Positions 1-64,000 of a stretch of DNA of 64,000 nt are shown one piece after another (within the stretch, counting starts at the first letter, position 1; every line of letters begins with the position of its first letter). The stretch lies in NCBI RefSeq assembly GCF_008370685.1, contig NZ_VTZU01000027.1, positions 1-64,000 on the forward strand, in the 5' to 3' direction. The notes beneath the pieces are model-generated. The model was not told the DNA's origin. It was given only the letters and a program-made list of their open reading frames with translations, and searched no databases. Made by a program: the position numbers and the translations under genes. Source of the DNA: Aquimarina sp. RZ0 (GTDB lineage Bacteria; Bacteroidota; Bacteroidia; Flavobacteriales; Flavobacteriaceae).

Positions 1-211
1 AGTAGTTGTTGCAGGTAGATTCTGAATATCCAGAGGCGATATAAACCTTTCTATATCTTTGGTACGCCTTTATGAAGTTCGGTACAGTTCTTTTTGCTTT
101 TTCACAGCAAGACTCAACTCTTTTTTTGATACATAAGTTATAGATTTTAATTATTTCTATTAAATTACGAAATCCAGCAGAAAAAAGTTACCGAAGGTTT
201 AGTTCAACATG

Positions 212-241
212 AATATATAGTTACCATGGTAACTATATATT
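212..241. repeat. Perfect 30-bp palindrome
   Basis: A perfect 30-bp palindrome centred on CCATGG (224-229); each arm reads AATATATAGTTACCA. It lies 14 bases beyond the stop codon of the integrase relic on the minus strand. It could be an operator or a site tied to the lost mobile element. A terminator is less likely because there is no T-run and no loop. The function is unknown; only the symmetry is certain. Confidence 0.7.
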
Positions 242-255
242 TCTTATGTGAGTAG

Positions 256-345
256 CTAATTTAATAAATCTTTTAAGTTTTTAAACTTTTTTATAGCGAC
301 ATGAGTGTAAATTTCAGTTGTTTTACTAGAATTGTGCCCTAATAA
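256..345 (-). pseudogene. Relic of the C-terminus of a tyrosine recombinase (phage/XerD-type integrase)
   Basis: Reading leftwards from 345 gives 29 codons that end at TAG (258-256). They include LGHNSSKTTEIYTHV, the typical end of a tyrosine recombinase: the L-G-H box followed by the catalytic tyrosine in the YTHV context. The tail is rich in lysine and leucine, as is usual in this family. Upstream the frame is closed by stops (TAA just before 345). The neighbouring frame reads IKFY just before the LGH box, which suggests a one-base indel. No arm-binding or catalytic core could be found in 346-509, so only the last ~30 residues survive. This points to a former integrative element at this end of the window. 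Confidence 0.72.
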
Positions 346-447
346 AACTTAATACTATTTATTGGATTGATTGATATAACTATTGGGCAAAAGAATTCCC
401 TTTAATCCAGGCCATTACTCTAAATTTCTAGAAAACATGATTCAAAT

Positions 448-482
448 AATAAAGCCACAACAGAAAATGTCGTGGCTTTATT
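448..482 (-). terminator. Terminator downstream of ppc
   Basis: An 11-bp perfect stem (448-458 with 472-482, AATAAAGCCAC/GTGGCTTTATT) closes a 13-base loop 28 bases after the ppc stop codon. The T-run on the minus strand is short (CTTTATTATTT), so strength is uncertain. Confidence 0.6.
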
Positions 483-509
483 TGGCTTTAAAAAAGAAAT
501 ATCTAAAAT

Positions 510-3092
510 TTACGCTGAATTACGACTGGCATTAATATTACCAAATAAAGAGCGTGTCACCATTTTTTCATAGATTTCTAAATTTTCTGTATCCTTTCCT
601 GATCTATTGATATCCTGAATTTTTTTCAGTGCGTATTGTTGTATCGTTAATAATGGTAAAACAATATTTTCTCTAATATCAATCGAAGCCTTTCCTGCCG
701 GTTCATTTTCCATTAATTGAGAATACCCGGATAGTTTTAATAAAAGCCTTTTTGTTAATTTATATTCTTCAAAAATAATACTCCAGAAAGCTCCATATTC
801 ATCATCATCTTTCATATACGATGTGAGCTCAAAAAAAGATTTGGTTAAACTCATCATACTATTACCTACCAGCGTTCTAAAAAAAGCAGAACCTTTATAT
901 AAAGAAGTTATTCTATCAAATTCATCACGCTCTTCAAAAGCTTTTAATGCTGTACCTACTCCATAAAACCCAGGAACGTTTTGTTTTAGCTGACTCCAGC
1001 TACCTACAAAAGGAATTGCTCTAAGGTCACCAAAATCAAGGCTAGTACTAGTACTACGTTTAGAAGGTCTACTTCCAATATTAGCTTTTCCGTAATACTT
1101 CAATGTACTCATATGCTCCAAATATGGAAGAAATCTAGGGTGATTCTTAAAATCTACATACGTTTCATAACTTATATCTGCCAGTTCCTGCATTGTCTTC
1201 TTATTTTCAGGAGAAAACAAATTGCTCTCATTAGTACTCAACTGATTTTGGATCCCGGCTCCTAACAACTGTTCCAGATTATATTGACAAGAATCTAAGG
1301 TACCAAAATTAGAACTGATCGTCTGTCCTTGCACCGTTATTTGAATCTCTTCATCTTCTACAGTTGGTCCAAGAGAAGCATAAAATTGATTTGTATTTCC
1401 GCCGCCTCTTGCTGGCGGTCCTCCTCTACCATCAAAGAATACAACTTTGATGTCATATTTTCTAGATATCTCAGTCAAGGCTTCTTTTGCTTTAAATATT
1501 CCCCAATTAGCCATTAGATATCCTCCATCTTTTGTACCATCAGAGAAACCAAGCATAATCGTTTGTTTCATTCCTCTACGCTGCAGATGTTCCATATATA
1601 CCGGATTGCTATATAATGCTTCCATCACCTGATGAGCTATTCTAAGATCAGGAACTGTCTCAAACAAAGGAATAACATCTACCGTAGGATGTTCCCAATC
1701 ACAAAGTCTGATCATTGCAAAAGTCTCCATAACATTGAGAACACTGCCATTATTACTAATAATATAACGATTCGCTCCCCGCTCCCCATTATTCTTTTGT
1801 ATTGTCTTTATAGCATATATTGATTCGATAGTCGCTCTTGCTATATCATTATCAAAAATAGAAGGATCTAATTTTCCTTTTACATTTGACAAAACCTTAA
1901 TTTGTTCCTCTTCTGATAAAGAGTCATATGTTTCTGGAAAAAAGCCAAGTTCCAATTCACTGGTTTTTTTTACAACCTCTGTCAATACCTTGTGGTGCAC
2001 TCTTGAATCTTGTCTGATATCCAAAGTCCCGAAATGAAATCCAAATATCTTCACCTTATTAATTAAATCCTGAAGCTCTTCGAGAAATAGAGATTGGTGT
2101 TTTTCTATCAATTCTTTTCTAACTTCTAAGAGTCCGTTCATTAAGGTTTCTATAGATAGAGGCTCTGCAGTTTTGGCATAATAAAAATTATCATAGAGTG
2201 CTTCTTCGAGAACTCCGATTTTATCCTGTAAATTACCAAAAGTGATTCTACGTTTTAGTTTACGCATATCCCGATAATAATTTATCAAAATTGTTTTACG
2301 GAGACGTTTTGCAACTTTTAAAGTAGTTTCTGTTGTTACAAAAGGATTACCATCCCGGTCACCGCCTGGCCAGAACCCAAGATTAATCAAATCGTTTTCG
2401 AGGTCTTCTCCTTTAAAAATATTTTGTTGGATATAATTATAGATCTTGCTAATTGCATGATAAAACACATTCTCTAAATACCAGATCAAACTTACTGCCT
2501 CATCATAAGGAGTTGGTTTCTCTTTCTTAAAAAATGCAGTTTTACCTAATTGAGCCAGTAACTTCTTGATTAATTGAGAATCATTGTTGCGAATTGCGAT
2601 ATCAAGATCATGGATAATCCCTAAAACTGTTCCCGGATAAAATTGTGTAGGGTGTGCTGTGAGTGTAGGTCTGATCTTAAAACGTCTTAAGTATTCTTTG
2701 AGTTTTTCTTCCTGACCTTTTCCCTGTGCTTCTTCTTTAATACTCCTTAATGTTCCGCGACCATCCATATTATTAACAACTGGAAATGCAGCATCCTCTA
2801 TAGCATCAAATAACACCACTTGTCGCTCTATATATTGGATAAATCTGAACAGGAGATCATGTTTTTCCTTCTGATCGGGATTATCCTGATATAGCTTAAA
2901 GAAGTTTTCTACGATCTCTGTAGGGTTCTGTTTCTGATCATATCCTTTCTTACATACTTCTTTAAATAGAGGTAATAGTACACCTGTATTGGTGATAGTA
3001 TCAAAAGGTAATGTCATGAATATACTATTGTATATCTGATATTTTGTAAGAACATTGTGGTTAAAACGTTCTATTTTTGGTTGTCTTGCCAT
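510..3092 (-). CDS. ppc: Phosphoenolpyruvate carboxylase
   Basis: Carboxylates phosphoenolpyruvate with bicarbonate to give oxaloacetate, the anaplerotic feed of the TCA cycle, in the cytoplasm. The 860-residue length fits bacterial PEPC. Visible motifs are TAHPTQ (145-150, first catalytic histidine), WPGGDRDGNP (241-250), GFSDGTKDGG (515-524) and FFDGRGG (552-558) followed by ARGGGN. In the E. coli enzyme the last motif is FHGRGG with a catalytic histidine; here that position is Asp. I recall this variant from other Bacteroidota PEPCs, so it is probably a lineage trait and not a defect. The ATG at 3092 is the first start in frame. The gene is monocistronic, with a terminator at 448-482 and a dyad 57 bases upstream of the start. 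Confidence 0.95.
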   Translation of the reverse strand: MARQPKIERFNHNVLTKYQIYNSIFMTLPFDTITNTGVLLPLFKEVCKKGYDQKQNPTEIVENFFKLYQDNPDQKEKHDLLFRFIQYIERQVVLFDAIEDAAFPVVNNMDGRGTLRSIKEEAQGKGQEEKLKEYLRRFKIRPTLTAHPTQFYPGTVLGIIHDLDIAIRNNDSQLIKKLLAQLGKTAFFKKEKPTPYDEAVSLIWYLENVFYHAISKIYNYIQQNIFKGEDLENDLINLGFWPGGDRDGNPFVTTETTLKVAKRLRKTILINYYRDMRKLKRRITFGNLQDKIGVLEEALYDNFYYAKTAEPLSIETLMNGLLEVRKELIEKHQSLFLEELQDLINKVKIFGFHFGTLDIRQDSRVHHKVLTEVVKKTSELELGFFPETYDSLSEEEQIKVLSNVKGKLDPSIFDNDIARATIESIYAIKTIQKNNGERGANRYIISNNGSVLNVMETFAMIRLCDWEHPTVDVIPLFETVPDLRIAHQVMEALYSNPVYMEHLQRRGMKQTIMLGFSDGTKDGGYLMANWGIFKAKEALTEISRKYDIKVVFFDGRGGPPARGGGNTNQFYASLGPTVEDEEIQITVQGQTISSNFGTLDSCQYNLEQLLGAGIQNQLSTNESNLFSPENKKTMQELADISYETYVDFKNHPRFLPYLEHMSTLKYYGKANIGSRPSKRSTSTSLDFGDLRAIPFVGSWSQLKQNVPGFYGVGTALKAFEERDEFDRITSLYKGSAFFRTLVGNSMMSLTKSFFELTSYMKDDDEYGAFWSIIFEEYKLTKRLLLKLSGYSQLMENEPAGKASIDIRENIVLPLLTIQQYALKKIQDINRSGKDTENLEIYEKMVTRSLFGNINASRNSA

Positions 3093-3148
3093 AATTGTGG
3101 TTACTAATACAATTGGTTAATTATTCCCTATACTGTTATCCATTATTA

Positions 3149-3167
3149 AATCAGTAATTAACTGATT
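3149..3167. promoter_or_regulatory. Dyad upstream of ppc
   Basis: AATCAGT, five bases, ACTGATT: a perfect 7+7 inverted repeat 57 bases upstream of the ppc start codon. It is a possible operator. The Lrp/AsnC regulator next door is a candidate ligand only by proximity. Confidence 0.35.
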
Positions 3168-3204
3168 ATCTCAACACTACATCATAAGGAATCATTTTTA
3201 CATT

Positions 3205-3239
3205 AAAAAAACCCTCTAAGATATGTTCCTAAAGGGTTT
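3205..3239 (-). terminator. Terminator of the lrp-like gene
   Basis: Stem AAACCCT/AGGGTTT (3209-3215 with 3233-3239) followed on the minus strand by a run of six T (3205-3210 on the plus strand is A-rich). It lies 24 bases after the stop of the gene at 3264. Confidence 0.75.
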
Positions 3240-3263
3240 ATATGTTTAGATAATTATTCCCCT

Positions 3264-3743
3264 CTACATGTCCTGAAAAATAGAATGCATTAGGCGTTTT
3301 TTATCATTAATACTTTCCTCTAGAGATATCATAGTCTCTGTACGGTATACACCATCAATATCATCAAGCATAAAAATAATATCCTTTGCATGATTAGTAT
3401 CCTTTGCTCTTACTTTACAAAAGATATTAAACTTACCAGTTGTTATGTGTGCCACAGTAACATACGGTATTTCGTTAATTCTTTGTAATACAAACTTAGT
3501 TTGTGATGTATTCTGAAGATAGATACCCACATAAGCTATAAAAGAATATCCTAATTTTTTGTAATCTAATGTCAATGAAGAGCCTTCAATAATTCCTGCT
3601 TCTTCCATCTTTTTAACACGTACGTGAACTGTTCCTGCAGAAATCAATAATTTTTTCGCAATATCCGTAAAAGGAGTTCGCGTATTTTCGATCAGCATGT
3701 CTAAGATTTGGTGATCTACTTCGTCTAATTTAAATTTTGCCAT
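3264..3743 (-). CDS. Lrp/AsnC family transcriptional regulator
   Basis: A DNA-binding regulator of the leucine-responsive family, usually of amino-acid metabolism. Residues 1-60 form the winged helix-turn-helix (DEVDHQILDMLIENTRTPFTD, then a recognition helix around SAGTVHVRVKKMEEAGII). Residues ~70-150 are the RAM/AsnC ligand-binding domain (YVTVAHITTGKFNIFCKVRAKD). The 159-residue length is standard. It is monocistronic: a minus-strand TATTTTTG box lies 38 bases upstream of the start and a terminator lies downstream. The effector and targets cannot be told from sequence. Confidence 0.92.
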   Translation of the reverse strand: MAKFKLDEVDHQILDMLIENTRTPFTDIAKKLLISAGTVHVRVKKMEEAGIIEGSSLTLDYKKLGYSFIAYVGIYLQNTSQTKFVLQRINEIPYVTVAHITTGKFNIFCKVRAKDTNHAKDIIFMLDDIDGVYRTETMISLEESINDKKRLMHSIFQDM

Positions 3744-3780
3744 AGGTAAGTATTATAAATTTTCCCGGTTATTTATATTG

Positions 3781-3788
3781 CAAAAATA
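3781..3788 (-). promoter_or_regulatory. -7 box upstream of the lrp-like gene
   Basis: Minus-strand TATTTTTG matches the Bacteroidota -7 consensus TAnnTTTG. No clear -33 TTG at the right distance was found. Confidence 0.4.
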
Positions 3789-3819
3789 ACAGAAAAACAT
3801 TATTTTTCTAAATTTAATA

Positions 3820-4977
3820 TTAACTTTTTCTTAATTCTGTTGAGAATAATTCATCATTTAAGTAGAATCTTAACAACTTATTATCCTGAACTACCTCTAC
3901 TGTAACGTTTTCGTCACGTATAATTCTTTTATTGCCAATAATCTCTCTATGTCCATAAAATTTTCCTAAATCCGCAATTCTAGCAATTATTGGAGTGAAT
4001 TTTATATGATTTTCGGATAATTCTTCGATATATTGTATTCCAATATCGACATTTTTTTCATGTAAGATTACATCCCTTATAATGATGTCATAAAAACATT
4101 TCCCATTTTCGGGAATATCAAAATACATATCATACCTACTTCCGGTAATATCTCTATTAGCAATACACCTTATCGAAGTTATTAATGCATAAAAAATAAA
4201 TATTCTGGTTTTTTCTCTATCATAATCACCTGGATAATGACCTGCCTCGAATAATATTGTAGGTACATCCATAGCAGATAATGTATCACCAACGCAATTA
4301 ATATTAAAACCATCATCATACCTACCTACACCACCAGGAATGAATTTCTGTAAAACTATATTCATTTCTGCAATCACCTCCATTGCAACCTTACGGCTTG
4401 GCGTTATAGAGCGTTTTTCATCACTTGCCGGCGATAAAAAAGAGACCGTAGCAGGGCTATTCGTTTCTCCTACACTAAAAATAGTACGTTGCCCATGTAA
4501 ATTAAAAGCAAAATCAGGCTGAATCTTTTGTATAAGATCGTGCAGAATAACACTTTCTTTTTGAGTTCTGTCCTGGGCATCTCTATTTAAGTCTACTTTA
4601 TTATAATTAAGCCTTGTATATGCTTTTGCCCCGTCAGGACTTAATATTGGAATAATATATAAAGTACATGCTTCCAAAATTTGCTTAGAAAGCTCATTAG
4701 AAGCATCCATTAGCATATTAAGAACATCAAATACAGCCTTGGTAGTAGTACTTTCATTCCCATGCATTTGTGACCAGAGAAGTAACTTTTTTGATCCTGT
4801 ACCAAGTTTAATTAAGTGTATAGGAGATTTATTTTCTGAAAAACCCAAAAGTTTAACTGTTGATTTCTTTGTCAATATATCCAGCAGAGGAGTAATATGT
4901 TCTTGATGAATGTAACGTCTGGATAATGTAGTTTCCTTATAACTATCAAACCAATTTTGTAGTGTATTAATGTCCAT
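3820..4977 (-). CDS. M14 family zinc carboxypeptidase-like protein
   Basis: A predicted metallopeptidase of the M14 (carboxypeptidase A) superfamily, 385 residues, without signal peptide, so probably cytoplasmic. Visible are the zinc HxxE motif (H72, E75 in MHGNEST), the substrate-binding NRD (131-133), a third zinc histidine candidate in NLHGQ (H161), and an FEAGH segment near residue 245 carrying the likely catalytic glutamate. The substrate is unknown. The gene is divergent from the XRE regulator at 5377, and its promoter overlaps a copy of that region's repeated operator (5042-5055), so it is probably controlled by the XRE protein. The ATG at 4977 is the first start in frame. Confidence 0.88.
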   Translation of the reverse strand: MDINTLQNWFDSYKETTLSRRYIHQEHITPLLDILTKKSTVKLLGFSENKSPIHLIKLGTGSKKLLLWSQMHGNESTTTKAVFDVLNMLMDASNELSKQILEACTLYIIPILSPDGAKAYTRLNYNKVDLNRDAQDRTQKESVILHDLIQKIQPDFAFNLHGQRTIFSVGETNSPATVSFLSPASDEKRSITPSRKVAMEVIAEMNIVLQKFIPGGVGRYDDGFNINCVGDTLSAMDVPTILFEAGHYPGDYDREKTRIFIFYALITSIRCIANRDITGSRYDMYFDIPENGKCFYDIIIRDVILHEKNVDIGIQYIEELSENHIKFTPIIARIADLGKFYGHREIIGNKRIIRDENVTVEVVQDNKLLRFYLNDELFSTELRKS

Positions 4978-5045
4978 GTAAGGTAAATTAGATCAACAAA
5001 ATTACTACTGTTTACCGAGGATTCATAGTATAATTTTAGTTTTTA

Positions 5046-5073
5046 CAAATGTAAATTATATCTCAATTCACAA
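5046..5073 (-). promoter_or_regulatory. Promoter of the M14 peptidase gene
   Basis: Minus-strand -33 TTG (5073-5071), 17 bases, then -7 box TACATTTG (5053-5046). Both elements lie inside operator copies 2 and 1, so occupancy would block transcription. Confidence 0.6.
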
Positions 5074-5325
5074 TTGTAAATTCCAACTATTTACAATTGT
5101 AAAACTTGGATTATTACTAATTGTTCACTACTGTAAACACTCTTTTTTTAATTATTCTTAAAACTCCTAAAGTTGTTAACAATATTAACGAAAAGATTAT
5201 TAGTAGATATTTAAATACTTATAAATCAACTAATTAAATAACCTTATCTAAAGTTTTTATCTAATAGTAAATAATCTTATTTTTGTTTTTTTACAATTGT
5301 AAACTTATAAATCTAATTAATTGTT

Positions 5326-5333
5326 TACCTTTG
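5326..5333 (+). promoter_or_regulatory. -7 box of the XRE regulator gene
   Basis: TACCTTTG matches TAnnTTTG and is embedded in operator copy 6 (5324-5337). The transcript would start about 5340, with operator copy 7 between it and the start codon. The -33 element is unclear (nearest TTG at 5297-5299, slightly far). Confidence 0.55.
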
Positions 5334-5376
5334 TAACCGACTCGTTTCTTTGTTTTAATTTACAATTGTAAATCAA

Positions 5377-5862
5377 ATGGTAAATACTGAAAATTTTGGA
5401 AAAAGAATTCAAGAGGTTATGAAATTTTATCATGTGTCAGCTTCAGGATTTGCCGATGCCATGGGTGTTGGACGTTCTTCTATTTCTCATATTCTTTCAG
5501 GCAGAAACAAACCTAGTCTGGACTTTGTAATGAGAATTACTGAAGCATATCCAGAAGCCGAACTTTATTGGTTATTATATGGAAAAGGTTCTTTTCCTAA
5601 ATCCGAAAAATCTCACGAACCAATTACACCAAAAGCAACTGAGATTATTCATAAAATATCTGAAAACACTACTACTCCAATAAAACCTGAAATAACCGAA
5701 AAAGATTTATTCTCACAACATACGCCAGAAAAAGAAAACGTAGCTGCTACAATAATTAACGATTCAGAATCCGTAAGAATTAAAACCACTACTACAGAAA
5801 AAGAAATTCACCAAATTGTAATATTCTACAAAGACGGCACATTTGACGCCTACAGGAATTAA
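5377..5862 (+). CDS. XRE family transcriptional regulator
   Basis: A 161-residue protein with a Cro/CI-type helix-turn-helix at residues ~7-66 (ASGFADAMGVGRSSISHILSGRNKPS is the HTH core). This is followed by a proline/threonine-rich linker and a short C-terminal segment (IHQIVIFYKDGTFDAY). No peptidase or ligand domain is recognised in the tail. The start codon is only four bases after operator copy 7, and three operator copies cover its promoter, so strong autorepression is likely. The target besides itself is most likely the divergent M14 gene. Similar short regulators are common in Flavobacteriaceae, but their role is not known to me. Confidence 0.88.
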   Translation: MVNTENFGKRIQEVMKFYHVSASGFADAMGVGRSSISHILSGRNKPSLDFVMRITEAYPEAELYWLLYGKGSFPKSEKSHEPITPKATEIIHKISENTTTPIKPEITEKDLFSQHTPEKENVAATIINDSESVRIKTTTTEKEIHQIVIFYKDGTFDAYRN

Positions 5863-5940
5863 AAAAATTACAACTTTTCTTCCTGATGCTATAAATTCTG
5901 TTGAAATAAATTTATTTTCGTTTGTCGTTAGTACTATTCC

Positions 5941-6318
5941 ATGAAATATTTGATCCCTTTATTATTTGCTTCTTTGACTATATCTGGTTGTTACCAAAAA
6001 GAAAGAGAATGTATTGATTTTCATACAGGAACTTTTGAATTCGAAACATACCTTAATGGAGAACTTGCCAAAACAACTTTTATACGTAATGATTCTATTG
6101 AGATTGATTATTTTAATGGAAAGAGTGATACAGCGAGTATCCGATGGATTAATGACTGTGAGTACATTGTAAAAAAGCTTCATCCCAAAAATATGGCTGA
6201 AGAAAAAGCAATACACATGAAAATATTAGAAACAAATAAAGGCAGCTATACTTTTGAATACGGATTGGTAGGCGCTACAAAAAATAAAGAAAGAGGAACC
6301 GCTAAAAAGATAAAATAA
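5941..6318 (+). CDS. Small lipoprotein, conserved in Flavobacteria
   Basis: A 125-residue lipoprotein: signal peptide MKYLIPLLFASLTISGC with the lipobox ISGC, so the mature protein starts at Cys17. The mature part has short beta-strand-like repeats (TGTFEFETYLNGE, DTASIRWINDCEYIVKKLHPKNMAE). No enzymatic motif is visible. From memory, relatives in flavobacterial genomes are sometimes labelled DNA topoisomerase IV; nothing in this sequence supports that, and the real parC/parE lie 2 kb away. The stop overlaps the next start by one base (TAATG), so it is translationally coupled to the TerC gene. Function unknown. Confidence 0.82.
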   Translation: MKYLIPLLFASLTISGCYQKERECIDFHTGTFEFETYLNGELAKTTFIRNDSIEIDYFNGKSDTASIRWINDCEYIVKKLHPKNMAEEKAIHMKILETNKGSYTFEYGLVGATKNKERGTAKKIK

Positions 6319-7124
6319 TGTTAGATATTTTTGCAACAGCAGACGCCTGGATCGCACTATTAACCTTAACTTTTCTAGAAATAGTATTAGGTATTGATAA
6401 TATCATATTTATCTCTATAGCTTCCAGTAAATTACCTAATAATGAACAAAAAAAAGCAACCAATATAGGACTGCTTTTAGCAATGATCATGCGTATCATA
6501 CTCCTTTTTGGTATTTCATTACTAGTTGCAATGGAGGCTCCTTTCTGGCATATTAACCTACCTTGGATAGAAGCGGGAATCAGTGGACAAGCACTAATAT
6601 TATTTGGCGGAGGAATGTTTCTACTCTATAAAAGCGTACATGAAATTCATGAAAAAGTAGATGAAAAAGGAGAAGAAGAAAAAGAACTGAAAGATAAAAG
6701 CTCTAGTACTTTATCAAAAGCTATTATGCAAATTACCTTAATCAATGTAGTGTTTTCGTTTGACTCTATACTAACTGCGGTAGGAATGACAAATGGATTA
6801 AGTGATAACCCTAATGATGCATTAGTATTGATGACCATTGCCGTTGTAGTATCTGTCTTAATTATGATGTTGTTTGCCACTCCCGTCGGTCGCTTTGTAA
6901 ACAAACATCCATCAATTCAGATTCTAGGGCTTTCGTTTTTGATTCTAATAGGGTTTATGCTGATAGCAGAAGCAGCACACCTTGCTCATCTTCAAATATT
7001 CGGATCCGAAGTAGGCACCATCCCCAAAGGATATCTGTATTTTACTATTGCATTTTCGCTATTTATAGAGTTTATCAATTTTAAGCTACGTAAAAAAGGA
7101 AAATTACACAACCAAGAGAACTAG
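6318..7124 (+). CDS. TerC family integral membrane protein
   Basis: A 268-residue polytopic membrane protein of the TerC/Alx family, linked to metal-ion (manganese) efflux or tellurite resistance in other bacteria. The family signature is visible twice: TLTFLEIVLGIDNIIFIS (17-34) and VVFSFDSILTAVGM (~145-158), with the conserved acidic residues E and D inside the membrane. There are about seven hydrophobic segments; the loop at ~113-135 is highly charged (EKVDEKGEEEKELKDK). It is coupled to the upstream lipoprotein (one-base overlap) and followed after 37 bases by the PhnA gene, suggesting one transcription unit ending at the hairpin 7748-7793. Confidence 0.92.
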   Translation: MLDIFATADAWIALLTLTFLEIVLGIDNIIFISIASSKLPNNEQKKATNIGLLLAMIMRIILLFGISLLVAMEAPFWHINLPWIEAGISGQALILFGGGMFLLYKSVHEIHEKVDEKGEEEKELKDKSSSTLSKAIMQITLINVVFSFDSILTAVGMTNGLSDNPNDALVLMTIAVVVSVLIMMLFATPVGRFVNKHPSIQILGLSFLILIGFMLIAEAAHLAHLQIFGSEVGTIPKGYLYFTIAFSLFIEFINFKLRKKGKLHNQEN

Positions 7125-7161
7125 TTTTACAATTGATGGGAAAATCCATAATTAACTAAAA

Positions 7162-7743
7162 ATGAGCAAACTAAAAGAATTACAAGATCGTAGCGAAACT
7201 ACTTGTGAATTATGTAACGCCACCGATAATTTATCAATATATGATGTTCCCGAATCTCCAAATGTAGGATTGGATTCTAGTATTTTGATTTGCTCAACCT
7301 GTAAAGAGCAAATTGAAGACGTATCCATAATAAACCCTAATCACTGGCGTTGTCTCAACGATAGCATGTGGAGTCAAGTTCCCGGCGTGCAGGTTATCGC
7401 CTATAGAATGCTCAATAGATTAAAGTCTGAGGCGTGGCCACAAGATCTTTTGGATATGTTATATCTTGATGATGATACCTTAGCCTGGGCAAAGGCTACA
7501 GGAGATGGTGATCATGATAGCGCTAAAATTAAACACTTAGATTCTAACGGAGCTTTGCTTCAAGCGGGTGATAGTATTGTACTTATTAAAGACCTGAACG
7601 TTAAAGGTGCTAATTTTACCGCCAAAAGAGGAACTGCTGTTCGTAACATTTCTTTAGTCCATGATAATCCTGAACATATAGAAGGAAAAATTAACGGTCA
7701 ACATATTGTAATTCTGACAAAATATACTAAAAAGTCCAATTGA
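7162..7743 (+). CDS. PhnA/YjdM domain protein
   Basis: A 193-residue protein with an N-terminal zinc-ribbon-like segment (C15-x2-C18 and C44-x2-C47) and a C-terminal PhnA domain (DSNGALLQAGDSIVLIKDLNVKGANFTAKRGT, then IEGKINGQHIVILTKYTKK, an SH3-like barrel). The family name comes from the E. coli alkylphosphonate region, but this family is not proven to act on phosphonates and no phn genes are nearby. It is the last gene of the lipoprotein-terC-phnA run and is followed by a strong terminator. Confidence 0.9.
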   Translation: MSKLKELQDRSETTCELCNATDNLSIYDVPESPNVGLDSSILICSTCKEQIEDVSIINPNHWRCLNDSMWSQVPGVQVIAYRMLNRLKSEAWPQDLLDMLYLDDDTLAWAKATGDGDHDSAKIKHLDSNGALLQAGDSIVLIKDLNVKGANFTAKRGTAVRNISLVHDNPEHIEGKINGQHIVILTKYTKKSN

Positions 7744-7747
7744 AATT

Positions 7748-7793
7748 TAAAATTGATACCGCATTCAAAATTTTGAATGCAGTATCAATTTTA
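7748..7793 (+). terminator. Strong hairpin terminator after the phnA-like gene
   Basis: A 46-bp palindrome with a single mismatch (C7760/A7781), arms 7748-7770 and 7771-7793. It begins four bases after the stop codon of the gene ending at 7743 and is bounded by A- and T-runs. It may work in both directions. Confidence 0.8.
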
Positions 7794-7806
7794 TAAATAT
7801 AAAGAC

Positions 7807-7870
7807 TTATTGAGATACCACAAATTTTTTGACAAATGTAGCCTGTTGCCTTTCTGGTTTACATGATATG
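7807..7870 (-). pseudogene. Possible gene relic truncated by repeat R1
   Basis: On the minus strand, from the edge of R1 copy A to TAA (7809-7807), there is an open stretch of 20 codons ending CKPERQQATFVKKFVVSQ, with protein-like composition. On the other side of R1 (about 8034-8196, minus) another frame is open for about 50 codons but matches nothing I recognise. It may be a gene split by the repeat, or chance in AT-rich DNA. Confidence 0.25.
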
Positions 7871-8033
7871 ATACGATTTATAACTAAAAATTTCGCATAT
7901 TCATCGTTTCTTTTTCCTTTCTACTTCGTTTAAAAAATAAACCGTAGCTATAGCTATGCTTGATTTTTTTTGCCTTGCATAAAGAAAAAATAATTCAATG
8001 AATTTATACGAATTTTTTAATCACAAATCGTAT
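7871..8033 (+). repeat. R1 repeat, copy A
   Basis: A 163-bp copy of repeat family R1. It starts ATACGATTTATAAC and ends CACAAATCGTAT; the centre is GTAGCTATAGCTATGC. The two halves pair imperfectly over their whole length. One extra T in the central T-run distinguishes it from copies D, E and F. Flanking tetramers are TATG (left) and TATT (right), so no exact duplication. The remaining 244 bases up to parC hold no gene I can support. Confidence 0.9.
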
Positions 8034-8277
8034 TAAATCAATCTTATATTTTACGCAATGCCAATAAAGAATACGGTAAATTTTATTAGTATTTACTGTC
8101 TGGTCGGAAATGATAAAAATATTGCGTTTTTTATACCTTAAAAAGCATTTGAAAATACGATACCTAATTTTCGCCAAGAATTAATATGGCATTCAAAAGA
8201 AAAGACAGAAATATAACCTTAATACCTTTGAATTTTTAAAGTGGAAATCTGAAAAAGACTATAAGTATTTACCCACT

Positions 8278-10974
8278 TTAAAATAACGAAGTTTGTTCTA
8301 CATCCCCATCTATTCCTAAATCTTTATCCAAATTAATCGTATCAATGTCTTTTTTTGACGAAGTATTGGTATCTGCACTGTTTGAATCCGGAGATGAGAC
8401 AGCCTCCTCTCCTACTACTTCTATTGCTTCTGCAGGGAGGTTTTCTGGTTCGTCATAAGGCAAGGGATCTAATAAATTAACCTGTTTAACTTTTTCGGTA
8501 GTTAACTGATTTCCTAAAGCTTTAATCCCTTTTATTGAAATAAATTCTTCAAGATTAATCTCATCATTTGGTTTTTGATCTTTACCTCTAAGCTTATTGA
8601 ATACTAATTCTATAATCGGTCTGTAATCTGTAGATACAATTTCTAAAAACGATTTCTGATGTTCTGTTATAAAAGTCTCTTCTCTATCAGGGTTGTCTAT
8701 TAAAAAGCGTTTTACATAATAGCGTTCTTTCTCACCATCCCAATATACCGCGGAGATAGGTTTGGTAGGTTTCCACTTTTCAAGCACAATCATATCAGCA
8801 TCAAAATGAACTGTTATTTCCGGAATAATGGTTTTTACCACTCCTTTTTGATTGATAACCAATAAACGGTCTTCTCCTTTAAATTCTCCTAACAACTCCC
8901 CTCTACCATCTACATTAAGTCGCCTTACAGCATCATCAAACCATATCTTTCGAGGTTTCAAAGTAGAAATCCCTAGCTCTTTAAGTTCTATTTTTTTAAT
9001 ATTATATTTTGTTACAATATTACCTTTTACCCCTCTACCTTTTATTAAAAGATCCGCAAAATCAAGATCGAATTTCAATTTCTTTATACTTCCTGCCTGA
9101 CGCAAATAAATAGATATCACCTCTGCTTCTCCATTAGGGTTTGCTGTAAAATAAGTGATTTTAGATCCTTTTTTACCTTGAGCAAGGTCATATTCTCTAT
9201 CTCTGGTAACTCCAGTTACCGCAAATCGTTTTACAAAAGAAGCTCCTCCTCTGCCATCCTGATAGATCATATTGTAAATCGTACGCTTATCTTTTTTCTT
9301 AAAGACTGCAACATGGATAATATCTTTGCCAACAAAAGTCTTGGCATCTACTTTAGTAATCATCATTTTACCATTACGAGTAAAACAAATAATGTCATCG
9401 ATATCTGAACAATCGGTGACATATTCATCTCTCTTTAGTGAAGTTCCTACAAAGCCTTCTTCTCTATTTACATATAGCTTTGTATTTCTGATAACCACTT
9501 TGGTAGCCTCTATATCATCAAAAATCCTGATTTCTGTTTTGCGTTCTCTTCCTTTGCCATACGTTTCTTTTAATCTTTTAAAATAAGAAACGGCATACGC
9601 TACTAAATGTTCCAAATGATGCTTAATCTGTGCTATATCTTCTTCTAGCGCCTCAATCTTCTGTTGCGCTTTATCGATATCAAACTTTGATATCCTTTTA
9701 ATCCTAATTTCCGTTAGGCGCACAATATCTTCTTCTGTAACAGGACGTTTCAGATGTTTAATATGAGGTTGTAATCCTTTGTCAATTGCCTTAATAACGC
9801 CTTCCCAGGTTTCTTCTTCTTCAATTTCTCGATAAATACGATTTTCTATAAAAATTCTTTCTAATGATGCAAAATGCCATTGTTCCTGCAATTCATTTAA
9901 TTGAATTTCTAATTCTTTCTTTAGCAGTTCCAGGGTATGATCTGTAGAGCGTCTCAGCATCTCAGAAACCCCTATAAAATTAGGCCTGTTATTTTCTTCT
10001 ATAATACAACCTAGCGGTGAAATTGATGTTTCACAATTGGTAAAAGCATACAACGCATCGATTGTTTTATCAGGAGAAATACCTGATGGGAGGTGTACTA
10101 ATATCTCTACTTCTGCAGCTGTATTATCCTCTATTTTTTTAATTTTAATCTTTCCTTTTTCATTAGCTTTAAGGATAGAATCTATTAAAGTAGTAGTTGT
10201 AGTTGAGAACGGTATCTCATTTATAATCAGCGTATTTTTATCTAATTGAGAAATTTCGGCCCGCACTCTGGCTTTCCCTCCTCGATTACCATCATTATAA
10301 TTTGTAAAGTCAGCAATTCCTGCCGTTGGAAAATCCGGTAGTATTGTAAAACGCTTACCTTGTAAATGCTTAATAGAAGCTTCTATAAGTTCAATAAAAT
10401 TATGTGGTAATATTTTAGTACTTAACCCTACAGCAATACCTTCTGCTCCTTGCGCTAACAATAAAGGAAATTTTACTGGGAGATTAATGGGTTCTTTTTT
10501 ACGACCATCATATGATAGTTGCCATTCTGTTACTTTGGGATTATATACAACATCTAATGCAAATTTAGACAAACGCGCTTCGATATATCTTGATGCAGCC
10601 GCCCTATCGCCTGTAAGTATATTACCCCAGTTCCCTTGCATGTCAATTAACAGATCTCGCTGACCTATCTGGACCATAGCATCTGCAATACTGGCATCAC
10701 CGTGAGGGTGATACTGCATCGTATGCCCCACAATATTTGCCACCTTATTATACCGACCATCATCCAGATCTTTCATAGAATGTAAAATTCTACGTTGTAC
10801 AGGTTTTAAACCATCTTCGATAGCAGGTACCGCTCGTTCCAGGATTACATATGATGCGTAATCCAGGAACCAATCTTTGTACATTCCGGTAACTTTGGTA
10901 ATCACTTCCTGAGGTTGATGATCCTCTGGAGCTAACTCGTTATGTAATTCTTCGTTTTCGTTTTCTATATCCAT
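8278..10974 (-). CDS. parC: DNA topoisomerase IV subunit A (ParC)
   Basis: The breakage-reunion subunit of topoisomerase IV, which decatenates chromosomes. It is a type IIA topoisomerase A subunit of 898 residues. Visible are HPHGDASI (89-96, quinolone-site region) and the active tyrosine Y130 in ASRYIEARL. A coiled-coil tower lies at about residues 330-480 and a beta-propeller-like C-terminal region at about 500-800. The tail is acidic and low in complexity (~840-898). It lies 28 bases downstream of parE on the same strand, which together with the divergence from GyrA supports ParC over GyrA. It is convergent with the phnA-like gene. A weak inverted repeat (8234-8244 with 8273-8283) overlaps the stop codon. 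Confidence 0.92.
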   Translation of the reverse strand: MDIENENEELHNELAPEDHQPQEVITKVTGMYKDWFLDYASYVILERAVPAIEDGLKPVQRRILHSMKDLDDGRYNKVANIVGHTMQYHPHGDASIADAMVQIGQRDLLIDMQGNWGNILTGDRAAASRYIEARLSKFALDVVYNPKVTEWQLSYDGRKKEPINLPVKFPLLLAQGAEGIAVGLSTKILPHNFIELIEASIKHLQGKRFTILPDFPTAGIADFTNYNDGNRGGKARVRAEISQLDKNTLIINEIPFSTTTTTLIDSILKANEKGKIKIKKIEDNTAAEVEILVHLPSGISPDKTIDALYAFTNCETSISPLGCIIEENNRPNFIGVSEMLRRSTDHTLELLKKELEIQLNELQEQWHFASLERIFIENRIYREIEEEETWEGVIKAIDKGLQPHIKHLKRPVTEEDIVRLTEIRIKRISKFDIDKAQQKIEALEEDIAQIKHHLEHLVAYAVSYFKRLKETYGKGRERKTEIRIFDDIEATKVVIRNTKLYVNREEGFVGTSLKRDEYVTDCSDIDDIICFTRNGKMMITKVDAKTFVGKDIIHVAVFKKKDKRTIYNMIYQDGRGGASFVKRFAVTGVTRDREYDLAQGKKGSKITYFTANPNGEAEVISIYLRQAGSIKKLKFDLDFADLLIKGRGVKGNIVTKYNIKKIELKELGISTLKPRKIWFDDAVRRLNVDGRGELLGEFKGEDRLLVINQKGVVKTIIPEITVHFDADMIVLEKWKPTKPISAVYWDGEKERYYVKRFLIDNPDREETFITEHQKSFLEIVSTDYRPIIELVFNKLRGKDQKPNDEINLEEFISIKGIKALGNQLTTEKVKQVNLLDPLPYDEPENLPAEAIEVVGEEAVSSPDSNSADTNTSSKKDIDTINLDKDLGIDGDVEQTSLF

Positions 10975-11002
10975 ACCTTTTTTGGGGCACTTTTTTGTAT
11001 CC

Positions 11003-12862
11003 TTACAATTCTTCTTCTACGGTATCTAATTCTACTTTTAAATTTTCTATAATAAACTCTTGTCTACTAGGTGTGTTTTTCCCCATATAAAAAGACAATA
11101 ATTCTTCTATAGATTTTTCTTTATCCAACATAACCGGATCTAAGCGAATATCATCTCCTATAAAATGTACAAATTCATCAGGTGATATTTCACCTAACCC
11201 CTTAAATCGGGTAATTTCTGGCTTTCCAGATAATTTATTAATTGCATCTCTTCTTTCTTGTTCAGAATAACAATAAATGGTTTCTTTCTTATTACGTACT
11301 CTAAAAAGAGGCGTTTGCAGAATATACAGATGTCCTTCTTTAATCAGTTCTGAGAAGAATTGCAAAAAGAAAGTAATCAATAACAATCGAATATGCATCC
11401 CATCTACATCTGCATCTGTAGCAATAACGATATTATTATATCTTAGATCTTCCAGAGATTCTTCAATATTGAGTGCAGCCTGCAATAAATTAAATTCTTC
11501 ATTTTCATACACAATTTTTTTACTCATATTATAGCTATTCAGCGGTTTTCCGCGTAAGCTAAAAACTGCCTGAGTATTTACATCACGAGATTTAGTAATA
11601 GAACCACTTGCAGAATCTCCCTCTGTGATAAACAAGGTGCTTTCTAAATTTCGATCTTTTTTACTATCGGTAAGGTGAATTCGACAATCCCGAAGTTTTT
11701 TATTATGCAAACTAGCTTTCTTAGCACGCTCTCTGGCAAGTTTACGAATTCCTGACAGGTCTTTACGCTCTCGTTCTGCTTGTAAAATTTTACGTTGCAG
11801 GCTTTCGGCAGTGTCAGAATTTTTATGTAGAAAGTTATCCAGTTTTGTTTTTACAAAATCATTTATATAGGTTCTTACCGTTGGTAAATCACCTCCCATT
11901 TCTGTAGAACCTAATTTAGTCTTTGTCTGACTCTCAAAGACAGGTTCCATAACTTTTATACTTATTGCCGAGACAATAGACTTACGAATATCACTAGCTT
12001 CATAGTTTTTACCATAAAATTCTCTAATGGTTTTTACGACTGCTTCTCTAAAGGCTGCCTGATGCGTGCCTCCCTGTGTTGTATGCTGCCCATTAACAAA
12101 TGAATGATATTCCTCACTATATTGCGTTTTACTATGCGTAATAGCTATCTCTATATCATTTCCCAAAAGGTGAATGATTGGATATAATCGATCATCATCA
12201 TTAATAGTATCAGAAAGTAAATCTCTCAGACCATTCTCAGAAAAATATTTCTCACCATTAAAAATAATGGTTAGCCCCGGATTAAGATATACATAGTTCT
12301 TAAGCATCTTGGCTACGTACTCTGTACGATACTTATAATTTTTAAAAATAGTATCATCCGGTACAAAAGAAACCTTTGTTCCTTTCCTACGAGAAGTTTC
12401 ATCCAGAGTATCCTGATTTGTTAAGTTTCCTTTTTCAAACTCTGCCGACGCAGATTTACCATCTCTGGTTGATTCTACCCTAAAAAACTTAGATAGTGCA
12501 TTCACCGCTTTTGTACCTACTCCATTAAGTCCCACTGATTTTTTAAAGGCTCTGGAATCATATTTACCCCCAGTATTCATTTTTGAAACAACATCCACCA
12601 CTTTTCCCAATGGAATACCGCGACCATAATCTCTTACAATCACCTTATCACCTTGTATAGAAATTTCTATGGTTTTGCCAGCTCCCATTACATATTCATC
12701 GATAGAATTATCTAATACTTCTTTTAATAAAATATAGATTCCATCATCTGCAGAAGATCCATCTCCTAGTTTACCTATATACATTCCTGGTCGCATACGG
12801 ATATGCTCTTTCCAGTCAAGGGATCGTATATTATCTTCAGTATATTTAGTCTCGTTATTCAT
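11003..12862 (-). CDS. parE: DNA topoisomerase IV subunit B (ParE)
   Basis: The ATPase subunit that pairs with ParC. The 619-residue protein has a GHKL ATP-binding domain at residues ~10-220 ([32 protein letters not shown]). The transducer domain follows ([12 protein letters not shown] at ~255). The TOPRIM domain has [11 protein letters not shown] (~415) and [10 protein letters not shown] (~490). It has the short ParE form without a GyrB insert. The start ATG at 12862 gives a normal N-terminus ([25 protein letters not shown]). It forms an operon with parC (28-base gap). Confidence 0.94.
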
Positions 12863-13030
12863 AAAATTCGGGTAGAATGCTTGCTAATATAAGGTTTCAC
12901 TTACAGAATTAAAATAGTCCAACTACAAAGTAATTAACAATTCTAAAACAGTTTTTGTTGATATTTGGTATACAATGAATTGATGAATCTAAAAGAAACT
13001 TAAAACTTAATATACTTACATTTTTTTTAA

Positions 13031-13130
13031 TTAAACTATCTCGGGACAAGCTCAAGAGATAGTTATTGGACAAAAACATTTCGATTTCAAGACAAAGCTT
13101 GGAGCATTTAAATCTCAAGTATCGATTAAA
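13031..13130. repeat. R2 repeat, diverged copy
   Basis: A degenerate copy of repeat R2: TAAACTATCTCGGGACAAGC near 13032, AACATTTCGATTTCAAGACA near 13075, GGAGCATTTAAATCTC near 13101, ATCGATTAAA at the right end. It lies between parE and the ArsR-family operon. The rest of 12863-13140 shows nothing else. Confidence 0.6.
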
Positions 13131-13144
13131 AGTAAAACTATTTG

Positions 13145-13187
13145 CGTAACCGAATGATTACATTTATATTTGTAACCAATCAGTTAC
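13145..13187 (+). promoter_or_regulatory. Promoter and paired operators of the ArsR/SRPBCC operon
   Basis: The -7 box TATATTTG (13165-13172) lies between two related dyads: GTAACCGAATGATTAC (13145-13160) and GTAACCAATCAGTTAC (13172-13187), 27 bp apart start to start. The arrangement is typical for an autorepressed ArsR-type gene. It also shows that translation starts at 13196, downstream of the promoter. Confidence 0.6.
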
Positions 13188-13195
13188 TTAAAAAT

Positions 13196-13522
13196 ATGAG
13201 AAGAGATGTTTTTCAGGCAATAGCAGATCCTGTAAGAAGAGATATTATAGAATTACTTGCAAATAAAACATTGACAGTAAATGAAGTAGCTGAAAAATTT
13301 GATGTAAGTCGCCCCGCAATCTCCAAACATTTAAAAATATTAAAAGAATGTGAGATCATACATATTAGCAAAAAAGGGAGAGAACGTTTCTGTCAAATTC
13401 AACCTAGAAACTTAATTCCTGCCTTCTTATGGATAGATCAATACAGAAATCTATGGGAAGAAAAACTAGACTCCTTTGAAAATTATTTAACCGAATTACA
13501 AAAAAACAAGAAAGATGAGTAA
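13196..13522 (+). CDS. ArsR-family winged-helix regulator (autorepressor type)
   Basis: A 108-residue DNA-binding repressor. The frame is open from a TTG at 13142, but that codon lies upstream of the -7 box and first operator, so I start at ATG 13196 (MRRDVFQAIADPVRR). The ArsR-type wHTH covers residues ~5-85: DPVRRDIIELLANK, then KFDVSRPAISKHLKILKE (recognition helix) and a short wing (ISKKGRERFCQI). There are no metal-binding cysteines of the ArsR/SmtB type, so it is probably not a metal sensor. It overlaps the SRPBCC gene by eight bases; this pair (ArsR regulator plus AHSA1-like SRPBCC protein) is a common operon in Bacteroidota and other bacteria. Confidence 0.9.
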   Translation: MRRDVFQAIADPVRRDIIELLANKTLTVNEVAEKFDVSRPAISKHLKILKECEIIHISKKGRERFCQIQPRNLIPAFLWIDQYRNLWEEKLDSFENYLTELQKNKKDE

Positions 13523-13970
13523 ATCAGACAATCGTACATTAACATTAGAAAGAACCTTCAATGCACCAATAACTTTGGTATGGGAAGCCTGGACACAATC
13601 TGAGCATATTGCTAATTGGTGGGGACCAAAAGGAATGGAAACCAGAGTGATTAAGCACAATTTTAGCGTAGGTGGTGAATGGGAATATCATATGACCATG
13701 CCGGATGGTACTGATTTTGTTTCAGATGGTATCTACTCCGCCATTATAGAATTTGAAAAAATAATTTCATCTGCAAACTTTAGACCTATGACCGAAGGGG
13801 TAGAAATACAGGCACTTTTTGAAAAAAACGGTGACAAAACTAATTTTACTTTCCATGTAGTGCATCCAACAGAAGAATATTCTAAACAACAAGAAAAAAT
13901 GGGGTTTATGAATGGTTGGGGTTCTGTCTTTGATAGATTAAAAGAATATATTGGTACGCTTACTGTATAA
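13515..13970 (+). CDS. SRPBCC / AHSA1-like domain protein
   Basis: A 151-residue protein of the START-like SRPBCC fold, subgroup AHSA1 (activator of Hsp90 ATPase homologue). Family signatures are visible: RTFNAPITLVWEAWTQSEHIANWWGPKG near the N-terminus, GGEWEYHMTMPDG in the middle, and MGFMNGWGSVFDRLKEYI at the C-terminal helix. These proteins bind hydrophobic ligands in a cavity; the ligand here is unknown. It is translationally coupled to the ArsR regulator (eight-base overlap) and followed by a terminator at 13981. Confidence 0.9.
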   Translation: MSKSDNRTLTLERTFNAPITLVWEAWTQSEHIANWWGPKGMETRVIKHNFSVGGEWEYHMTMPDGTDFVSDGIYSAIIEFEKIISSANFRPMTEGVEIQALFEKNGDKTNFTFHVVHPTEEYSKQQEKMGFMNGWGSVFDRLKEYIGTLTV

Positions 13971-13980
13971 ATTTGATTCT

Positions 13981-14020
13981 AAATCCTAACTTTTTAAGAT
14001 GAAGTTAGGATTTCTCTTTT
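13981..14020 (+). terminator. Terminator after the SRPBCC gene
   Basis: Perfect 10-bp stem AAATCCTAAC (13981-13990) with GTTAGGATTT (14004-14013), 13-base loop, followed by CTCTTTT. Confidence 0.8.
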
Positions 14021-14130
14021 AATATCTAAGTTTATATAAAAAAATAGTGTTAGCAATCCTGCTATCTTCTATTATTTCCTTTTTGGGAACTGTATTAGAT
14101 CAAAAAGGTATTATAAAAATCATAGAAATA

Positions 14131-14200
14131 TTACAATTCAAAGTATTTATTAAAAAATGCATTTTGATTTAGAGACAAGTTTTGGAGCATTTATAGACAA
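14131..14200. repeat. R2 repeat, degenerate fragment
   Basis: Similar to the middle of R2: GTATTTATT near 14143, GCATTTTGATTTAGAGACA near 14159 and TTTGGAGCATTTATAGACA near 14181. It lies in the 356-bp gap before the AraC pseudogene; nothing else is recognised in the gap. Confidence 0.45.
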
Positions 14201-14735
14201 AATCCGCAATTCTGGTTAAAAAATAGTCATATTTTCCTTGTAATATTGTACTACTATTTCTGATTTAAAATTTACTCTTTATGTAAGTGTTTTAAGACCA
14301 AAAATAGTATCTCAGAACACTACGGAATGCAAAAAGAAAGATATCAGAATAATAGAATTAGAAATGCAATAACCTATATTGAAAAAAACCTGAAGGAGAA
14401 ACTCACTCTTACCAAAATAGCACGATATGCTTGTTATTCTAAATATCATTTCATACGCATTTTTCATGCCTCCACAGGAGAAACTGTCTCTGATTATATA
14501 CGGAAACGTAGAATTTCGGAATCAGCGATCAAACTAGTTACCACCAATGATTCAATTCTACATATTGCATTACAATATCAATTTGAATCACAACAGGCAT
14601 ACACGCGTTCTTTTAAATCTATTTATAGGAATAAGTCCTGGACGTTATAGAAAAAAGGAACACAAATTTGTTCCTTTTGAACGATATGTACTATCCCCAG
14701 AAAATAAAAATTCACTCAAGAATAATCACTCTATG

Positions 14736-14897
14736 ATACGATTTGTGATTAAAAAATTCGTATAAATTCATTGAATTATTTTTTCTTTATGCAAGGCAAA
14801 AAAATCAAGCATAGCTATAGCTACGGTTTATTTTTTAAACGAAGTAGAAAGGAAAAAGAAACGATGAATATGCGAAATTTTTAATCACAAATCGTAT
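14736..14897 (-). repeat. R1 repeat, copy B (inside the AraC pseudogene)
   Basis: A 162-bp R1 copy in the opposite orientation to A, D, E and F. Its two ends are nearly identical (both ATACGATTTGTGATTAAAAA when read inward), whereas other copies have ATACGATTTATAACTAAAAA at one end. It is flanked by TATG on both sides (14732-14735 and 14895-14898); the rebuilt gene needs only one. Confidence 0.92.
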
Positions 14898-15043
14898 GGC
14901 TCCAAAAATAAGAATAATCAAGAATAAAACCCTAATCGGAATGCGGATCCAAACCTCTTTATCCGAAAACAAGACATCTAGTTTATGGCAACGTTTTATG
15001 CCTAGACGAAACGAAATAAAAAATAACCTGAATACGGGGTATT

Positions 15044-15206
15044 ATACGATTTACGAATAAAAATTTCGCATCTAATGACATTCTTTTTCTACTATATTTT
15101 CTTCATAAAATGAAACAATAGCTATGGCTATTCTTTAATTTGATTCATCAATCTAGCGAAAAATCCTTGCCATTATTTTTACGAAATTCTCACCCGTAAA
15201 TCGTAT
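15044..15206 (+). repeat. R1 repeat, diverged copy C (inside the AraC pseudogene)
   Basis: A 163-bp element with the same plan (ends ATACGATTTACG.. and ..CGTAAATCGTAT, centre ATAGCTATGGCTAT, halves pairing imperfectly), but only partly similar in sequence to the other five copies. It is probably a second subfamily. It is flanked by TATT on both sides (15040-15043 and 15204-15207). Confidence 0.85.
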
Positions 15207-15646
15207 TACTCCATTCAAGTATATGATAAAGAAATGACATATAAAAAATTTAATGATACTGTAGTCTTTGAAAAATGGGCTGCTATAGAAATTGATACTA
15301 TAGATACAATCCCAGATGGCATGGGATCCTATAGCTTATCAGGAGGAATCTATGCCGTATTTATACATAGAGGACCTGTAAGTACTTTTAATAAAACCGC
15401 AAGCTATATTTACGGAACCTGGTTATCAAATTCTGAGTACGAAATTGATGATAGGGATCATTTTGAGATATTAGCAGATAAATACTACGGTCCTCAGCAT
15501 CCAAAATCAGAAGAAGAAGTCTGGGTGCCTATTAAGAATAAAAAGAATAATTCGTAAAGCCAAACCCTTCTTCTCTCCTCATTTTCCAAAAATGTATACC
15601 TTTATAGATAAAGTAATAAATACACGTTACTATTGGGATATCATAT

Positions 15647-17368
15647 ATGGAAATAAAAAATAAAAAAAAAGAGGTGCATCATGAACCTGCATTAGATACG
15701 ATCATCATAGGCTCTGGTGCAGGAGGATTATCTGCTGCCATATGCCTGGCTCGTGCCGGACAAAAGGTATTGGTCTTGGAGCAACATGATGTTCCTGGCG
15801 GATGGTGCCACAGTTTTTATCTAAATGGCTATCGTTTTACACCCGGAGTTCATTATGTAGGTCTACTCAATAAAGGAGAATCTACCAGTAATCTATATGA
15901 AGGTCTTGGAATTGCCAATGATATAGCATTTTTCAGAATGAACCCAAAGGCTTATGAACATTGCTGGATTGGAGAAGAACGTATTGACATGCCCGCTGGC
16001 TATGATCATATAGCTGAGTCTCTTGGCAAACACTTTCCGCAAGAAAAAAAAGGGATTATTAAATATCTTAAACTAATAAGCGCTGTATGTTATGAATTAC
16101 AATTGATCCCAAAAGTAAAAGGGTTTTGGCAACACCTTACCATTCCTTTTCGAACAAAAAACATGGGGAAGTACAGTGTATACAGTGTAAGAAAGGTGAT
16201 AAAAAAATACATTAAAAATCCATTACTCAAAGCTATTCTTAATATACAAATCGGAGATCATGGACTTCCTCCTTCCAAAGCGAGTTTCCCTTTGCACGCC
16301 GCTGTAATGGGTCATTATGCTAGTGGAGGTTATTATCCTGTGGGAGGCGGAGGTGCTTTGGTAAAAGCAATGACTAATGCTTTAAAAAAACACGGTGGAG
16401 AAATACAAACCGGTAAAAAAGTAAAGAAAATAATAGTAGAAGGTACTAACAAAAAGAAAGCCATTGGAGTAGAGTTAGAAAACGGACAAAAGATTCTGGC
16501 TAAGCGTATCATCTCTAATGCTGATCCAGGTAAAACTTTTCTGGAATTGATAGGCAAAAAAAACATAAGCGCTAAGCTTTTTAAAAGATTAAGTAAAACA
16601 AAATATTCTTGTACCTCATTGATGCTTTTTATAACGGTAGATATGGATGTGCGAAAAGCAGGTTTAGACTCTGGTAATATCTGGATGATGCAACACGAAG
16701 ATTTAGACACCGTGTTCGAAGAAACTCAAAAGATTGATATCCTTGAGGGAGATGTGTTTCCTGGAATGTTTATTAGTTGCACCACATTAAAAGATCCTAT
16801 AAGTTTTGATGGAAGATATCACACTATAGAAGCTATTACCTATATAAACCATGAATCTTTTAGTCAGTTCAAAAATGAAAAGTATAGAAGAAAATCCGAC
16901 GCTTATCTAAAATTCAAAGAGCAATTAACTGAAAAAATGATTCGCACACTAGAAAAAGTGATTCCAGATGTACGAAGCAAAATTGTACAAAAAGAATTAG
17001 GTACCCCCATTACTAACGAATATTATATTAATTCTACAAAGGGTTGTGTTTACGGTACAGAAAAAAATATGTGGCAAATAGGTCCATTTGCTTATAAATC
17101 CAAAAGCGAAATTAAAAATTTATATCTCTGCGGCGCCAGTGTTTTATCACACGGCGTTGCTGGTGCTGGATATTCTGGAGTAGAAACAGCTGCAAAGATT
17201 CTCAACTGTAGACAAGATGACCTGATACAACCTGATCCCTCTCAAAATATTCGTATTTATGAAGCTGAGGATGATACCGAATACCCTGACTGGATACGAA
17301 AAAAGATTCAAGTAAAAAAAGATCGTCTGGCCGCTGGTGTAGGTGGGTTCTCTGTCAGTGACGATTAA
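15647..17368 (+). CDS. FAD-dependent oxidoreductase of the CrtI / carotenoid isomerase / retinol saturase type
   Basis: A 573-residue flavoprotein of the phytoene desaturase superfamily. The N-terminal Rossmann motif is DTIIIGSGAGGLSAAICLARAG (GxGxxG at ~24-29), followed by VLEQHDVPGGWCHSF (residues ~47-61). PVGGGGALVKAMTNAL lies at ~230 and the C-terminal FAD motif is LYLCGASVLSHGVAGAGYSGVETA (~490-513). It resembles the prolycopene isomerase/retinol saturase branch more than the classical CrtI dehydrogenases, but the substrate cannot be assigned. No other carotenoid genes are nearby. A TACCTTTA box ~50 bases upstream may be its promoter. The ATG at 15647 is chosen because the Rossmann motif starts 15 residues later. 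Confidence 0.88.
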   Translation: MEIKNKKKEVHHEPALDTIIIGSGAGGLSAAICLARAGQKVLVLEQHDVPGGWCHSFYLNGYRFTPGVHYVGLLNKGESTSNLYEGLGIANDIAFFRMNPKAYEHCWIGEERIDMPAGYDHIAESLGKHFPQEKKGIIKYLKLISAVCYELQLIPKVKGFWQHLTIPFRTKNMGKYSVYSVRKVIKKYIKNPLLKAILNIQIGDHGLPPSKASFPLHAAVMGHYASGGYYPVGGGGALVKAMTNALKKHGGEIQTGKKVKKIIVEGTNKKKAIGVELENGQKILAKRIISNADPGKTFLELIGKKNISAKLFKRLSKTKYSCTSLMLFITVDMDVRKAGLDSGNIWMMQHEDLDTVFEETQKIDILEGDVFPGMFISCTTLKDPISFDGRYHTIEAITYINHESFSQFKNEKYRRKSDAYLKFKEQLTEKMIRTLEKVIPDVRSKIVQKELGTPITNEYYINSTKGCVYGTEKNMWQIGPFAYKSKSEIKNLYLCGASVLSHGVAGAGYSGVETAAKILNCRQDDLIQPDPSQNIRIYEAEDDTEYPDWIRKKIQVKKDRLAAGVGGFSVSDD

Positions 17369-17388
17369 TCATATTCTTAAGGTTTTTT

Positions 17389-17537
17389 TTATAGCTTATT
17401 ATAAACATTGTTCACATTAAATAAAGATAACAATTCCTTATCTGATAAATTAGTAGTGGCTACATCATCCGTAGAACCGTTCATCAAATAATCGGTTGTG
17501 GTATCTAATGCTTTGCAAAGTTTTTAACTTTGCTGTA
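17389..17537 (-). pseudogene. Relic of an XRE (HTH) regulator cut by R1 copy D
   Basis: On the minus strand, from the edge of R1 copy D to TAA (17391-17389), a frame reads KLCKALDTTTDYLMNGS, then DKELLSLF near the end. This is the typical segment just after the HTH of small XRE regulators (KALDVTTDYLLNG). Near the R1 edge the frame is interrupted in an A-run (one base missing), and the N-terminal HTH half is absent. The start of the gene was therefore lost or replaced when R1 and R2 arrived. It is convergent with the CrtI-like gene. Confidence 0.65.
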
Positions 17538-17699
17538 ATACGATTTATAACTAAAAATTTCGCATATTCATCGTTTCTTTTTCCTTTCTACTTCGTTTAA
17601 AAAATAAACCGTAGCTATAGCTATGCTTGATTTTTTTGCCTTGCATAAAGAAAAAATAATTCAATGAATTTATACGAATTTTTTAATCACAAATCGTAT
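17538..17699 (+). repeat. R1 repeat, copy D
   Basis: A 162-bp R1 copy almost identical to E and F. It abuts the XRE relic on the left and an R2 tandem on the right. Flanks are TGTA (left) and TATA (right), so there is no exact duplication. Confidence 0.92.
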
Positions 17700-17705
17700 A
17701 ATAAG

Positions 17706-17894
17706 AGTAAACTACCTCATGGCAACTCCAAGAAGTAGCTATCAGAAAAAAAAATCAATTTTGAGGTAAGCCTCCTTAAAAACTCGATTATCGAGTAAAC
17801 TACCTCGGGGCAAGCCCACAAGGCATTTATTGAAAAAAAACATTTTGATTTCGAGGCAAGCCTCGGAGCATTTAAATCTCGATTATCGAGTAAA
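17706..17894. repeat. R2 repeat, two tandem copies
   Basis: Copy 1 (17706-17795) is degenerate: GTAAACTACCTCATGGCAA, ATCAATTTTGAGGTAAGCCT, ACTCGATTATCGAGTAAA. Copy 2 (17793-17894) is the best R2 copy: TAAACTACCTCGGGGCAAGC, AACATTTTGATTTCGAGGCA, CGGAGCATTTAAATCTCG, ATTATCGAGTAAA. Each holds internal dyads (CGAGGCAAGCCTCG and CTCGATTATCGAG). Only two units, with no spacers of constant length, so it is not a CRISPR. Confidence 0.8.
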
Positions 17895-17955
17895 ATATCC
17901 ATTTTCAAGCTTACTCATCATCGTGCTCCCCTAAAAAATGAATATTTAGGAAATA

Positions 17956-17992
17956 AAAAAGTATCGCAGGGTTACAAGCTACGATACTTTTT
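17956..17992. terminator. Bidirectional terminator hairpin
   Basis: 11-bp stem AAAAAGTATCG (17956-17966) with CGATACTTTTT (17982-17992). It lies 164 bases beyond the stop of the vWA gene (minus strand) and 588 bases beyond the CrtI-like gene (plus strand). Confidence 0.65.
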
Positions 17993-18040
17993 GAACTATC
18001 TTAATTATAAAATACTAATTGTCATACATAACAGAGACTT

Positions 18041-18155
18041 TATCTTAGACCAACCCTATATGAAATCACCGTAAACTGAATCAAATTATTTCTTAATTCA
18101 ACCGAGAAACAAAAAGAAATGACATTAGCAAGTAATTTCATTTGAGATGGTATTT
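18041..18155. repeat. R3 repeat, uninterrupted copy
   Basis: Shares ATGAAATC(A/G)CCGTAAACTG and AATCAAATTATTT(C/T)TTAATT, then AACAAAAAGAAATGA and a GGTATT end, with 42529-42791. It runs up to the last codon of the vWA gene. It supplies the empty-site reference for the R2 insertion at 42551. Confidence 0.6.
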
Positions 18156-20249
18156 CTACATTACCAGATAACTATTCAACAATCTGATAAATTCTGCTCG
18201 ATACCCCTGATCATCACTAGTTCTATTGCCAGAAGCTAATGCAATAATATCTTGCAGATTATCATTATCTATATATTTTGACTTTCTGATTTTCATCCCA
18301 AACCAGGCTACAGCCGCTGCAAAATTAAAGTCCTCTGATACTTGACCGTCATCAGCTTTTACTACGTGAATCATTTCAATACTTGTATTGGCTGTTGGTT
18401 TTTTATACCTGAATTTTACGGTTAATAATTCATCTCTGTAATCACTTTGGGTTGTCTTATTCGTAGTATATTTTAAGTCTGAAATATCCTTTAAATAATT
18501 ACTTTCTACACCTGCTGGTATTACTTCATACAATGCCGTTACTGTATGCCCGCTACCTAATTCACCCGCGTCTTTTGTATCATCTACAAAATCTTCATCT
18601 GCGAGTAATCTGTTTTCATAACCAATCAGGCGGTATGCCTGTACTTTTTCGGGATTGAATTCTACCTGTATTTTTACATCTTTTGCAATCGTATGTAAGG
18701 TTCCTCCAAACTCTTTGCCTAATATTCTTTGTGCTTCTTGCATGGTATCAATATATGCATGATTTCCATTTCCTTTGTCTGCCAGTGTTTCGAGTTTACT
18801 GTCTTTATAATTATTCATCCCAAAGCCAAGGCAGGTTAAAAAGACACCGGACTTACGTTTTTCTTCTATAAGTGTCTTCATATCTTTATCACTACTCATA
18901 CCCACATTAAAATCTCCATCTGTTGCCAGAATAACTCTGTTATTACCATTTTTTTTATAATTTTTCTGTGCAATTTTATAAGCTAGTGCTATACCTTCTC
19001 CTCCTGCTGTAGAACCTCCGGCACTCAACTGATCCAATGCTTCATTTATCTTGTTTTTATAGACCCCAGAGGTTGGTTTCAATACCATTCCTGCTGCACC
19101 TGCATAGACTACAATAGACACCATATCTTGTTCTCTCAGCTGATGCACCAATACCTTAAAGGCTTTTTTGAGCAGTGGTAGTTTATTTACATCATTCATA
19201 GAACCTGATACATCTATTAAAAATACAAGGTTGGATGCTGGCATGGTTTCCTGAGAAATCTCTTTTCCTTTGATTCCTATTTTCACCAATTGAGTATGTG
19301 CATTCCAGGGAGTCGTTCCACGCTCTGTATGAATGGCAAATGGGTGCTTATCTACTGGTTGTGCATACTCATAATCAAAATAATTGATCATTTCTTCGAG
19401 TTTTACTGCATCTGCCGGAATGGGTATCCCATTATTGATCATTCTGCGTACATTGCTATAAGAAGCTTTATCCACATCAATAGAAAATGTGGACAATGGA
19501 GCGGTTTGCACTCTTTCAAAATTGTTTTCTACAATCTCCTTATAAGACTCATTATCCGTTATTTTATAATCACCATTATGTGTTGTAATCACTACACACC
19601 CGTGTATTGCTCTGGATCCATATATAGCCGTTGCATTTGTATTTTTAAGCACTTTTACCGATGCTATTTTTGATGGATCCAGTTCCTGAATGTGAGCAAC
19701 TTTTTTCTTATCAACAGGCACACCATCTACTATATATAAGGGTTCAGTTGAAGTGATACTACTCTTGTGTCCTCTTATCTGAATATTTGCATTGTTAGTA
19801 GACAATCCAGATACAACAGCGCCACTTCTCTGCGGTGTTGTCGATAGCGCATTTGATTTTTTTCTTGCTCGTCTGGATTTTCTTCTTTCTGATCTTGTAA
19901 TACAAGACCTCCTGCTGGCCCCATATCCAACAACGATAACTTCATCCAATGATGCAGTATCCTCGATCATTTCTATATTCAAGATTGCCATATCAGACTT
20001 CACCTGTACATTTTCAGTTTCAAACCCCAGAGATGACACTACCAAAATATCACCAACATCAACTTTAATAACATACTTGCCATCAAAATCTGTTAGTACT
20101 CCTCTGTTAGTTCCTTTTACCAGAATATTTACGCCCGGTATGGAGACTCCCGTTTCTTTTTCTGTAATAACTCCGGTAATTGTTAATTGCTGTGCAAAAG
20201 ACATTCCTGTATATAAGAATATCATCATAAAGTAGTACAATACTTTCAT
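18156..20249 (-). CDS. Secreted vWA (YfbK-like) protein with carboxypeptidase-regulatory and TonB-plug-like N-terminal domains
   Basis: 697 residues from ATG 20249, chosen because it gives a clean signal peptide (MKVLYYFMMIFLYTGMSFAQ); an ATG at 20276 would add nine residues. Order: signal peptide; CarboxypepD_reg-like beta-sandwich ~22-100 (ITGVITEKETGVSIPGVNI); a strongly basic linker ~115-140; a TonB-receptor plug-like segment ~145-220 (IQIRGHKSSITSTEPLYIVD, AIYGSRAIHGCVVITT); the YfbK N-terminal region; a von Willebrand A domain from ~340 with MIDAS residues (FLIDVSGSMND, STAGGEG, ATDGDFNVG); and the YfbK C-terminal domain. There is no beta-barrel, so it is not a receptor. I recall similar fusions in other Bacteroidota. 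It is probably periplasmic or surface-bound; partners unknown. Confidence 0.87.
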   Translation of the reverse strand: MKVLYYFMMIFLYTGMSFAQQLTITGVITEKETGVSIPGVNILVKGTNRGVLTDFDGKYVIKVDVGDILVVSSLGFETENVQVKSDMAILNIEMIEDTASLDEVIVVGYGASRRSCITRSERRKSRRARKKSNALSTTPQRSGAVVSGLSTNNANIQIRGHKSSITSTEPLYIVDGVPVDKKKVAHIQELDPSKIASVKVLKNTNATAIYGSRAIHGCVVITTHNGDYKITDNESYKEIVENNFERVQTAPLSTFSIDVDKASYSNVRRMINNGIPIPADAVKLEEMINYFDYEYAQPVDKHPFAIHTERGTTPWNAHTQLVKIGIKGKEISQETMPASNLVFLIDVSGSMNDVNKLPLLKKAFKVLVHQLREQDMVSIVVYAGAAGMVLKPTSGVYKNKINEALDQLSAGGSTAGGEGIALAYKIAQKNYKKNGNNRVILATDGDFNVGMSSDKDMKTLIEEKRKSGVFLTCLGFGMNNYKDSKLETLADKGNGNHAYIDTMQEAQRILGKEFGGTLHTIAKDVKIQVEFNPEKVQAYRLIGYENRLLADEDFVDDTKDAGELGSGHTVTALYEVIPAGVESNYLKDISDLKYTTNKTTQSDYRDELLTVKFRYKKPTANTSIEMIHVVKADDGQVSEDFNFAAAVAWFGMKIRKSKYIDNDNLQDIIALASGNRTSDDQGYRAEFIRLLNSYLVM

Positions 20250-20448
20250 AATCGATAGTTTTTGAATTAATACCATTTATACCAATTTACTGGTATGATA
20301 TCCTAAAACTAAGGACAGATGATTTCTGCTACAATCTATAATGAGGGAAGTAGATATTTCATTTAGGGAAGTGGTTATATATTGAGAGTACAATCAAGAT
20401 AACCCCTGATCTGATCATATCATAGAAAATGTATATCTATTAAAAGTT

Positions 20449-21579
20449 TTAACCGCCGTTATCTAACCTTTTTAGGATCAGTTCGATGTTACGAGACCGT
20501 TGTATTTTTCCGGTTTCGGTTTCAATAAATTGAGGTAAGAAATAAATTTCTTTTGGCGTTTCGTACTTTGTGAGAATCTTTAGATGTCGCATAGCTTCTT
20601 CCAGAGTTTCTTTTTTGGTAATATCATAGTCTTGTTCCAGAACTAAAACAACTTTATCTCCCAGAGCATCATTGGGCATACTTGCAATAAAAAAACGATG
20701 TCCTATCAGTAATTGGAGCTTTGTCTCGATTTCTTCTGGATACAATTTAATTCCTCCGCTATTGATGACATGATCGTAGCGTCCTTTCCAATTAAATTTT
20801 TTATAGGTCTTTAATTCTACTACATCATTGGTTACAATGGTCTCATCATTAAGTTGAGGCGCCTTGATAATCAAACAATTTCTATCATCTGTACTCAGTG
20901 TAATATTGGGTAAGGCTTTAAAAAATCTAGCATCCTTTTTGTCTTTTTTCTTTGGATTGATTCTTCTTGCTGCAATATGGGTAACCGTTTCGGTCATCCC
21001 GTAGGTTTCAAATATTTTAGTTTTGCTTCCCTGAACCAGTTCTTTCAGGTTTTCGGATAAGGTGCCACCCCCTACAATTAATTTTTTCAGTAAATGTAAT
21101 CTGTTGATAGAATTATCCAGTTGTAAGGGCACCATTGCGCAGAAATCATATTGTTTGTAGACGGCATCCAAAGGATTTGTCTTTGGAGGAACCAGATCTA
21201 TCTTCCATCCTAGTACAATAGCTCTTACCAACATCATCTTCCCTGCAATATACGTAGCTGGCAAACAAAGAAGTGCTGTTGTTCCTTCAGCAACTTTAAA
21301 AAACTTGGCGGTAGCTTTTGCACTATTGATCATGTGTTGCTTATAAATTTTTATCTGCTTAGGTTTTCCTGTAGAACCCGATGTTTTTACAACTATATAT
21401 TCTTTCCTATTTAACCAATCTAATAAAAAAATCCCTACCTCTTGCTCGTATACTTCGCCTTTTTTTATGAAATAATGTGCTATTTTTTCTAAGCCTTCTT
21501 TATCCAAAGATTGCTTATTGATACTAAAATCTTCGTGTATTTGTGGAATAGAAAATGTATCTTTCGTTTGCATATTCAA
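20449..21579 (-). CDS. menE: o-Succinylbenzoate-CoA ligase (MenE)
   Basis: An adenylate-forming enzyme that activates o-succinylbenzoate with CoA in menaquinone biosynthesis. The 376 residues are short for the family but usual in Flavobacteria. The P-loop-like TSGSTGKPKQIKIYK is at ~59-73, ETYGMTETVTHIA at ~190 and the hinge GRYDHVINSGGIKLYPEEIE at ~270. It is the last gene of the leftward menaquinone operon (menA, hydrolase, menC, CPBP, menE), which fixes the substrate better than sequence alone. Confidence 0.9.
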   Translation of the reverse strand: MNMQTKDTFSIPQIHEDFSINKQSLDKEGLEKIAHYFIKKGEVYEQEVGIFLLDWLNRKEYIVVKTSGSTGKPKQIKIYKQHMINSAKATAKFFKVAEGTTALLCLPATYIAGKMMLVRAIVLGWKIDLVPPKTNPLDAVYKQYDFCAMVPLQLDNSINRLHLLKKLIVGGGTLSENLKELVQGSKTKIFETYGMTETVTHIAARRINPKKKDKKDARFFKALPNITLSTDDRNCLIIKAPQLNDETIVTNDVVELKTYKKFNWKGRYDHVINSGGIKLYPEEIETKLQLLIGHRFFIASMPNDALGDKVVLVLEQDYDITKKETLEEAMRHLKILTKYETPKEIYFLPQFIETETGKIQRSRNIELILKRLDNGG

Positions 21580-21635
21580 ATTTCATTTTTCTGGCATATC
21601 CACACGTTATCTAAGTGTAAATTGTATATTAAGAA

Positions 21636-22583
21636 TTAGTTAATATCTTCAATAACAGCTATGGGTTCTACTTTGCCAAACAATTTATTTTTCCATCCCG
21701 ACCATTTGTATTTTTTTGCTAAAACAAGTATGATTAATGGATATTGAATTATAATAGGTAATATGATATCAAATCCGGCAGAAGGCTCTGATATATCTAC
21801 AAACAGTGCATCCGTCTGAAAAGCACTCCAATCTGTAGTTACCAGTATTGCTGCAATAATATTATTTGCTGCATGAAATCCTAATGCCAGCTCCATACCA
21901 TCGTCCATCAGCGTCATAATGCCTAATAAAAAACCTGTACCAATATAAAATACCATCATTATATTTCCCAGTTTTTCTACTTCTGGGTTTAATCCATGTA
22001 ACAATCCAAAAGTAACTGAGGTAAATATTAGTGGTACCCATTTATTTTTGGTCATTACTCCCAGTCCTTGCATTAAATATCCTCTGAATAGATATTCTTC
22101 AAAACTTGTTTGTAAGGGCAATAGAAATATGGCGATCAGAAAAAGTAATAAAAAAGGAATTACTTTAAAATTCCACACATAAATTTCGGGTTCTACAAAG
22201 TATCCTATTACGAATAAAACAGAATTCACTCCCACCACGAGAAGAAATGAAAACCATATTCTGCTCCAGTCGACTGCATTTCTGGAAGTAGTTAATTTTT
22301 TAAATTTCTGTTCGTGTATAAATCTAACGGCAAACCATACCCCTAACAATCCCATTGCAAAACTAAAAATAACCAGCACTAAAAATAAATTAGCGTTAAT
22401 TCCGGATTCCATAAAACTAGTTTCTGCTTTTTTTATAAAATCCTGCAATCCTTCTGACTTGGCAAAAGCTACCACCGAGAGTGGAATAATACCTATAACC
22501 TGCCAACCGGTAAATACCATAATAATACCTACTAAATATCTCCACCAGTCATTTTTTGATTTAAACGCTTGTTCTATATACAT
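21636..22583 (-). CDS. CPBP family intramembrane metalloprotease
   Basis: A 315-residue polytopic membrane protein with about eight hydrophobic segments and the CPBP (ABI/Rce1-like) motifs: FEEYLFRGYL (EExxxR, ~161-170), FGLLHGLNP (~192-200) and a later GFHAANN (~237-243). These supply the putative catalytic glutamates and metal/active-site histidines. The substrate is unknown. Its place between menC and menE recurs in related genomes as I recall, but a role in menaquinone synthesis is not established. Confidence 0.9.
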   Translation of the reverse strand: MYIEQAFKSKNDWWRYLVGIIMVFTGWQVIGIIPLSVVAFAKSEGLQDFIKKAETSFMESGINANLFLVLVIFSFAMGLLGVWFAVRFIHEQKFKKLTTSRNAVDWSRIWFSFLLVVGVNSVLFVIGYFVEPEIYVWNFKVIPFLLLFLIAIFLLPLQTSFEEYLFRGYLMQGLGVMTKNKWVPLIFTSVTFGLLHGLNPEVEKLGNIMMVFYIGTGFLLGIMTLMDDGMELALGFHAANNIIAAILVTTDWSAFQTDALFVDISEPSAGFDIILPIIIQYPLIILVLAKKYKWSGWKNKLFGKVEPIAVIEDIN

Positions 22584-22604
22584 ATATTTATTCTTGTTAA
22601 AAAA

Positions 22605-23645
22605 TTAAGTAAGATATGACACATTCCATTCTTTTTTTGTGTCATACTGTAATGCTCCCTGATTGATTACCAGAGGTGCTTCTATATTATTGACATATAA
22701 ACTACCTGTACCTAATCCCTGAGGCATAGGATTTTGGAGCATATAAGTATATTGTGCAATAGCGTTTAGCCCAATATTACTTTCTAATGCGCTAGTAATC
22801 CACCAACCAATTTTTAATTTCTCTGCCAGATTAATCCATTCTTGAGTTCCTCTAAAACCTCCTATCAAACTCGGTTTTAGAATAATATATTGCGGTTGTA
22901 TTGTTTGTAATAATTTTTCTTTTTCTGTTACCTCAAAAACACCTATTAATTCTTCATCTAATGCAATAGGCAATGGTGTCTCTTTGCATAATTTTTTCAT
23001 AGCCTTATATTGCCCCTGCCGTATCGGTTGCTCTATACTATGAAGATCATAATTGCTAAGTTGTTCTAGCTTTGTTATTGATTCCTCTGGACTAAAAGCA
23101 CCATTGGCATCTACGCGCAACTCTATACTTTCTTTTGAAAATTGTGACCTTATGTATGATAATAATGCCAATTCAGTATTAAAATCTATCGCGCCTATTT
23201 TTAGTTTTATGCAGCTAAACCCCTGATCCAGTTTTTCTTTAACCTGATTTTTCATAAAGATCTCATCTCCCATCCAGATCAATCCATTGATTGATATCGA
23301 ATCGAATCCATCGGTAAATGCTGAAGGAAACAATACAAAAGGAGACTGGCTTTGCAAAGATCTAAAAGCTATTTCTACACCAAATTGTATACTGGGGAAC
23401 GCTAGTAAAGCTTCCCATAATGTATCTGCTCCAAGTTGTATATTATCACAAACCCATTTTAATTTCTCTTCATAATCTGGTCGATCATCAATACTCAAAG
23501 TTCTTAAAATACCACATTCTCCAATCCCTTGTTTCCCCTCAGAAGAAATTACAATAAACCAGGTTTCTTTCGTTTTTAATACCCCCCGGGAGGTGCCGCC
23601 AGGTCTTTTGAATTCTAAAACATGCTTATAATACGCTGCGTTCAT
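22605..23645 (-). CDS. menC: o-Succinylbenzoate synthase (MenC)
   Basis: An enolase-superfamily dehydratase that converts SHCHC to o-succinylbenzoate. The 346-residue protein shows CIKLKIG (KxK, ~149-155, catalytic lysine), LRVDANGAF (first metal aspartate, ~184), SIEQPI (~214), IALDEE (~236) and IILKPSLIGGF (second catalytic lysine, ~262). The start codon directly follows the stop of the upstream hydrolase (zero-base gap), so it is tightly coupled. MenC can be confused with dipeptide epimerases, but the menA/menE context settles it. Confidence 0.92.
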   Translation of the reverse strand: MNAAYYKHVLEFKRPGGTSRGVLKTKETWFIVISSEGKQGIGECGILRTLSIDDRPDYEEKLKWVCDNIQLGADTLWEALLAFPSIQFGVEIAFRSLQSQSPFVLFPSAFTDGFDSISINGLIWMGDEIFMKNQVKEKLDQGFSCIKLKIGAIDFNTELALLSYIRSQFSKESIELRVDANGAFSPEESITKLEQLSNYDLHSIEQPIRQGQYKAMKKLCKETPLPIALDEELIGVFEVTEKEKLLQTIQPQYIILKPSLIGGFRGTQEWINLAEKLKIGWWITSALESNIGLNAIAQYTYMLQNPMPQGLGTGSLYVNNIEAPLVINQGALQYDTKKEWNVSYLT

Positions 23646-24326
23646 TTAAAGTTCTATACGTTGCCCTATTTCTAAAAGCATTAACTCTTTGTTTTTCTCT
23701 TGAAACTTATGTTTGGCTTCTTCATGATTAATTTCTATGTATCCAAAGGTATCATAATGTACTCCTAATATTCTATCACATGCTACAAAATCACTGGCGA
23801 TAATAGCATCGTCAATTCCCATGGTGAAGTTATCCCCGATAGGTAGTATCGCCAAATCAAGTTTTACAAACATAGGAATTAGCTTCATATCCATCGTTAA
23901 TGCTGTATCCCCAGCTATATAAATATTTTTCTGAGCTCCCTGGATCACAAATCCTCCTGGTTGTCCTCCATAAGTTCCATCAGGAAAACTACTGGTATGT
24001 ATTGCATTTACATATTTCACTTTACCAAACTCAAACGCCCAATTGCCTCCGTGATTCATTGGGTGTACCTTAATACCTTTGGCTTGATAATACATGGCAA
24101 TTTCATAATTAGAAACAATCGTTGCATTACAGTTCTTTGCTATAGCTTCTGCATCTAATGTATGATCCTGATGTGCATGAGTAAGTAATATGTATTCTAC
24201 TTTAAGATCTTGTATATCCAACATATCTTTTGCCAATGGATTCCCTGAAATAAACGGATCTACCAAAACTTTGGTTGTCCCCATTTCTAATAACAATGTA
24301 TTTTGACCGTAAAATGTAATTTTCAT
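23646..24326 (-). CDS. Metal-dependent hydrolase, UPF0173 / beta-lactamase-fold
   Basis: A 226-residue protein of the metallo-beta-lactamase fold, UPF0173-type. The zinc motif THAHQDHTLDA is at ~49-59. Further ligands are likely in the AGDTALTMD (~142) and GVHYDTFG (~200) segments. The substrate is unknown. It lies between menA (33-base gap) and menC (zero gap), an arrangement I recall in other Flavobacteriaceae. That hints at thioesterase-like or other help in the menaquinone pathway, but this is inference only. Confidence 0.88.
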   Translation of the reverse strand: MKITFYGQNTLLLEMGTTKVLVDPFISGNPLAKDMLDIQDLKVEYILLTHAHQDHTLDAEAIAKNCNATIVSNYEIAMYYQAKGIKVHPMNHGGNWAFEFGKVKYVNAIHTSSFPDGTYGGQPGGFVIQGAQKNIYIAGDTALTMDMKLIPMFVKLDLAILPIGDNFTMGIDDAIIASDFVACDRILGVHYDTFGYIEINHEEAKHKFQEKNKELMLLEIGQRIEL

Positions 24327-24358
24327 TGTGTAACAATTTTTAAGTGAGCTATCAAAAG

Positions 24359-25339
24359 TTAAAAAATCTGCCCTAAACTAAACAATATAGCCAATAAAAA
24401 AGTAGACAAAGCTACTTTTTTTAATTCGGGATCCAGTGCCGTTGCATTTTTGTTTTTTTTAACTTTAATACTATGGATTACTAATGGAACAAAGGCGGGT
24501 AAAAATAAGAAATCAGTATAATCCTGATAGGTAACAGATAAAAATATCAGCATTGCAACCATTGCACCAATAATTAAAAAATAGTGATACTTTTTTGCAT
24601 TTGCCAACCCCATTTTGACTACAATTGTATTCTTCTCTGCCTTTTTATCACTATCGTAATCTCTCATATTATTTAGGTTTAATACTGCTGCACTGAGAAA
24701 ACCTATAGCGGTAGCAGGAAGAAATACCACCCAGTTTAAGTTTTTGGTAAATAAGAAATAGCAGCCGACGACGCTTACCAATCCAAAAAAAATAAATACA
24801 AATACATCGCCCAATCCTCTGTAACCATATGCAGTATCTCCCATCGTATATTTTATAGCTGCTATTATAGCTGCCAGTCCTAAAAGAAAAAAGAATATTG
24901 AATACAGAAAATAGGTCTTGCCAAAAGATGTATAAATCAACACTATAGCGAGCATCAATGTAAGAATAGCTGTAAATACAATCCCTGTAAACATTTCCTG
25001 TCTTGATATGGCTCCGCTCTGCAATGCCCGTTGCGGTCCTACTCTATCTTCATTATCTGTTCCTTTTACCCCATCTCCATAGTCATTCGCAAAATTAGAT
25101 AGTATCTGTAATCCTAATGTGGTTGCTATAGCCAGCCAGAATATCAATGTTTCAGAAAAAAATAACTGTTCCCCTCCAAAACCAACCTGGTACTCAAAAG
25201 AAGGATCTGTATTTAGATACATATTATTGAACATAGAAGATCCTACTATAATTCCTGAAATCGATAATGGTAATGTGCGAAGCCGAGCTGCAGAGATCCA
25301 AGCTTTGAATTTGATCATTAGAGATAATTTATTTTTCAA
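24359..25339 (-). CDS. menA: 1,4-Dihydroxy-2-naphthoate polyprenyltransferase (MenA)
   Basis: A UbiA-family membrane prenyltransferase that attaches the polyprenyl chain to DHNA and so commits it to menaquinone. 326 residues, about eight to nine membrane helices. The first Asp-rich motif is NFANDYGDGVKGTDNEDRVGP (~82-102) and the second region is NLNNMRDYDSDKKAEKNT (~223-240). The first gene of the men operon. An internal ATG (residue 8, MIKFKAWISAARLRTLP) is an equally good start. Confidence 0.92.
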   Translation of the reverse strand: MKNKLSLMIKFKAWISAARLRTLPLSISGIIVGSSMFNNMYLNTDPSFEYQVGFGGEQLFFSETLIFWLAIATTLGLQILSNFANDYGDGVKGTDNEDRVGPQRALQSGAISRQEMFTGIVFTAILTLMLAIVLIYTSFGKTYFLYSIFFFLLGLAAIIAAIKYTMGDTAYGYRGLGDVFVFIFFGLVSVVGCYFLFTKNLNWVVFLPATAIGFLSAAVLNLNNMRDYDSDKKAEKNTIVVKMGLANAKKYHYFLIIGAMVAMLIFLSVTYQDYTDFLFLPAFVPLVIHSIKVKKNKNATALDPELKKVALSTFLLAILFSLGQIF

Positions 25340-25584
25340 AGGAACAGTATTTTCATTTAAAAAAAAACAAAAAGTATCTCAATATAAATCTACCTCTTTA
25401 GAAATTCTTCCTTTTAGAAGATAGACTAATACTTTTATATTCTATAACTACTCATTAAAAAATTACTCTTTTCGGTTCATACAAAAACATTTTTTTACCA
25501 TAGCAGTTATAAAACGAAAAAGGGATAAAACAAAAATGTACTTTGCATGCGATTTTGAGGCACTTCGACAAATACTTACTTATA

Positions 25585-26142
25585 TTATAATCTATACCCA
25601 ACAGATAGTTGTATATTTCTGCTATTACCATCTAATCCAACAGGACTACCATCTTCATCAAAGACATTAGATAATCCAATAGAATATCTTAAATCAGCAA
25701 AAAAATTGTCTGTAATGTTCACACCTATACCGGCAACTCCAGCAAAATCGAAGGTATTAAAATCAGTTATTCCTTCTTGATTATCCTCCCATTCCCAAAT
25801 TTTTATTCCTGCTTGTGGCCCTAATTGAATATTAAAGATGTTCGTAATATTATATTTTAGCATCAAAGGTACCTGTAGATAATCAACTCGTAAATCCTTA
25901 TCTTTATTCCCTTGTCCGGAATACTGAAATTCTGGCTGTAACCGTAGTTTTCCTGACAGTCTAAAATCTGCCAAAAACCCTACCACAACTCCTATTCTAC
26001 TATCATCGAGATTATCAGGAATATTATCTGAACTAATACTACTCAGATTTGCTCCTATTCTGATTCCATACCTGGATTCCTGAGCATGAATTCCTAAAAA
26101 AGTGAATAATGAAACAACGACAAAGAATAAAGTTTTTTTCAT
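25585..26142 (-). CDS. Outer-membrane beta-barrel protein (PorT-like)
   Basis: 185 residues with a signal peptide (MKKTLFFVVVSLFTFLGIHAQ). The mature part is a chain of short amphipathic strands with GIRIGANLSS near the N-terminus, KLRLQPEFQYSGQG and LQVPLMLKYNI in the middle, GPQAGIKIW after that, and a terminal aromatic-rich strand (NIQLSVGYRL). This is the pattern of the small eight-stranded beta-barrel family common in Bacteroidota. It probably sits in the outer membrane; function unknown. Stands alone. Confidence 0.85.
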   Translation of the reverse strand: MKKTLFFVVVSLFTFLGIHAQESRYGIRIGANLSSISSDNIPDNLDDSRIGVVVGFLADFRLSGKLRLQPEFQYSGQGNKDKDLRVDYLQVPLMLKYNITNIFNIQLGPQAGIKIWEWEDNQEGITDFNTFDFAGVAGIGVNITDNFFADLRYSIGLSNVFDEDGSPVGLDGNSRNIQLSVGYRL

Positions 26143-26258
26143 AGCTTATACATTTAGATACATTGACAATTTAATACAAAAAAATGATTTTTTTAGAATA
26201 TTTTAACGAATTAAGGGAAATTTCCTCTATTTTAAACCTTTGATTATCGTAAGAAATA

Positions 26259-27158
26259 TTATTTTCCCTGAAGTTTGTCATTATACAATGATTTAATGAT
26301 ACCATCAGAAAGCCCAATTTTTGGCACATAAATCTTTCTGGCTTTACTCCATTTCATAGCTGATAAATAGATTTTGACTGCGGGTAAAATTACATCTGCC
26401 CTATCTTGATTGAGGTTAAGCTCCCATATCCTTTCTTCATAGGACAATGAATTAAGTAACTCAAAATATGAACTCAAATATAAAAAAGAAAGTGATTTCC
26501 CCACAGCTTTTCCACTATTCTTAAAAATATTATTAATATTTCCTCCAGATCCTATTAATGATATTCTGGAATATCCCTTTGTATTTTTAGTAATCCATTC
26601 TTCTACTTCTTTCCAGGTAGTATCAGAAACAAGTTCATTCAGCAATCGTACAGTTCCTAATTTAAATGATCTGGATATAATTGTTTTACCATTATCATAT
26701 AAAGTAAACTCAGTACTTCCTCCACCAACATCGACATATAGATATGTAGCATCTGTATTTATCAATTCGTGTAGATCTGTCATAGCAATTATAGCGGCTT
26801 CATCTGTGCCATCGATGATATCAATGTGTATCCCGGTCTTTTCTTTGATTAGCGCTACTACTTCTCTTCCGTTATCTGCTTCTCTCATGGCAGAGGTCGC
26901 ACAGGCTTTGTACTTTACAACCTTATGAGTTTTCATTAAAAGCTGATACGCCTGCATTGTATCAATCATTCTATTTATATTTTCTTCAGAAACTCTTTTG
27001 GTAACAAATACATCTGTTCCTAATCTAATCGGAACACGAACTAAACTGGTTTTTTTAAACCTGGTTTGCTTGCCTTCTTCCTCGTGGATACTACTAATCA
27101 GTAGTCTTATTGCATTGGAACCAATATCAATGGCTCCATATTTTTCTATTGTTAACAA
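26259..27158 (-). CDS. ppx: Ppx/GppA family phosphatase (exopolyphosphatase)
   Basis: 299 residues of the actin-like (ASKHA) phosphatase family. Phosphate 1 loop GAIDIGSNAIRLLI (~8-21); phosphate 2 segment YLYVDVGGGSTEFTLYD (~137-153); the catalytic-type glutamate region EADNGREVVALI lies at ~93. This is the short one-domain form, without the long C-terminal HD-like domain of E. coli Ppx. It is five bases downstream of ppk1, so it probably hydrolyses polyphosphate (or pppGpp) in the same pathway. Confidence 0.9.
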   Translation of the reverse strand: MLTIEKYGAIDIGSNAIRLLISSIHEEEGKQTRFKKTSLVRVPIRLGTDVFVTKRVSEENINRMIDTMQAYQLLMKTHKVVKYKACATSAMREADNGREVVALIKEKTGIHIDIIDGTDEAAIIAMTDLHELINTDATYLYVDVGGGSTEFTLYDNGKTIISRSFKLGTVRLLNELVSDTTWKEVEEWITKNTKGYSRISLIGSGGNINNIFKNSGKAVGKSLSFLYLSSYFELLNSLSYEERIWELNLNQDRADVILPAVKIYLSAMKWSKARKIYVPKIGLSDGIIKSLYNDKLQGK

Positions 27159-27163
27159 AATAT

Positions 27164-29269
27164 CTAATTTCCTAATTTTCTTAAATAATAATCATATGTC
27201 GCTATCTGTGATCTTACCTTTACTTTATCATTCCTAATATACGCATTATCACGATCTTTGGATAAGCTTCTTGCTTTGACATTATCACTCCAGCAAATAT
27301 CAAACGTATCCATCAGTTCTTCTTTTATATCTTCGTCATAAATAGGGCAAGAAATTTCTACTCGCCTATCCAGGTTTCTTGTCATCCAATCAGCTGAAGA
27401 TATATATACCTTTGGAGTCCCGGCATTTTTAAAAATATAAAGCCTGGGATGTTCTAAAAACTTGTCGACTACACTAATTACTCTAATATTTTCACTAATT
27501 TCAGGAATACCAGGAACCAAACAACATATACCTCTAACGATAAGGTCTATCTTTACTCCTGCACTACTAGCTTCATACAACTTATCAATCATATCATAAT
27601 CACTGATACTATTTAATTTCAGTTTTATACCAGCTGCAATACCTACTTTGCTATTCTTAATTTCATTATTTATTAATTTTAACAAAAAGCTTCTGGTATA
27701 ATGTGGAGAAATCAACAAGTGCTTATACCTACTAACTTTATAATTTATCTGAAAAAATTTAAAAACTTTATTCGTTTCTTTTAGAATGGCTTCGTTTGTC
27801 GTAAATAAGGTATAATCTGTATATATTTTTGCAGTAGATTCATTAAAATTTCCAGTGCTAATAAAACCATATCTTTTTAGTTTACCTTTTTCTTCTCGTT
27901 CAATTACACAGGCTTTACAATGTACTTTTAGACCAGGAACCCCAAAAATAAGATTCACTCCTTCTCGTTGCATTTGCTCTGCATATTTAATATTTGCAGC
28001 TTCATCAAATCGAGCCTGTAATTCTATTTGTACCGTAACCTTTTTTCCATTCTTTGCGGCATTGATCAGAGAGCTGGCAATATGTGATATCCTCGCCAAT
28101 CTATAGATGGTAATTTTTATAGTCTTTACTTTGGGATCTATTGCTGACTCTCGTAAAAACTTTACGGTATAAGAAAACGTATGATAGGGTGTGTACTGAA
28201 GAAAATCTTTTTTTGCTATTTTATTTAATAAACTTCCCTGTAAGCTCAATCCAGGAATTGTTAATGGTATTAAAGGTTGATATACAAGTTCTTTTTTATT
28301 TAAGTCTGGAAAATTCATATAATCTCTACGATTATGATACCTTCCTCCTGGTATAATACTGTCTGTATTATCTATCCCCATCTTATCCATCAAGAAACTC
28401 AATGTATCTTTGTCCATCGTTTTATCATAGACAAAACGAACAGGTTCTCCATCTCTTCTTGATTTAACACTACTTGATATTTTTTCTATAAAACTTTTGC
28501 TGAAATCATTATCAAAATCCAACTGAGCATCTCTTGTAATTTTGATCATATGGGCTGAAGCACTTATATAATCAAAAATACTGAAATTGATCTGCATACA
28601 ATATCTAATCAAATCGTCCAGAATAATTATAAACTGCTTACCATCTTCTTCTGGCAATGCAACAAAACGATCAGAAAGCTTTGGGATTTCTATAAGTGCA
28701 TAGATTTTTTCCTTTGTCTTTTGTTGTAAAATTTTGGAAATCTTCCCTTCTTTAGGGATCTTATCCTTAAGTACTAGTTTTACGGCTAAATATGCTACAC
28801 TATCCTTTAAATGAGGAAATTTATCTAAATCATTTAGTATATAAGTAACCAGAGCAGGACTCACTTTATTGATGAAGTATTCACGAATAAAACTATCTTG
28901 TTTAATGGTGACTTCTTTTTCATCAATAATAAAGATATTATGCTGCTTTAATTTTTCTCGAATGGTCTCAATTATTTTTAAACTCTCTGATTGTTGCTTG
29001 ATTACTATTTCGGTAATCTGTTCCAGTAACTCACTAGCAGTCCTTCCCTTAAGAACATTCTTACCATCCTTTCCCGCTAAATCTATTCTTTTTATAGCCG
29101 CATATCTAACTTTAAAAAACTCATCCAGATTGTTAGAAAATATTCCTATAAACCTGAGCCTTTCCAGTAGCGGAACACTATCATCAGAGGCTTCTTGCAG
29201 TACTCTTGCATTGAATTGTAACCAGCTTAATTCTCTATTTATGTATTGATTTGGTGGTTTTTCTGTCAT
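27164..29269 (-). CDS. ppk1: Polyphosphate kinase 1
   Basis: Makes polyphosphate from ATP through a phosphohistidine intermediate. 701 residues. N domain starts YINRELSWLQFNARVLQEA (~8-26). Catalytic region: KVHCKACVIER (~430, contains the autophosphorylated histidine of the VH-K motif) and FLEHPRLYIFKNAGTPKVYI (~590-609, second conserved histidine). The start immediately follows the sixA stop (zero gap) and the gene is followed by ppx after five bases, giving a sixA-ppk1-ppx operon. Confidence 0.95.
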   Translation of the reverse strand: MTEKPPNQYINRELSWLQFNARVLQEASDDSVPLLERLRFIGIFSNNLDEFFKVRYAAIKRIDLAGKDGKNVLKGRTASELLEQITEIVIKQQSESLKIIETIREKLKQHNIFIIDEKEVTIKQDSFIREYFINKVSPALVTYILNDLDKFPHLKDSVAYLAVKLVLKDKIPKEGKISKILQQKTKEKIYALIEIPKLSDRFVALPEEDGKQFIIILDDLIRYCMQINFSIFDYISASAHMIKITRDAQLDFDNDFSKSFIEKISSSVKSRRDGEPVRFVYDKTMDKDTLSFLMDKMGIDNTDSIIPGGRYHNRRDYMNFPDLNKKELVYQPLIPLTIPGLSLQGSLLNKIAKKDFLQYTPYHTFSYTVKFLRESAIDPKVKTIKITIYRLARISHIASSLINAAKNGKKVTVQIELQARFDEAANIKYAEQMQREGVNLIFGVPGLKVHCKACVIEREEKGKLKRYGFISTGNFNESTAKIYTDYTLFTTNEAILKETNKVFKFFQINYKVSRYKHLLISPHYTRSFLLKLINNEIKNSKVGIAAGIKLKLNSISDYDMIDKLYEASSAGVKIDLIVRGICCLVPGIPEISENIRVISVVDKFLEHPRLYIFKNAGTPKVYISSADWMTRNLDRRVEISCPIYDEDIKEELMDTFDICWSDNVKARSLSKDRDNAYIRNDKVKVRSQIATYDYYLRKLGN

Positions 29270-29755
29270 TTATCTTATTTCTTTAGGGAACAAAGTGAAT
29301 AGGTTTTCCCCTACACTTACATCTTTCCAATGTAAAACATCAAATTGAACTGCAACGACTCCTGATGTTGGCAAATTATCGATTAATTTACTCCCGTATG
29401 CATTGGCTATAGAAGTTAATGCATGGTTATGCCCAAAAATCATTAAAGAATTAATTTTATCCGAACAATTTTTAATCACTTCTACCACCTGATACCCATC
29501 AAAATCATAAAGCTTTGGTTCTAACCTAAAGATGGTATCCGAAAAATCCAGATGACTCAAAATAATCTTTGCTGTCATTTGGGCTCTCTTTGCATCACTA
29601 CACAACACCTGATCAACTGATTTTATTATAGTTTTAAGCTTTGCTCCTATTAGATTAGCATCGTTAAGACCTCTTTCATTAAGAGGTCTTTCGTGGTCAG
29701 TTACATCAAATTTCCAGGAAGATTTTGCATGCCTGATTATATATAAAGTCTTCAT
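29270..29755 (-). CDS. SixA-type histidine phosphatase
   Basis: A 161-residue small histidine phosphatase. The catalytic RHG-type motif is at the N-terminus (MKTLYIIRHAKSSW, His9), ERPLNERG follows at ~22-29, and the second conserved histidine is in MIFGHNHAL (~105-113). It belongs to the SixA group (phosphohistidine phosphatases). The first gene of the sixA-ppk1-ppx operon. A role in removing phosphate from histidine on a partner protein is likely but not shown. Confidence 0.9.
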   Translation of the reverse strand: MKTLYIIRHAKSSWKFDVTDHERPLNERGLNDANLIGAKLKTIIKSVDQVLCSDAKRAQMTAKIILSHLDFSDTIFRLEPKLYDFDGYQVVEVIKNCSDKINSLMIFGHNHALTSIANAYGSKLIDNLPTSGVVAVQFDVLHWKDVSVGENLFTLFPKEIR

Positions 29756-30167
29756 TTACTTTTAAAATTTCATAACGAATTAGCTTTCTGCACACAAGTT
29801 TAAGAATTCACATTCACAATTCTTACTATTATGGAATAAAAAATTTTTATCACTATTGGTCGCTCTAAAAAACATGTGAAAAAAAATAGTTTTGTTATTA
29901 CATTTTCAATCGTTTAAGCTGATAACAAAAAAGCTAAATTAATGATAATAAGACATCTAAATAATTGCTTTTAGTCGGTAAAATCTATTTATACATCGAA
30001 AAAAGCATTTTTTGTTTACATTATTAAACGCTAAAATCTAAATTTACCTACGGTTTTCCCTTAAATCTAGGATATACGTCCTATTAATTGCACAATTTAT
30101 TTTATTGTTGTAAGTTAGTATATACGGGGAATAAAATGACGGAATAGTGGATAAAGTTTATGACCAT
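29756..30167. other. AT-rich divergent intergenic region
   Basis: About 410 bases between the divergent sixA operon and the OmpA-family gene. No coding frame, repeat or RNA fold was recognised. A short palindromic GGATATACGTCC occurs near 30068. Promoters for both sides must lie here but no convincing TAnnTTTG box was found. Confidence 0.5.
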
Positions 30168-32339
30168 ATGAATAGTATAAGAAGGATACTTACCTATATA
30201 TTGATTGCTTCCGGTGGTATTCTGTTTAATGGATATAGTCAGGTAGAGGTTCCCCTTAGTAAAAGAACAGAATTTACAATTAAAGGTGATTTCCAATTTG
30301 TTTCTAATACAATTTTAGGAAAAGTTAGCAATGATGATGGTACTAATGTTTTTGACCCTAATCAAAGTTATAACGAGGGAGGATTAAATAATCAATTCAG
30401 AATGGGATTTATTGATATTGACAATGATCCTGCCACCTTTAACTCTAGTAGTGCCGATCTGAATCTAAGTTCTGAGTGTGCTACTATAAAACATGTAGGA
30501 CTATACTGGACTGCCTCTTATGCCGATCAGGAAAGAAAGCATGACATAACTTCTATCAAAATTAAATATCCCGGAAATACATCGTATACTACAATTAGGA
30601 ATGCTCAAGTCATTCACGATTATTATGAAGATTCCAAATCTGTATTTAAGCAATATTCTTGTTATAAAGACATTACCGACCAGATATTAAACCTAACAAA
30701 GCCTACAGGTACGTATACAGTAGCAAATATTCCTGCTACAACTACAGAGGTAGATGATAATGTGGCACTCGGGAATGGACTTGCAGGAGGATGGACAATG
30801 ATCGTTATTTATGAAGATAACGCTAAACAAAGAAAAAGGTTTTATGTATATGATGGATTTGTCAATATTGATTCTAAGGCGAAACCGGTAGATTTTTCTT
30901 TTGAGAATTTCCAGACTATTCCTGAAGGTGGGGTTCACGGAAAAATTGGAGTCATTTCTTATGAAGGTGATAAAGGAATAAGAGGAGATCGTTTTCAAAT
31001 ACTCTCTAATGAAACCAAAAAATATAAAAGTATCTCTGATAATACTAATCCGATGAATAATTTCTTTAATGCTAATATTACTGAAAACGGAAGAAATATT
31101 ACGACAAGAGTACCTGCAAGTCAAAATACTTTAGGCTATGATGCTGACCTTTTTGAAATAAAAAATTCAAGAAATGCATTAATAGGCAACAATCAAACAA
31201 AATCAAGTTTTAGATTATCAACTGATAATGATGGTTATTCTGTAATGGCTGTTGCTTTTAGTGTAGAGATTTATGAACCTGCAATTCATATCGTAAAAAG
31301 ATCCAGATATCCAGATGATAGTTTTGTTTTTCCTAATGACATTATCGCTCCGGATCAAGAATTAAAGTATAGTCTTACCATCCATAACGATGGAAATGAT
31401 AATGCAAAAAACACAGTTATCAAAGATGTTTTACCCGAGAATGTGATATTTTCTACAGAATCCGTAAACTTACCGTCCAAAAGGATAAAAGTAAATTATG
31501 ATGAGTCGTCCAGAATTTTGAGCTTTATCATTCCTAATAAAATGGTCAAAGTTGATAGTGATGCTTTTATAATTGATTACAGTCTAAAAGTTAACACTTC
31601 GTGCGAGTTATTAAACGAAACTGGAGAAGTCATTATTATGGACCAACCTGTTACAGCAGAGTTTAATGGCTCTCTGAATGAAACAAAAAAATTCTCCAAA
31701 GGATATAATCATATCAATAAATGTAATCTTCCTGATTATTATCAGCTAAAATTACCCGTTGATATAAGCGGTTTAAATTGTCCTAATGCCAATACTGATT
31801 TTGTTTCCAGAACAAAAGACCTGGAAAGAAACACTTCGGAAACCCGTACATCAGACACATCCAAAAACACTCAAAGCACTGGCTTCAACCCTGTTAACCC
31901 AGGTGATGTTACAAAAATGAAACCTTCTCCAAAATCAGGAATAGCCTTAGCCTCTGATATTAAAATTAGCCGCACCATAAATGATTTGATCAAATTAAAT
32001 GAAATTTATTTTGAATTTGACAAATGGGACATTACTGAAAGAGCTATCGTAGAGTTGACCAAAGTAGTGAAATTAATGAACGAAGATTTTCCTGATATGG
32101 TTATCAAAATTGAAACACATTCTGATAGTCGTGGAAATACAGATTACAATCTTATCCTGTCTCAAAAAAGAGCAGAATCTATTTATAAGTATTTGATAAG
32201 TCAAAATATATCTAGAAATCGCATCTTATCGTACACCGGTTTTGGGGAATCAAAACCAATCAACAAATGTGCTGATGGAGAAGATTGCTCTGAAGAAGAA
32301 TATAGAAAAAACCGACGATCTAACTTTGTTATTATGTAA
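30168..32339 (+). CDS. Large secreted protein with DUF11-like repeat and C-terminal OmpA domain
   Basis: 723 residues from ATG 30168, chosen because it gives a signal peptide (MNSIRRILTYILIASGGILF, cleavage after GYSQ); an in-frame GTG at 30147 would add seven residues. The first ~370 residues form an uncharacterised beta-rich domain (HVGLYWTASYADQERK; VALGNGLAGGWTMIVIYED). Residues ~380-500 resemble a DUF11/conserved-repeat domain (YSLTIHNDGNDNAKNTVIKD). A Ser/Thr/Asn-rich linker follows. The last ~120 residues are an OmpA-like peptidoglycan-binding domain (EIYFEFDKWDITERAIVEL; SDSRGNTDYNLILSQKRAES). It is probably an outer-membrane protein anchored to peptidoglycan, perhaps an adhesin. Confidence 0.85.
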   Translation: MNSIRRILTYILIASGGILFNGYSQVEVPLSKRTEFTIKGDFQFVSNTILGKVSNDDGTNVFDPNQSYNEGGLNNQFRMGFIDIDNDPATFNSSSADLNLSSECATIKHVGLYWTASYADQERKHDITSIKIKYPGNTSYTTIRNAQVIHDYYEDSKSVFKQYSCYKDITDQILNLTKPTGTYTVANIPATTTEVDDNVALGNGLAGGWTMIVIYEDNAKQRKRFYVYDGFVNIDSKAKPVDFSFENFQTIPEGGVHGKIGVISYEGDKGIRGDRFQILSNETKKYKSISDNTNPMNNFFNANITENGRNITTRVPASQNTLGYDADLFEIKNSRNALIGNNQTKSSFRLSTDNDGYSVMAVAFSVEIYEPAIHIVKRSRYPDDSFVFPNDIIAPDQELKYSLTIHNDGNDNAKNTVIKDVLPENVIFSTESVNLPSKRIKVNYDESSRILSFIIPNKMVKVDSDAFIIDYSLKVNTSCELLNETGEVIIMDQPVTAEFNGSLNETKKFSKGYNHINKCNLPDYYQLKLPVDISGLNCPNANTDFVSRTKDLERNTSETRTSDTSKNTQSTGFNPVNPGDVTKMKPSPKSGIALASDIKISRTINDLIKLNEIYFEFDKWDITERAIVELTKVVKLMNEDFPDMVIKIETHSDSRGNTDYNLILSQKRAESIYKYLISQNISRNRILSYTGFGESKPINKCADGEDCSEEEYRKNRRSNFVIM

Positions 32340-32354
32340 ATCTACACTCTTTTA

Positions 32355-33008
32355 TCAGGGTGATAGTCTATCAATATTCCATCCGTTTGTACTTGCTGCT
32401 TTCTGAGAATATCTAATACGATCATGCAAACGATTGGGTCTTCCTTGCCAAAATTCAAATACTATCGGAATCACACAATAACCACCCCAAAATGGTGGTT
32501 TAGGGATTGTTTTATCGACATACTCTGCTTCTAACATCTTTAATTTATTTTCTAAAAACTCTCTAGACGTTACCACTTGGCTTTGATCAGAAGCCCAGGC
32601 ACCTAGCTGACTACCTCTAGGTCTGGATTGAAAATAGGCATTACTTTGTTCTTCTGATGTTTTATGAATAGTCCCCTTGATAATAACCTGTCGCTCCAGA
32701 TTAGGCCAGAAAAAAGAAATACAAACTTTATTATCTGCCACAATAGCTTTTCCTTTTTCAGACTCATAGTTCGTATAAAACACAAAACCCTGAGCATCAT
32801 ACTGCTTTAACAAAACTATTCTTCCTTTCGGAAATCCATCCAATCCCAATGTCGTTAATGTCATTGCATTGGTTTCTTCTACTCCACCTGCTGCTTCAAC
32901 TTCTTTAAACCATTTAGTAAATAATGAAATAGGAGATTCTGGTATATCTTTTTCTTCCAGAACTGTTTTTTCATATGATTTTCTATAATCAGTAAGATCT
33001 CTATTCAT
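32355..33008 (-). CDS. pdxH: Pyridoxamine 5'-phosphate oxidase
   Basis: An FMN enzyme that oxidises pyridoxine/pyridoxamine 5'-phosphate to pyridoxal 5'-phosphate. The 217-residue length is typical. Visible: LTDYRKSYEK at the N-terminus, GFPKGRIVLLKQYDAQGFVFYTNYESEKGK (~55-84, FMN binding, quoted in part), SRPRGSQLGAWASDQS (~128-143), and the C-terminal EFWQGRPNRLHDRIRY (~184-199). The last gene of the pyrR-pyrB-...-rnz run. Confidence 0.95.
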   Translation of the reverse strand: MNRDLTDYRKSYEKTVLEEKDIPESPISLFTKWFKEVEAAGGVEETNAMTLTTLGLDGFPKGRIVLLKQYDAQGFVFYTNYESEKGKAIVADNKVCISFFWPNLERQVIIKGTIHKTSEEQSNAYFQSRPRGSQLGAWASDQSQVVTSREFLENKLKMLEAEYVDKTIPKPPFWGGYCVIPIVFEFWQGRPNRLHDRIRYSQKAASTNGWNIDRLSP

Positions 33009-33026
33009 TTGTATATATGTTAAAAA

Positions 33027-33932
33027 TTAAAGTTCAAAAACTTTACCGTCATCTCCAACCTCTACATTCATAAAAACGGTTTGAGCTTCTTCTTTAAACA
33101 ATTCTATGTTATTGTATCTGGTAGAATAATGTCCTAAGATCAGCATTCCTACATTTGCTTTTTCGGCAATGGTAGCTGCTTCAATAGCAGTACTATGTCC
33201 TGTTTTAAGACATAAACTTTTTTTATCTTCCAAAAATGTAGCTTCGTGATACAATACACTAACTTTATCAATCAAAGGAATTTTCTTTTCATCATATCGA
33301 GTATCACTACAAAAGGCATAGCTTTTTACAGGTTTTGGATCATCTGTCAATTCTTTATTAGGAATTACAACACCAGTATCCAACATTACATCTTTACCTT
33401 TTTTAATAGACCTGTAGTATGCCATATCAATATTATGATGAAGCACTTTATCCATCAAGAGTTTTCTATCTCCTGGTCTTTCCTTGAACAAAAACCCATT
33501 GCAATAGATACGGTGCTGAAGAGGGATTGTACTCACTACAACTTTCTCATCTTCAAAAACCACTTCAGAATCCAAACTATTAAGTTCATGAAAATGCAAA
33601 GGATAATCAGTCCAGGAGTTAGAAAGTTTTAACTGTAAAGTAATAGCTTCTTTAATGCCTTTTGGTCCATAAATATGTAATGCATTTTCTCTGTTCAACA
33701 TTCTAAATGTAGATACCAAACCAACCAATCCAAAAAAATGATCCCCATGCAAATGAGAAATAAAAATATGATTAATTCTGGAAAACTTGACTTTATTCCT
33801 CCTGAGTTCTACCTGAGTACCCTCACCACAATCTATTAAAAAAATGTGATTATTTATTTCTAATACTTGAGAAGTTGGATTTGTAAATGTTCTTGGAGTT
33901 GCAGAATAGCAACCTAAAATTGTAAGTTTCAA
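33027..33932 (-). CDS. rnz: Ribonuclease Z
   Basis: A metallo-beta-lactamase-fold endonuclease that matures tRNA 3' ends. 301 residues. Zinc motif HIFISHLHGDHFFGL (~55-69); further ligands in FCSDTRYDE (~207), YHEATFLED (~229) and LGHYSTRYN (~269-277). The full set of tRNase Z motifs is present. It is 18 bases upstream of pdxH. Confidence 0.94.
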   Translation of the reverse strand: MKLTILGCYSATPRTFTNPTSQVLEINNHIFLIDCGEGTQVELRRNKVKFSRINHIFISHLHGDHFFGLVGLVSTFRMLNRENALHIYGPKGIKEAITLQLKLSNSWTDYPLHFHELNSLDSEVVFEDEKVVVSTIPLQHRIYCNGFLFKERPGDRKLLMDKVLHHNIDMAYYRSIKKGKDVMLDTGVVIPNKELTDDPKPVKSYAFCSDTRYDEKKIPLIDKVSVLYHEATFLEDKKSLCLKTGHSTAIEAATIAEKANVGMLILGHYSTRYNNIELFKEEAQTVFMNVEVGDDGKVFEL

Positions 33933-33995
33933 AATTTTCTACCTTCTTTATTAACTAGAAGGTGAAGATACTCTAAACCTTTCTATTAATCAATT

Positions 33996-34448
33996 TCAAT
34001 TTCCAAAAGTATCAAAAGTGTTTAATAAATCAATGTATTTTTTGGGAGACATTTTTCTATAACCTGTTGCTCCCAAAACTGATCCTTCTTTATTTATAAC
34101 CAAAATAACAGGAAAAATCATTTTTTTATTATAACGCCTTGCTAATTCTTTATTTTTTTGTTGCTGTACTACTGATGGTTTATTCTTTTTCCGTTTGGTA
34201 AAATCTGCCTTAACCCAAACAAACTTCTTATCCGCAAATTGTTTGAACTCGGGATTAGAAAATATTTTCTTTTCTAATTTTATACAAGGAGGACACCAGT
34301 CTGATCCCGTAAACAACAATACAATATTTTGATCTTTTTCTTTTGCTAAAGCCATTGCTTCTTCAAAATCATATTTCCAGTCCTGTGCGCTAATTTGATT
34401 AAAAAGCATAAAAAAGAGCACAAGAATAATTGGGGCTAATTTATTCAT
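33996..34448 (-). CDS. Secreted thioredoxin-fold protein
   Basis: 150 residues: signal peptide MNKLAPIILVLFFMLFNQISAQ, then a thioredoxin fold with the redox motif WCPPC (GSDWCPPCIKLEKKIF, ~52-67) and a cis-proline region KKMIFPVILVINKEG (~114-128). It is probably a periplasmic thiol oxidoreductase of the thioredoxin_7/DUF953 type. It is inserted between rnz and the 110-aa gene; the link to RNA or pyrimidine metabolism is only positional. Confidence 0.88.
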   Translation of the reverse strand: MNKLAPIILVLFFMLFNQISAQDWKYDFEEAMALAKEKDQNIVLLFTGSDWCPPCIKLEKKIFSNPEFKQFADKKFVWVKADFTKRKKNKPSVVQQQKNKELARRYNKKMIFPVILVINKEGSVLGATGYRKMSPKKYIDLLNTFDTFGN

Positions 34449-34502
34449 ACACAGTAAGACGTACTAATTTTAAATTCATTACACAGAAAAAAGAGCCTTT
34501 TA

Positions 34503-34835
34503 TTAGAATTCCAGATCTCTCTCTATTTCTTCCATTTCGACTAGATCAAGAGCCTCTATTAATGTGGGAACGATTGTCATTTCTGCAGGGGATTCATCAA
34601 AAGAAATTCTATCTGTTACAATAACAAAAGAACGTTTTGCCGCTTTATGGATATTAGAAATCCTAAGAAACTCATTGATATCTTGAGGTTTTATATCTTT
34701 TAAAGAAAAAAGATTAACAACAATATTATCATTTTTCATGGATTCATATTTATTCTCTAAACCTTTTACAAATTCAATGATGGTAGCTTTTTCCTGTGTA
34801 ATTATGGTTGTAGAACCTTCTTTATTAAATATCAT
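34503..34835 (-). CDS. Conserved 110-aa protein, STAS-like, neighbour of rnz/pyrB
   Basis: 110 residues of alpha/beta pattern (NIVVNLFSLKDIKPQDI; KRSFVIVTDRISFDE; VPTLIEALDLVEMEEIERDLEF) that could adopt a STAS-like fold; there are no catalytic motifs. From memory, flavobacterial relatives are often labelled ribonuclease Z, evidently by transfer from the adjacent real rnz gene; this protein has no HxHxDH motif. It starts four bases after pyrB, so it is part of the pyr operon. Function unknown. Confidence 0.8.
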   Translation of the reverse strand: MIFNKEGSTTIITQEKATIIEFVKGLENKYESMKNDNIVVNLFSLKDIKPQDINEFLRISNIHKAAKRSFVIVTDRISFDESPAEMTIVPTLIEALDLVEMEEIERDLEF

Positions 34836-34839
34836 ATAC

Positions 34840-35769
34840 TTATTGTTTAATTTTTGAAGCTAATAGATAAATAACTGCCATTCTCACTGCTACTCCATTT
34901 TGTACCTGATCCAATATTATGGCTTGATTAGAATCAGCAACATCACTCGTGATCTCTACTCCACGATTTATGGGCCCTGGATGCATTATTACAATTTCTT
35001 TATTGAGGCTTTCTAATAATTCTTTACTTACTCCAAATTGTTGGGTATATTCTCTTGTAGACGGAAAATAGCTAATTTCCATCCGTTCATTCTGTACGCG
35101 AAGCATATTTGCCACATCACACCACTCCAAAGCTTTCTTAAGGTCTGTTTCTACGACAACCCCTAGCTTTTCTATATATTTAGGAATTAACGTTTTAGGA
35201 CCACACACTTTTACTTCTGCGCCTTGTAACTTAAGTGCAAAAATATTAGACAGCGCAACTCTGGAATGCAAAATATCACCAACAATCACTACTTTTTTTC
35301 CTTGCACTTCTCCAAGTTTCTCTCTAATAGAGTATGAATCCAGCAATGCCTGAGTAGGATGCTCGTGCGCTCCATCACCTGCATTTACAATACTTGCATC
35401 CACATGTCTGGATAGAAATACACCAGCACCGGGATTGGGATGTCTCATTACGACCATATCAACTTTCATTGATAAAATATTGTTTACAGTATCTATTAGA
35501 GTTTCCCCTTTTTTAACCGAAGAAGAAGCTGCAGAAAAGTTGATTACATCCGCAGAAAGTCTTTTCTCTGCTAATTCAAAAGACAACCTTGTTCTAGTAC
35601 TATTCTCAAAAAATAAATTAGCGATCGTAATATCTCTGAGCGAGGGAACTTTCTTTATTGGACGATTAATTACTTCTTTAAAATGATCGGCTGTTTCAAA
35701 GATAAGATCAATATCCTCTTTGGTCACATATTTAATTCCTAGTAAGTGATTTACACTTAATTCGCTCAT
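34840..35769 (-). CDS. pyrB: Aspartate carbamoyltransferase catalytic subunit
   Basis: Condenses carbamoyl phosphate with aspartate in pyrimidine synthesis. The 309-residue protein carries the carbamoyl-phosphate signature FFENSTRTRLSFELAEKRL (~53-71), the lysine loop SSVKKGETLIDT (~82-93), HPTQALLDSYSI (~137-148) and MHPGPINRGVEI (~259-270). Second gene of the pyrR-pyrB operon (28-base gap). Confidence 0.95.
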   Translation of the reverse strand: MSELSVNHLLGIKYVTKEDIDLIFETADHFKEVINRPIKKVPSLRDITIANLFFENSTRTRLSFELAEKRLSADVINFSAASSSVKKGETLIDTVNNILSMKVDMVVMRHPNPGAGVFLSRHVDASIVNAGDGAHEHPTQALLDSYSIREKLGEVQGKKVVIVGDILHSRVALSNIFALKLQGAEVKVCGPKTLIPKYIEKLGVVVETDLKKALEWCDVANMLRVQNERMEISYFPSTREYTQQFGVSKELLESLNKEIVIMHPGPINRGVEITSDVADSNQAIILDQVQNGVAVRMAVIYLLASKIKQ

Positions 35770-35797
35770 TAATTTTAATTCTTAATTTATTTTTATT

Positions 35798-36337
35798 TTA
35801 ATTATTGATTAGATATACAGCATCTTCTCCTTCATTCTCCAACCAATGCACCTTTACTTTTTCTTGATTAATCGCATCAACTTGTCGTCCCCGATAATTA
35901 GGTTGTATTGGTAAATGCCTGCTAAAACGCCTATCTATCAATGTGAGTAATTCTATCTCACTAGGTCTCCCAAATGATTGTATTGCTGTTAATGCAGAAC
36001 GTATACTTCGCCCTGTATACAGCACATCGTCAATAAACACAACCCGCTTATCTTCTACCACAAAATCAATATGTGTTTTATTAGCTTCTAAAGGCTTTTC
36101 TCCTCTTCTAAAATCGTCTCTATAGAAAGTTATATCAAGATAGCCCAACTTGACATCAGAAAGTGAATAATCTTTCTCTAAAACCTCTTTTATTCTATCA
36201 GCAAGAAATACGCCTCTAGGCTGCACTCCTATTAGTACTGTTTCTCTAAAATGAGTATGATTTTCAATTAATTGACAAGCTAAACGGTGCAGAATTATAT
36301 GTACCTCTTTCGCACTAAGTAGTAGTTTCTGACTCAT
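35798..36337 (-). CDS. pyrR: PyrR bifunctional pyrimidine regulator / uracil phosphoribosyltransferase
   Basis: A PRTase-fold protein of 179 residues. The frame extends three codons upstream to a TTG, but ATG 36337 is preceded by TTTGGAGATT, a rare good Shine-Dalgarno, and is the likely start. Motifs: GVQPRGVFLADRI (~40-52) and the PRPP loop VVFIDDVLYTGRSIRSAL (~95-112). In other bacteria PyrR either attenuates pyr transcription or acts as uracil phosphoribosyltransferase. No attenuator structure was recognised in the 28-base gap to pyrB. Confidence 0.93.
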   Translation of the reverse strand: MSQKLLLSAKEVHIILHRLACQLIENHTHFRETVLIGVQPRGVFLADRIKEVLEKDYSLSDVKLGYLDITFYRDDFRRGEKPLEANKTHIDFVVEDKRVVFIDDVLYTGRSIRSALTAIQSFGRPSEIELLTLIDRRFSRHLPIQPNYRGRQVDAINQEKVKVHWLENEGEDAVYLINN

Positions 36338-36482
36338 AATCTCCAAATGGATATCTGGAATACAAAAGTAATGAAAATTTAGAATTATTAAGGCAAATAG
36401 GATAGTATAAGTTTTTTATCTGTTTGTATACTTGAAACCAAAAACATTTTAGTCGAAACAACAGAACCCATCAAAATTCGTC

Positions 36483-36812
36483 ATGACCTATGTAGATATG
36501 AGCACAATTGCGTATAAATTCGATCTAAAATTAATAGAAAATACAAAAGGAAAAAAAATAGACTATATTGATCGAGCGTGTAACCAACGTTCCTAATAAT
36601 TTGGAAAAGGTTATTTGTTTTCAGAATTACTCAAAGCAACGCGAGAAACCACTATACTTCTACGTTTTGCAGACTACAGCTAATCATTCAGGATGTATCG
36701 TTATAGCCAGTTCAACAGAGATGTTAGAGAACATACAGAAATAGATTATGGAATCCTTGCATACTTACAAGGTAATATCATGACAATAAAGAAGGTATTG
36801 AGTACGCTTTGA
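36483..36812 (+). pseudogene. Possible decayed coding frame
   Basis: A single reading frame of 110 codons starts with ATG and ends with TGA but is broken by three in-frame TAA stops (two adjacent, near 36595-36600, and one near 36680). Between stops it reads protein-like segments, e.g. KFDLKLIENTKGKKIDYIDR, LLKATRETTILLRF and DYGILAYLQGNIMTIKKVL. No family recognised. Codon use looks more gene-like than the flanking AT-rich DNA. It may be a dead gene or chance; the rest of 36338-36995 shows nothing. Confidence 0.3.
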
Positions 36813-36995
36813 GTTGACTTTTCACTCTATAACTTGTCTATCAAAAGTGATCTGCAATACTATATATTATTATTGGATTGCAACACAGTCACCACATAAA
36901 GACAGTGTCACAATCCAATACAAAAAATACAAAAAAATTATCTTTAAGAATTAAGTTCGAAAAAAGGCTTTACACCATTTTCGTCTTAAAAATTA

Positions 36996-39104
36996 TTAGT
37001 TTTTGATCAATTTTTTAATTAGCGTATTCCCTGAGTTATTAATTTTCAATATATAAATACCTCTTGGAAGAATTGATATATCTATAGGATTTGAATCAAT
37101 TGATTTACTCATGATTTGTTTCCCTTGAATATTAAATATTTTGATAGATGTAATACCACCTCTATTCAAATTTCTAATATTTATATACTTATTTGCAGGA
37201 TTAGGATACAACGAGATTGTTTCTGAATCTGGGTTGATATCTCCATTAGACAGAACAGTATCGTGAGTAAACTCAACTATTCCCCAGCAAGCATCAAAAG
37301 TTCCGATATCCAGAGTTATAATATCCGAATCATCTGTTTGAAGTGATAAATCAATTGAGGGTTTACCCGGCAGGTGAAGCTTAGCTCCTATTATAGACTT
37401 CCCAAACATATCTTTAGGGATTTTTACTGAGATACCATCATGAGTTTGCGCACTATCCTCTGCTGCATTGTATTTTCTGTTCAGAAGATGAAGCACATAA
37501 GGTGCTGACAAATCAGAAGAGGAAATTCTAGGGAAAGTAGAGATTAGATCATTACGAACAGTATTCTCACTTAAAACATCTATTTTCCAGGAAAGACGTT
37601 CTATCATACTATCCGCGTTATCAATGGAAACAACATTAGAACCACTCTCGTTTAGTATTTGATTCTGCTCTGTTGTAAAGTATTGAACATCACTATCGTG
37701 AATAACTATTTCGTATTCTTTCAGTTGCTCGGCAGTAGGTGCGATTGGACGATCGGGATCCCCAAATATTTTCAGATCAAATGAAATATTCTCTTCTACC
37801 AAGCGCTCTAATGTCTGACGTGCTGTAATACTACCGTCCATTCCTCCTTCGAGGAGTGAAGCATACACAGAATATGCAAGTGCCACATTTGAAACCGCTT
37901 TATAATCGTCAAGTAATTCACCATGATTATGAATGAATTGATAAAGATCGGCAAGATTTTCTGACCCCAGATCCCAGGTATCATTGCCTCCTATCCATAC
38001 ATTTCCTGGAATAGTAAAAATAGAGCCTGTGGCATATGCTTGAGCAATCCAGCCACGAGACTGACGAGGAGCACTCCTGTCATACAAAGCTTTAAACGCA
38101 TCAGGATACGGGAAGTATATCAAAGTCTTATCAAGTTCCTCAGCTGCCTTATAGTGTAATATTGGCTTAAAAGGGGGGCTTTTTTCAGTTTCATGAGCAT
38201 GGAAAAATTCACCAGCAAGATAGGTCATACGATTAGAGAAAATATACCCTCTTGGTTCAATTAGATTCGTTGTTGCCCCAATTGCGATTCCAGGTCTTAT
38301 CGTATCAATATATTCAAACAACTCTTCCATCACCTCATTAAGTGCTTGGCGCTGAAAGTAAACAAAATCTTTATAAAGAGGAATATTCCCTTCAATACTA
38401 TATGCTTGACTTTTATAACTTTCAAGAGTGAACCCTTTATCTAATAAAAATTCACGGTAGTTGAAACTATCAATTTCAGAAATTTCCATACCGTTCAATT
38501 CTTCAGTCGTGTATTTCTCTTTCATGTATTCTCTAAATCCATTCATGGAGTGAATAGAAAAATCTCCTCCCAACCAATGCACCGTTCTAGAAGCGGATGT
38601 TTGCGAATCGAACATCATATGAGTCACCTGACTTAGATCCATTCGATCAACCTGATACTTAAGCCATTCCAGAAATTCTGGTCCGTGATGGCTCTGCCAG
38701 TTATGAGTTTGTCCCATGTACGACTCTGTACTCCAGGGGATATTATTACCATTGAGATCCTTTGCCCAGTTAGATTCTGGATCTTCCATAAAGTCGATCA
38801 TCCATTTCCAACCCCAGTCGAATTCTCCACGACCAAAGTAATACTTGTCATTTGATGTTTGATTTTCTACCCTTGTGATCCATTCATCCATGGTCGTATC
38901 GGATTCAATACTTCTATTTGGCATATGTCCCCAGAAGACTCCATCAGCTTTATACTGATCATAATTAACAGGAGTTGCACTTGATTCCTGAGTAAACAAT
39001 ATCATAGATTTTTTAATAGGGCCATTTTGCGTGCTTGTATCTATTTGTGCAAATAAATTATTCAAAACAAAGCAAAAAGCTGTAAAAAGAAATACTTTTT
39101 TCAT
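36996..39104 (-). CDS. Secreted glycoside-hydrolase-like protein with T9SS sorting tail
   Basis: 702 residues. Signal peptide MKKVFLFTAFCFVLNNLFAQ. Residues ~30-410 look like a TIM barrel of the beta-galactosidase/GH42-like kind (FGRGEFDWGWKWMIDF; QVTHMMFDSQTSASRTVHWL; FSIHSMNGFREYMKEKY; PGIAIGATTNL). An alpha/beta region (~420-520) resembles the trimerisation domain of GH42-like enzymes, and a beta domain follows. The last ~75 residues are a type A T9SS sorting domain (SLYPNPANKYINIRN...). It is probably exported across the outer membrane; the substrate cannot be named. It stands alone, with no SusC/SusD pair nearby. Confidence 0.78.
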   Translation of the reverse strand: MKKVFLFTAFCFVLNNLFAQIDTSTQNGPIKKSMILFTQESSATPVNYDQYKADGVFWGHMPNRSIESDTTMDEWITRVENQTSNDKYYFGRGEFDWGWKWMIDFMEDPESNWAKDLNGNNIPWSTESYMGQTHNWQSHHGPEFLEWLKYQVDRMDLSQVTHMMFDSQTSASRTVHWLGGDFSIHSMNGFREYMKEKYTTEELNGMEISEIDSFNYREFLLDKGFTLESYKSQAYSIEGNIPLYKDFVYFQRQALNEVMEELFEYIDTIRPGIAIGATTNLIEPRGYIFSNRMTYLAGEFFHAHETEKSPPFKPILHYKAAEELDKTLIYFPYPDAFKALYDRSAPRQSRGWIAQAYATGSIFTIPGNVWIGGNDTWDLGSENLADLYQFIHNHGELLDDYKAVSNVALAYSVYASLLEGGMDGSITARQTLERLVEENISFDLKIFGDPDRPIAPTAEQLKEYEIVIHDSDVQYFTTEQNQILNESGSNVVSIDNADSMIERLSWKIDVLSENTVRNDLISTFPRISSSDLSAPYVLHLLNRKYNAAEDSAQTHDGISVKIPKDMFGKSIIGAKLHLPGKPSIDLSLQTDDSDIITLDIGTFDACWGIVEFTHDTVLSNGDINPDSETISLYPNPANKYINIRNLNRGGITSIKIFNIQGKQIMSKSIDSNPIDISILPRGIYILKINNSGNTLIKKLIKN

Positions 39105-39865
39105 TTGTGAGGTTTTAAAAGTGTTAAGTTTTAATTGTGGTTTTAATTTTAATGTATTAAATTCTAATTGTGTATCATATATTACTTTATTAATGAGTTT
39201 ATTAGGTTATTTTTTTTTAATATTAGTGTTATCTTATATTTCAAATTCTTTTTCCGTTTCTACAAAACATACACCGTTAGGTACATTGTTAAAATGAAAA
39301 TATATGAGTAGGATGATATTTTATCTAATTTATTATTCAATAGCACTTTTCTATTATAATCCCTAAGAGATAATTTTCACCCTTTATAATTTCTGTTAAT
39401 ATATAGTAACCATGAATGATCTCTCCTGAAACTCTCCTTGACGCATTCGTAACATTACTGAATACAACTACTATATGGTACTAACAGACATCGATCAATA
39501 ATAATCCTCATAATTTTTAGGTTTTATCATTCCTATTATCCGTGTTGCAAATATATATTGGAGACATTTTCTTTAACTCATCAATATTTACAAGTATATA
39601 TTCTATTTTAACCCAAAAGTACACTTATCATCTTAAGTAAGTTTATTTGTGATATATTTTACAATTTTTAACAATTAATTCACATTATAATTTAAGTATC
39701 TTAAAATCTGAATCATCGCACTTTGATTAGTAGCTAGCAGTACTCTAAAATGTTAGCCCATTTAATAACATATTCCATCCAGGCATTTTGAATATTTTGC
39801 AAAAGATGTTGATGAACTACTATAAAAATTCATTGACATTACTATCTAAAACAGAGAATGCACTT
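39105..39865. other. Long AT-rich non-coding stretch
   Basis: Upstream of the glycosidase-like gene. No coding frame, RNA or repeat was recognised apart from a chance-level similarity near 39401 to one arm of the palindrome at 212-241. Confidence 0.5.
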
Positions 39866-39912
39866 TCTCGAGGCAAGTCTCTTAGTATTTGAATCTCGAT
39901 TATCGAATAAAA
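39866..39912. repeat. R2 repeat, partial copy
   Basis: CTCGAGGCAAGTCTC, TATTTGAATCTCGATTATCG, AATAAA: the right half of R2 only. Confidence 0.55.
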
Positions 39913-40126
39913 AAGTAAATATATAAATTAAGTTTTTCTAGATTTAGAATTGAACTCAAAATCATAAATCTGATCGAATCAGCATAAAATCATGCGAATA
40001 GACCTCCTTATAAATTGAGATGCCGTATTGAGATCGGTAAAACTGTTGATCGCATCAATACAACTACAGGAGATCCGTCCTCAATACTCTACTAACTAAC
40101 ATTAAGGTGTTATTTCTACTATACTT

Positions 40127-40288
40127 ATACGATTTATAACTAAAAATTTCGCATATTCATCGTTTCTTTTTCCTTTCTACTTCGTTTAAAAAATAAACCG
40201 TAGCTATAGCTATGCTTGATTTTTTTGCCTTGCATAAAGAAAAAATAATTCAATGAATTTATACGAATTTTTTAATCACAAATCGTAT
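40127..40288 (+). repeat. R1 repeat, copy E
   Basis: A 162-bp R1 copy almost identical to D and F. Flanks ACTT (left) and TATT (right), no exact duplication. The sequence between it and 40576 contains nothing I recognise. Confidence 0.92.
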
Positions 40289-40575
40289 TATACAACTGTA
40301 GCACCCTCAAATTAGACCGTCAGTGTAATTATAGTTTGACAACCAGTAGGCATAACCTAATCTGAATAAAGCAAAGTGATCATTAATTAGGAAGTATGCA
40401 AATGCAGGAGAAACAAGAAAATAATAAGAACTTATTCAAGATCTTCCTATACGTACATAATAAAAGCCACTAAGAAAAGTATTTAATTTTTTTCATAAAA
40501 AATAGTAGCCTGATTGGTTACCAAATTTATCATAAACGGCTTTTACAATAATGTAAATAGATCAAAAATATAGGC

Positions 40576-40606
40576 AAAAAAAAGAGGTCGTTTACCAGAC
40601 AACCTC
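40576..40606 (-). terminator. Terminator of the 32-codon gene
   Basis: On the minus strand GAGGTTGT, 7-base loop, ACGACCTC (8 bp with one T-G wobble; 40606-40584), then eight T (40583-40576). A strong intrinsic terminator, 37 bases after the small stop codon. Confidence 0.75.
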
Positions 40607-40642
40607 CAACACAAATTTATAAAAATACATTAGACATTTTTT

Positions 40643-40741
40643 TTATTTGCGCATCGCATAACTAGATGCACCTGGAAGGTCTCTTAAAAAATCAATAACA
40701 CTTTTTAAGATAAGTTCAATAGAAGCGTAAAAATAATTCAT
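40643..40741 (-). CDS. Candidate small protein of 32 residues
   Basis: A 33-codon frame, ATG (40741-40739) to TAA (40645-40643). The peptide starts MNYFYASIELILKSVIDFL and ends PGASSYAMRK: an aromatic N-terminus, an amphipathic helix of about 18 residues, a Pro-Gly break and a short cationic end. It is too short for ordinary gene finders. Support comes from the transcription signals: a TTG-N20-TATATTTA promoter ending 29 bases upstream and a T8 terminator downstream, so a transcript of about 190 bases is expected. It could instead be a non-coding RNA with a chance frame. No homologue known to me. Confidence 0.4.
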   Translation of the reverse strand: MNYFYASIELILKSVIDFLRDLPGASSYAMRK

Positions 40742-40769
40742 CTCTGTGTGATTTTAGGATTAATTATAG

Positions 40770-40800
40770 TAAATATAATTATTTATTAACAATTAATCAA
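40770..40800 (-). promoter_or_regulatory. Promoter of the 32-codon gene
   Basis: Minus strand: -33 TTTG ending in TTG (40800-40798), 20 bases, then TATATTTA (40777-40770), one base from the TAnnTTTG consensus. Confidence 0.45.
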
Positions 40801-41119
40801 ATATTATGTTCATTAATTGTTAATAATATTTCATAATACTAAATTTTATAGTTATAAAATATAAAAAAATTCAAATAAAACATATCTAAGTAGTTTTTTT
40901 CTTACTAAAATTGTTGATAACTATTGTTTTACTCTATTTGTTAAACACACAATACTATCTGCGGTTTTCATACTTGATAAAACCGAATTTTAGTCTTCTT
41001 CTTGTCATTCTCCGTATAAAGGACTCACTCAAAATAATACATATACCAGAGTTCGTTATTACACTCTTAATAATTCACAACAAGCCATCACAAAACAAGC
41101 GTATGTTTGTATTAAACTG

Positions 41120-41127
41120 TACCTTTG
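41120..41127 (+). promoter_or_regulatory. -7 box directly before the helicase start codon
   Basis: TACCTTTG lies only four bases before the ATG at 41132. If used, the mRNA would be leaderless or nearly so. No good -33 element is visible, so it may be chance. Confidence 0.35.
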
Positions 41128-41131
41128 CCCT

Positions 41132-42439
41132 ATGGTTAATACGATCAAGCAAAGACACATCCTTAATAAATTGGGAATTGAATCATTGAATCCCATGCAG
41201 GAAGAAGCTAAACTAGCAATTACCTCAAGCGATAATATTATCCTGCTTTCCCCTACAGGAACAGGAAAAACATTGGCTTTTTTACTACCTGTCATAGCCG
41301 GATTAGATAGTAATTGCATAGAAATTCAGGTTCTAATACTTGTGCCATCCAGAGAATTAGCCATTCAGGTCGAACAGGTAGCAAGAGACCTGGGATCAGG
41401 TTATAAAATTAACGCTGTATATGGTGGAAGATCCGGATCACAAGATAGGTTAGACTTAAGACATCGTCCAGCTGTTCTTATCGGCACACCTGGTAGAATA
41501 GCAGATCGATTAAGAAGAGATAGTTTTTCTGTGGAACATATTCAAACTATCGTACTTGATGAATTTGATAAATCTCTAGAAGTAGGTTTTGAATCAGAAA
41601 TGATCGAAATATTCAATGCACTGCCCAAAATTCAAAAAAGAATACTTACTTCTGCTACACAAGGTGTAGAAATTCCGGAATTTATCGGTTTAGAAAAACC
41701 AATACAAATAAATTATTTAGACGATAACTTTTCTCAATTACAGTTAAAAACGATTGTATCCGAAACAAAAGATAAACTCCCTGCATTAGTGAAAGCATTG
41801 TGCAATCTAGGCAACCAACCAGGAATCATCTTTTGTAATTTTAAAAATACAATTCAGCGTGTCAGTGATTTTCTCCACCAGAACTCAATCAGTCATGGTT
41901 GTTTCTATGGAGGTATGGAGCAAAAAGATCGAGAAAGAGCATTGATCAAGTTTCGTAATGGTACACATCAGATTATTATTGCTACAGATCTTGCGGCTAG
42001 AGGCATTGATATTCCTGAGATTAAGTTTATTATTCATTATCATCTTCCTCTCAAAAGCGAAGAATTCACTCATAGAAATGGTAGAACTGCCCGAATGAAT
42101 TCTGAAGGAACTGCCTATATTCTAAAATGGAAAGATGAAGAATTACCTGTATTCATAAAAGATGCAGAAATCGTAGAATTAAAAGATGCTGCTGCCCCAT
42201 CTGTCCCAGAATGGAAAACATTATTTATTACCGGCGGAAGAAGAGATAAAATATCTAAAGGTGATATTGCAGGATTATTCTTTAAACAAGGAAAACTTAA
42301 CAAAGACGATCTGGGTGTCATAGAAATTAAACAAGATTGTGCATTTGTTGCTGTACGTACCTCTAAAGTAACGAAAACTATAGAAATGGTCAATAATACC
42401 CGATTAAAAAAGAAAAAAGTACGTATCTCTATTATTTAA
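41132..42439 (+). CDS. DEAD-box RNA helicase, DbpA type
   Basis: 435 residues. Q motif near LNPMQEEA (19-26); motif I SPTGTGKT (40-47); Ia PSRELAIQ (~72-79); Ib GTPGRIADRL (118-127); motif II is DEFD (143-146) instead of DEAD; III SAT (~178); V RGIDIP and VI HRNGRTARM (C-terminal helicase core, ~285-325). The final ~75 residues (FITGGRRDKISKGDIAGLFF...) match the DbpA RNA-binding domain, which in E. coli binds 23S rRNA hairpin 92, so a role in large-subunit assembly is likely. The start ATG 41132 is needed to keep the Q motif. Confidence 0.92.
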   Translation: MVNTIKQRHILNKLGIESLNPMQEEAKLAITSSDNIILLSPTGTGKTLAFLLPVIAGLDSNCIEIQVLILVPSRELAIQVEQVARDLGSGYKINAVYGGRSGSQDRLDLRHRPAVLIGTPGRIADRLRRDSFSVEHIQTIVLDEFDKSLEVGFESEMIEIFNALPKIQKRILTSATQGVEIPEFIGLEKPIQINYLDDNFSQLQLKTIVSETKDKLPALVKALCNLGNQPGIIFCNFKNTIQRVSDFLHQNSISHGCFYGGMEQKDRERALIKFRNGTHQIIIATDLAARGIDIPEIKFIIHYHLPLKSEEFTHRNGRTARMNSEGTAYILKWKDEELPVFIKDAEIVELKDAAAPSVPEWKTLFITGGRRDKISKGDIAGLFFKQGKLNKDDLGVIEIKQDCAFVAVRTSKVTKTIEMVNNTRLKKKKVRISII

Positions 42440-42528
42440 TGAGTTTTACACCTATTTCCTTGTTTTAAAAACACCTGATTAAAACCAGAAATCTGAATGG
42501 ATAACTTTTATCAGAAAAAGGTATTCTA

Positions 42529-42791
42529 CCAGTCTTAGATGAAATCGCCGTAAACTACCTCGGGGCAAGCTCAGGCATTTATTGAAAAAAAAAAAACATT
42601 TTGATTTCGAGGCAAGCCTCGGAGCATTTAAATCTCAATTATCGAGTAAACTGAATCAAATTATTTTTTAATTCAGGCAAGAAAGAAAATTCGTAGATAG
42701 TAGACACTATCAATGCTTCTTATTTCATAGCACTCATCTTATAGAACAAAAAGAAATGATTTTAAGGTAATTTTATGCGAGAAATGGTATT
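42529..42791. repeat. R3 repeat, interrupted by R2
   Basis: Left part 42529-42556 (AGTCTTAGATGAAATCGCCG, TAAACT) and right part from 42646 (TAAACTGAATCAAATTATTT, TTAATTCA) to GGTATT at 42791 match the uninterrupted copy at 18041-18155. An extra ~60 bases sit in the right part (about 42683-42745). R2 lies between the parts, and R1 copy F begins at the last base. Confidence 0.6.
42551..42651. repeat. R2 repeat inside R3
   Basis: TAAACTACCTCGGGGCAAGC, an A12 run, ACATTTTGATTTCGAGGCAA, GCCTCGGAGCATTTAAATCT, CAATTATCGAG, TAAACT. TAAACT occurs at both edges, but once in the R3 copy at 18 kb, suggesting a 6-bp target duplication. Confidence 0.75.
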
Positions 42792-42953
42792 ATACGATTT
42801 ATAACTAAAAATTTCGCATATTCATCGTTTCTTTTTCCTTTCTACTTCGTTTAAAAAATAAACCGTAGCTATAGCTATGCTTGATTTTTTTGCCTTGCAT
42901 AAAGAAAAAATAATTCAATGAATTTATACGAATTTTTTAATCACAAATCGTAT
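42792..42953 (+). repeat. R1 repeat, copy F
   Basis: A 162-bp R1 copy flanked on both sides by TATT (42788-42791 and 42951-42954). It lies between the convergent helicase gene and rny. Confidence 0.92.
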
Positions 42954-42983
42954 TACACCAAAATGACCTTATCATTCAAATAA

Positions 42984-43017
42984 AAAAAGAATCGCATACA
43001 ACAACGATTCTCTTTTT
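42984..43017 (-). terminator. Terminator of rny
   Basis: Stem AGAATCG/CGATTCT (42988-42994 with 43005-43011) extended by A/T runs on both sides; 24 bases after the rny stop. Confidence 0.75.
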
Positions 43018-43040
43018 ATTAAGTAAGATTGAAATAAATA

Positions 43041-44606
43041 TTATTTAGCAATATTCACAGCTCTTGTTTCTCTAATCACTGTTATTTTAACCTGCCCCGG
43101 ATATGTCATATCGGTCTGTATTTTCTGAGAAATTTCAAAAGACAAACTAGCCGCTCTTTCATCATTTACCTTCTCACTTTCTACAATCACTCGCAATTCT
43201 CTACCCGCCTGGATAGCGTACGCTTTCTTAACTCCATTAAATCCAAAGGCGATCTCTTCTAAATCTTTTAATCTTTGGATGTAAGAATCCAGTACCTGCC
43301 TTCTTGCACCTGGTCTCGCTCCACTTATCGCATCACAGACCTGTACAATAGGAGAAATCAATGCTGTCATTTCTACTTCATCGTGGTGAGCACCAATAGC
43401 ATTACAAACATCAGGTTTTTCTCCATATTTTTCTGCCCATTGCATTCCCAGAATGGCGTGTGGCACTTCTGTTTCTGTGTCTGGTACTTTTCCTATATCA
43501 TGCAGCAATCCGGCTCTTTTTGCTAATTTGGGATTAAGCCCTAATTCTGATGCCATAATTCCACACAGTTTTGCAACCTCTCTAGAGTGTTGTAACAAAT
43601 TTTGCCCGTAAGAAGAACGGTATTTCATTCTCCCTACCGTTTTTATCAGCTCAGGATGTAAACCATGAATTCCCAAGTCAATGACAGTTCTTTTACCAAC
43701 TTCGATGATTTCTTCATCAATCTGCTTTCTGGTTTTCTTTACAATTTCCTCTATACGTGCTGGATGAATTCTACCATCTGTCACCAATTTATGCAGTGAT
43801 AATCTGGCAACTTCTCTTCGTACAGAATCAAAACAAGACAATATGATCGCTTCTGGAGTATCATCTACGATAATCTCTACTCCCGTAGCTGCTTCTATTG
43901 CTCTTATATTTCTACCTTCACGACCAATGATTCTCCCTTTGACATCATCGCTTTCGATATTAAAAACGGATACACAATTCTCTATCGCCTCTTCAGTTCC
44001 TATGCGCTGTATTGTATTAATAATAACTTTTTTGGCTTCTTGCTGAGCTGTCAGCTTCGCTTCTTCGATAGTACCCTGTATAAGTGCCATAGAATCTACT
44101 TTAGCCTGCTCTTTCAGTGAGTGCATAAGTTGCTCTTTAGCATCTTCTGCAGACAAACCTGATATAACTTCTAGTTGTTGAACCTGGCTTTTGTGCAATT
44201 TTTTTAATTCTGATTTTTTCTTTTCGAGATAATCAATACGATGATCATAATCTTTACTCTTCTGCTCAAGATCAGTATTTAACTTCTTATTTTTAGATAA
44301 TTCATTAGACACCTGAGATTCTTTATCTCTTGTTCTTTTCTCTGCTTCAGCCATTTTCTTATCGCGAGAAAGAATTACTTTTTCATGCTCCGATTTTAAT
44401 TCTATAAACTTTTCTTTTGCCTGAAGTATTTTATCCTTTTTAATGGTTTCTCCTTCACTTTTAGCATCTCTTATAATGCTTTGAGAAGTTTTTTTAGCGT
44501 TTTTAATAATTTCTGATGCTTTATTGCGCTCCAAAATCTTAGCGATGATAAAACCTATCACCAAACCTGCCACCGCAGCAACAATCAAAAATATAATGTT
44601 ATCCAT
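43041..44606 (-). CDS. rny: Ribonuclease Y
   Basis: A membrane-anchored endoribonuclease that starts mRNA decay. The 521-residue protein has an N-terminal membrane helix ([19 protein letters not shown]), a long coiled coil (~30-180), a KH domain ([20 protein letters not shown], ~215-235) and an HD domain with HSREVAKL and GLLHDIGK (~340-375; metal-binding HD pair). All family features are intact. It lies downstream of zapA and the 6S RNA on the same strand. Confidence 0.95.
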
Positions 44607-44629
44607 AATTCTAGTTAATGTTTATATAT

Positions 44630-44800
44630 AAAAAAAGCCTGCACTAGTTTGGGTTTTGTATAAACTCTGTAAAAACAGGTTTAGGGTTAACAAATTGCTC
44701 AAGAATCCGCGACGAGGCGGCGCGCTTTTACAACTTAAACTCACCCTTTTTAAATAATTCTTGTTGAGTTTATCAAAAAATAATAACTAGTGCAGGCAGT
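44630..44800 (-). ncRNA. ssrS: 6S RNA (SsrS) candidate
   Basis: Between zapA and rny, on the minus strand, the ends of a ~170-base RNA pair: GCCTGCACTAGTT at the 5' end (44797-44785) with AACTAGTGCAGGC at the 3' end (44649-44637), followed by T7 (44636-44630). Inside lies a mostly single-stranded AT-rich centre and an apical GC-rich hairpin (CCGC...GCGG near 44708-44722). One long rod with a central bubble and an apical hairpin is the 6S plan. In E. coli ssrS also lies directly downstream of zapA. The RNA would bind housekeeping RNA polymerase by mimicking an open promoter. The fold was drawn by eye, not computed. Confidence 0.78.
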
Positions 44801-44826
44801 AACCTATTTATTTTAAAGAACGTTTT

Positions 44827-45117
44827 TTAAGATAAATGATCATGTAACAACGTATTAAGAGCATTCAACCGCTCAGATACGTTTACATCATCACTATCTT
44901 TATCTATAACTTTTTGTTCTACTTGTGCTGCAAATTGTAAAGCACACATGGCTAATACATCTTGCTTATCTCTAACTGCATAACTTTGCTCAAATTGCTT
45001 AATCATAGCTTCAATCTTTTTAGCAGCTTTACGTAATCCCTCTTCTTGATCAGGATTAATTGTAAGCGGATATACGCGATCCGCAACTGATATTTTGATT
45101 TTAAGCTTGTCTGCCAT
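44827..45117 (-). CDS. zapA: Cell division protein ZapA
   Basis: 96 residues: N-terminal beta segment (KIKISVADRVYPLTINPDQEEGLRKAAKKIE) followed by a long helix able to form a coiled coil (ALQFAAQVEQ). This matches ZapA, which binds FtsZ and stabilises the Z ring. It is seven bases downstream of the coiled-coil gene at 45125 and directly upstream of the 6S RNA. Confidence 0.9.
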   Translation of the reverse strand: MADKLKIKISVADRVYPLTINPDQEEGLRKAAKKIEAMIKQFEQSYAVRDKQDVLAMCALQFAAQVEQKVIDKDSDDVNVSERLNALNTLLHDHLS

Positions 45118-45124
45118 ATTTCAA

Positions 45125-45415
45125 TCACTCTGATAACTGTGTAATACACACATCAATTTCCCTTATTAAAGCATTTATTTTGAGCTTAGTTTCCCTCTTG
45201 TATTTGTCACTGCCTAGCATTGCATTTGCATTCTTGAGTGCACTAAATTTTTCTTCCCATTGTTTTAATTGATCTGCCAATACGTCTGAATTAGATTCTA
45301 AATCCTTAATTTTATTTCTAAGATCAGCATTTTGTTGTTTTACTAATTCATATTTATGGAGTAACTTGCTTATCTTATTCTCCAGAGAATCAACAATTTC
45401 AATTAAATCACTCAT
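45125..45415 (-). CDS. Small coiled-coil protein next to zapA
   Basis: 96 residues from ATG 45415. The frame runs on to 45454, but that start would lie upstream of the -7 box at 45450-45443, so it is rejected. The protein is almost wholly helical with heptads (IEIVDSLENKISKLLHKYEL; NADLRNKIKDLES; LADQLKQWEEKFSALKNA). Its position and shape suggest a ZapB-like partner of ZapA in division, but no diagnostic motif exists, so this is inference. Confidence 0.85.
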   Translation of the reverse strand: MSDLIEIVDSLENKISKLLHKYELVKQQNADLRNKIKDLESNSDVLADQLKQWEEKFSALKNANAMLGSDKYKRETKLKINALIREIDVCITQLSE

Positions 45416-45442
45416 TATACTTTTACACAATACTTCGTTACA

Positions 45443-45473
45443 CAAAGTTAACATACCAATTGAAAAAACCCAA
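45443..45473 (-). promoter_or_regulatory. Promoter of the coiled-coil/zapA operon
   Basis: Minus strand: -33 TTG (45473-45471), 20 bases, -7 box TAACTTTG (45450-45443). It fits the Flavobacterium consensus TTG-N17-23-TAnnTTTG. Confidence 0.65.
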
Positions 45474-45595
45474 TAGTTTTTAAACTAATTTTAACTCTAT
45501 ATTATCATATCAAGCAAGTGATTAATTTATAGTCTTTTAGTTTTTAACGAAACATCACTTTAATTTTAAAACCTAAATATTTACATTTACTCTCT

Positions 45596-47284
45596 ATGCG
45601 AACAACTTTATTATTAATTATCCTTAAATTTTATATAGGATATGGTCAAAAAGACATTCCTCAAAATTATTTTATGCATCCTCTGGATGTCCCCTTGGCG
45701 GTTTCTGGCACCTATGGAGAATTACGATCTAATCATTTTCACTCGGGCATCGATTTAAAAACAAATGGTCAAGAGGGCTTAAACGTATATGCTGCTGCTT
45801 CTGGTACTGTAAGCAGAATTAAAATTTCTAATTTCGGATATGGAAAAGCTATATATATATCACATCCCAACGGATACACATCTGTATATGCTCATTTACA
45901 AAAGTTTTCTCCAGAAATAGAAGCCTATATCAAAAAACGACAATATGCCAAAGAATCTTACGAGATAGAACTTTTCCCTACATCAGGAACTTTAACAGTA
46001 AAAAAAGGAGATATCATTGCATATAGCGGTAACACAGGAGGAAGTGGAGGTCCGCATTTACATTTTGAAATCAGAGATGCCAGAGCCAGACCCATGAATC
46101 CATTAAGTTTTGGTATTGATGTAGAAGACACTAAAAAACCCATTGTAAACAGTGTGTGGATATATGACTTAGCACAAAATGCTCATATTGATGGAGCTCA
46201 AGAACCAAGTAGATTGAGACTAACACCTCAAAAAGATGGCAGTTTTAAAGCAGCTGCAGTGAAGGCTTTTGGAAAAATAGGGATTGGAGTCTCGACTATA
46301 GATCAACAAAATCTATCCACAAATAAAAATGGGATCTATAAAATTTCTACTTCTGTAAATGGTCAAGAAAATTTTGAACTAAAAATGAATCGTTTTTCTT
46401 TTTCTGAAACTCGTTATATAAATAGATTAATTGATTACAAACATTACAAAAAAAACAGAAACAGAATAAGTAAACTTTTCATTGAAAAAAACAATCCACT
46501 GACTATCTATAAAAATGCTGTAGACAATGGAATTATCAATATTGAGGATAGTTTATCTTATACTATCAAAGTTTTTATCAACGATTTTAAAAATAACACC
46601 ACGCTCATAGATATTCCTGTGCAGGGGCAATTTATGGATAAGATCACAAAAAAAGAAGTAACAAAAACCAATAACTTTGTTAAGTCAACAGAAAATTTCA
46701 CATATAATTCTGGAATTTTTGATGTATTTATTCCCAAAGGAAGTCTATATGAAAATACATATTTAGATATTGAGGCAAACGGAGATACCTTGAAGCTTCA
46801 TAAAGACGAAATACCCTTACACAAAAAAATTTCTATTGTTTTTGATGTTTCTAATTATGCGGCTGCTGACAAAAAGAAACTGTATATCGGGCAATTGGGG
46901 TATAAAAACAATCATTATTATTCTAAAACGTATCGGAAAAAAAATAAATTATCGACAAGAACAAGAACGCTCGGTTCTTATTCTATATTTTCTGATATAG
47001 AAAAACCAATAGTTGTCCCGATAAACGTAACAAATAAAAAATGGATGTCTAAAGCTAATTTCCTAAAAATCAAAATAAATGACAAAGACACAGGCATTGC
47101 AAGTTATAGAGCTACAATCAATGGAAAATTTATCTTAATGGAATATGACTATAAAACAGGAATGTTAATTTATGACTTTAATGATAAAGTAATTACTGAC
47201 ACGGAAAATAAATTCAAACTTATTGTGTTAGATAAAGTAGGAAATAATACTACATTTGAAACAACATTCTTTAGAAAACCCTAA
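45596..47284 (+). CDS. M23 family metallopeptidase (secreted)
   Basis: 562 residues. Signal peptide at residues 1-17 (LLLIILKFYIGYGQ). The LytM/M23 domain covers ~25-180 with zinc ligands in NHFHSGIDL (H49, D53) and the second motif PHLHFEIRDARARP (~155-168). The ~380 C-terminal residues are beta-rich and unrecognised; they may bind peptidoglycan or partners. Active M23 enzymes cut peptide crosslinks in peptidoglycan, and the essential residues are present. The 3' end overlaps the open frame of the TonB receptor gene, so the two are likely cotranscribed. Confidence 0.9.
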   Translation: MRTTLLLIILKFYIGYGQKDIPQNYFMHPLDVPLAVSGTYGELRSNHFHSGIDLKTNGQEGLNVYAAASGTVSRIKISNFGYGKAIYISHPNGYTSVYAHLQKFSPEIEAYIKKRQYAKESYEIELFPTSGTLTVKKGDIIAYSGNTGGSGGPHLHFEIRDARARPMNPLSFGIDVEDTKKPIVNSVWIYDLAQNAHIDGAQEPSRLRLTPQKDGSFKAAAVKAFGKIGIGVSTIDQQNLSTNKNGIYKISTSVNGQENFELKMNRFSFSETRYINRLIDYKHYKKNRNRISKLFIEKNNPLTIYKNAVDNGIINIEDSLSYTIKVFINDFKNNTTLIDIPVQGQFMDKITKKEVTKTNNFVKSTENFTYNSGIFDVFIPKGSLYENTYLDIEANGDTLKLHKDEIPLHKKISIVFDVSNYAAADKKKLYIGQLGYKNNHYYSKTYRKKNKLSTRTRTLGSYSIFSDIEKPIVVPINVTNKKWMSKANFLKIKINDKDTGIASYRATINGKFILMEYDYKTGMLIYDFNDKVITDTENKFKLIVLDKVGNNTTFETTFFRKP

Positions 47285-47297
47285 ACAATATACTTTT

Positions 47298-49787
47298 TTG
47301 AAAAATCTTCACTTGTTCATGCTTTTTTGCATAGTTTTGATAAGCTTCAGTTCCACTGCCCAAAATGCTACTGTAAAAGGTGTCGTTTTAGACGTATCCA
47401 ATAGACCTATATTCGGAGCAAACGTTTCTTATAAAACAAATGGAACGCTTACTGACAAAAACGGGGTTTATATACTGTCAATACCCGCTAATAAAGACAT
47501 AAGGATTAAAATAAGTTATATTGGATTTAAAGATATCGTTTTTACAATAAACTTAAAAGATAATCAGGAATATGAGCTAAACCCTATTCTGAAAACCAAT
47601 ATAGAACAGATCAGTGAGGTGATTATTACGGGACGTGAGCGCAAGGTAGTAGAGGGAATTACCACGCTGGATCCAGAAACTATCAGAATAACCCCTTCTG
47701 CCAATGCAGGTGTAGAAGGATTACTAAAAACATTGCCCGGCGTTAGTTCTAATAATGAATTAAGTACTCAATACTCTGTAAGAGGTGGTAATTTTGATGA
47801 AAACCTTGTATATGTAAACGAGATTGAAGTCTATCGCCCTTTTTTAATCAGATCCGGACAACAAGAAGGATTAAGTTTTGTGAATACAGATTTAGTGAGA
47901 AACGTTGATTTTTCTGCAGGAGGTTTTCAGGCAAAATACGGAGATAAACTATCCTCTGTATTAGACATTACCTATCGCAGACCTACACGTTTTGGGATCA
48001 CTACGGATCTTAGCTTCTTAGGAGGAAGTATTTCTGCCGGTACGATATCCAAAGACAAAAAATTTGCAGGAATCGTAGGTGTACGCTATAGAGATAATAG
48101 CTTATTAGTAGATGCCAGACAAACTGAAACAAATTTCAGACCTAGATTTACAGATGTACAAACATACCTCTCTTACAATATCTCCAAAAAATTCGAATTA
48201 GGGTTTTTAGGAAATATTGCTATAAACAAATATGATTATGAGCCGCTTACAAGACAAACTAACTTTGGCACTATCGCTAATCCGATAGCACTTTCAATTT
48301 TTTATCAAGGTCAGGAAGAAGATCAATACGAAACTTATTTTGGAGCCTTAAAAGGCACATATCAAGCAAATGAAAATCTAACGCTAAAATTAATTGCTTC
48401 TGCTTATCAAACACAAGAGCAAGAACATTTTGATATACTTGCAGAATATTTTTTAGGAACAGTTAACAATGATATAGGAAGTCAGGATCTGGGAGAAGTA
48501 GAATTTAATGAAGGGATAGGGTCTCAACTTACACACGCCAGAAATGATCTGGATGCATTGATATTTAATCTAGAGCACAAAGGAACGTATATTGCGGATG
48601 ACCATCAGTTTGATTGGGGTATTAAGTATACATCAGAAGATATAAGGGATAGAATTCAGGAATTTGAAATTATTGATTCTGCAGGTTTTTCTATTCGCCC
48701 CCCAATAGATGATTTTATAAATGATCAGCCCTACAACCCTTTTGCAAGTCCAATAGTACCTTTTACCAGTGTAAGAGCAACTAATATGGCAACCATAGAT
48801 CGAATTTCGGGATACGCCCAATACAGTCTTAGAACGAATATAAAGGAACACGAATTATGGACCAATATAGGAGTCAGATCTCATTTTTGGGATGTTTCTG
48901 GTGATGGGATTACTAGTAATTCGCAAACCGTATTTAGCCCAAGAGCTCAGGTTGCGATCAAACCCAATTGGAAAAAAGATATGATCTTCAGGCTCTCTGG
49001 CGGGTTTTATCATCAACCTCCTTTTTACCGAGAACTTAGGGACTCTTTGGGAGTGGTGATACCAGAGGTAAAGGCACAACAATCCATCCACGTAGTTTTG
49101 GGTAACGATTATAGCTTCCAGATGTGGAAAAGACCGTTTAAGCTTACCACAGAAGCCTACTATAAAAAACTAACTGATGTCAACCCTTATACTATAGAAA
49201 ATGTAAGAATCCGATATAGGGCAAGAAATAATGCAGAAGCCTATGCGGCAGGTTTTGACCTTAGATTAAATGGTGAATTTGTTCCCGGTACAGAAAGCTG
49301 GATAAGCCTTGGGTATTTAAAAACAGAAGAAAATATTGATAATCGTGGATATATCTCCAGACCTACAGATCAGCGACTAAAAGTGGGAATGCTTTTTCAG
49401 GACTATGTACCAACAATTCCCAATCTAAAAATGTATCTTAATCTGGTGTATCAAACAGGAGTCCCTGGGGGTACCCCAAGTTTTGCGGATCCATATCAAG
49501 AGAATAGTCGGGGAGAGAATTTTAGAGATCGCCGTCTTAGAGATTACAGAAGAGCAGATCTGGGAGTATCTTATATCATTGTAGACCAAAACAAAAAATT
49601 CAAAGAAGGTAGTTTCTTTAATAAATTTAAAGAATTAAATCTTGGTTTTGAGATTTTTAATGTTTTTGATAATAGAAACTCAATCACAAACACCTTTGTT
49701 AGAGATGCTGCTACCAGACGACAATTTTCTATCCCTAACTTCTTAACACCAAGAGTATTTAATGTGCGTTTAGGAATGAAATTTTAG
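47298..49787 (+). CDS. TonB-dependent receptor with carboxypeptidase-regulatory-like domain
   Basis: 829 residues if started at TTG 47298, which gives a proper signal peptide (MKNLHLFMLFCIVLISFSS, then TAQ). An upstream in-frame TTG (47256) lies inside the M23 gene, and ATG 47319 would lack a charged n-region. Order: signal peptide; CarboxypepD_reg-like domain (VKGVVLDVSNRPIFGANV); plug domain (LLKTLPGVSSNNELSTQYSV; GGFQAKYGDKLSSVLDITYR); 22-stranded barrel to the terminal strand (RVFNVRLGMKF). It imports an unknown large substrate across the outer membrane. There is no SusD partner, so a polysaccharide role is not indicated. Confidence 0.9.
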   Translation: MKNLHLFMLFCIVLISFSSTAQNATVKGVVLDVSNRPIFGANVSYKTNGTLTDKNGVYILSIPANKDIRIKISYIGFKDIVFTINLKDNQEYELNPILKTNIEQISEVIITGRERKVVEGITTLDPETIRITPSANAGVEGLLKTLPGVSSNNELSTQYSVRGGNFDENLVYVNEIEVYRPFLIRSGQQEGLSFVNTDLVRNVDFSAGGFQAKYGDKLSSVLDITYRRPTRFGITTDLSFLGGSISAGTISKDKKFAGIVGVRYRDNSLLVDARQTETNFRPRFTDVQTYLSYNISKKFELGFLGNIAINKYDYEPLTRQTNFGTIANPIALSIFYQGQEEDQYETYFGALKGTYQANENLTLKLIASAYQTQEQEHFDILAEYFLGTVNNDIGSQDLGEVEFNEGIGSQLTHARNDLDALIFNLEHKGTYIADDHQFDWGIKYTSEDIRDRIQEFEIIDSAGFSIRPPIDDFINDQPYNPFASPIVPFTSVRATNMATIDRISGYAQYSLRTNIKEHELWTNIGVRSHFWDVSGDGITSNSQTVFSPRAQVAIKPNWKKDMIFRLSGGFYHQPPFYRELRDSLGVVIPEVKAQQSIHVVLGNDYSFQMWKRPFKLTTEAYYKKLTDVNPYTIENVRIRYRARNNAEAYAAGFDLRLNGEFVPGTESWISLGYLKTEENIDNRGYISRPTDQRLKVGMLFQDYVPTIPNLKMYLNLVYQTGVPGGTPSFADPYQENSRGENFRDRRLRDYRRADLGVSYIIVDQNKKFKEGSFFNKFKELNLGFEIFNVFDNRNSITNTFVRDAATRRQFSIPNFLTPRVFNVRLGMKF

Positions 49788-50132
49788 ACACACTTGATTA
49801 TCAAATAAAAAAACAACCTTTATTAGTAATTCATCTTGACTTTTTCTATTTCCTAAAGAATGGATAAAATTGACTCATACTTTGTTACTTTTTTTAGGTG
49901 TAGCCAGGTTATGGCTTTCAAAAAATGTCTCATCTGTACAAATTTCATCTCATTTTCGGTTAAAAACAAAAAGTCAAAATGATTTCTATGATATCAAGTT
50001 AGTTTGAAAAAGCAACCTTTTTTTAAAAAAAATACTGCTACTCGACGCTATCTTTTAAGACCTTAAAAAAACCTTACCGTTTATACGGCCCTATTGGTGT
50101 ATTGTTTCCAGATGATCTCAACACCTGTTTTT
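49788..50132. other. Intergenic region after two convergent operons
   Basis: 345 AT-rich bases between the TonB receptor (+) and the HlyD gene (-). I looked for a short leader-peptide gene that the nearby exporter might secrete and found none. No repeat or clear terminator. Confidence 0.45.
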
Positions 50133-51347
50133 TTATATCTTTTCGAATACTTTTTTAAAGATATACTCATAACTTCTAAGACTATTTATGATAATATCTC
50201 CTCTTATAATGTAGTCTGCTTTTAAATGAATATTTGAATTTCTGGTATCAAAATCTACTATACAATAAAAATCACCATCTATTTTTGATGGTGAAACATA
50301 TCTAATACTTCCCTGGATACCTCCGTATTTATAATAATTATATGCATCAAACTTTAATTGAACTTTTTGACCTTTTTTGATATATAGTAAATTCTCCTCT
50401 CCCAGATTAATTTTTGCATAGAATTCTTCTTTTGCAGGTGATATAACAACTAGCGGAGTACCTGCTTCAATAAGTTTCCTGTTTTGTCTGGTATTAAAAA
50501 GAAAAGAGATGGTTCCGTCTCCGGGTGATCGTATAATTAATTTGTTTTTCTCTTCGGTAATATAATCAAGATTAAAAAGAGAGTTTTTTATATCAATTTC
50601 TAATTTCGCCATTTCTAATTTGTAAGAATCAATATCTCGATCCAGATCCAAAATTTGCTTTTCTATTTTTTTTCTACTTTCTAATTTTTCATTGAATAAG
50701 TTCTCCTGTTCATACTTCTTCTTGGCATATGTGAATTTTATTTCAGAATTCTTTTTTTTGTTTTCCAGTACTACTTTTTGCTGACGTTCAAATTCTATTC
50801 TAGAGATGACTCCTTTTGAATATAAAATTGAATCTGCTTTATACTTACTTTTGGTGAGCATATAATCTTTCTCGGCTAAAATGTTTTTTTCTTTCCAGTT
50901 AAGCACTTCTTTTTTTAAACTCAGTTTACTTACATCAAACATATCTGATTTAATTTGTATTTGCCTGAGATAAAGTTCTTTTTCTTCCTGAGCTTTGGAG
51001 ACTATTTTTTTCAAAATAATTATCTTATTTTTTGCCGCCTCTATCTCTAAATTAAAAATATTATATTCTGAGGTTACCTTTGCATTCTTAAGAATTACGA
51101 GTGTATCTCCTTTTTTTACTTCCTGTCCTTCCGTAACTTTTATAGATGCTATAGTTGATTCAATAGGCGAATTGATCTGTGTTTTAGGATTTTTGGAGTA
51201 TACTAAACCATTAGCAAAATAAACAGTATCATCTATTTTCAGAAATATCAGTGACATCAAAATTATGGCACTAAACAGTAAAGTGATTTTAAAAAAAATC
51301 AAAATCAACCGCATCGGGGAAGTCCTAAAGAATATTGAGTTTTCCAT
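50133..51347 (-). CDS. HlyD-type membrane fusion protein (periplasmic adaptor)
   Basis: 404 residues: short cytoplasmic N-terminus, one membrane helix (~13-35, LILIFFKITLLFSAIILMSL), a biotinyl-lipoyl-like half motif (INSPIESTIASIKVTEGQEVKKGDTLVIL, ~60-88), a long coiled-coil hairpin (~90-270), the second lipoyl half and a C-terminal beta domain (ILRSPGDGTISFLF...). It links the inner-membrane ABC exporter to an outer-membrane channel; no TolC-like gene is in this window. It overlaps the exporter gene by 23 bases; ATG 51314 is an alternative start without overlap. Confidence 0.9.
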   Translation of the reverse strand: MENSIFFRTSPMRLILIFFKITLLFSAIILMSLIFLKIDDTVYFANGLVYSKNPKTQINSPIESTIASIKVTEGQEVKKGDTLVILKNAKVTSEYNIFNLEIEAAKNKIIILKKIVSKAQEEKELYLRQIQIKSDMFDVSKLSLKKEVLNWKEKNILAEKDYMLTKSKYKADSILYSKGVISRIEFERQQKVVLENKKKNSEIKFTYAKKKYEQENLFNEKLESRKKIEKQILDLDRDIDSYKLEMAKLEIDIKNSLFNLDYITEEKNKLIIRSPGDGTISFLFNTRQNRKLIEAGTPLVVISPAKEEFYAKINLGEENLLYIKKGQKVQLKFDAYNYYKYGGIQGSIRYVSPSKIDGDFYCIVDFDTRNSNIHLKADYIIRGDIIINSLRSYEYIFKKVFEKI

Positions 51348-53724
51348 CTTTCAATCTATATTTTTTTGAAAACGAAATATTTTCCACAGGCTCGTGGGAT
51401 ACTATTATATATTTCCTTTTATCTTGATTTATGTATTTTTCTATTGCTATCCTGCTTTCTGTATCAATTCCTGATAAAACTTCATCCAAAATGAATATTT
51501 CTGCCGGTGAAAAGAAGGCTCTCAATAATATTATTTTTTTACGCTGACCTGTTGACACATTCTTTCCATTATTCGTAATCAAAAAGTCAAAACCATCTTC
51601 TTTTGAAGCTATGAACTCATAAAAACCAATTTTCCTGGATAATTCTATAAGTTCTGAAAGTTCTATATCCTTACCCAAACAAATGTTTTCCAGGACAGTA
51701 TCATTGAATAAAATATCATCACTGGTTGACAATAAGATTTTACGATTTAATGAGTTCGTATTGTAGAATTTAGAAAGTGTATTATTTATTAAAATTTCTC
51801 CCGAATCATAATCGTATAAGGCAGTCATTACCTTACTCAAGGTAGATTTACCAGAACCATTAGAACCTTCTATCTGTATTTTTTCCTGGTTATTTATAGA
51901 AAAATTTATCTGATGTAAAATGGGTTGGTTTGTTTTATAACTAAAACACATATTTTTGATCTCTAATGTATCAATAGTAAAATCTGAAATATCATTTTCT
52001 GACTCTTTTTTGTACGTCAACTCGTCAAAATCAAAAAACCTTTTTAATATAATTTGATTTTCCTGAAGTGTTAAATTTTGATTCAGTATACTCTTGAAAG
52101 CACTGAATATCTTTGTCGACAATGCTATAAATGTAATAATTTGTCCTAGAGAAATTTTTTGGGTGGTAATCGCAAATTGGGATAATACCAAAATTACAAC
52201 TACCGTCATAATTCCTACTATCAAAGACACTACCGTTGTATTTGTAAGATTCAGGTATTCATTTTTTAGTTGAATACTTAAATACGCATCAATCTTTTTA
52301 TTAGTTTTTTGAGATTGCTTTTTTTCTATCCCAAAACTTTTAATGATTTGTATCGCTTCTATCTTTTCGATTATATTAGAAAGAAATGTTGCTTTTTCAT
52401 GAAATCTAATCCGTTCATTATGCTGTAGTAATGGGGTAATAAACCTAAACCAGTAATAAAAGACTATTAGTATTAAAAGTATCAATAATGAAAGTTGCCA
52501 ATTGATAAAAAAAAGGATTACTAAAGAATATAATGAAATGGATAGATCAATAAATACACTTGTAAAAAACTTGGTGAAAAATCGTTTCAGTTTCATAGCA
52601 TCAGAAACTCTTTCCATCAGATCTCCTTTTTTATATAACTGTAAATATCTTAATGAAAATGTACTAATTTTTGTATCAAACTTTTGTAAAAAAAAGCGAT
52701 CTAACTGATTTTTAAGATGTATCCCTACAAAACGCTTATAAGCAGAAGTAAAAATGTTAAATATCTGATATATGACTAATCCAAAAGCAAATAGAAAAAG
52801 GGTTCTGGTATTATAGGCTGGTAAAACATAATCAATCAGCACCTGATTTATAAATACCGCAAGCTGAGTAACAAATGCTGAAAAAAAAGCTGCAGTAATA
52901 TAGATGTACCATAGCTTTTTTTGAGATTTTAATTGTTTGTACAAACTCCAATAAACAGATTTTTTCTTTTCTTCATTTTTGATTTCGAGTTTGTCACTTT
53001 TCTCACCTGGTTTTATAACCAAAATCGTAGGAACTTTTACTCTTAGTTTTCCTTCTTTGTAATATAGCTTACGAAATTTTTCTGGAACTTTTGATATCTC
53101 CTGATTTTCCAGCAAATCGATCAGGAATTGTTTTTCACTTTCTTTGTTTTTAAACCCAAAATTATCTTTAATATATTTAAAATAAGATAATTTATTTGTA
53201 ATCAATGAAATATCATTTTCTTCTAAAAGTTTCTCGCTTTCCAGATCATAAACAGATAAATCATTTTGAATGATAGCAGTATAATAAGCTGCTTCTTTGA
53301 CAGGCGCATACTCCTCATCTGTTTCGTAAAAACGAATACTACTTTTTAGGTCATCAAAACTTGCAAAATAGGTAGTACCACTACCGGGGTCATGGATTTC
53401 AAACGTATCTTTCCTTTTTCCTTTTCCTTTTACAATTAAAAAATTATTATACTTTGTATTGATTACAGGAAGAATGAAAGGAAAATAATTATCCGAAGAA
53501 TCGATACTAGTAGTACCATTCCATAATTTGTATTCTGTAATAAAACCATTGTCCTCAAAAAAATCTTTTAGTCCGGATACACTAATCCCTTTTTTTCCTA
53601 TATCAATAGAATTAATTATTTGATCTCTACTTATGTATTTGTTATAAAAAGTATAAATAATACGTATGGTAGCTACTCCACAATCATTTGATTGTAATTG
53701 TCGCTCAACCGTTTTAAAAAACAT
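51325..53724 (-). CDS. ABC exporter with N-terminal C39-like peptidase domain
   Basis: 799 residues. Residues ~1-140 have the C39 (double-glycine leader) peptidase fold: QLQSNDCGVA keeps the catalytic Cys15. At the place where C39 enzymes have a conserved histidine (HFxV) this protein has KYNNFLIV (Asn94), although the Asp of HDPG (112) remains. Residues ~265-540 carry six membrane helices. The nucleotide-binding domain (~580-799) has Walker A GSNGSGKST (~618-626), signature STGQ, Walker B FILDE and the H-loop IVSHE. It thus resembles bacteriocin/peptide exporters, but may not cut its substrate. Operon: CotH, VTC, DUF4956, this gene, HlyD. Confidence 0.9.
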   Translation of the reverse strand: MFFKTVERQLQSNDCGVATIRIIYTFYNKYISRDQIINSIDIGKKGISVSGLKDFFEDNGFITEYKLWNGTTSIDSSDNYFPFILPVINTKYNNFLIVKGKGKRKDTFEIHDPGSGTTYFASFDDLKSSIRFYETDEEYAPVKEAAYYTAIIQNDLSVYDLESEKLLEENDISLITNKLSYFKYIKDNFGFKNKESEKQFLIDLLENQEISKVPEKFRKLYYKEGKLRVKVPTILVIKPGEKSDKLEIKNEEKKKSVYWSLYKQLKSQKKLWYIYITAAFFSAFVTQLAVFINQVLIDYVLPAYNTRTLFLFAFGLVIYQIFNIFTSAYKRFVGIHLKNQLDRFFLQKFDTKISTFSLRYLQLYKKGDLMERVSDAMKLKRFFTKFFTSVFIDLSISLYSLVILFFINWQLSLLILLILIVFYYWFRFITPLLQHNERIRFHEKATFLSNIIEKIEAIQIIKSFGIEKKQSQKTNKKIDAYLSIQLKNEYLNLTNTTVVSLIVGIMTVVVILVLSQFAITTQKISLGQIITFIALSTKIFSAFKSILNQNLTLQENQIILKRFFDFDELTYKKESENDISDFTIDTLEIKNMCFSYKTNQPILHQINFSINNQEKIQIEGSNGSGKSTLSKVMTALYDYDSGEILINNTLSKFYNTNSLNRKILLSTSDDILFNDTVLENICLGKDIELSELIELSRKIGFYEFIASKEDGFDFLITNNGKNVSTGQRKKIILLRAFFSPAEIFILDEVLSGIDTESRIAIEKYINQDKRKYIIVSHEPVENISFSKKYRLKDGKLNIL

Positions 53725-53780
53725 CTGTTAATTCTATAATAGTGTTAAAATAAATGTTGAAACTCTCATTTAAGAGGCAT

Positions 53781-54158
53781 TTAGATTTTAATTTCATTAA
53801 GGATTGGTTTATTTTCTGAATTTTCGTGATAATCCGCTATTTCCATGGTAAACAGCATCTTAGGTTTTTTATAAAAAACCGTTAATTCTGCGATATCTTT
53901 TAAAAAATCAATAGAATGAATTTGATATCCAATCACCTCAATCCCTAGACGATTGCTGAGATCTTTTTTCAAAGCAGCTTCTTCTTTTGTATGAATATTT
54001 TCTATTTTTTCATATACTAACTCAAGTCTCTTAGTTTTTGAAAAAAAACTCCTCTTATATATAGAAATGCCTTTTATTTTGAGTACTATGATTATTGTTA
54101 TCAAATTAAAAGCAAAACTGGCTATAATGATAATATGTTCACTATTTATATATGGCAT
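53781..54158 (-). CDS. Short DUF4956-type membrane protein
   Basis: 125 residues with one membrane helix near the N-terminus (IIIIASFAFNLITIIIVLKI). The C-terminal half, KKDLSNRLGIEVIGYQIHSI then DFLKDIAELTVFYKK, matches the end of DUF4956 proteins as I know them (RTGL...iDFLRDtA...iyY). Typical DUF4956 proteins are about 200-230 residues with three membrane segments, so this one lacks much of the N-terminal membrane part. It overlaps the VTC gene by 17 bases. DUF4956 and VTC genes are frequent neighbours in bacteria, often with CotH. Confidence 0.72.
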   Translation of the reverse strand: MPYINSEHIIIIASFAFNLITIIIVLKIKGISIYKRSFFSKTKRLELVYEKIENIHTKEEAALKKDLSNRLGIEVIGYQIHSIDFLKDIAELTVFYKKPKMLFTMEIADYHENSENKPILNEIKI

Positions 54159-54897
54159 AAGTATTTAATTTATTTATTTCTCTAAGCTGTTGCTTAAATC
54201 TGTTATATTTTAATCCTGTCGTTGTTGTTAGTTTGCCAATGCAATATTTACTAAAACCTGCTTGCTTTATTCTATTCTCCTTTAATAACTTTGTGATTGC
54301 AGTGTTACCATTTTTTTTAGCTGTTTTAATTTCTAAAACTACTATATTTTTGAGATCAGATGCCTTGTCTTTTCCCGTAAAACAAATGTCCAAATCAATG
54401 GTACATCTTTCATCCAATGTTTTATTAACAAGTGTAATTCGCTTAAAGGTATTCGTTAAACTAGGCGCCAGGTTGTCACTGTCTATGTTTGCGTGAGTTG
54501 TAATATATTTTTTCTCATCTTCAGAAAGCGTAATAGCAATGGTGGTTTGTATACGTTTTTTAAGTGTTCTTCCTTTGTTATTTTTAATTTTAAGCTCCAT
54601 AAAGCTTGTATTTGTATCAATATAAGTGCGTTTTCTTATTTTTAGTCTATTAAGTTTATTATTATGATGTGCTAAATAAAAATCATGTGTAGCTGTATCA
54701 TAATACACTGTTTTATATGAGAAAATTCTTTTCTTATCTATTGTCAGTATATAATAGTTCTGAGAGAGTTTACTTATGATTTCTGAGAGCTGTCTTTTAT
54801 CAAAATAATATTTTAGATCGACCCTATTCATTAAACGCACCTGATCCATCTGATCTAGAGCAATAGGTTCAAAATCTTCTAATACATTTACTTTCAT
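54142..54897 (-). CDS. VTC-domain (polyphosphate polymerase-like) protein
   Basis: 251 residues, no signal peptide. A CYTH/VTC-type tunnel fold is suggested by the N-terminal RLMNRVDLKYYFDKRQL (~20-37), LNRLKIRKRTYIDTNTSFME (~82-101), LKIKNNKGRTLKKRIQTTI (~102-120), and the later TIDLDICF and VVLEIKTAKKNG segments with alternating basic/acidic residues facing a tunnel. In yeast Vtc4 this domain makes polyphosphate from ATP. In bacteria its role beside CotH and DUF4956 is not established to my knowledge. Confidence 0.82.
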   Translation of the reverse strand: MKVNVLEDFEPIALDQMDQVRLMNRVDLKYYFDKRQLSEIISKLSQNYYILTIDKKRIFSYKTVYYDTATHDFYLAHHNNKLNRLKIRKRTYIDTNTSFMELKIKNNKGRTLKKRIQTTIAITLSEDEKKYITTHANIDSDNLAPSLTNTFKRITLVNKTLDERCTIDLDICFTGKDKASDLKNIVVLEIKTAKKNGNTAITKLLKENRIKQAGFSKYCIGKLTTTTGLKYNRFKQQLREINKLNTYAIYK

Positions 54898-54991
54898 TTA
54901 TTTACATTTGAACATAAGAGAACATCCGTTTTTATTAACCAGATCCATGAGAATATACTATGATCTGGTTAATAAACGAGTGTAATCATGC

Positions 54992-57733
54992 TTATTGTTT
55001 GATAACTTTTATGTTAGCGATATCATTAATATTTAATATGTATATCCCTTCACTAATTTCTTCTAAGTTGATTTCTTTTTGAGTTCCTGATTTGATAATT
55101 TTTCCTGCGATATTGTACAATTTCCATGTGAGTTGATTTACATCACCGGGCAGATTAGTGATGGTCATCAGATCTATTGTTGGATTAGGGTACACACTGA
55201 TATTTTTGTTAATCAATTCAAAATCATCAGTACTCAATGTAACACCATTACTAGTACCCGGAGTAGGTACGCTAAAAACAATATATTCTGAGTCTGCATC
55301 TACTTTGGCTCCATAAGAAGTATCTGTATCTATATCAGTAAACGAAACTTGTTGTAGTAATGTGGTAGCATCTGGCGCAGTGAGCAGTACTTCATCTGTT
55401 CCTTTTAGACTAAACCCTAAGTGATTTTCTCCTTGACTCAAGTCTTTATCTGCCCATAATAATAAATATCCCTTAGCCTCCACCATAGTTTTACTGGCAT
55501 CTGTGTCCGGAATTCTCCATTTTAGGGGTTCAGTAGGCTTATCCGAAATATAATATCCTGCTACATTAACAGGAATATCTGTTGGGTTGTAGATCTCAAT
55601 CCAATCATCAAATTCTCCATTTTCGTCCGCAATAGTAGTATCATTTTTCCCTTGAACTTCATTAATAACTACATCAGTAGTCGCCGTAATTATAGGTTCA
55701 AAAATTGCCGTAACACTAGCATTTTTAGAAAAAACAGGAGCTATCTCTATAGCGGTACCAGTAACATCTCCTTCCCATCTCACAAATCTATATCCTGGTA
55801 ATGCTTCTGTAGAAAGTTTTAAAGGAATATTACTAAAATAAGTTCCTGTAAAAATTTCTTTTATAGATTTTACGCCATGTACTCTTACAAACCCTTTATT
55901 GATATCTGAACTTTCATAGGTTACTTGTATAGGGGCTTCTAAAGAATATTCATTTTTTATTCTTGTAAAAATAGCTGTATCCAATCTTCCTTCTATATCT
56001 GTTCTAAGGGCATCAATATTCTCTTTCCACTCTGCCAGATTTGCAAAAGGAGGCTTATTAAAATCATTATAACCATGATCTATAGCTAATTGAGAATTTA
56101 TAACTGCGTGTGCAGGGATCTCACTTTCTAATTCTCTTTCCATAGCATCTAGAATACCAACAGAACGTTCTCTATTATAAATATGATTTATAATAGTTGC
56201 AATAAATTGTAGCGCTTCATTTTTATAGGGTATATGCAAAACCATTTCAGAAGGAACAAGGGAAGAAACACGCATCGGACCAATCAATGGCACATGATCT
56301 TCTCCACGTAATCCAAAAATTGCATCAAAATCATGCATAAAATAATGATTTTCATGTTTTGTTTTATCTGTTAAATCTTTCCAACTACCAAAACCATATT
56401 CGTTAAGTGCTGAATATTTTTTCAAAAAATGGACATTAACATGATCATTAAAGTTTAATCTCTTCTCTAATACTTCTCTATCAGTTGTAAAATCATATCG
56501 AATCAGATCTCGCTCATTTATAGAAAACTCACCTTCTTTTAACTCAAAATTATGTCGTATATAAGCGTTATCATCATCTTCTCTAACATTTATGATTCCC
56601 TGGTATATAGAATTCACATATAATACTGCCGGTCGATAGCCTTCAAAAGGAAAATCTGCCAGATTATCTTCACTTAATAACCTTGAAATAAAAGCGTCTC
56701 TAATATGCGTCTCTGACCAATCTTGACTCGCATTTCTTAAAAGAAATCTTTTAAATTTATTTATATTTTTATTTGGGTACATCTTATGATCAAAATCCCC
56801 ATCTCCATATATATTATCTGCTTCTACCCTACCATTCAATTGTGGTTTGTATTTTGATGAATTACCAGAGCCTTCAAAATTAGCATATTGATTAATGACC
56901 GTAGTCCCATCAGTTTCTATAAAATTGAATTCTACCCTACCATCAATAAATTTATTACTCAAATGATTATCAGCAGTTAGTAATATAACTGGTAATTCAT
57001 GAGTTGCTCCAATAATGTATGATCTATATTCTATAATACTATATTCTGATGGTGATTTTATTACAATTACTTTTAATGGTGTGTTTTTATCAATAGTAAT
57101 TGGTGAGTTATAGCGCATAGAAGAGGCGTTTGGTGTTGTGCCATCTGTTGTATAATATATTTGATCTTCACCAGTACTTGTTATTGTTACTATCTGAGTC
57201 GATGCATATACTCCAGAGGGAACACTTATAGCTATACCTGCATCTATGTATGTAAATGCAGAACTGTCAATATTTTCTATAGTAGGCGTCGGATTGCTTA
57301 GAAAAGAATAACTTGCATCACTAAGACGACCATACGATATATCATTTTGTATGACTGGATATTCTATTTTGTGTACTTCAACCTTATCTGTTCCAGAAAG
57401 AATAATTGTTTCTCCAGAAGAAGACAGCTTAAAGTTTGTATGCAAACCTGAGTTCTCGCCATCTGCAAATACTAATAAAAAATCATTCCCAGGAATAGCA
57501 GTCCCTATAGGGAAAGCCCACTTATCAGGTTCATCAATATCGTCACTCAAAAAATAACCGCCAATATCCACAGGTAATGAACTTGTATTTTTCAATTCTA
57601 TCCAATCTGTATATTTATTACTATCAGGGTCTTTATACGTATTAATATTTTTTGCCAGAATTTCATTAATAATTACTTCTTGAGAAAATGCCGAAGAAGT
57701 AAATATCCATAATAGAAGAAGTGTGTGTTTCAT
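54992..57733 (-). CDS. Secreted CotH kinase-family protein with lamin-tail domains and T9SS tail (paralogue 1)
   Basis: From ATG 57733, 913 residues; two further in-frame ATGs (57751, 57769) lie in an 18-bp tandem duplication, and the third ATG gives the normal signal peptide (MKHTLLLLWIFTSSAFS). Order: signal peptide; lamin-tail domain (INEILAKNINTYKDPDSNKY...); chitobiase C-terminal-like beta domain (IYYTTDGTTPNASS); CotH domain (FLLRNASQDW; GIINVREDDDNAYIRHNF; HDFDAIFG); InlB-like B-repeat (YRFVRWEGDVTG); second lamin-tail domain (INEVQGKNDTTIADENGEFD); T9SS sorting tail (YPNPTIDLMTI). CotH is an atypical protein kinase. First gene of the five-gene operon. Confidence 0.88.
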   Translation of the reverse strand: MKHTLLLLWIFTSSAFSQEVIINEILAKNINTYKDPDSNKYTDWIELKNTSSLPVDIGGYFLSDDIDEPDKWAFPIGTAIPGNDFLLVFADGENSGLHTNFKLSSSGETIILSGTDKVEVHKIEYPVIQNDISYGRLSDASYSFLSNPTPTIENIDSSAFTYIDAGIAISVPSGVYASTQIVTITSTGEDQIYYTTDGTTPNASSMRYNSPITIDKNTPLKVIVIKSPSEYSIIEYRSYIIGATHELPVILLTADNHLSNKFIDGRVEFNFIETDGTTVINQYANFEGSGNSSKYKPQLNGRVEADNIYGDGDFDHKMYPNKNINKFKRFLLRNASQDWSETHIRDAFISRLLSEDNLADFPFEGYRPAVLYVNSIYQGIINVREDDDNAYIRHNFELKEGEFSINERDLIRYDFTTDREVLEKRLNFNDHVNVHFLKKYSALNEYGFGSWKDLTDKTKHENHYFMHDFDAIFGLRGEDHVPLIGPMRVSSLVPSEMVLHIPYKNEALQFIATIINHIYNRERSVGILDAMERELESEIPAHAVINSQLAIDHGYNDFNKPPFANLAEWKENIDALRTDIEGRLDTAIFTRIKNEYSLEAPIQVTYESSDINKGFVRVHGVKSIKEIFTGTYFSNIPLKLSTEALPGYRFVRWEGDVTGTAIEIAPVFSKNASVTAIFEPIITATTDVVINEVQGKNDTTIADENGEFDDWIEIYNPTDIPVNVAGYYISDKPTEPLKWRIPDTDASKTMVEAKGYLLLWADKDLSQGENHLGFSLKGTDEVLLTAPDATTLLQQVSFTDIDTDTSYGAKVDADSEYIVFSVPTPGTSNGVTLSTDDFELINKNISVYPNPTIDLMTITNLPGDVNQLTWKLYNIAGKIIKSGTQKEINLEEISEGIYILNINDIANIKVIKQ

Positions 57734-57795
57734 ATTATTTATGTGTTTCATATTATTTATGTGTTTCATATCATATAAAACTATTTAAAGCATAA

Positions 57796-57805
57796 ATACC
57801 CTACC
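57796..57805 (-). promoter_or_regulatory. GGTAGGGTAT motif upstream of CotH paralogue 1
   Basis: The minus-strand 10-mer GGTAGGGTAT occurs 62 bases before ATG 57733 (26 before ATG 57769). The same 10-mer lies upstream of the divergent paralogue (58016-58025). The gap of about 210 bases between them shows nothing else except an R2-like scrap (TAAACTACCTCAAGC near 57847). Confidence 0.4.
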
Positions 57806-58015
57806 CACAACCCTACGAATTTTATTTATTACGAGAGAATATTATAAACTACCTCAAGCATTATATCTCTTTTTATAAAGCACATACCCTATTCATTGTT
57901 TTTATACCTGGCTAAAGCTTACAACATTTTTTTTGAAAAATGGTATTAAATTTTAATTATAAATTCTGCGGCAAAACATGTAGGTTTTTTTATTCTAAAT
58001 ATATACATAAAAAGA

Positions 58016-58025
58016 GGTAGGGTAT
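58016..58025 (+). promoter_or_regulatory. GGTAGGGTAT motif upstream of CotH paralogue 2
   Basis: Same 10-mer as 57796-57805, inverted, 39 bases before the start codon. Either a shared regulator site or a remnant of the duplicated 5' region. Confidence 0.4.
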
Positions 58026-58064
58026 ATAGAAATACATCCGTTATATCCCTAAACAATTATAACT

Positions 58065-60845
58065 ATGAAACACTTATCAATCATTTTTTACTTTTTAATT
58101 CTAACAACAAACGCTCAAAATATTGTAATTAATGAACTGCAGGCCAAAAATGTAATAACTCTTCAAGAAAACTGTGATGGTAGAGGATGTCCTGATTGGA
58201 TAGAATTACACAATACAACCAATGCAAATATTGACATAAGTAACTATTTTTTAAGTGATGACCCCAATGATGTTATGAAATGGCAAATGCCTGCAGGAAC
58301 GGTTATAAATGCAAACGGATTTTTGCTGTTATTTGGTGAAAATGCTTTCTCTACAACTGCTATCAAAGTTAATTTTAACTTATCTACAAGTGGAGAAACA
58401 CTTGTATTATCAGATGCATCAGGAACAGAAATCCAACAATTAACGTATCCAGCCATCCAAAATGATATTTCTTATGGCAGAATTGATAATGGTACGTATA
58501 CCTTTATGACTCCCCCTAGTCCAAGAGATACCAACCCGGATACTACTGCTTTTGAATATTTGGATAGTAACCTAACAGTTAGTTTACCATCAGGACTTTA
58601 TCCATCATCTCAACCTGTTGAGTTAACGCACAGCGGAACAGGAACTATATACTATACCCTTGATGGTACTACGCCAACAATAAACTCTACACCATATACA
58701 GGACCTATTACTATTAGCAATAACACTGCACTAAAAGCAATAGTTATAGAAAATGCAAACCTATTTAGTATTGTAGAAAACAGATCATACATTATTGGAG
58801 CAACTCATGAATTACCAATAGTATTATTAACCTCTGATAATTCTTCAAAAACTGTCGCTCGAAGAAACAAAGAGGTAATAGATGGTCGGGTAGAATTCAA
58901 TTTTATAGAAACTGATGGAACTACGGTCATTAGTCAATACGCAAATTTTAGAGAATCCGGTAATGCATCCAGAGCTTTAATACCCCAATTAAATGGAAAG
59001 ATTGAAGCTAGTAAATTATATGGTGATAGCGATTTTGATCATAAAATGTTCCCAAATAAAACCGTAGATGAGTTTGGTAGTATTTATCTTCGTAATTCCA
59101 GTCAAGATTGGTTTTATACACACCTGAGAGATGCTTTTGTATCAAGACTTATGGGAAGTGACAATCTAACAAATTTTTCTTTTGAAGGCTATCGCCCGGC
59201 AGTATTATATGTAAATTCCATATACCAGGGAATCATAAATATAAGAGAAGATGATGATAATGATTATATAAGACATAATTTTAATTTAGAGAATGGTGAA
59301 TTCGTAATACGAGGGAGTAGGTCTAATTTATTTATTAAGCCTGATGCACCTTTACCTACCGACAGGGAAGCACTGAATAGCATAATTAATTTTAATAACT
59401 ACACCAATATCAGAATGTTGATCAATTATTCTGATCTAGGTGAAAGAGGATTTAACTGGTGGGAAGACCTTTCTGGTAAAACAGGGCAACGTTATCATTA
59501 TCTTATACACGATTTTGATTTTAGTTTTGGTAGAGGTTTTAGTGGAGTCTCCAACCTAACAGATCCAATGGAAGTATCATCGCTTTTGGATAATGAAATA
59601 GATACTAATCCAGCATACCGAAGCGAAGCTTTACAATTTGTAGCTGCAGCATTGAATCACATATATAATACCAGCAGAGTCATTGCTATATTGGATGAAA
59701 TGGAGGCTGAATTAGAAAATGAAATCCCAGCACACGGTCTTGTGAATACGAGATTAAACATGGAACGACCTCGTCCTTTTAACACACCTCCTTTTGCCAA
59801 TCTCACTGAATGGAAACAAAATATGGAAGATCTGAGAAATAATATTAGAAATCGAGTAGATGATGATATTTTTAATAGAATACAGACTGAGTATAGTTTG
59901 GATACTCCCATAGATGTAAGTTACAGTAGTTCTGATATCAATCAGGGATTTGTGCGAGTTCATGAAATAAAAATACAAGAAGAAACAGCTACAGGCACAT
60001 ATTTTAGTAATATTCCTTTAAAACTTACCGCAGAAGCATTACCAGGATTCAGGTTTGTACGTTGGGAAGGTGATGCTACAGGAAATACAGTTGATATCGC
60101 TCCTGTTTTTAGTGCTAATGCAGCAGTGACTGCCATTTTTGAACCTATTACGGCTATAACAAATGACGCAGTAATTAACGAAGTACAAGGAAAAAATGAT
60201 AGTACAATTACTGACGAAAATGGAGAATATGATGACTGGATTGAAATTTACAACCCAGGATCAACGCCGATTAATCTGGCAGGACTATACTTTTCTGATA
60301 GTTTTTCGGATCCTCTAAAATGGCAAATCCCAGATACCGATGCTTCTAAGACTACAGTAGCTGCTAATGGTTATTTGTTACTTTGGGCAGATAATGACCC
60401 GTCACAAGGCGAAAATCATTTAGGATTTAAATTAAAAGGATCAGACCAGATTGTAGTAACGTATTCTGATGGTATTACCGAGAAACAACGTATTGAGTTT
60501 ACAGATATAGAATCAGACCAATCTTATGGAGCAGAAAATGACGTAGCTACTAATTTTATTTTATTTACAGCACCTACTCCTAATGCTACTAACAAGACAA
60601 GTACTTTAGATATTTCAGACTTTGAAAAAGACAGTTTTAGTGTTTATCCAAATCCTACGCGCTATGGAGTAACTATTAATACGCCTCCGTCTCAACTAAG
60701 TACTTTAAATTGGAAAATCTATACTATTAACGGAAGCCTACTTGATTCTGGAACAGGAAATAAGGTAGCTATGCAAGACTTAAGTAGTGGTTTTTATTTT
60801 ATTAAAATCAATAATAAAACTACTCTGAAAATAATCAAACAATAA
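58065..60845 (+). CDS. Secreted CotH kinase-family protein with lamin-tail domains and T9SS tail (paralogue 2)
   Basis: 926 residues, same domain order as the gene at 54992 and similar over the whole length: signal peptide MKHLSIIFYFLILTTNA; lamin-tail (INELQAKNVITLQENCDGRG...); beta domain (IYYTLDGTTPTINS); CotH (YLRNSSQDWFYTHLRDAFVS; GIINIREDDDNDYIRHNF; HDFDFSFGRGF); B-repeat (FRFVRWEGDATG); second lamin-tail (INEVQGKNDSTITDENGEYD); sorting tail (SVYPNPTRYGVTI). It carries a small insertion relative to paralogue 1 after the arginine-rich segment near residue 420 (VIRGSRSNLF). Divergent from the exporter operon; probably an inverted duplicate. Confidence 0.88.
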   Translation: MKHLSIIFYFLILTTNAQNIVINELQAKNVITLQENCDGRGCPDWIELHNTTNANIDISNYFLSDDPNDVMKWQMPAGTVINANGFLLLFGENAFSTTAIKVNFNLSTSGETLVLSDASGTEIQQLTYPAIQNDISYGRIDNGTYTFMTPPSPRDTNPDTTAFEYLDSNLTVSLPSGLYPSSQPVELTHSGTGTIYYTLDGTTPTINSTPYTGPITISNNTALKAIVIENANLFSIVENRSYIIGATHELPIVLLTSDNSSKTVARRNKEVIDGRVEFNFIETDGTTVISQYANFRESGNASRALIPQLNGKIEASKLYGDSDFDHKMFPNKTVDEFGSIYLRNSSQDWFYTHLRDAFVSRLMGSDNLTNFSFEGYRPAVLYVNSIYQGIINIREDDDNDYIRHNFNLENGEFVIRGSRSNLFIKPDAPLPTDREALNSIINFNNYTNIRMLINYSDLGERGFNWWEDLSGKTGQRYHYLIHDFDFSFGRGFSGVSNLTDPMEVSSLLDNEIDTNPAYRSEALQFVAAALNHIYNTSRVIAILDEMEAELENEIPAHGLVNTRLNMERPRPFNTPPFANLTEWKQNMEDLRNNIRNRVDDDIFNRIQTEYSLDTPIDVSYSSSDINQGFVRVHEIKIQEETATGTYFSNIPLKLTAEALPGFRFVRWEGDATGNTVDIAPVFSANAAVTAIFEPITAITNDAVINEVQGKNDSTITDENGEYDDWIEIYNPGSTPINLAGLYFSDSFSDPLKWQIPDTDASKTTVAANGYLLLWADNDPSQGENHLGFKLKGSDQIVVTYSDGITEKQRIEFTDIESDQSYGAENDVATNFILFTAPTPNATNKTSTLDISDFEKDSFSVYPNPTRYGVTINTPPSQLSTLNWKIYTINGSLLDSGTGNKVAMQDLSSGFYFIKINNKTTLKIIKQ

Positions 60846-60902
60846 TTTTTTATGACGATCTTTTGATCTATTTCACCAGAATATAATTATTGAATTTTGA
60901 CA

Positions 60903-60949
60903 TTATAAAAAGTAAAAATCATCATTGAGATGATTTTTACTTTTTATAA
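60903..60949. terminator. Bidirectional terminator between convergent genes
   Basis: A perfect 21-bp stem (60903-60923 with 60929-60949), loop ATTGA, A/T-rich ends. It serves both CotH paralogue 2 (+) and the cysteine desulfurase (-). Confidence 0.85.
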
Positions 60950-60965
60950 CCAGATATGATTTACA

Positions 60966-62114
60966 CTAGTCAATTACAAATCCCTTCAGTACTCCAATAA
61001 CATAATCTACTTCTGCTTTAGTATTGTATCTGGAAAAAGAAAATCTAATAGACGGTTTTAGCAGGTCTTCTTCAGAAAGAATCTCTGTAAGTACGTGAGA
61101 ACCTTGATTACTTCCACTCTGACAGGCGCTTCCTTTAGAACATGCAATTCCGTTTATATCTAATTGAAATAATAAAACTCCTGCATTTTCTGGAGCTACA
61201 GGAATACAAACATTAATCAGAGTATAAGTGCAATGCAATATATCATTGCAATTCGCATTGAATTTAACACCTCTAATATGTTGCCGCAATTGTTCCACAA
61301 AATATTGCTTAAGTTCAGATATATAAGCCTTTTCCTCGTCCAAATGTTCATATGCCAATGTTAAAGCTTCGGCCATGCCTACAATATTATGAACTCCTTC
61401 TGTACCTCCTCTATAGCCTCGCTCCTGTTCTCCTCCATAAATTAAAGGTTTAAGCCCCGAATTTTTTCTTAAATAAGCAAAACCAACTCCTTTAGGCCCA
61501 TGAAATTTATGAGCGCTGACAGCCGTAAAATCAATATTTAATTGCTCTAAATCAACTTTTAAATGCCCTATCGATTGTACCATATCACTATGAAAAAGTG
61601 CATGATGTTCTTTACATAAAGCACCTACTCTATCTATGTCTAAGATTGTACCAATTTCATTATTAACATGCATAAGGCTTACCAGTACTTTTGAATATGT
61701 ACTTCTTAACAATTGTTCTAAGTGTGTATAATCTATTGCCCCTTGTGAGTCAACAGCTACATAACTCACTGCTATTCCTGTTTGTGTTTGTATTTCCTGA
61801 ACGGTATGCAATACCGCATGATGCTCTATTTTGGAGGTAATAATATGCTCCACTCCTAAATCTCTGACGGCACTATTAAGTGCTAAGTTATCAGCTTCTG
61901 TTCCTCCAGAGGTAAAGATAATTTCTGAAGCTTTTACTCCAAGATGTTTAGCTATATTCTTTCTAGCTTTTTCTATATGGTTTTTGGCTGATCTTCCATA
62001 CCCGTGAGAAGAAGATGGATTGCCATAATCTTCTTGTAAAACCGTTACCATTTTATCAATTACCTCAGGACGTAATTGCGTAGTCGCTGCACTGTCAAAA
62101 TAAACCTTTTGCAT
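60966..62114 (-). CDS. Cysteine desulfurase (IscS/NifS family)
   Basis: A PLP enzyme that removes sulfur from cysteine for Fe-S clusters or thio-modification. 382 residues from ATG 62114 (an upstream TTG would add three). N-terminal VYFDSAATTQLRPEV; PLP lysine in SAHKFHGPKGVGF (~200); catalytic cysteine loop GIACSKGSACQSGSNQGSHV (~322-341), with the long loop of the IscS/NifS group rather than SufS. No isc or suf genes are adjacent in the window. Confidence 0.93.
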   Translation of the reverse strand: MQKVYFDSAATTQLRPEVIDKMVTVLQEDYGNPSSSHGYGRSAKNHIEKARKNIAKHLGVKASEIIFTSGGTEADNLALNSAVRDLGVEHIITSKIEHHAVLHTVQEIQTQTGIAVSYVAVDSQGAIDYTHLEQLLRSTYSKVLVSLMHVNNEIGTILDIDRVGALCKEHHALFHSDMVQSIGHLKVDLEQLNIDFTAVSAHKFHGPKGVGFAYLRKNSGLKPLIYGGEQERGYRGGTEGVHNIVGMAEALTLAYEHLDEEKAYISELKQYFVEQLRQHIRGVKFNANCNDILHCTYTLINVCIPVAPENAGVLLFQLDINGIACSKGSACQSGSNQGSHVLTEILSEEDLLKPSIRFSFSRYNTKAEVDYVIGVLKGFVID

Positions 62115-62325
62115 TAAATTCAAAAATTAGTAGATAATTCAATAAAAAAATGAGGTATATCAATAATATATTTAATACTAATACCTTTTTATAAGAGGAA
62201 GTGGTTTAAACTTTTTTGATCGAGACAAAAATCTATACCACCTGCCAATATTTATATTTTAGAACACAAAACTAGTTCAAATAAAATTATTTTCATCACG
62301 GTACGTTATAATCTTTCAATTCGCC

Positions 62326-62333
62326 TATTTTTG
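62326..62333 (+). promoter_or_regulatory. -7 box upstream of the lipoprotein pair
   Basis: TATTTTTG fits TAnnTTTG but lies 136 bases before the likely start. The rest of 62115-62440 shows nothing recognisable. Confidence 0.35.
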
Positions 62334-62468
62334 TCAAAAAATATAATTGAGATAGCGATTGAATAGGAACATTTATAAATTTCATTCGTCTTTATCCTTA
62401 CAAACTCTAACGTTTGCTCTATAATTTTAGAGAAAATTAAGGTGTTACTAATTTTAAACATACGATCA

Positions 62469-63581
62469 GTGAGAAGCTTTTTTATTTTTTTCATACTTCT
62501 TTTGGTAATCTCTTGTGATGATGGAGATATTATCATTACCAGTTTTGAGTTTGATGATGTTAACCTCCAACTTTGTGAAGGTGCACTCCCTAATGAATTT
62601 GTTTTCTTTAAAATAAACACTTCTACGAATGAAGCAATATCTTATAATTTTATAGATGATACATATTCTGAAAGGGAAGAAACTGAGGAACCCATACTTA
62701 TAGATTTAGAAAACACCAATAATACATTAATATACCGACAGTTTAATACTGCTATTACTGCAGATTATTATTGCAATAATATTCCTGATAGTGATATTAT
62801 AGTAACTGAAGAATTGATAAGTATAGGTGGACAAGCCCGAATAATTAATGAAATTGTAAGTGAAGATGATAATGATGGTGTAGAAGCTACATTAGAATCT
62901 CCTAATCAAGTTGATCCCCTTGCTGACCCGGATGAAGACGGAGTCCCTAATTATCTCGATGATGACATGAATAATAATGCTATCGGAAATGTTGACAATG
63001 CCATTGAACCAGGATATGATTCTGACAATGACCAGATTCCTGATTTTAAAGATCAGGACGATGACGATGATAATGTAATAACCAGTGCAGAGTTGCCTAA
63101 TGGAATTCCTGATGATGATAGTTTTCTGGATACAGATGGTGATACAATTCCTAACTATCTGGATGAAGATGATGATGGTGATGGTGTTTTAACCCGCGAT
63201 GAGGATGTTAATGGTAATGGTAATCCCAGAGATGATGATACCGATATAGATGGTATCCCTAATTATCTGGACGATGATGATGATGGAGATGAAGAACTTA
63301 CGATAGATGAGGATATCAATAATAATGGTAATCCAATGGATGATGATAGTGATAACGATGATATCCCTAATTATCTTGATACAGATTCACCTGATGATGT
63401 GGCGAATACTAATATGGACAATCCTGATAACCTTCCTAATACCGTAGTAACAATTTTTAGAACTACACTTGTTATTGATAACCTGGGCTTTAATCAAATG
63501 AGTGATCAATTTGCTCAAGAAGGCTTTTCATTTGGTTTTAGAGATTTTAGTACTTCAATAACAACCCCCAATAATAATTAA
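62469..63581 (+). CDS. Lipoprotein with thrombospondin type 3-like calcium-binding repeats
   Basis: 370 residues from GTG 62469, chosen because the signal peptide is then compact (RSFFIFFILLLVISCD, lipobox VISC); a GTG at 62442 would add nine residues. The N-terminal ~120 residues form a domain shared with the next gene (FEFDDVNLQLCEG; FVFFKINTSTNEA; IDLENTNNTLIYRQFNTAIT; CNNIP). Residues ~130-310 hold at least five Asp-rich units of the type DxDxDxIPNYLDDDDDGD, which bind calcium in related proteins. The last ~60 residues have no motif. It is probably on the cell surface. The next paralogue starts ten bases downstream. Confidence 0.85.
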   Translation: MRSFFIFFILLLVISCDDGDIIITSFEFDDVNLQLCEGALPNEFVFFKINTSTNEAISYNFIDDTYSEREETEEPILIDLENTNNTLIYRQFNTAITADYYCNNIPDSDIIVTEELISIGGQARIINEIVSEDDNDGVEATLESPNQVDPLADPDEDGVPNYLDDDMNNNAIGNVDNAIEPGYDSDNDQIPDFKDQDDDDDNVITSAELPNGIPDDDSFLDTDGDTIPNYLDEDDDGDGVLTRDEDVNGNGNPRDDDTDIDGIPNYLDDDDDGDEELTIDEDINNNGNPMDDDSDNDDIPNYLDTDSPDDVANTNMDNPDNLPNTVVTIFRTTLVIDNLGFNQMSDQFAQEGFSFGFRDFSTSITTPNNN

Positions 63582-63591
63582 GATTGATAAT

Positions 63592-64000
63592 ATGGTGCAT
63601 AGATTTTACATATTACTACTCCTTATAGTTGTCAGCATCAGTTGTAGCGAAGGAGATATTATAGATCCATCGGTTGATTTTAGTGCCGAATTACAAAGTT
63701 GCTCTAATGAAAACAATAACACCTTTGTTTTTTATAAAATAGATAATCAGATCAATCGATCACTATCTGTAAACTTTACCAGCTCTACCTTTAATCTTAC
63801 ACCAACAGCGGCAAATATTCCTGCTGAACCTATCGAAATTGATTTGAATACTACTACCAATCAACTTATATATAGAGAATTTGGAGTGACTATCACCGGC
63901 GATGAATATTTTTGCACCAGTGTTCCTCCAAGTAATATTGGGGTTAATCAGGAATTAACAAGCTCTAATGGTACCATACAAATTGACTATGAAGCAACAG
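63592..64000 (+). CDS. Paralogous lipoprotein, cut by the window end
   Basis: A frame open from ATG 63592 to the end of the window (136 codons, incomplete). Signal peptide MVHRFYILLLLIVVSISC with lipobox SISC. The sequence is clearly related to the N-terminal domain of the previous gene (CSEGDIIDPSVDFSAELQSC; NTFVFYKIDNQINRS; IDLNTTTNQLIYREFGVTIT; FCTSVPPSNIGV). Whether it also carries Asp-rich repeats lies beyond the window. Start ten bases after the previous stop, so cotranscribed. Confidence 0.85.
   Translation, partial: MVHRFYILLLLIVVSISCSEGDIIDPSVDFSAELQSCSNENNNTFVFYKIDNQINRSLSVNFTSSTFNLTPTAANIPAEPIEIDLNTTTNQLIYREFGVTITGDEYFCTSVPPSNIGVNQELTSSNGTIQIDYEAT

Follow-up and report, generated by a model that had tools for sequence, protein, structure and literature searches.

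A 160-bp flavobacterial hairpin repeat of MITE form with 3-bp T-N-A target duplications and a probable IS630-type mover

Introduction

Six copies of a long hairpin repeat, here called R1, lie in the window (the whole stretch of DNA analysed, 64,000 nt), and the locus raises the question of what kind of element R1 is, what moves it, and whether its hairpin matters. Miniature inverted-repeat transposable elements (MITEs) are a very common kind of small mobile DNA, and most authors regard them as inert leftovers of deletion. We put at about three in four the probability that R1 is a 160-bp non-autonomous transposon (MITE) that is mobilised in trans by an IS630-clade transposase, inserts at TNA, and carries a one-strand hairpin under selection in the transcript.

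Results

Copies in the window

All six copies described in the earlier note were found where it had placed them, and BLAST with copies E and C (E <= 1e-3) gave no seventh in the window. Each copy is listed with its better-folding strand.

Copy A, 7872..8032, minus strand: 161 bp with one inserted base; flanks TGA / TTA, one mismatch.
Copy B, 14737..14896, plus strand: 160 bp, reverse orientation; flanks TGA / TGG, one mismatch.
Copy C, 15045..15205, minus strand: 161 bp, diverged subfamily; TTA duplicated at 15042-15044 and 15206-15208.
Copy D, 17539..17698, minus strand: 160 bp; TAA duplicated at 17536-17538 and 17699-17701.
Copy E, 40128..40287, minus strand: 160 bp, the reference copy, which was folded; TTA duplicated at 40125-40127 and 40288-40290.
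Copy F, 42793..42952, minus strand: 160 bp, between convergent genes for a DEAD-box helicase and RNase Y; TTA duplicated at 42790-42792 and 42953-42955.

Five copies had been called nearly identical and C diverged, and this was borne out: D, E and F have the same sequence, A differs by one inserted base, B has 3 mismatches (98.1% identity), and C matches at 72% over 98 bp. No ORF of 100 aa lies inside any window copy (ORFs of at least 100 aa were scanned), and 160 bp is, by inspection, too short for a transposase gene. The view that R1 has no gene and depends on an outside protein is supported, and an IS630-clade candidate for that protein is added below.

Copy number and recent spread

An end-to-end pattern located 312 exact-ended copies in the 7.04-Mb genome, a count that leaves copies with altered or partial ends outside. 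The reversed control pattern gave 0 sites in the same genome, which excludes a chance origin. R1 is therefore not confined to the window, the point that a whole-genome count had been proposed to check, and 312 hairpins of such similarity burden a single bacterial genome with many repeats. In the first search, where 40 of 472 candidates were scored, 40 sites were 100% identical to copy E.

Flanks were compared in the 71 copies that had 20 flanking bases on each side, taken from the window, 45 search loci and further fetched stretches, not from the whole genome. All 71 were 160-161 bp long. Identical copies made up 42 of the 71; a second count, restricted to full-length matches of at least 90%, gave 45 of 76. 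These proportions indicate recent spread. Two small contigs begin or end within an R1 copy, and R1 copies probably cause some of the assembly breaks.

Boundaries, target duplication and filled sites

The element runs from TACGATTT to AAATCGTA (160 bp as TACGATTT...AAATCGTA), and a 3-bp T-N-A is duplicated at 64/71 copies, versus a mean of 29.6 and a maximum of 43 when flank pairs were shuffled (1000 shuffles). The 4-bp TATN flank reported earlier was a misreading of this 3-bp TNA. Once the boundary was reset, D (TAA) and E (TTA), which had been called unflanked, fell among the clean copies, and A, placed with them, has one mismatch (TGA/TTA). Among the three copies said to be flanked, C and F have perfect TTA repeats and B has one mismatch (TGA/TGG).

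The suggested comparison of occupied and empty sites was possible at two filled sites for which the empty counterpart could be identified; the 3-bp T-N-A was duplicated at both. At the first, an A copy lies inside a C copy with flanks TCA/TCA. The rejoined site matched copy C locally, as read by eye; an offset and an internal gap make the ungapped comparison (41 and 55 of 157) uninformative. At the second, a C copy with flanks TTA/TTA lies inside an IS630 gene that is uninterrupted there in a relative (G003). The spacer that holds copy F is not conserved among relatives and offers no clean empty site, so the two internal sites were used. No full-length copy was found by pattern at the RNase Y loci of 11 relatives, out of 80 returned (6-kb flanks), and the same-site conservation that would speak against mobility was thus not seen.

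R1 is short, multicopy and bounded by terminal inverted repeats, with a target duplication of constant length, and is a MITE in form. The copy number, the identical copies, the TNA repeats and the filled sites uphold the earlier claim of mobility with recent spread.

That claim had left the choice between a MITE and a REP-like element, and the data favour the first. A RAYT (HUH) transposase acting on a REP-like element would fit a palindromic, high-copy repeat outside called genes, and convergent gene pairs do flank 22 of 40 classified copies, against 7.1 expected. That count omits eight copies at edges. ORF calling used sequence that still contained the elements, so any gene interrupted by one would be scored as intergenic, and three called ORFs enter an element by 1-30 bases. 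To our knowledge, HUH elements leave no target duplication. The duplication in 64/71 copies, with which both filled sites agree, disfavours such a mechanism and makes it scarcely credible.

Candidate mobiliser

The R1 mover is probably the transposase of an IS630-type element, to judge from sequence likeness. The relative G003 carries three full autonomous IS630 copies (1113-1114 bp), with TAA on both sides in 3/3. The element has two reading frames, the first carrying an HTH and the second DDE_3; OrfB scored 131.8 bits with the IS630 equivalog NF033545 (cut-off 100) and 81.8 bits with DDE_3. The 27-bp R1 tips match its left end at 20-22 positions, versus a mean of 8.2 and at most 16 for shuffled tips (2000 shuffles). 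The second frame is broken in two of the copies, and the intact third has an altered tip, TACAATTT. IS630 relatives in two other genomes have unmatched triplets (TAA/TTA in G001, CAA/TCA in G012).

In the genome under study, none of five transposase matches was an intact matching IS630: two are interrupted, one has other tips and Asn in place of the second catalytic Asp, a fourth contains eight stops, and the fifth match is short and weak. The three best relatives of the G003 element here are all damaged. One own-genome relative has TTA on both sides and ends at TACCAATTT; the inverted repeats AACCCGAAAAATTCA around it were considered as its ends and rejected. The longer element that had been anticipated was found in G003, with tips similar to those of R1 (20-22/27), and no intact one was found here. 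The IS630 element was found with a shorter tip pattern, and tip patterns excluding the MITE interior returned only more copies, tip variants and mini-elements. Co-occurrence of R1 and the transposase across genomes was weak: among the 17 genomes that both searches covered and that had at least 10 R1 model matches, 7 had a transposase match (one query), 2 of the 7 weak.

IS630-family elements as a rule duplicate TA. The candidate partner breaks this rule, with TAA in 3/3 G003 copies and TTA in the own genome, and TNA rather than TA duplication is unusual in IS630. The IS5-type, IS1031-like group is known for TNA duplications, and the genome does carry PF01609 elements with 3-bp repeats such as TTA and TAA (23 loci by profile, 13 of them put to an end search). 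An IS5-type mover is nonetheless very improbable, because the ends observed at those 13 of 23 loci (GGGCATCTCTAAAAACTATT, GAGTATGTTTAAAAATAA, GAAGTGATTTAAACTTTTA) are unlike TACGATTT, none of these PF01609 elements having TACGATTT ends of its own, whereas IS630 elements do match TACGATTT and leave TNA.

Spread and a strand-specific hairpin

Of 76 chosen genomes, 41 contained matches to a covariance model, and these represent 14 of 35 genera, so the proposed search of related genomes carried R1 beyond its genus. A strict pattern placed the superfamily in only 3/395 genomes of the order. In another pattern search of relatives, the match in G001 looks like chance. Full copies are mostly 158-161 bp and keep the apical part though the ends change; other lengths were a 151-bp pattern match in G005, model matches of 153, 162, 165 and 182, and 215 in L203. 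Mini-elements of 26-28, 45 and 53 bp hold little beyond the tips and have TNA flanks, the 45-bp form at three G012 sites.

The strand-specific signal is an observation beyond the claims of the earlier note. One strand folded better than its complement in 17/17 hand-picked elements and in 20/20 from the listed model matches (eight from one genome). As RNA, copy E folds at -50.8 versus -27.4 on the other strand; as single-stranded DNA, at -27.0 (z -5.2) versus -16.8 (z -2.2). G-U pairs outnumbered A-C pairs (241 : 67; 40 versus 18 distinct position/pair types) and led in 9/9 clusters. Recent substitutions comprised only 8 G-U to 3 A-C, which counts against selection on an RNA. A keto mutation bias was rejected as the source of the excess, as there is no bias outside pairs (keto 576 : amino 607 at unpaired positions). 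Double changes occurred at 33/53 pairs, and the 148 double-change cells (44.7 in shuffles, with 0/500 reaching 148) show that the pairs covary. Beside tandem genes no orientation preference was seen (18 sense, 14 antisense), so that orientation gave no sign of a host-level function. Rfam 15 gave no match at or above the gathering score in the window and five relatives' loci.

Selection seems to maintain the one-strand hairpin, and its presence at nearly fixed length in many flavobacteria hints that the folded form is also useful. R1 might instead be a plain IS630-type MITE in which only the ends matter, the interior being inert and the asymmetry inherited or accidental. The tip-only derivatives with TNA flanks (26-28, 45 and 53 bp) and the lack of orientation bias beside genes agree with this, but it must explain why 158-161 bp and the apical part are mostly kept while the ends change, why 33/53 pairs show double changes, and why G-U is in excess in 9/9 clusters (40 types versus 18 A-C); we regard it as a serious but doubtful account. 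Selection might also act on a single-stranded DNA hairpin formed during replication, repair or transposition. DNA tolerates G-T pairs better than A-C, and the DNA energies of copy E share the strand preference (-27.0 versus -16.8). This is unlikely: the asymmetry of copy E is larger in RNA (-50.8 versus -27.4), and a 3-bp duplication with a DDE-type relative points to double-stranded intermediates.

Discussion

Under the MITE reading preferred here, a two-frame IS630-clade transposase would recognise about 26-27 bp at each R1 end and insert R1 at T-N-A, those 3 bp becoming duplicated. We infer that a G003-type transposase acts on R1 in trans and that a frameshift joins its two frames; the active source in this strain may have been lost, be broken or not be assembled. 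The one-strand hairpin, mostly 158-161 nt with a conserved apical part in several genera, would reflect selection on the transcript.

More tentatively, and a little short of even odds, R1 may be a mobile RNA hairpin of the whole bacterial family, a MITE that needs a transcribed, strand-specific structure of 160 nt in order to spread or be tolerated. If so, transposition would distribute a functional RNA cassette through flavobacterial genomes, and its ends would be exchanged while its length and apical part hardly change. Since R1 can be traced through 14 genera by its ends, its length and its one-strand pairing, RNA-level selection on a MITE becomes directly testable.

R1 has tips similar to those of the IS630 / IS630-Tc1-mariner group, and its partner has NF033545, DDE_3 and HTH; that group duplicates TA, whereas R1 and its partner duplicate the 3-bp TNA. 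A clade of IS630 elements that duplicates 3 bp is relevant to the variation of target-site geometry within the group. PIF/Harbinger-Tourist MITEs and IS5 relatives make 3-bp duplications of T..A type, which R1 shares with PIF/Harbinger-Tourist elements, but its candidate transposase is DDE_3/IS630, not IS5-like. No published account of R1 appeared among the matches listed from the open-licence literature (titles and abstract starts). Fot and Fot-like pogo elements are reported to have TAA and TAAA duplications (PMC7386202) and Sailor a TATA duplication (PMC8533490). ERIC (711 copies in Photorhabdus), Correia (> 120) and Chunjie MITEs resemble R1, by description, as short non-coding elements in tens to hundreds of copies; the terms IS630, Bacteroid- and Flavobacter- are all absent from the text of the review that describes them (PMC10969869). 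RUP of Streptococcus pneumoniae (107 bp, 108 copies, proposed mover IS630-Spn1) is like R1 a small gene-less repeat with IS630-family-like tips that inserts into IS genes. RUP inserts at TA, however, (PMC2229807), whereas R1 duplicates TNA, is 160 bp long, is present in several genera and has pairs that covary on one strand.

R1 copies in the window and the genome

All six copies of the ~160-bp hairpin repeat R1 described in the earlier note were present in the window, which also held the other features below.

7872..8032, R1 copy A, one extra base
13032-13131, 17796-17895 and 42552-42651, second dispersed repeat (TAAACTACCTCGGGGCAAGCC..., then GAGGCAAGCCTCGGAGCATTTAAATCTC), with parts at 17705 and 39868
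14737..14896, R1 copy B, reverse orientation, 3 mismatches
15045..15205, R1 copy C, member of a diverged subfamily (C-type, as distinct from A-type copies)
17539..17698, R1 copy D, identical to E and F
40128..40287, R1 copy E, the reference copy, identical to D and F
42793..42952, R1 copy F, identical to D and E
44662-44769, minus strand, 6S-Flavo RNA (104.8 bits)
54992-57769 and 58065-60845, large ORFs of 925 and 926 aa in divergent orientation; they overlap long inverted repeats that are 72-87% complementary, a candidate site of gene conversion or inversion
63129-63344, two tandem 108-bp units with 73% similarity

In the whole genome of the strain (G000; 7,041,311 bases in 259 contigs), a pattern search for ATACGATTT, 130-160 bases and AAATCGTAT gave 312 sites, and the reversed control gave 0. 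Among 55 relatives the same pattern was found in G007 (14), G005 (7), G012 (2) and G001 (1, apparently by chance); across the order, a strict pattern matched just 3 of 395 genomes. Identical copies made up 42 of the 71 having both flanks and, in a second count of A-type copies over more loci, 45 of 76. The strain is probably an Aquimarina: the window carries a 6S-Flavo RNA, and the nearest named RNase Y genes, in a comparison from which its own record may be excluded, were those of Aquimarina latercula and A. amphilecti, at 95% identity. Eighteen small contigs (L161-L165, L167, L168, L170-L180; ends unmasked, ~233 kb summed) held 0 full-length R1 against ~10 expected from the genome average, and the end of L171 and the start of L179 each lay inside an R1 copy.

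Boundaries and target-site duplication

In the 71 copies having both flanks, the bases adjoining the palindrome on the left and right were equal in 65, T preceded that base on the left in 70, and A followed it on the right in 71. R1 is therefore TACGATTT...AAATCGTA with a 3-bp direct repeat, T-N-A, which was found around 64 of the 71 copies, compared to a mean of 29.6 and a maximum of 43 in 1000 shuffles of randomly paired flanks; all four bases occurred at N. The TATN flank reported earlier had counted the palindromic T-A-T as flank, and the duplication is the 3-bp T-N-A. Two filled sites with an identifiable empty counterpart were found. In one, an A-type copy sits between TCA repeats within a C-type copy; in the other, a C-type copy flanked by TTA left and right interrupts a transposase gene, which the relative G003 has uninterrupted at that position. 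One copy outside the 71 (L080:16293) had GTA on both sides, which favours a 3-bp duplication over a fixed TA context.

Genomic placement

Placement was assessed for 48 copies in 847,056 bases, of which 40 were classifiable by neighbour orientation. None of the 48 lay inside called ORFs, although ORFs cover 84% of bases; the simple ORF calling was done with the elements in place, and a gene cut by R1 would appear intergenic. Convergent genes flanked 22 of the 40 copies (7.1 expected by base count), tandem genes 15 (21.6 expected) and divergent genes 3 (11.3 expected). Beside tandem genes R1 showed no preferred orientation (18 : 14).

Spread and variant forms

A covariance model built from 17 representatives was run on 76 chosen genomes; with strict filters and no more than 38 scored candidates in each genome, copy counts are lower bounds. 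Matches were obtained in 41 of the 76 genomes, representing 14 of 35 genera. By group, the model matched 27 of the 33 genomes from the strain's own genus (G000 among them), 12 of 37 from other genera of the family and 2 of 6 from other families (both of one genus), with a single match in several genomes. Full copies were mostly 158-161 bp, with exceptions of 151, 153, 162, 165, 182 and 215; 20 further elements measured 159-161, and 12 of these had identical T-N-A triplets on both sides. Some elements shared the R1 centre and roughly its length and had different ends (ATACCATTT, ATACCAGTT, TACCAATT).

Shorter derivatives were also seen. Those of 26-28 bp kept one tip and TNA flanks, and forms of 45 and 53 bp occurred in relatives, the former at three G012 sites. 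The R1 remnant of ~28 bp at L109:9812 looks like what a deletion between short stem-base repeats would leave. In the stretches analysed, an R1 end lay directly at the TAA of the motif TAAACTACCTCG of the second dispersed repeat in 3 of 10 occurrences.

Strand-specific fold

Elements were oriented on their conserved centre. The strand that reads GCATAGC..GCTACGG gave the better RNA fold in 17 of 17 representatives, and in 20 of 20 further elements whose detection had used a model of that strand. For copy E the energy was -50.8 kcal/mol (z -9.0), versus -27.4 (z -3.9) for the complement. RNAalifold gave -48.9 for the folding strand, with double changes in 33 of 53 pairs, and -16.3 for the complement, with 27 of 45. 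Using a structure derived from the same alignment, 96.2% of cells were paired and 148 showed double changes, compared to 44.7 in shuffles and 17-31 with partners slid.

In a strand-neutral arm alignment, the ratio of G-U to A-C was 109 : 36 for the first set of elements and 132 : 31 for the second. After grouping at 75% identity, G-U outnumbered A-C in 9 of 9 clusters. A general mutation bias is disfavoured as the source, since positions outside pairs had no keto excess (576 : 607). Three results keep the RNA reading tentative: copy E as single-stranded DNA folded in the same direction (-27.0 versus -16.8), recent substitutions were few (8 G-U, 3 A-C), and R1 beside tandem genes had no preferred orientation. 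Rfam gave no family match for the R1 copies of the window or for loci from five relatives, apart from one at chance level (E 0.078, far under the gathering score). That a hairpin transcript of R1 is itself under selection is a bold, unproven reading.

A candidate IS630-family mover

A search for R1 tips lacking the usual interior found a 1122-bp locus in G001 whose tips are TACCATTTCTTTTTTGAATTTTCTCA / TACCATTTCGGATTTAAAATTTCTCA and whose IS630 domains are split between two frames (OrfA and OrfB, the latter the DDE_3 half); with its DDE half as the one query, relatives were found in 10 of 35 genomes. In G003 the boundaries of three full copies (1113-1114 bp) were set; partial copies also occur there. 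All three had TAA on both sides. Two shared the left tip TACGATTTACGAGATAATATTTCGTAT and had a broken second frame; the remaining copy had the left tip TACAATTT... and two open frames, of 175 and 191 aa. OrfB scored 131.8 bits against the IS630 model, above its cut-off of 100, and 81.8 bits against DDE_3, with weak PDB matches to Sleeping Beauty (E 5e-5), SETMAR and one unrelated synthase (E 0.01). In all four elements (L306, L320, L321, L322) the frames meet at a T-run/A-run, offset by +1 (or -2), which suggests programmed frameshifting or slippage; the run is T6A4 in G003 and G012.

The 27-bp R1 tips matched the G003 left end at 20 (A left), 20 (A right), 22 (C left) and 21 (C right) positions, versus 8.2 for a shuffled tip. 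The G001 query gave five hits in G000. Two were close relatives of the G003 element, and neither was intact: a C-type R1 and a further insertion interrupt the first, a foreign insert of ~155 bp and a contig end the second. The third (L320:592-1713) had TACCAATTT tips, TTA on both sides and two open frames (165 and 194 aa), with INNAGFH where other elements have the catalytic IDNAGFH or MDNAGFH. The fourth had eight stops, and the fifth was a short, weak match. From the tip match, and with no intact close relative in G000, we infer that the IS630 clade of the G003 element would move R1 in trans, its source in this strain being lost or unassembled. Against such a mover, ten genomes (G004, G005, G007, G017, G021, G026, G028, G030, G031, G033) had at least 10 R1 model matches each and no transposase hit with the one query; more distant transposases may serve there.

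Other insertions were noted. The ~155-bp insert (L329:184-337) has ends GAGCATGTTTAAAAAC / AGAGTATGTTTAAAAAC, like those of a PF01609 element in L116, and is perhaps a second MITE family, of IS5 type. Further IS elements lay in L118, with ends TATTTTAGGGCTTTTT, and in L121, with ends CTCACCTTACGCA and a 7-bp repeat; read by eye, an L121-like sequence interrupts the IS630 copy in L333.

Comparison with known systems

R1 fits the definition of a MITE, a short non-autonomous transposon, in the features tested: terminal inverted repeats, many short copies, a target-site duplication of constant length and ends shared with an autonomous element. Its description was absent from the best-ranked matches listed in the open-licence literature. 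The partner belongs to the IS630 family by sequence but lacks the TA duplication. Departures from TA within the partner's group are in print: TAA/TAAA for Fot/Fot-like elements (PMC7386202) and TATA for Sailor elements (PMC8533490). In its way of working, R1 is nearest to the small repeat RUP, which has been attributed to IS630-Spn1 (PMC2229807).
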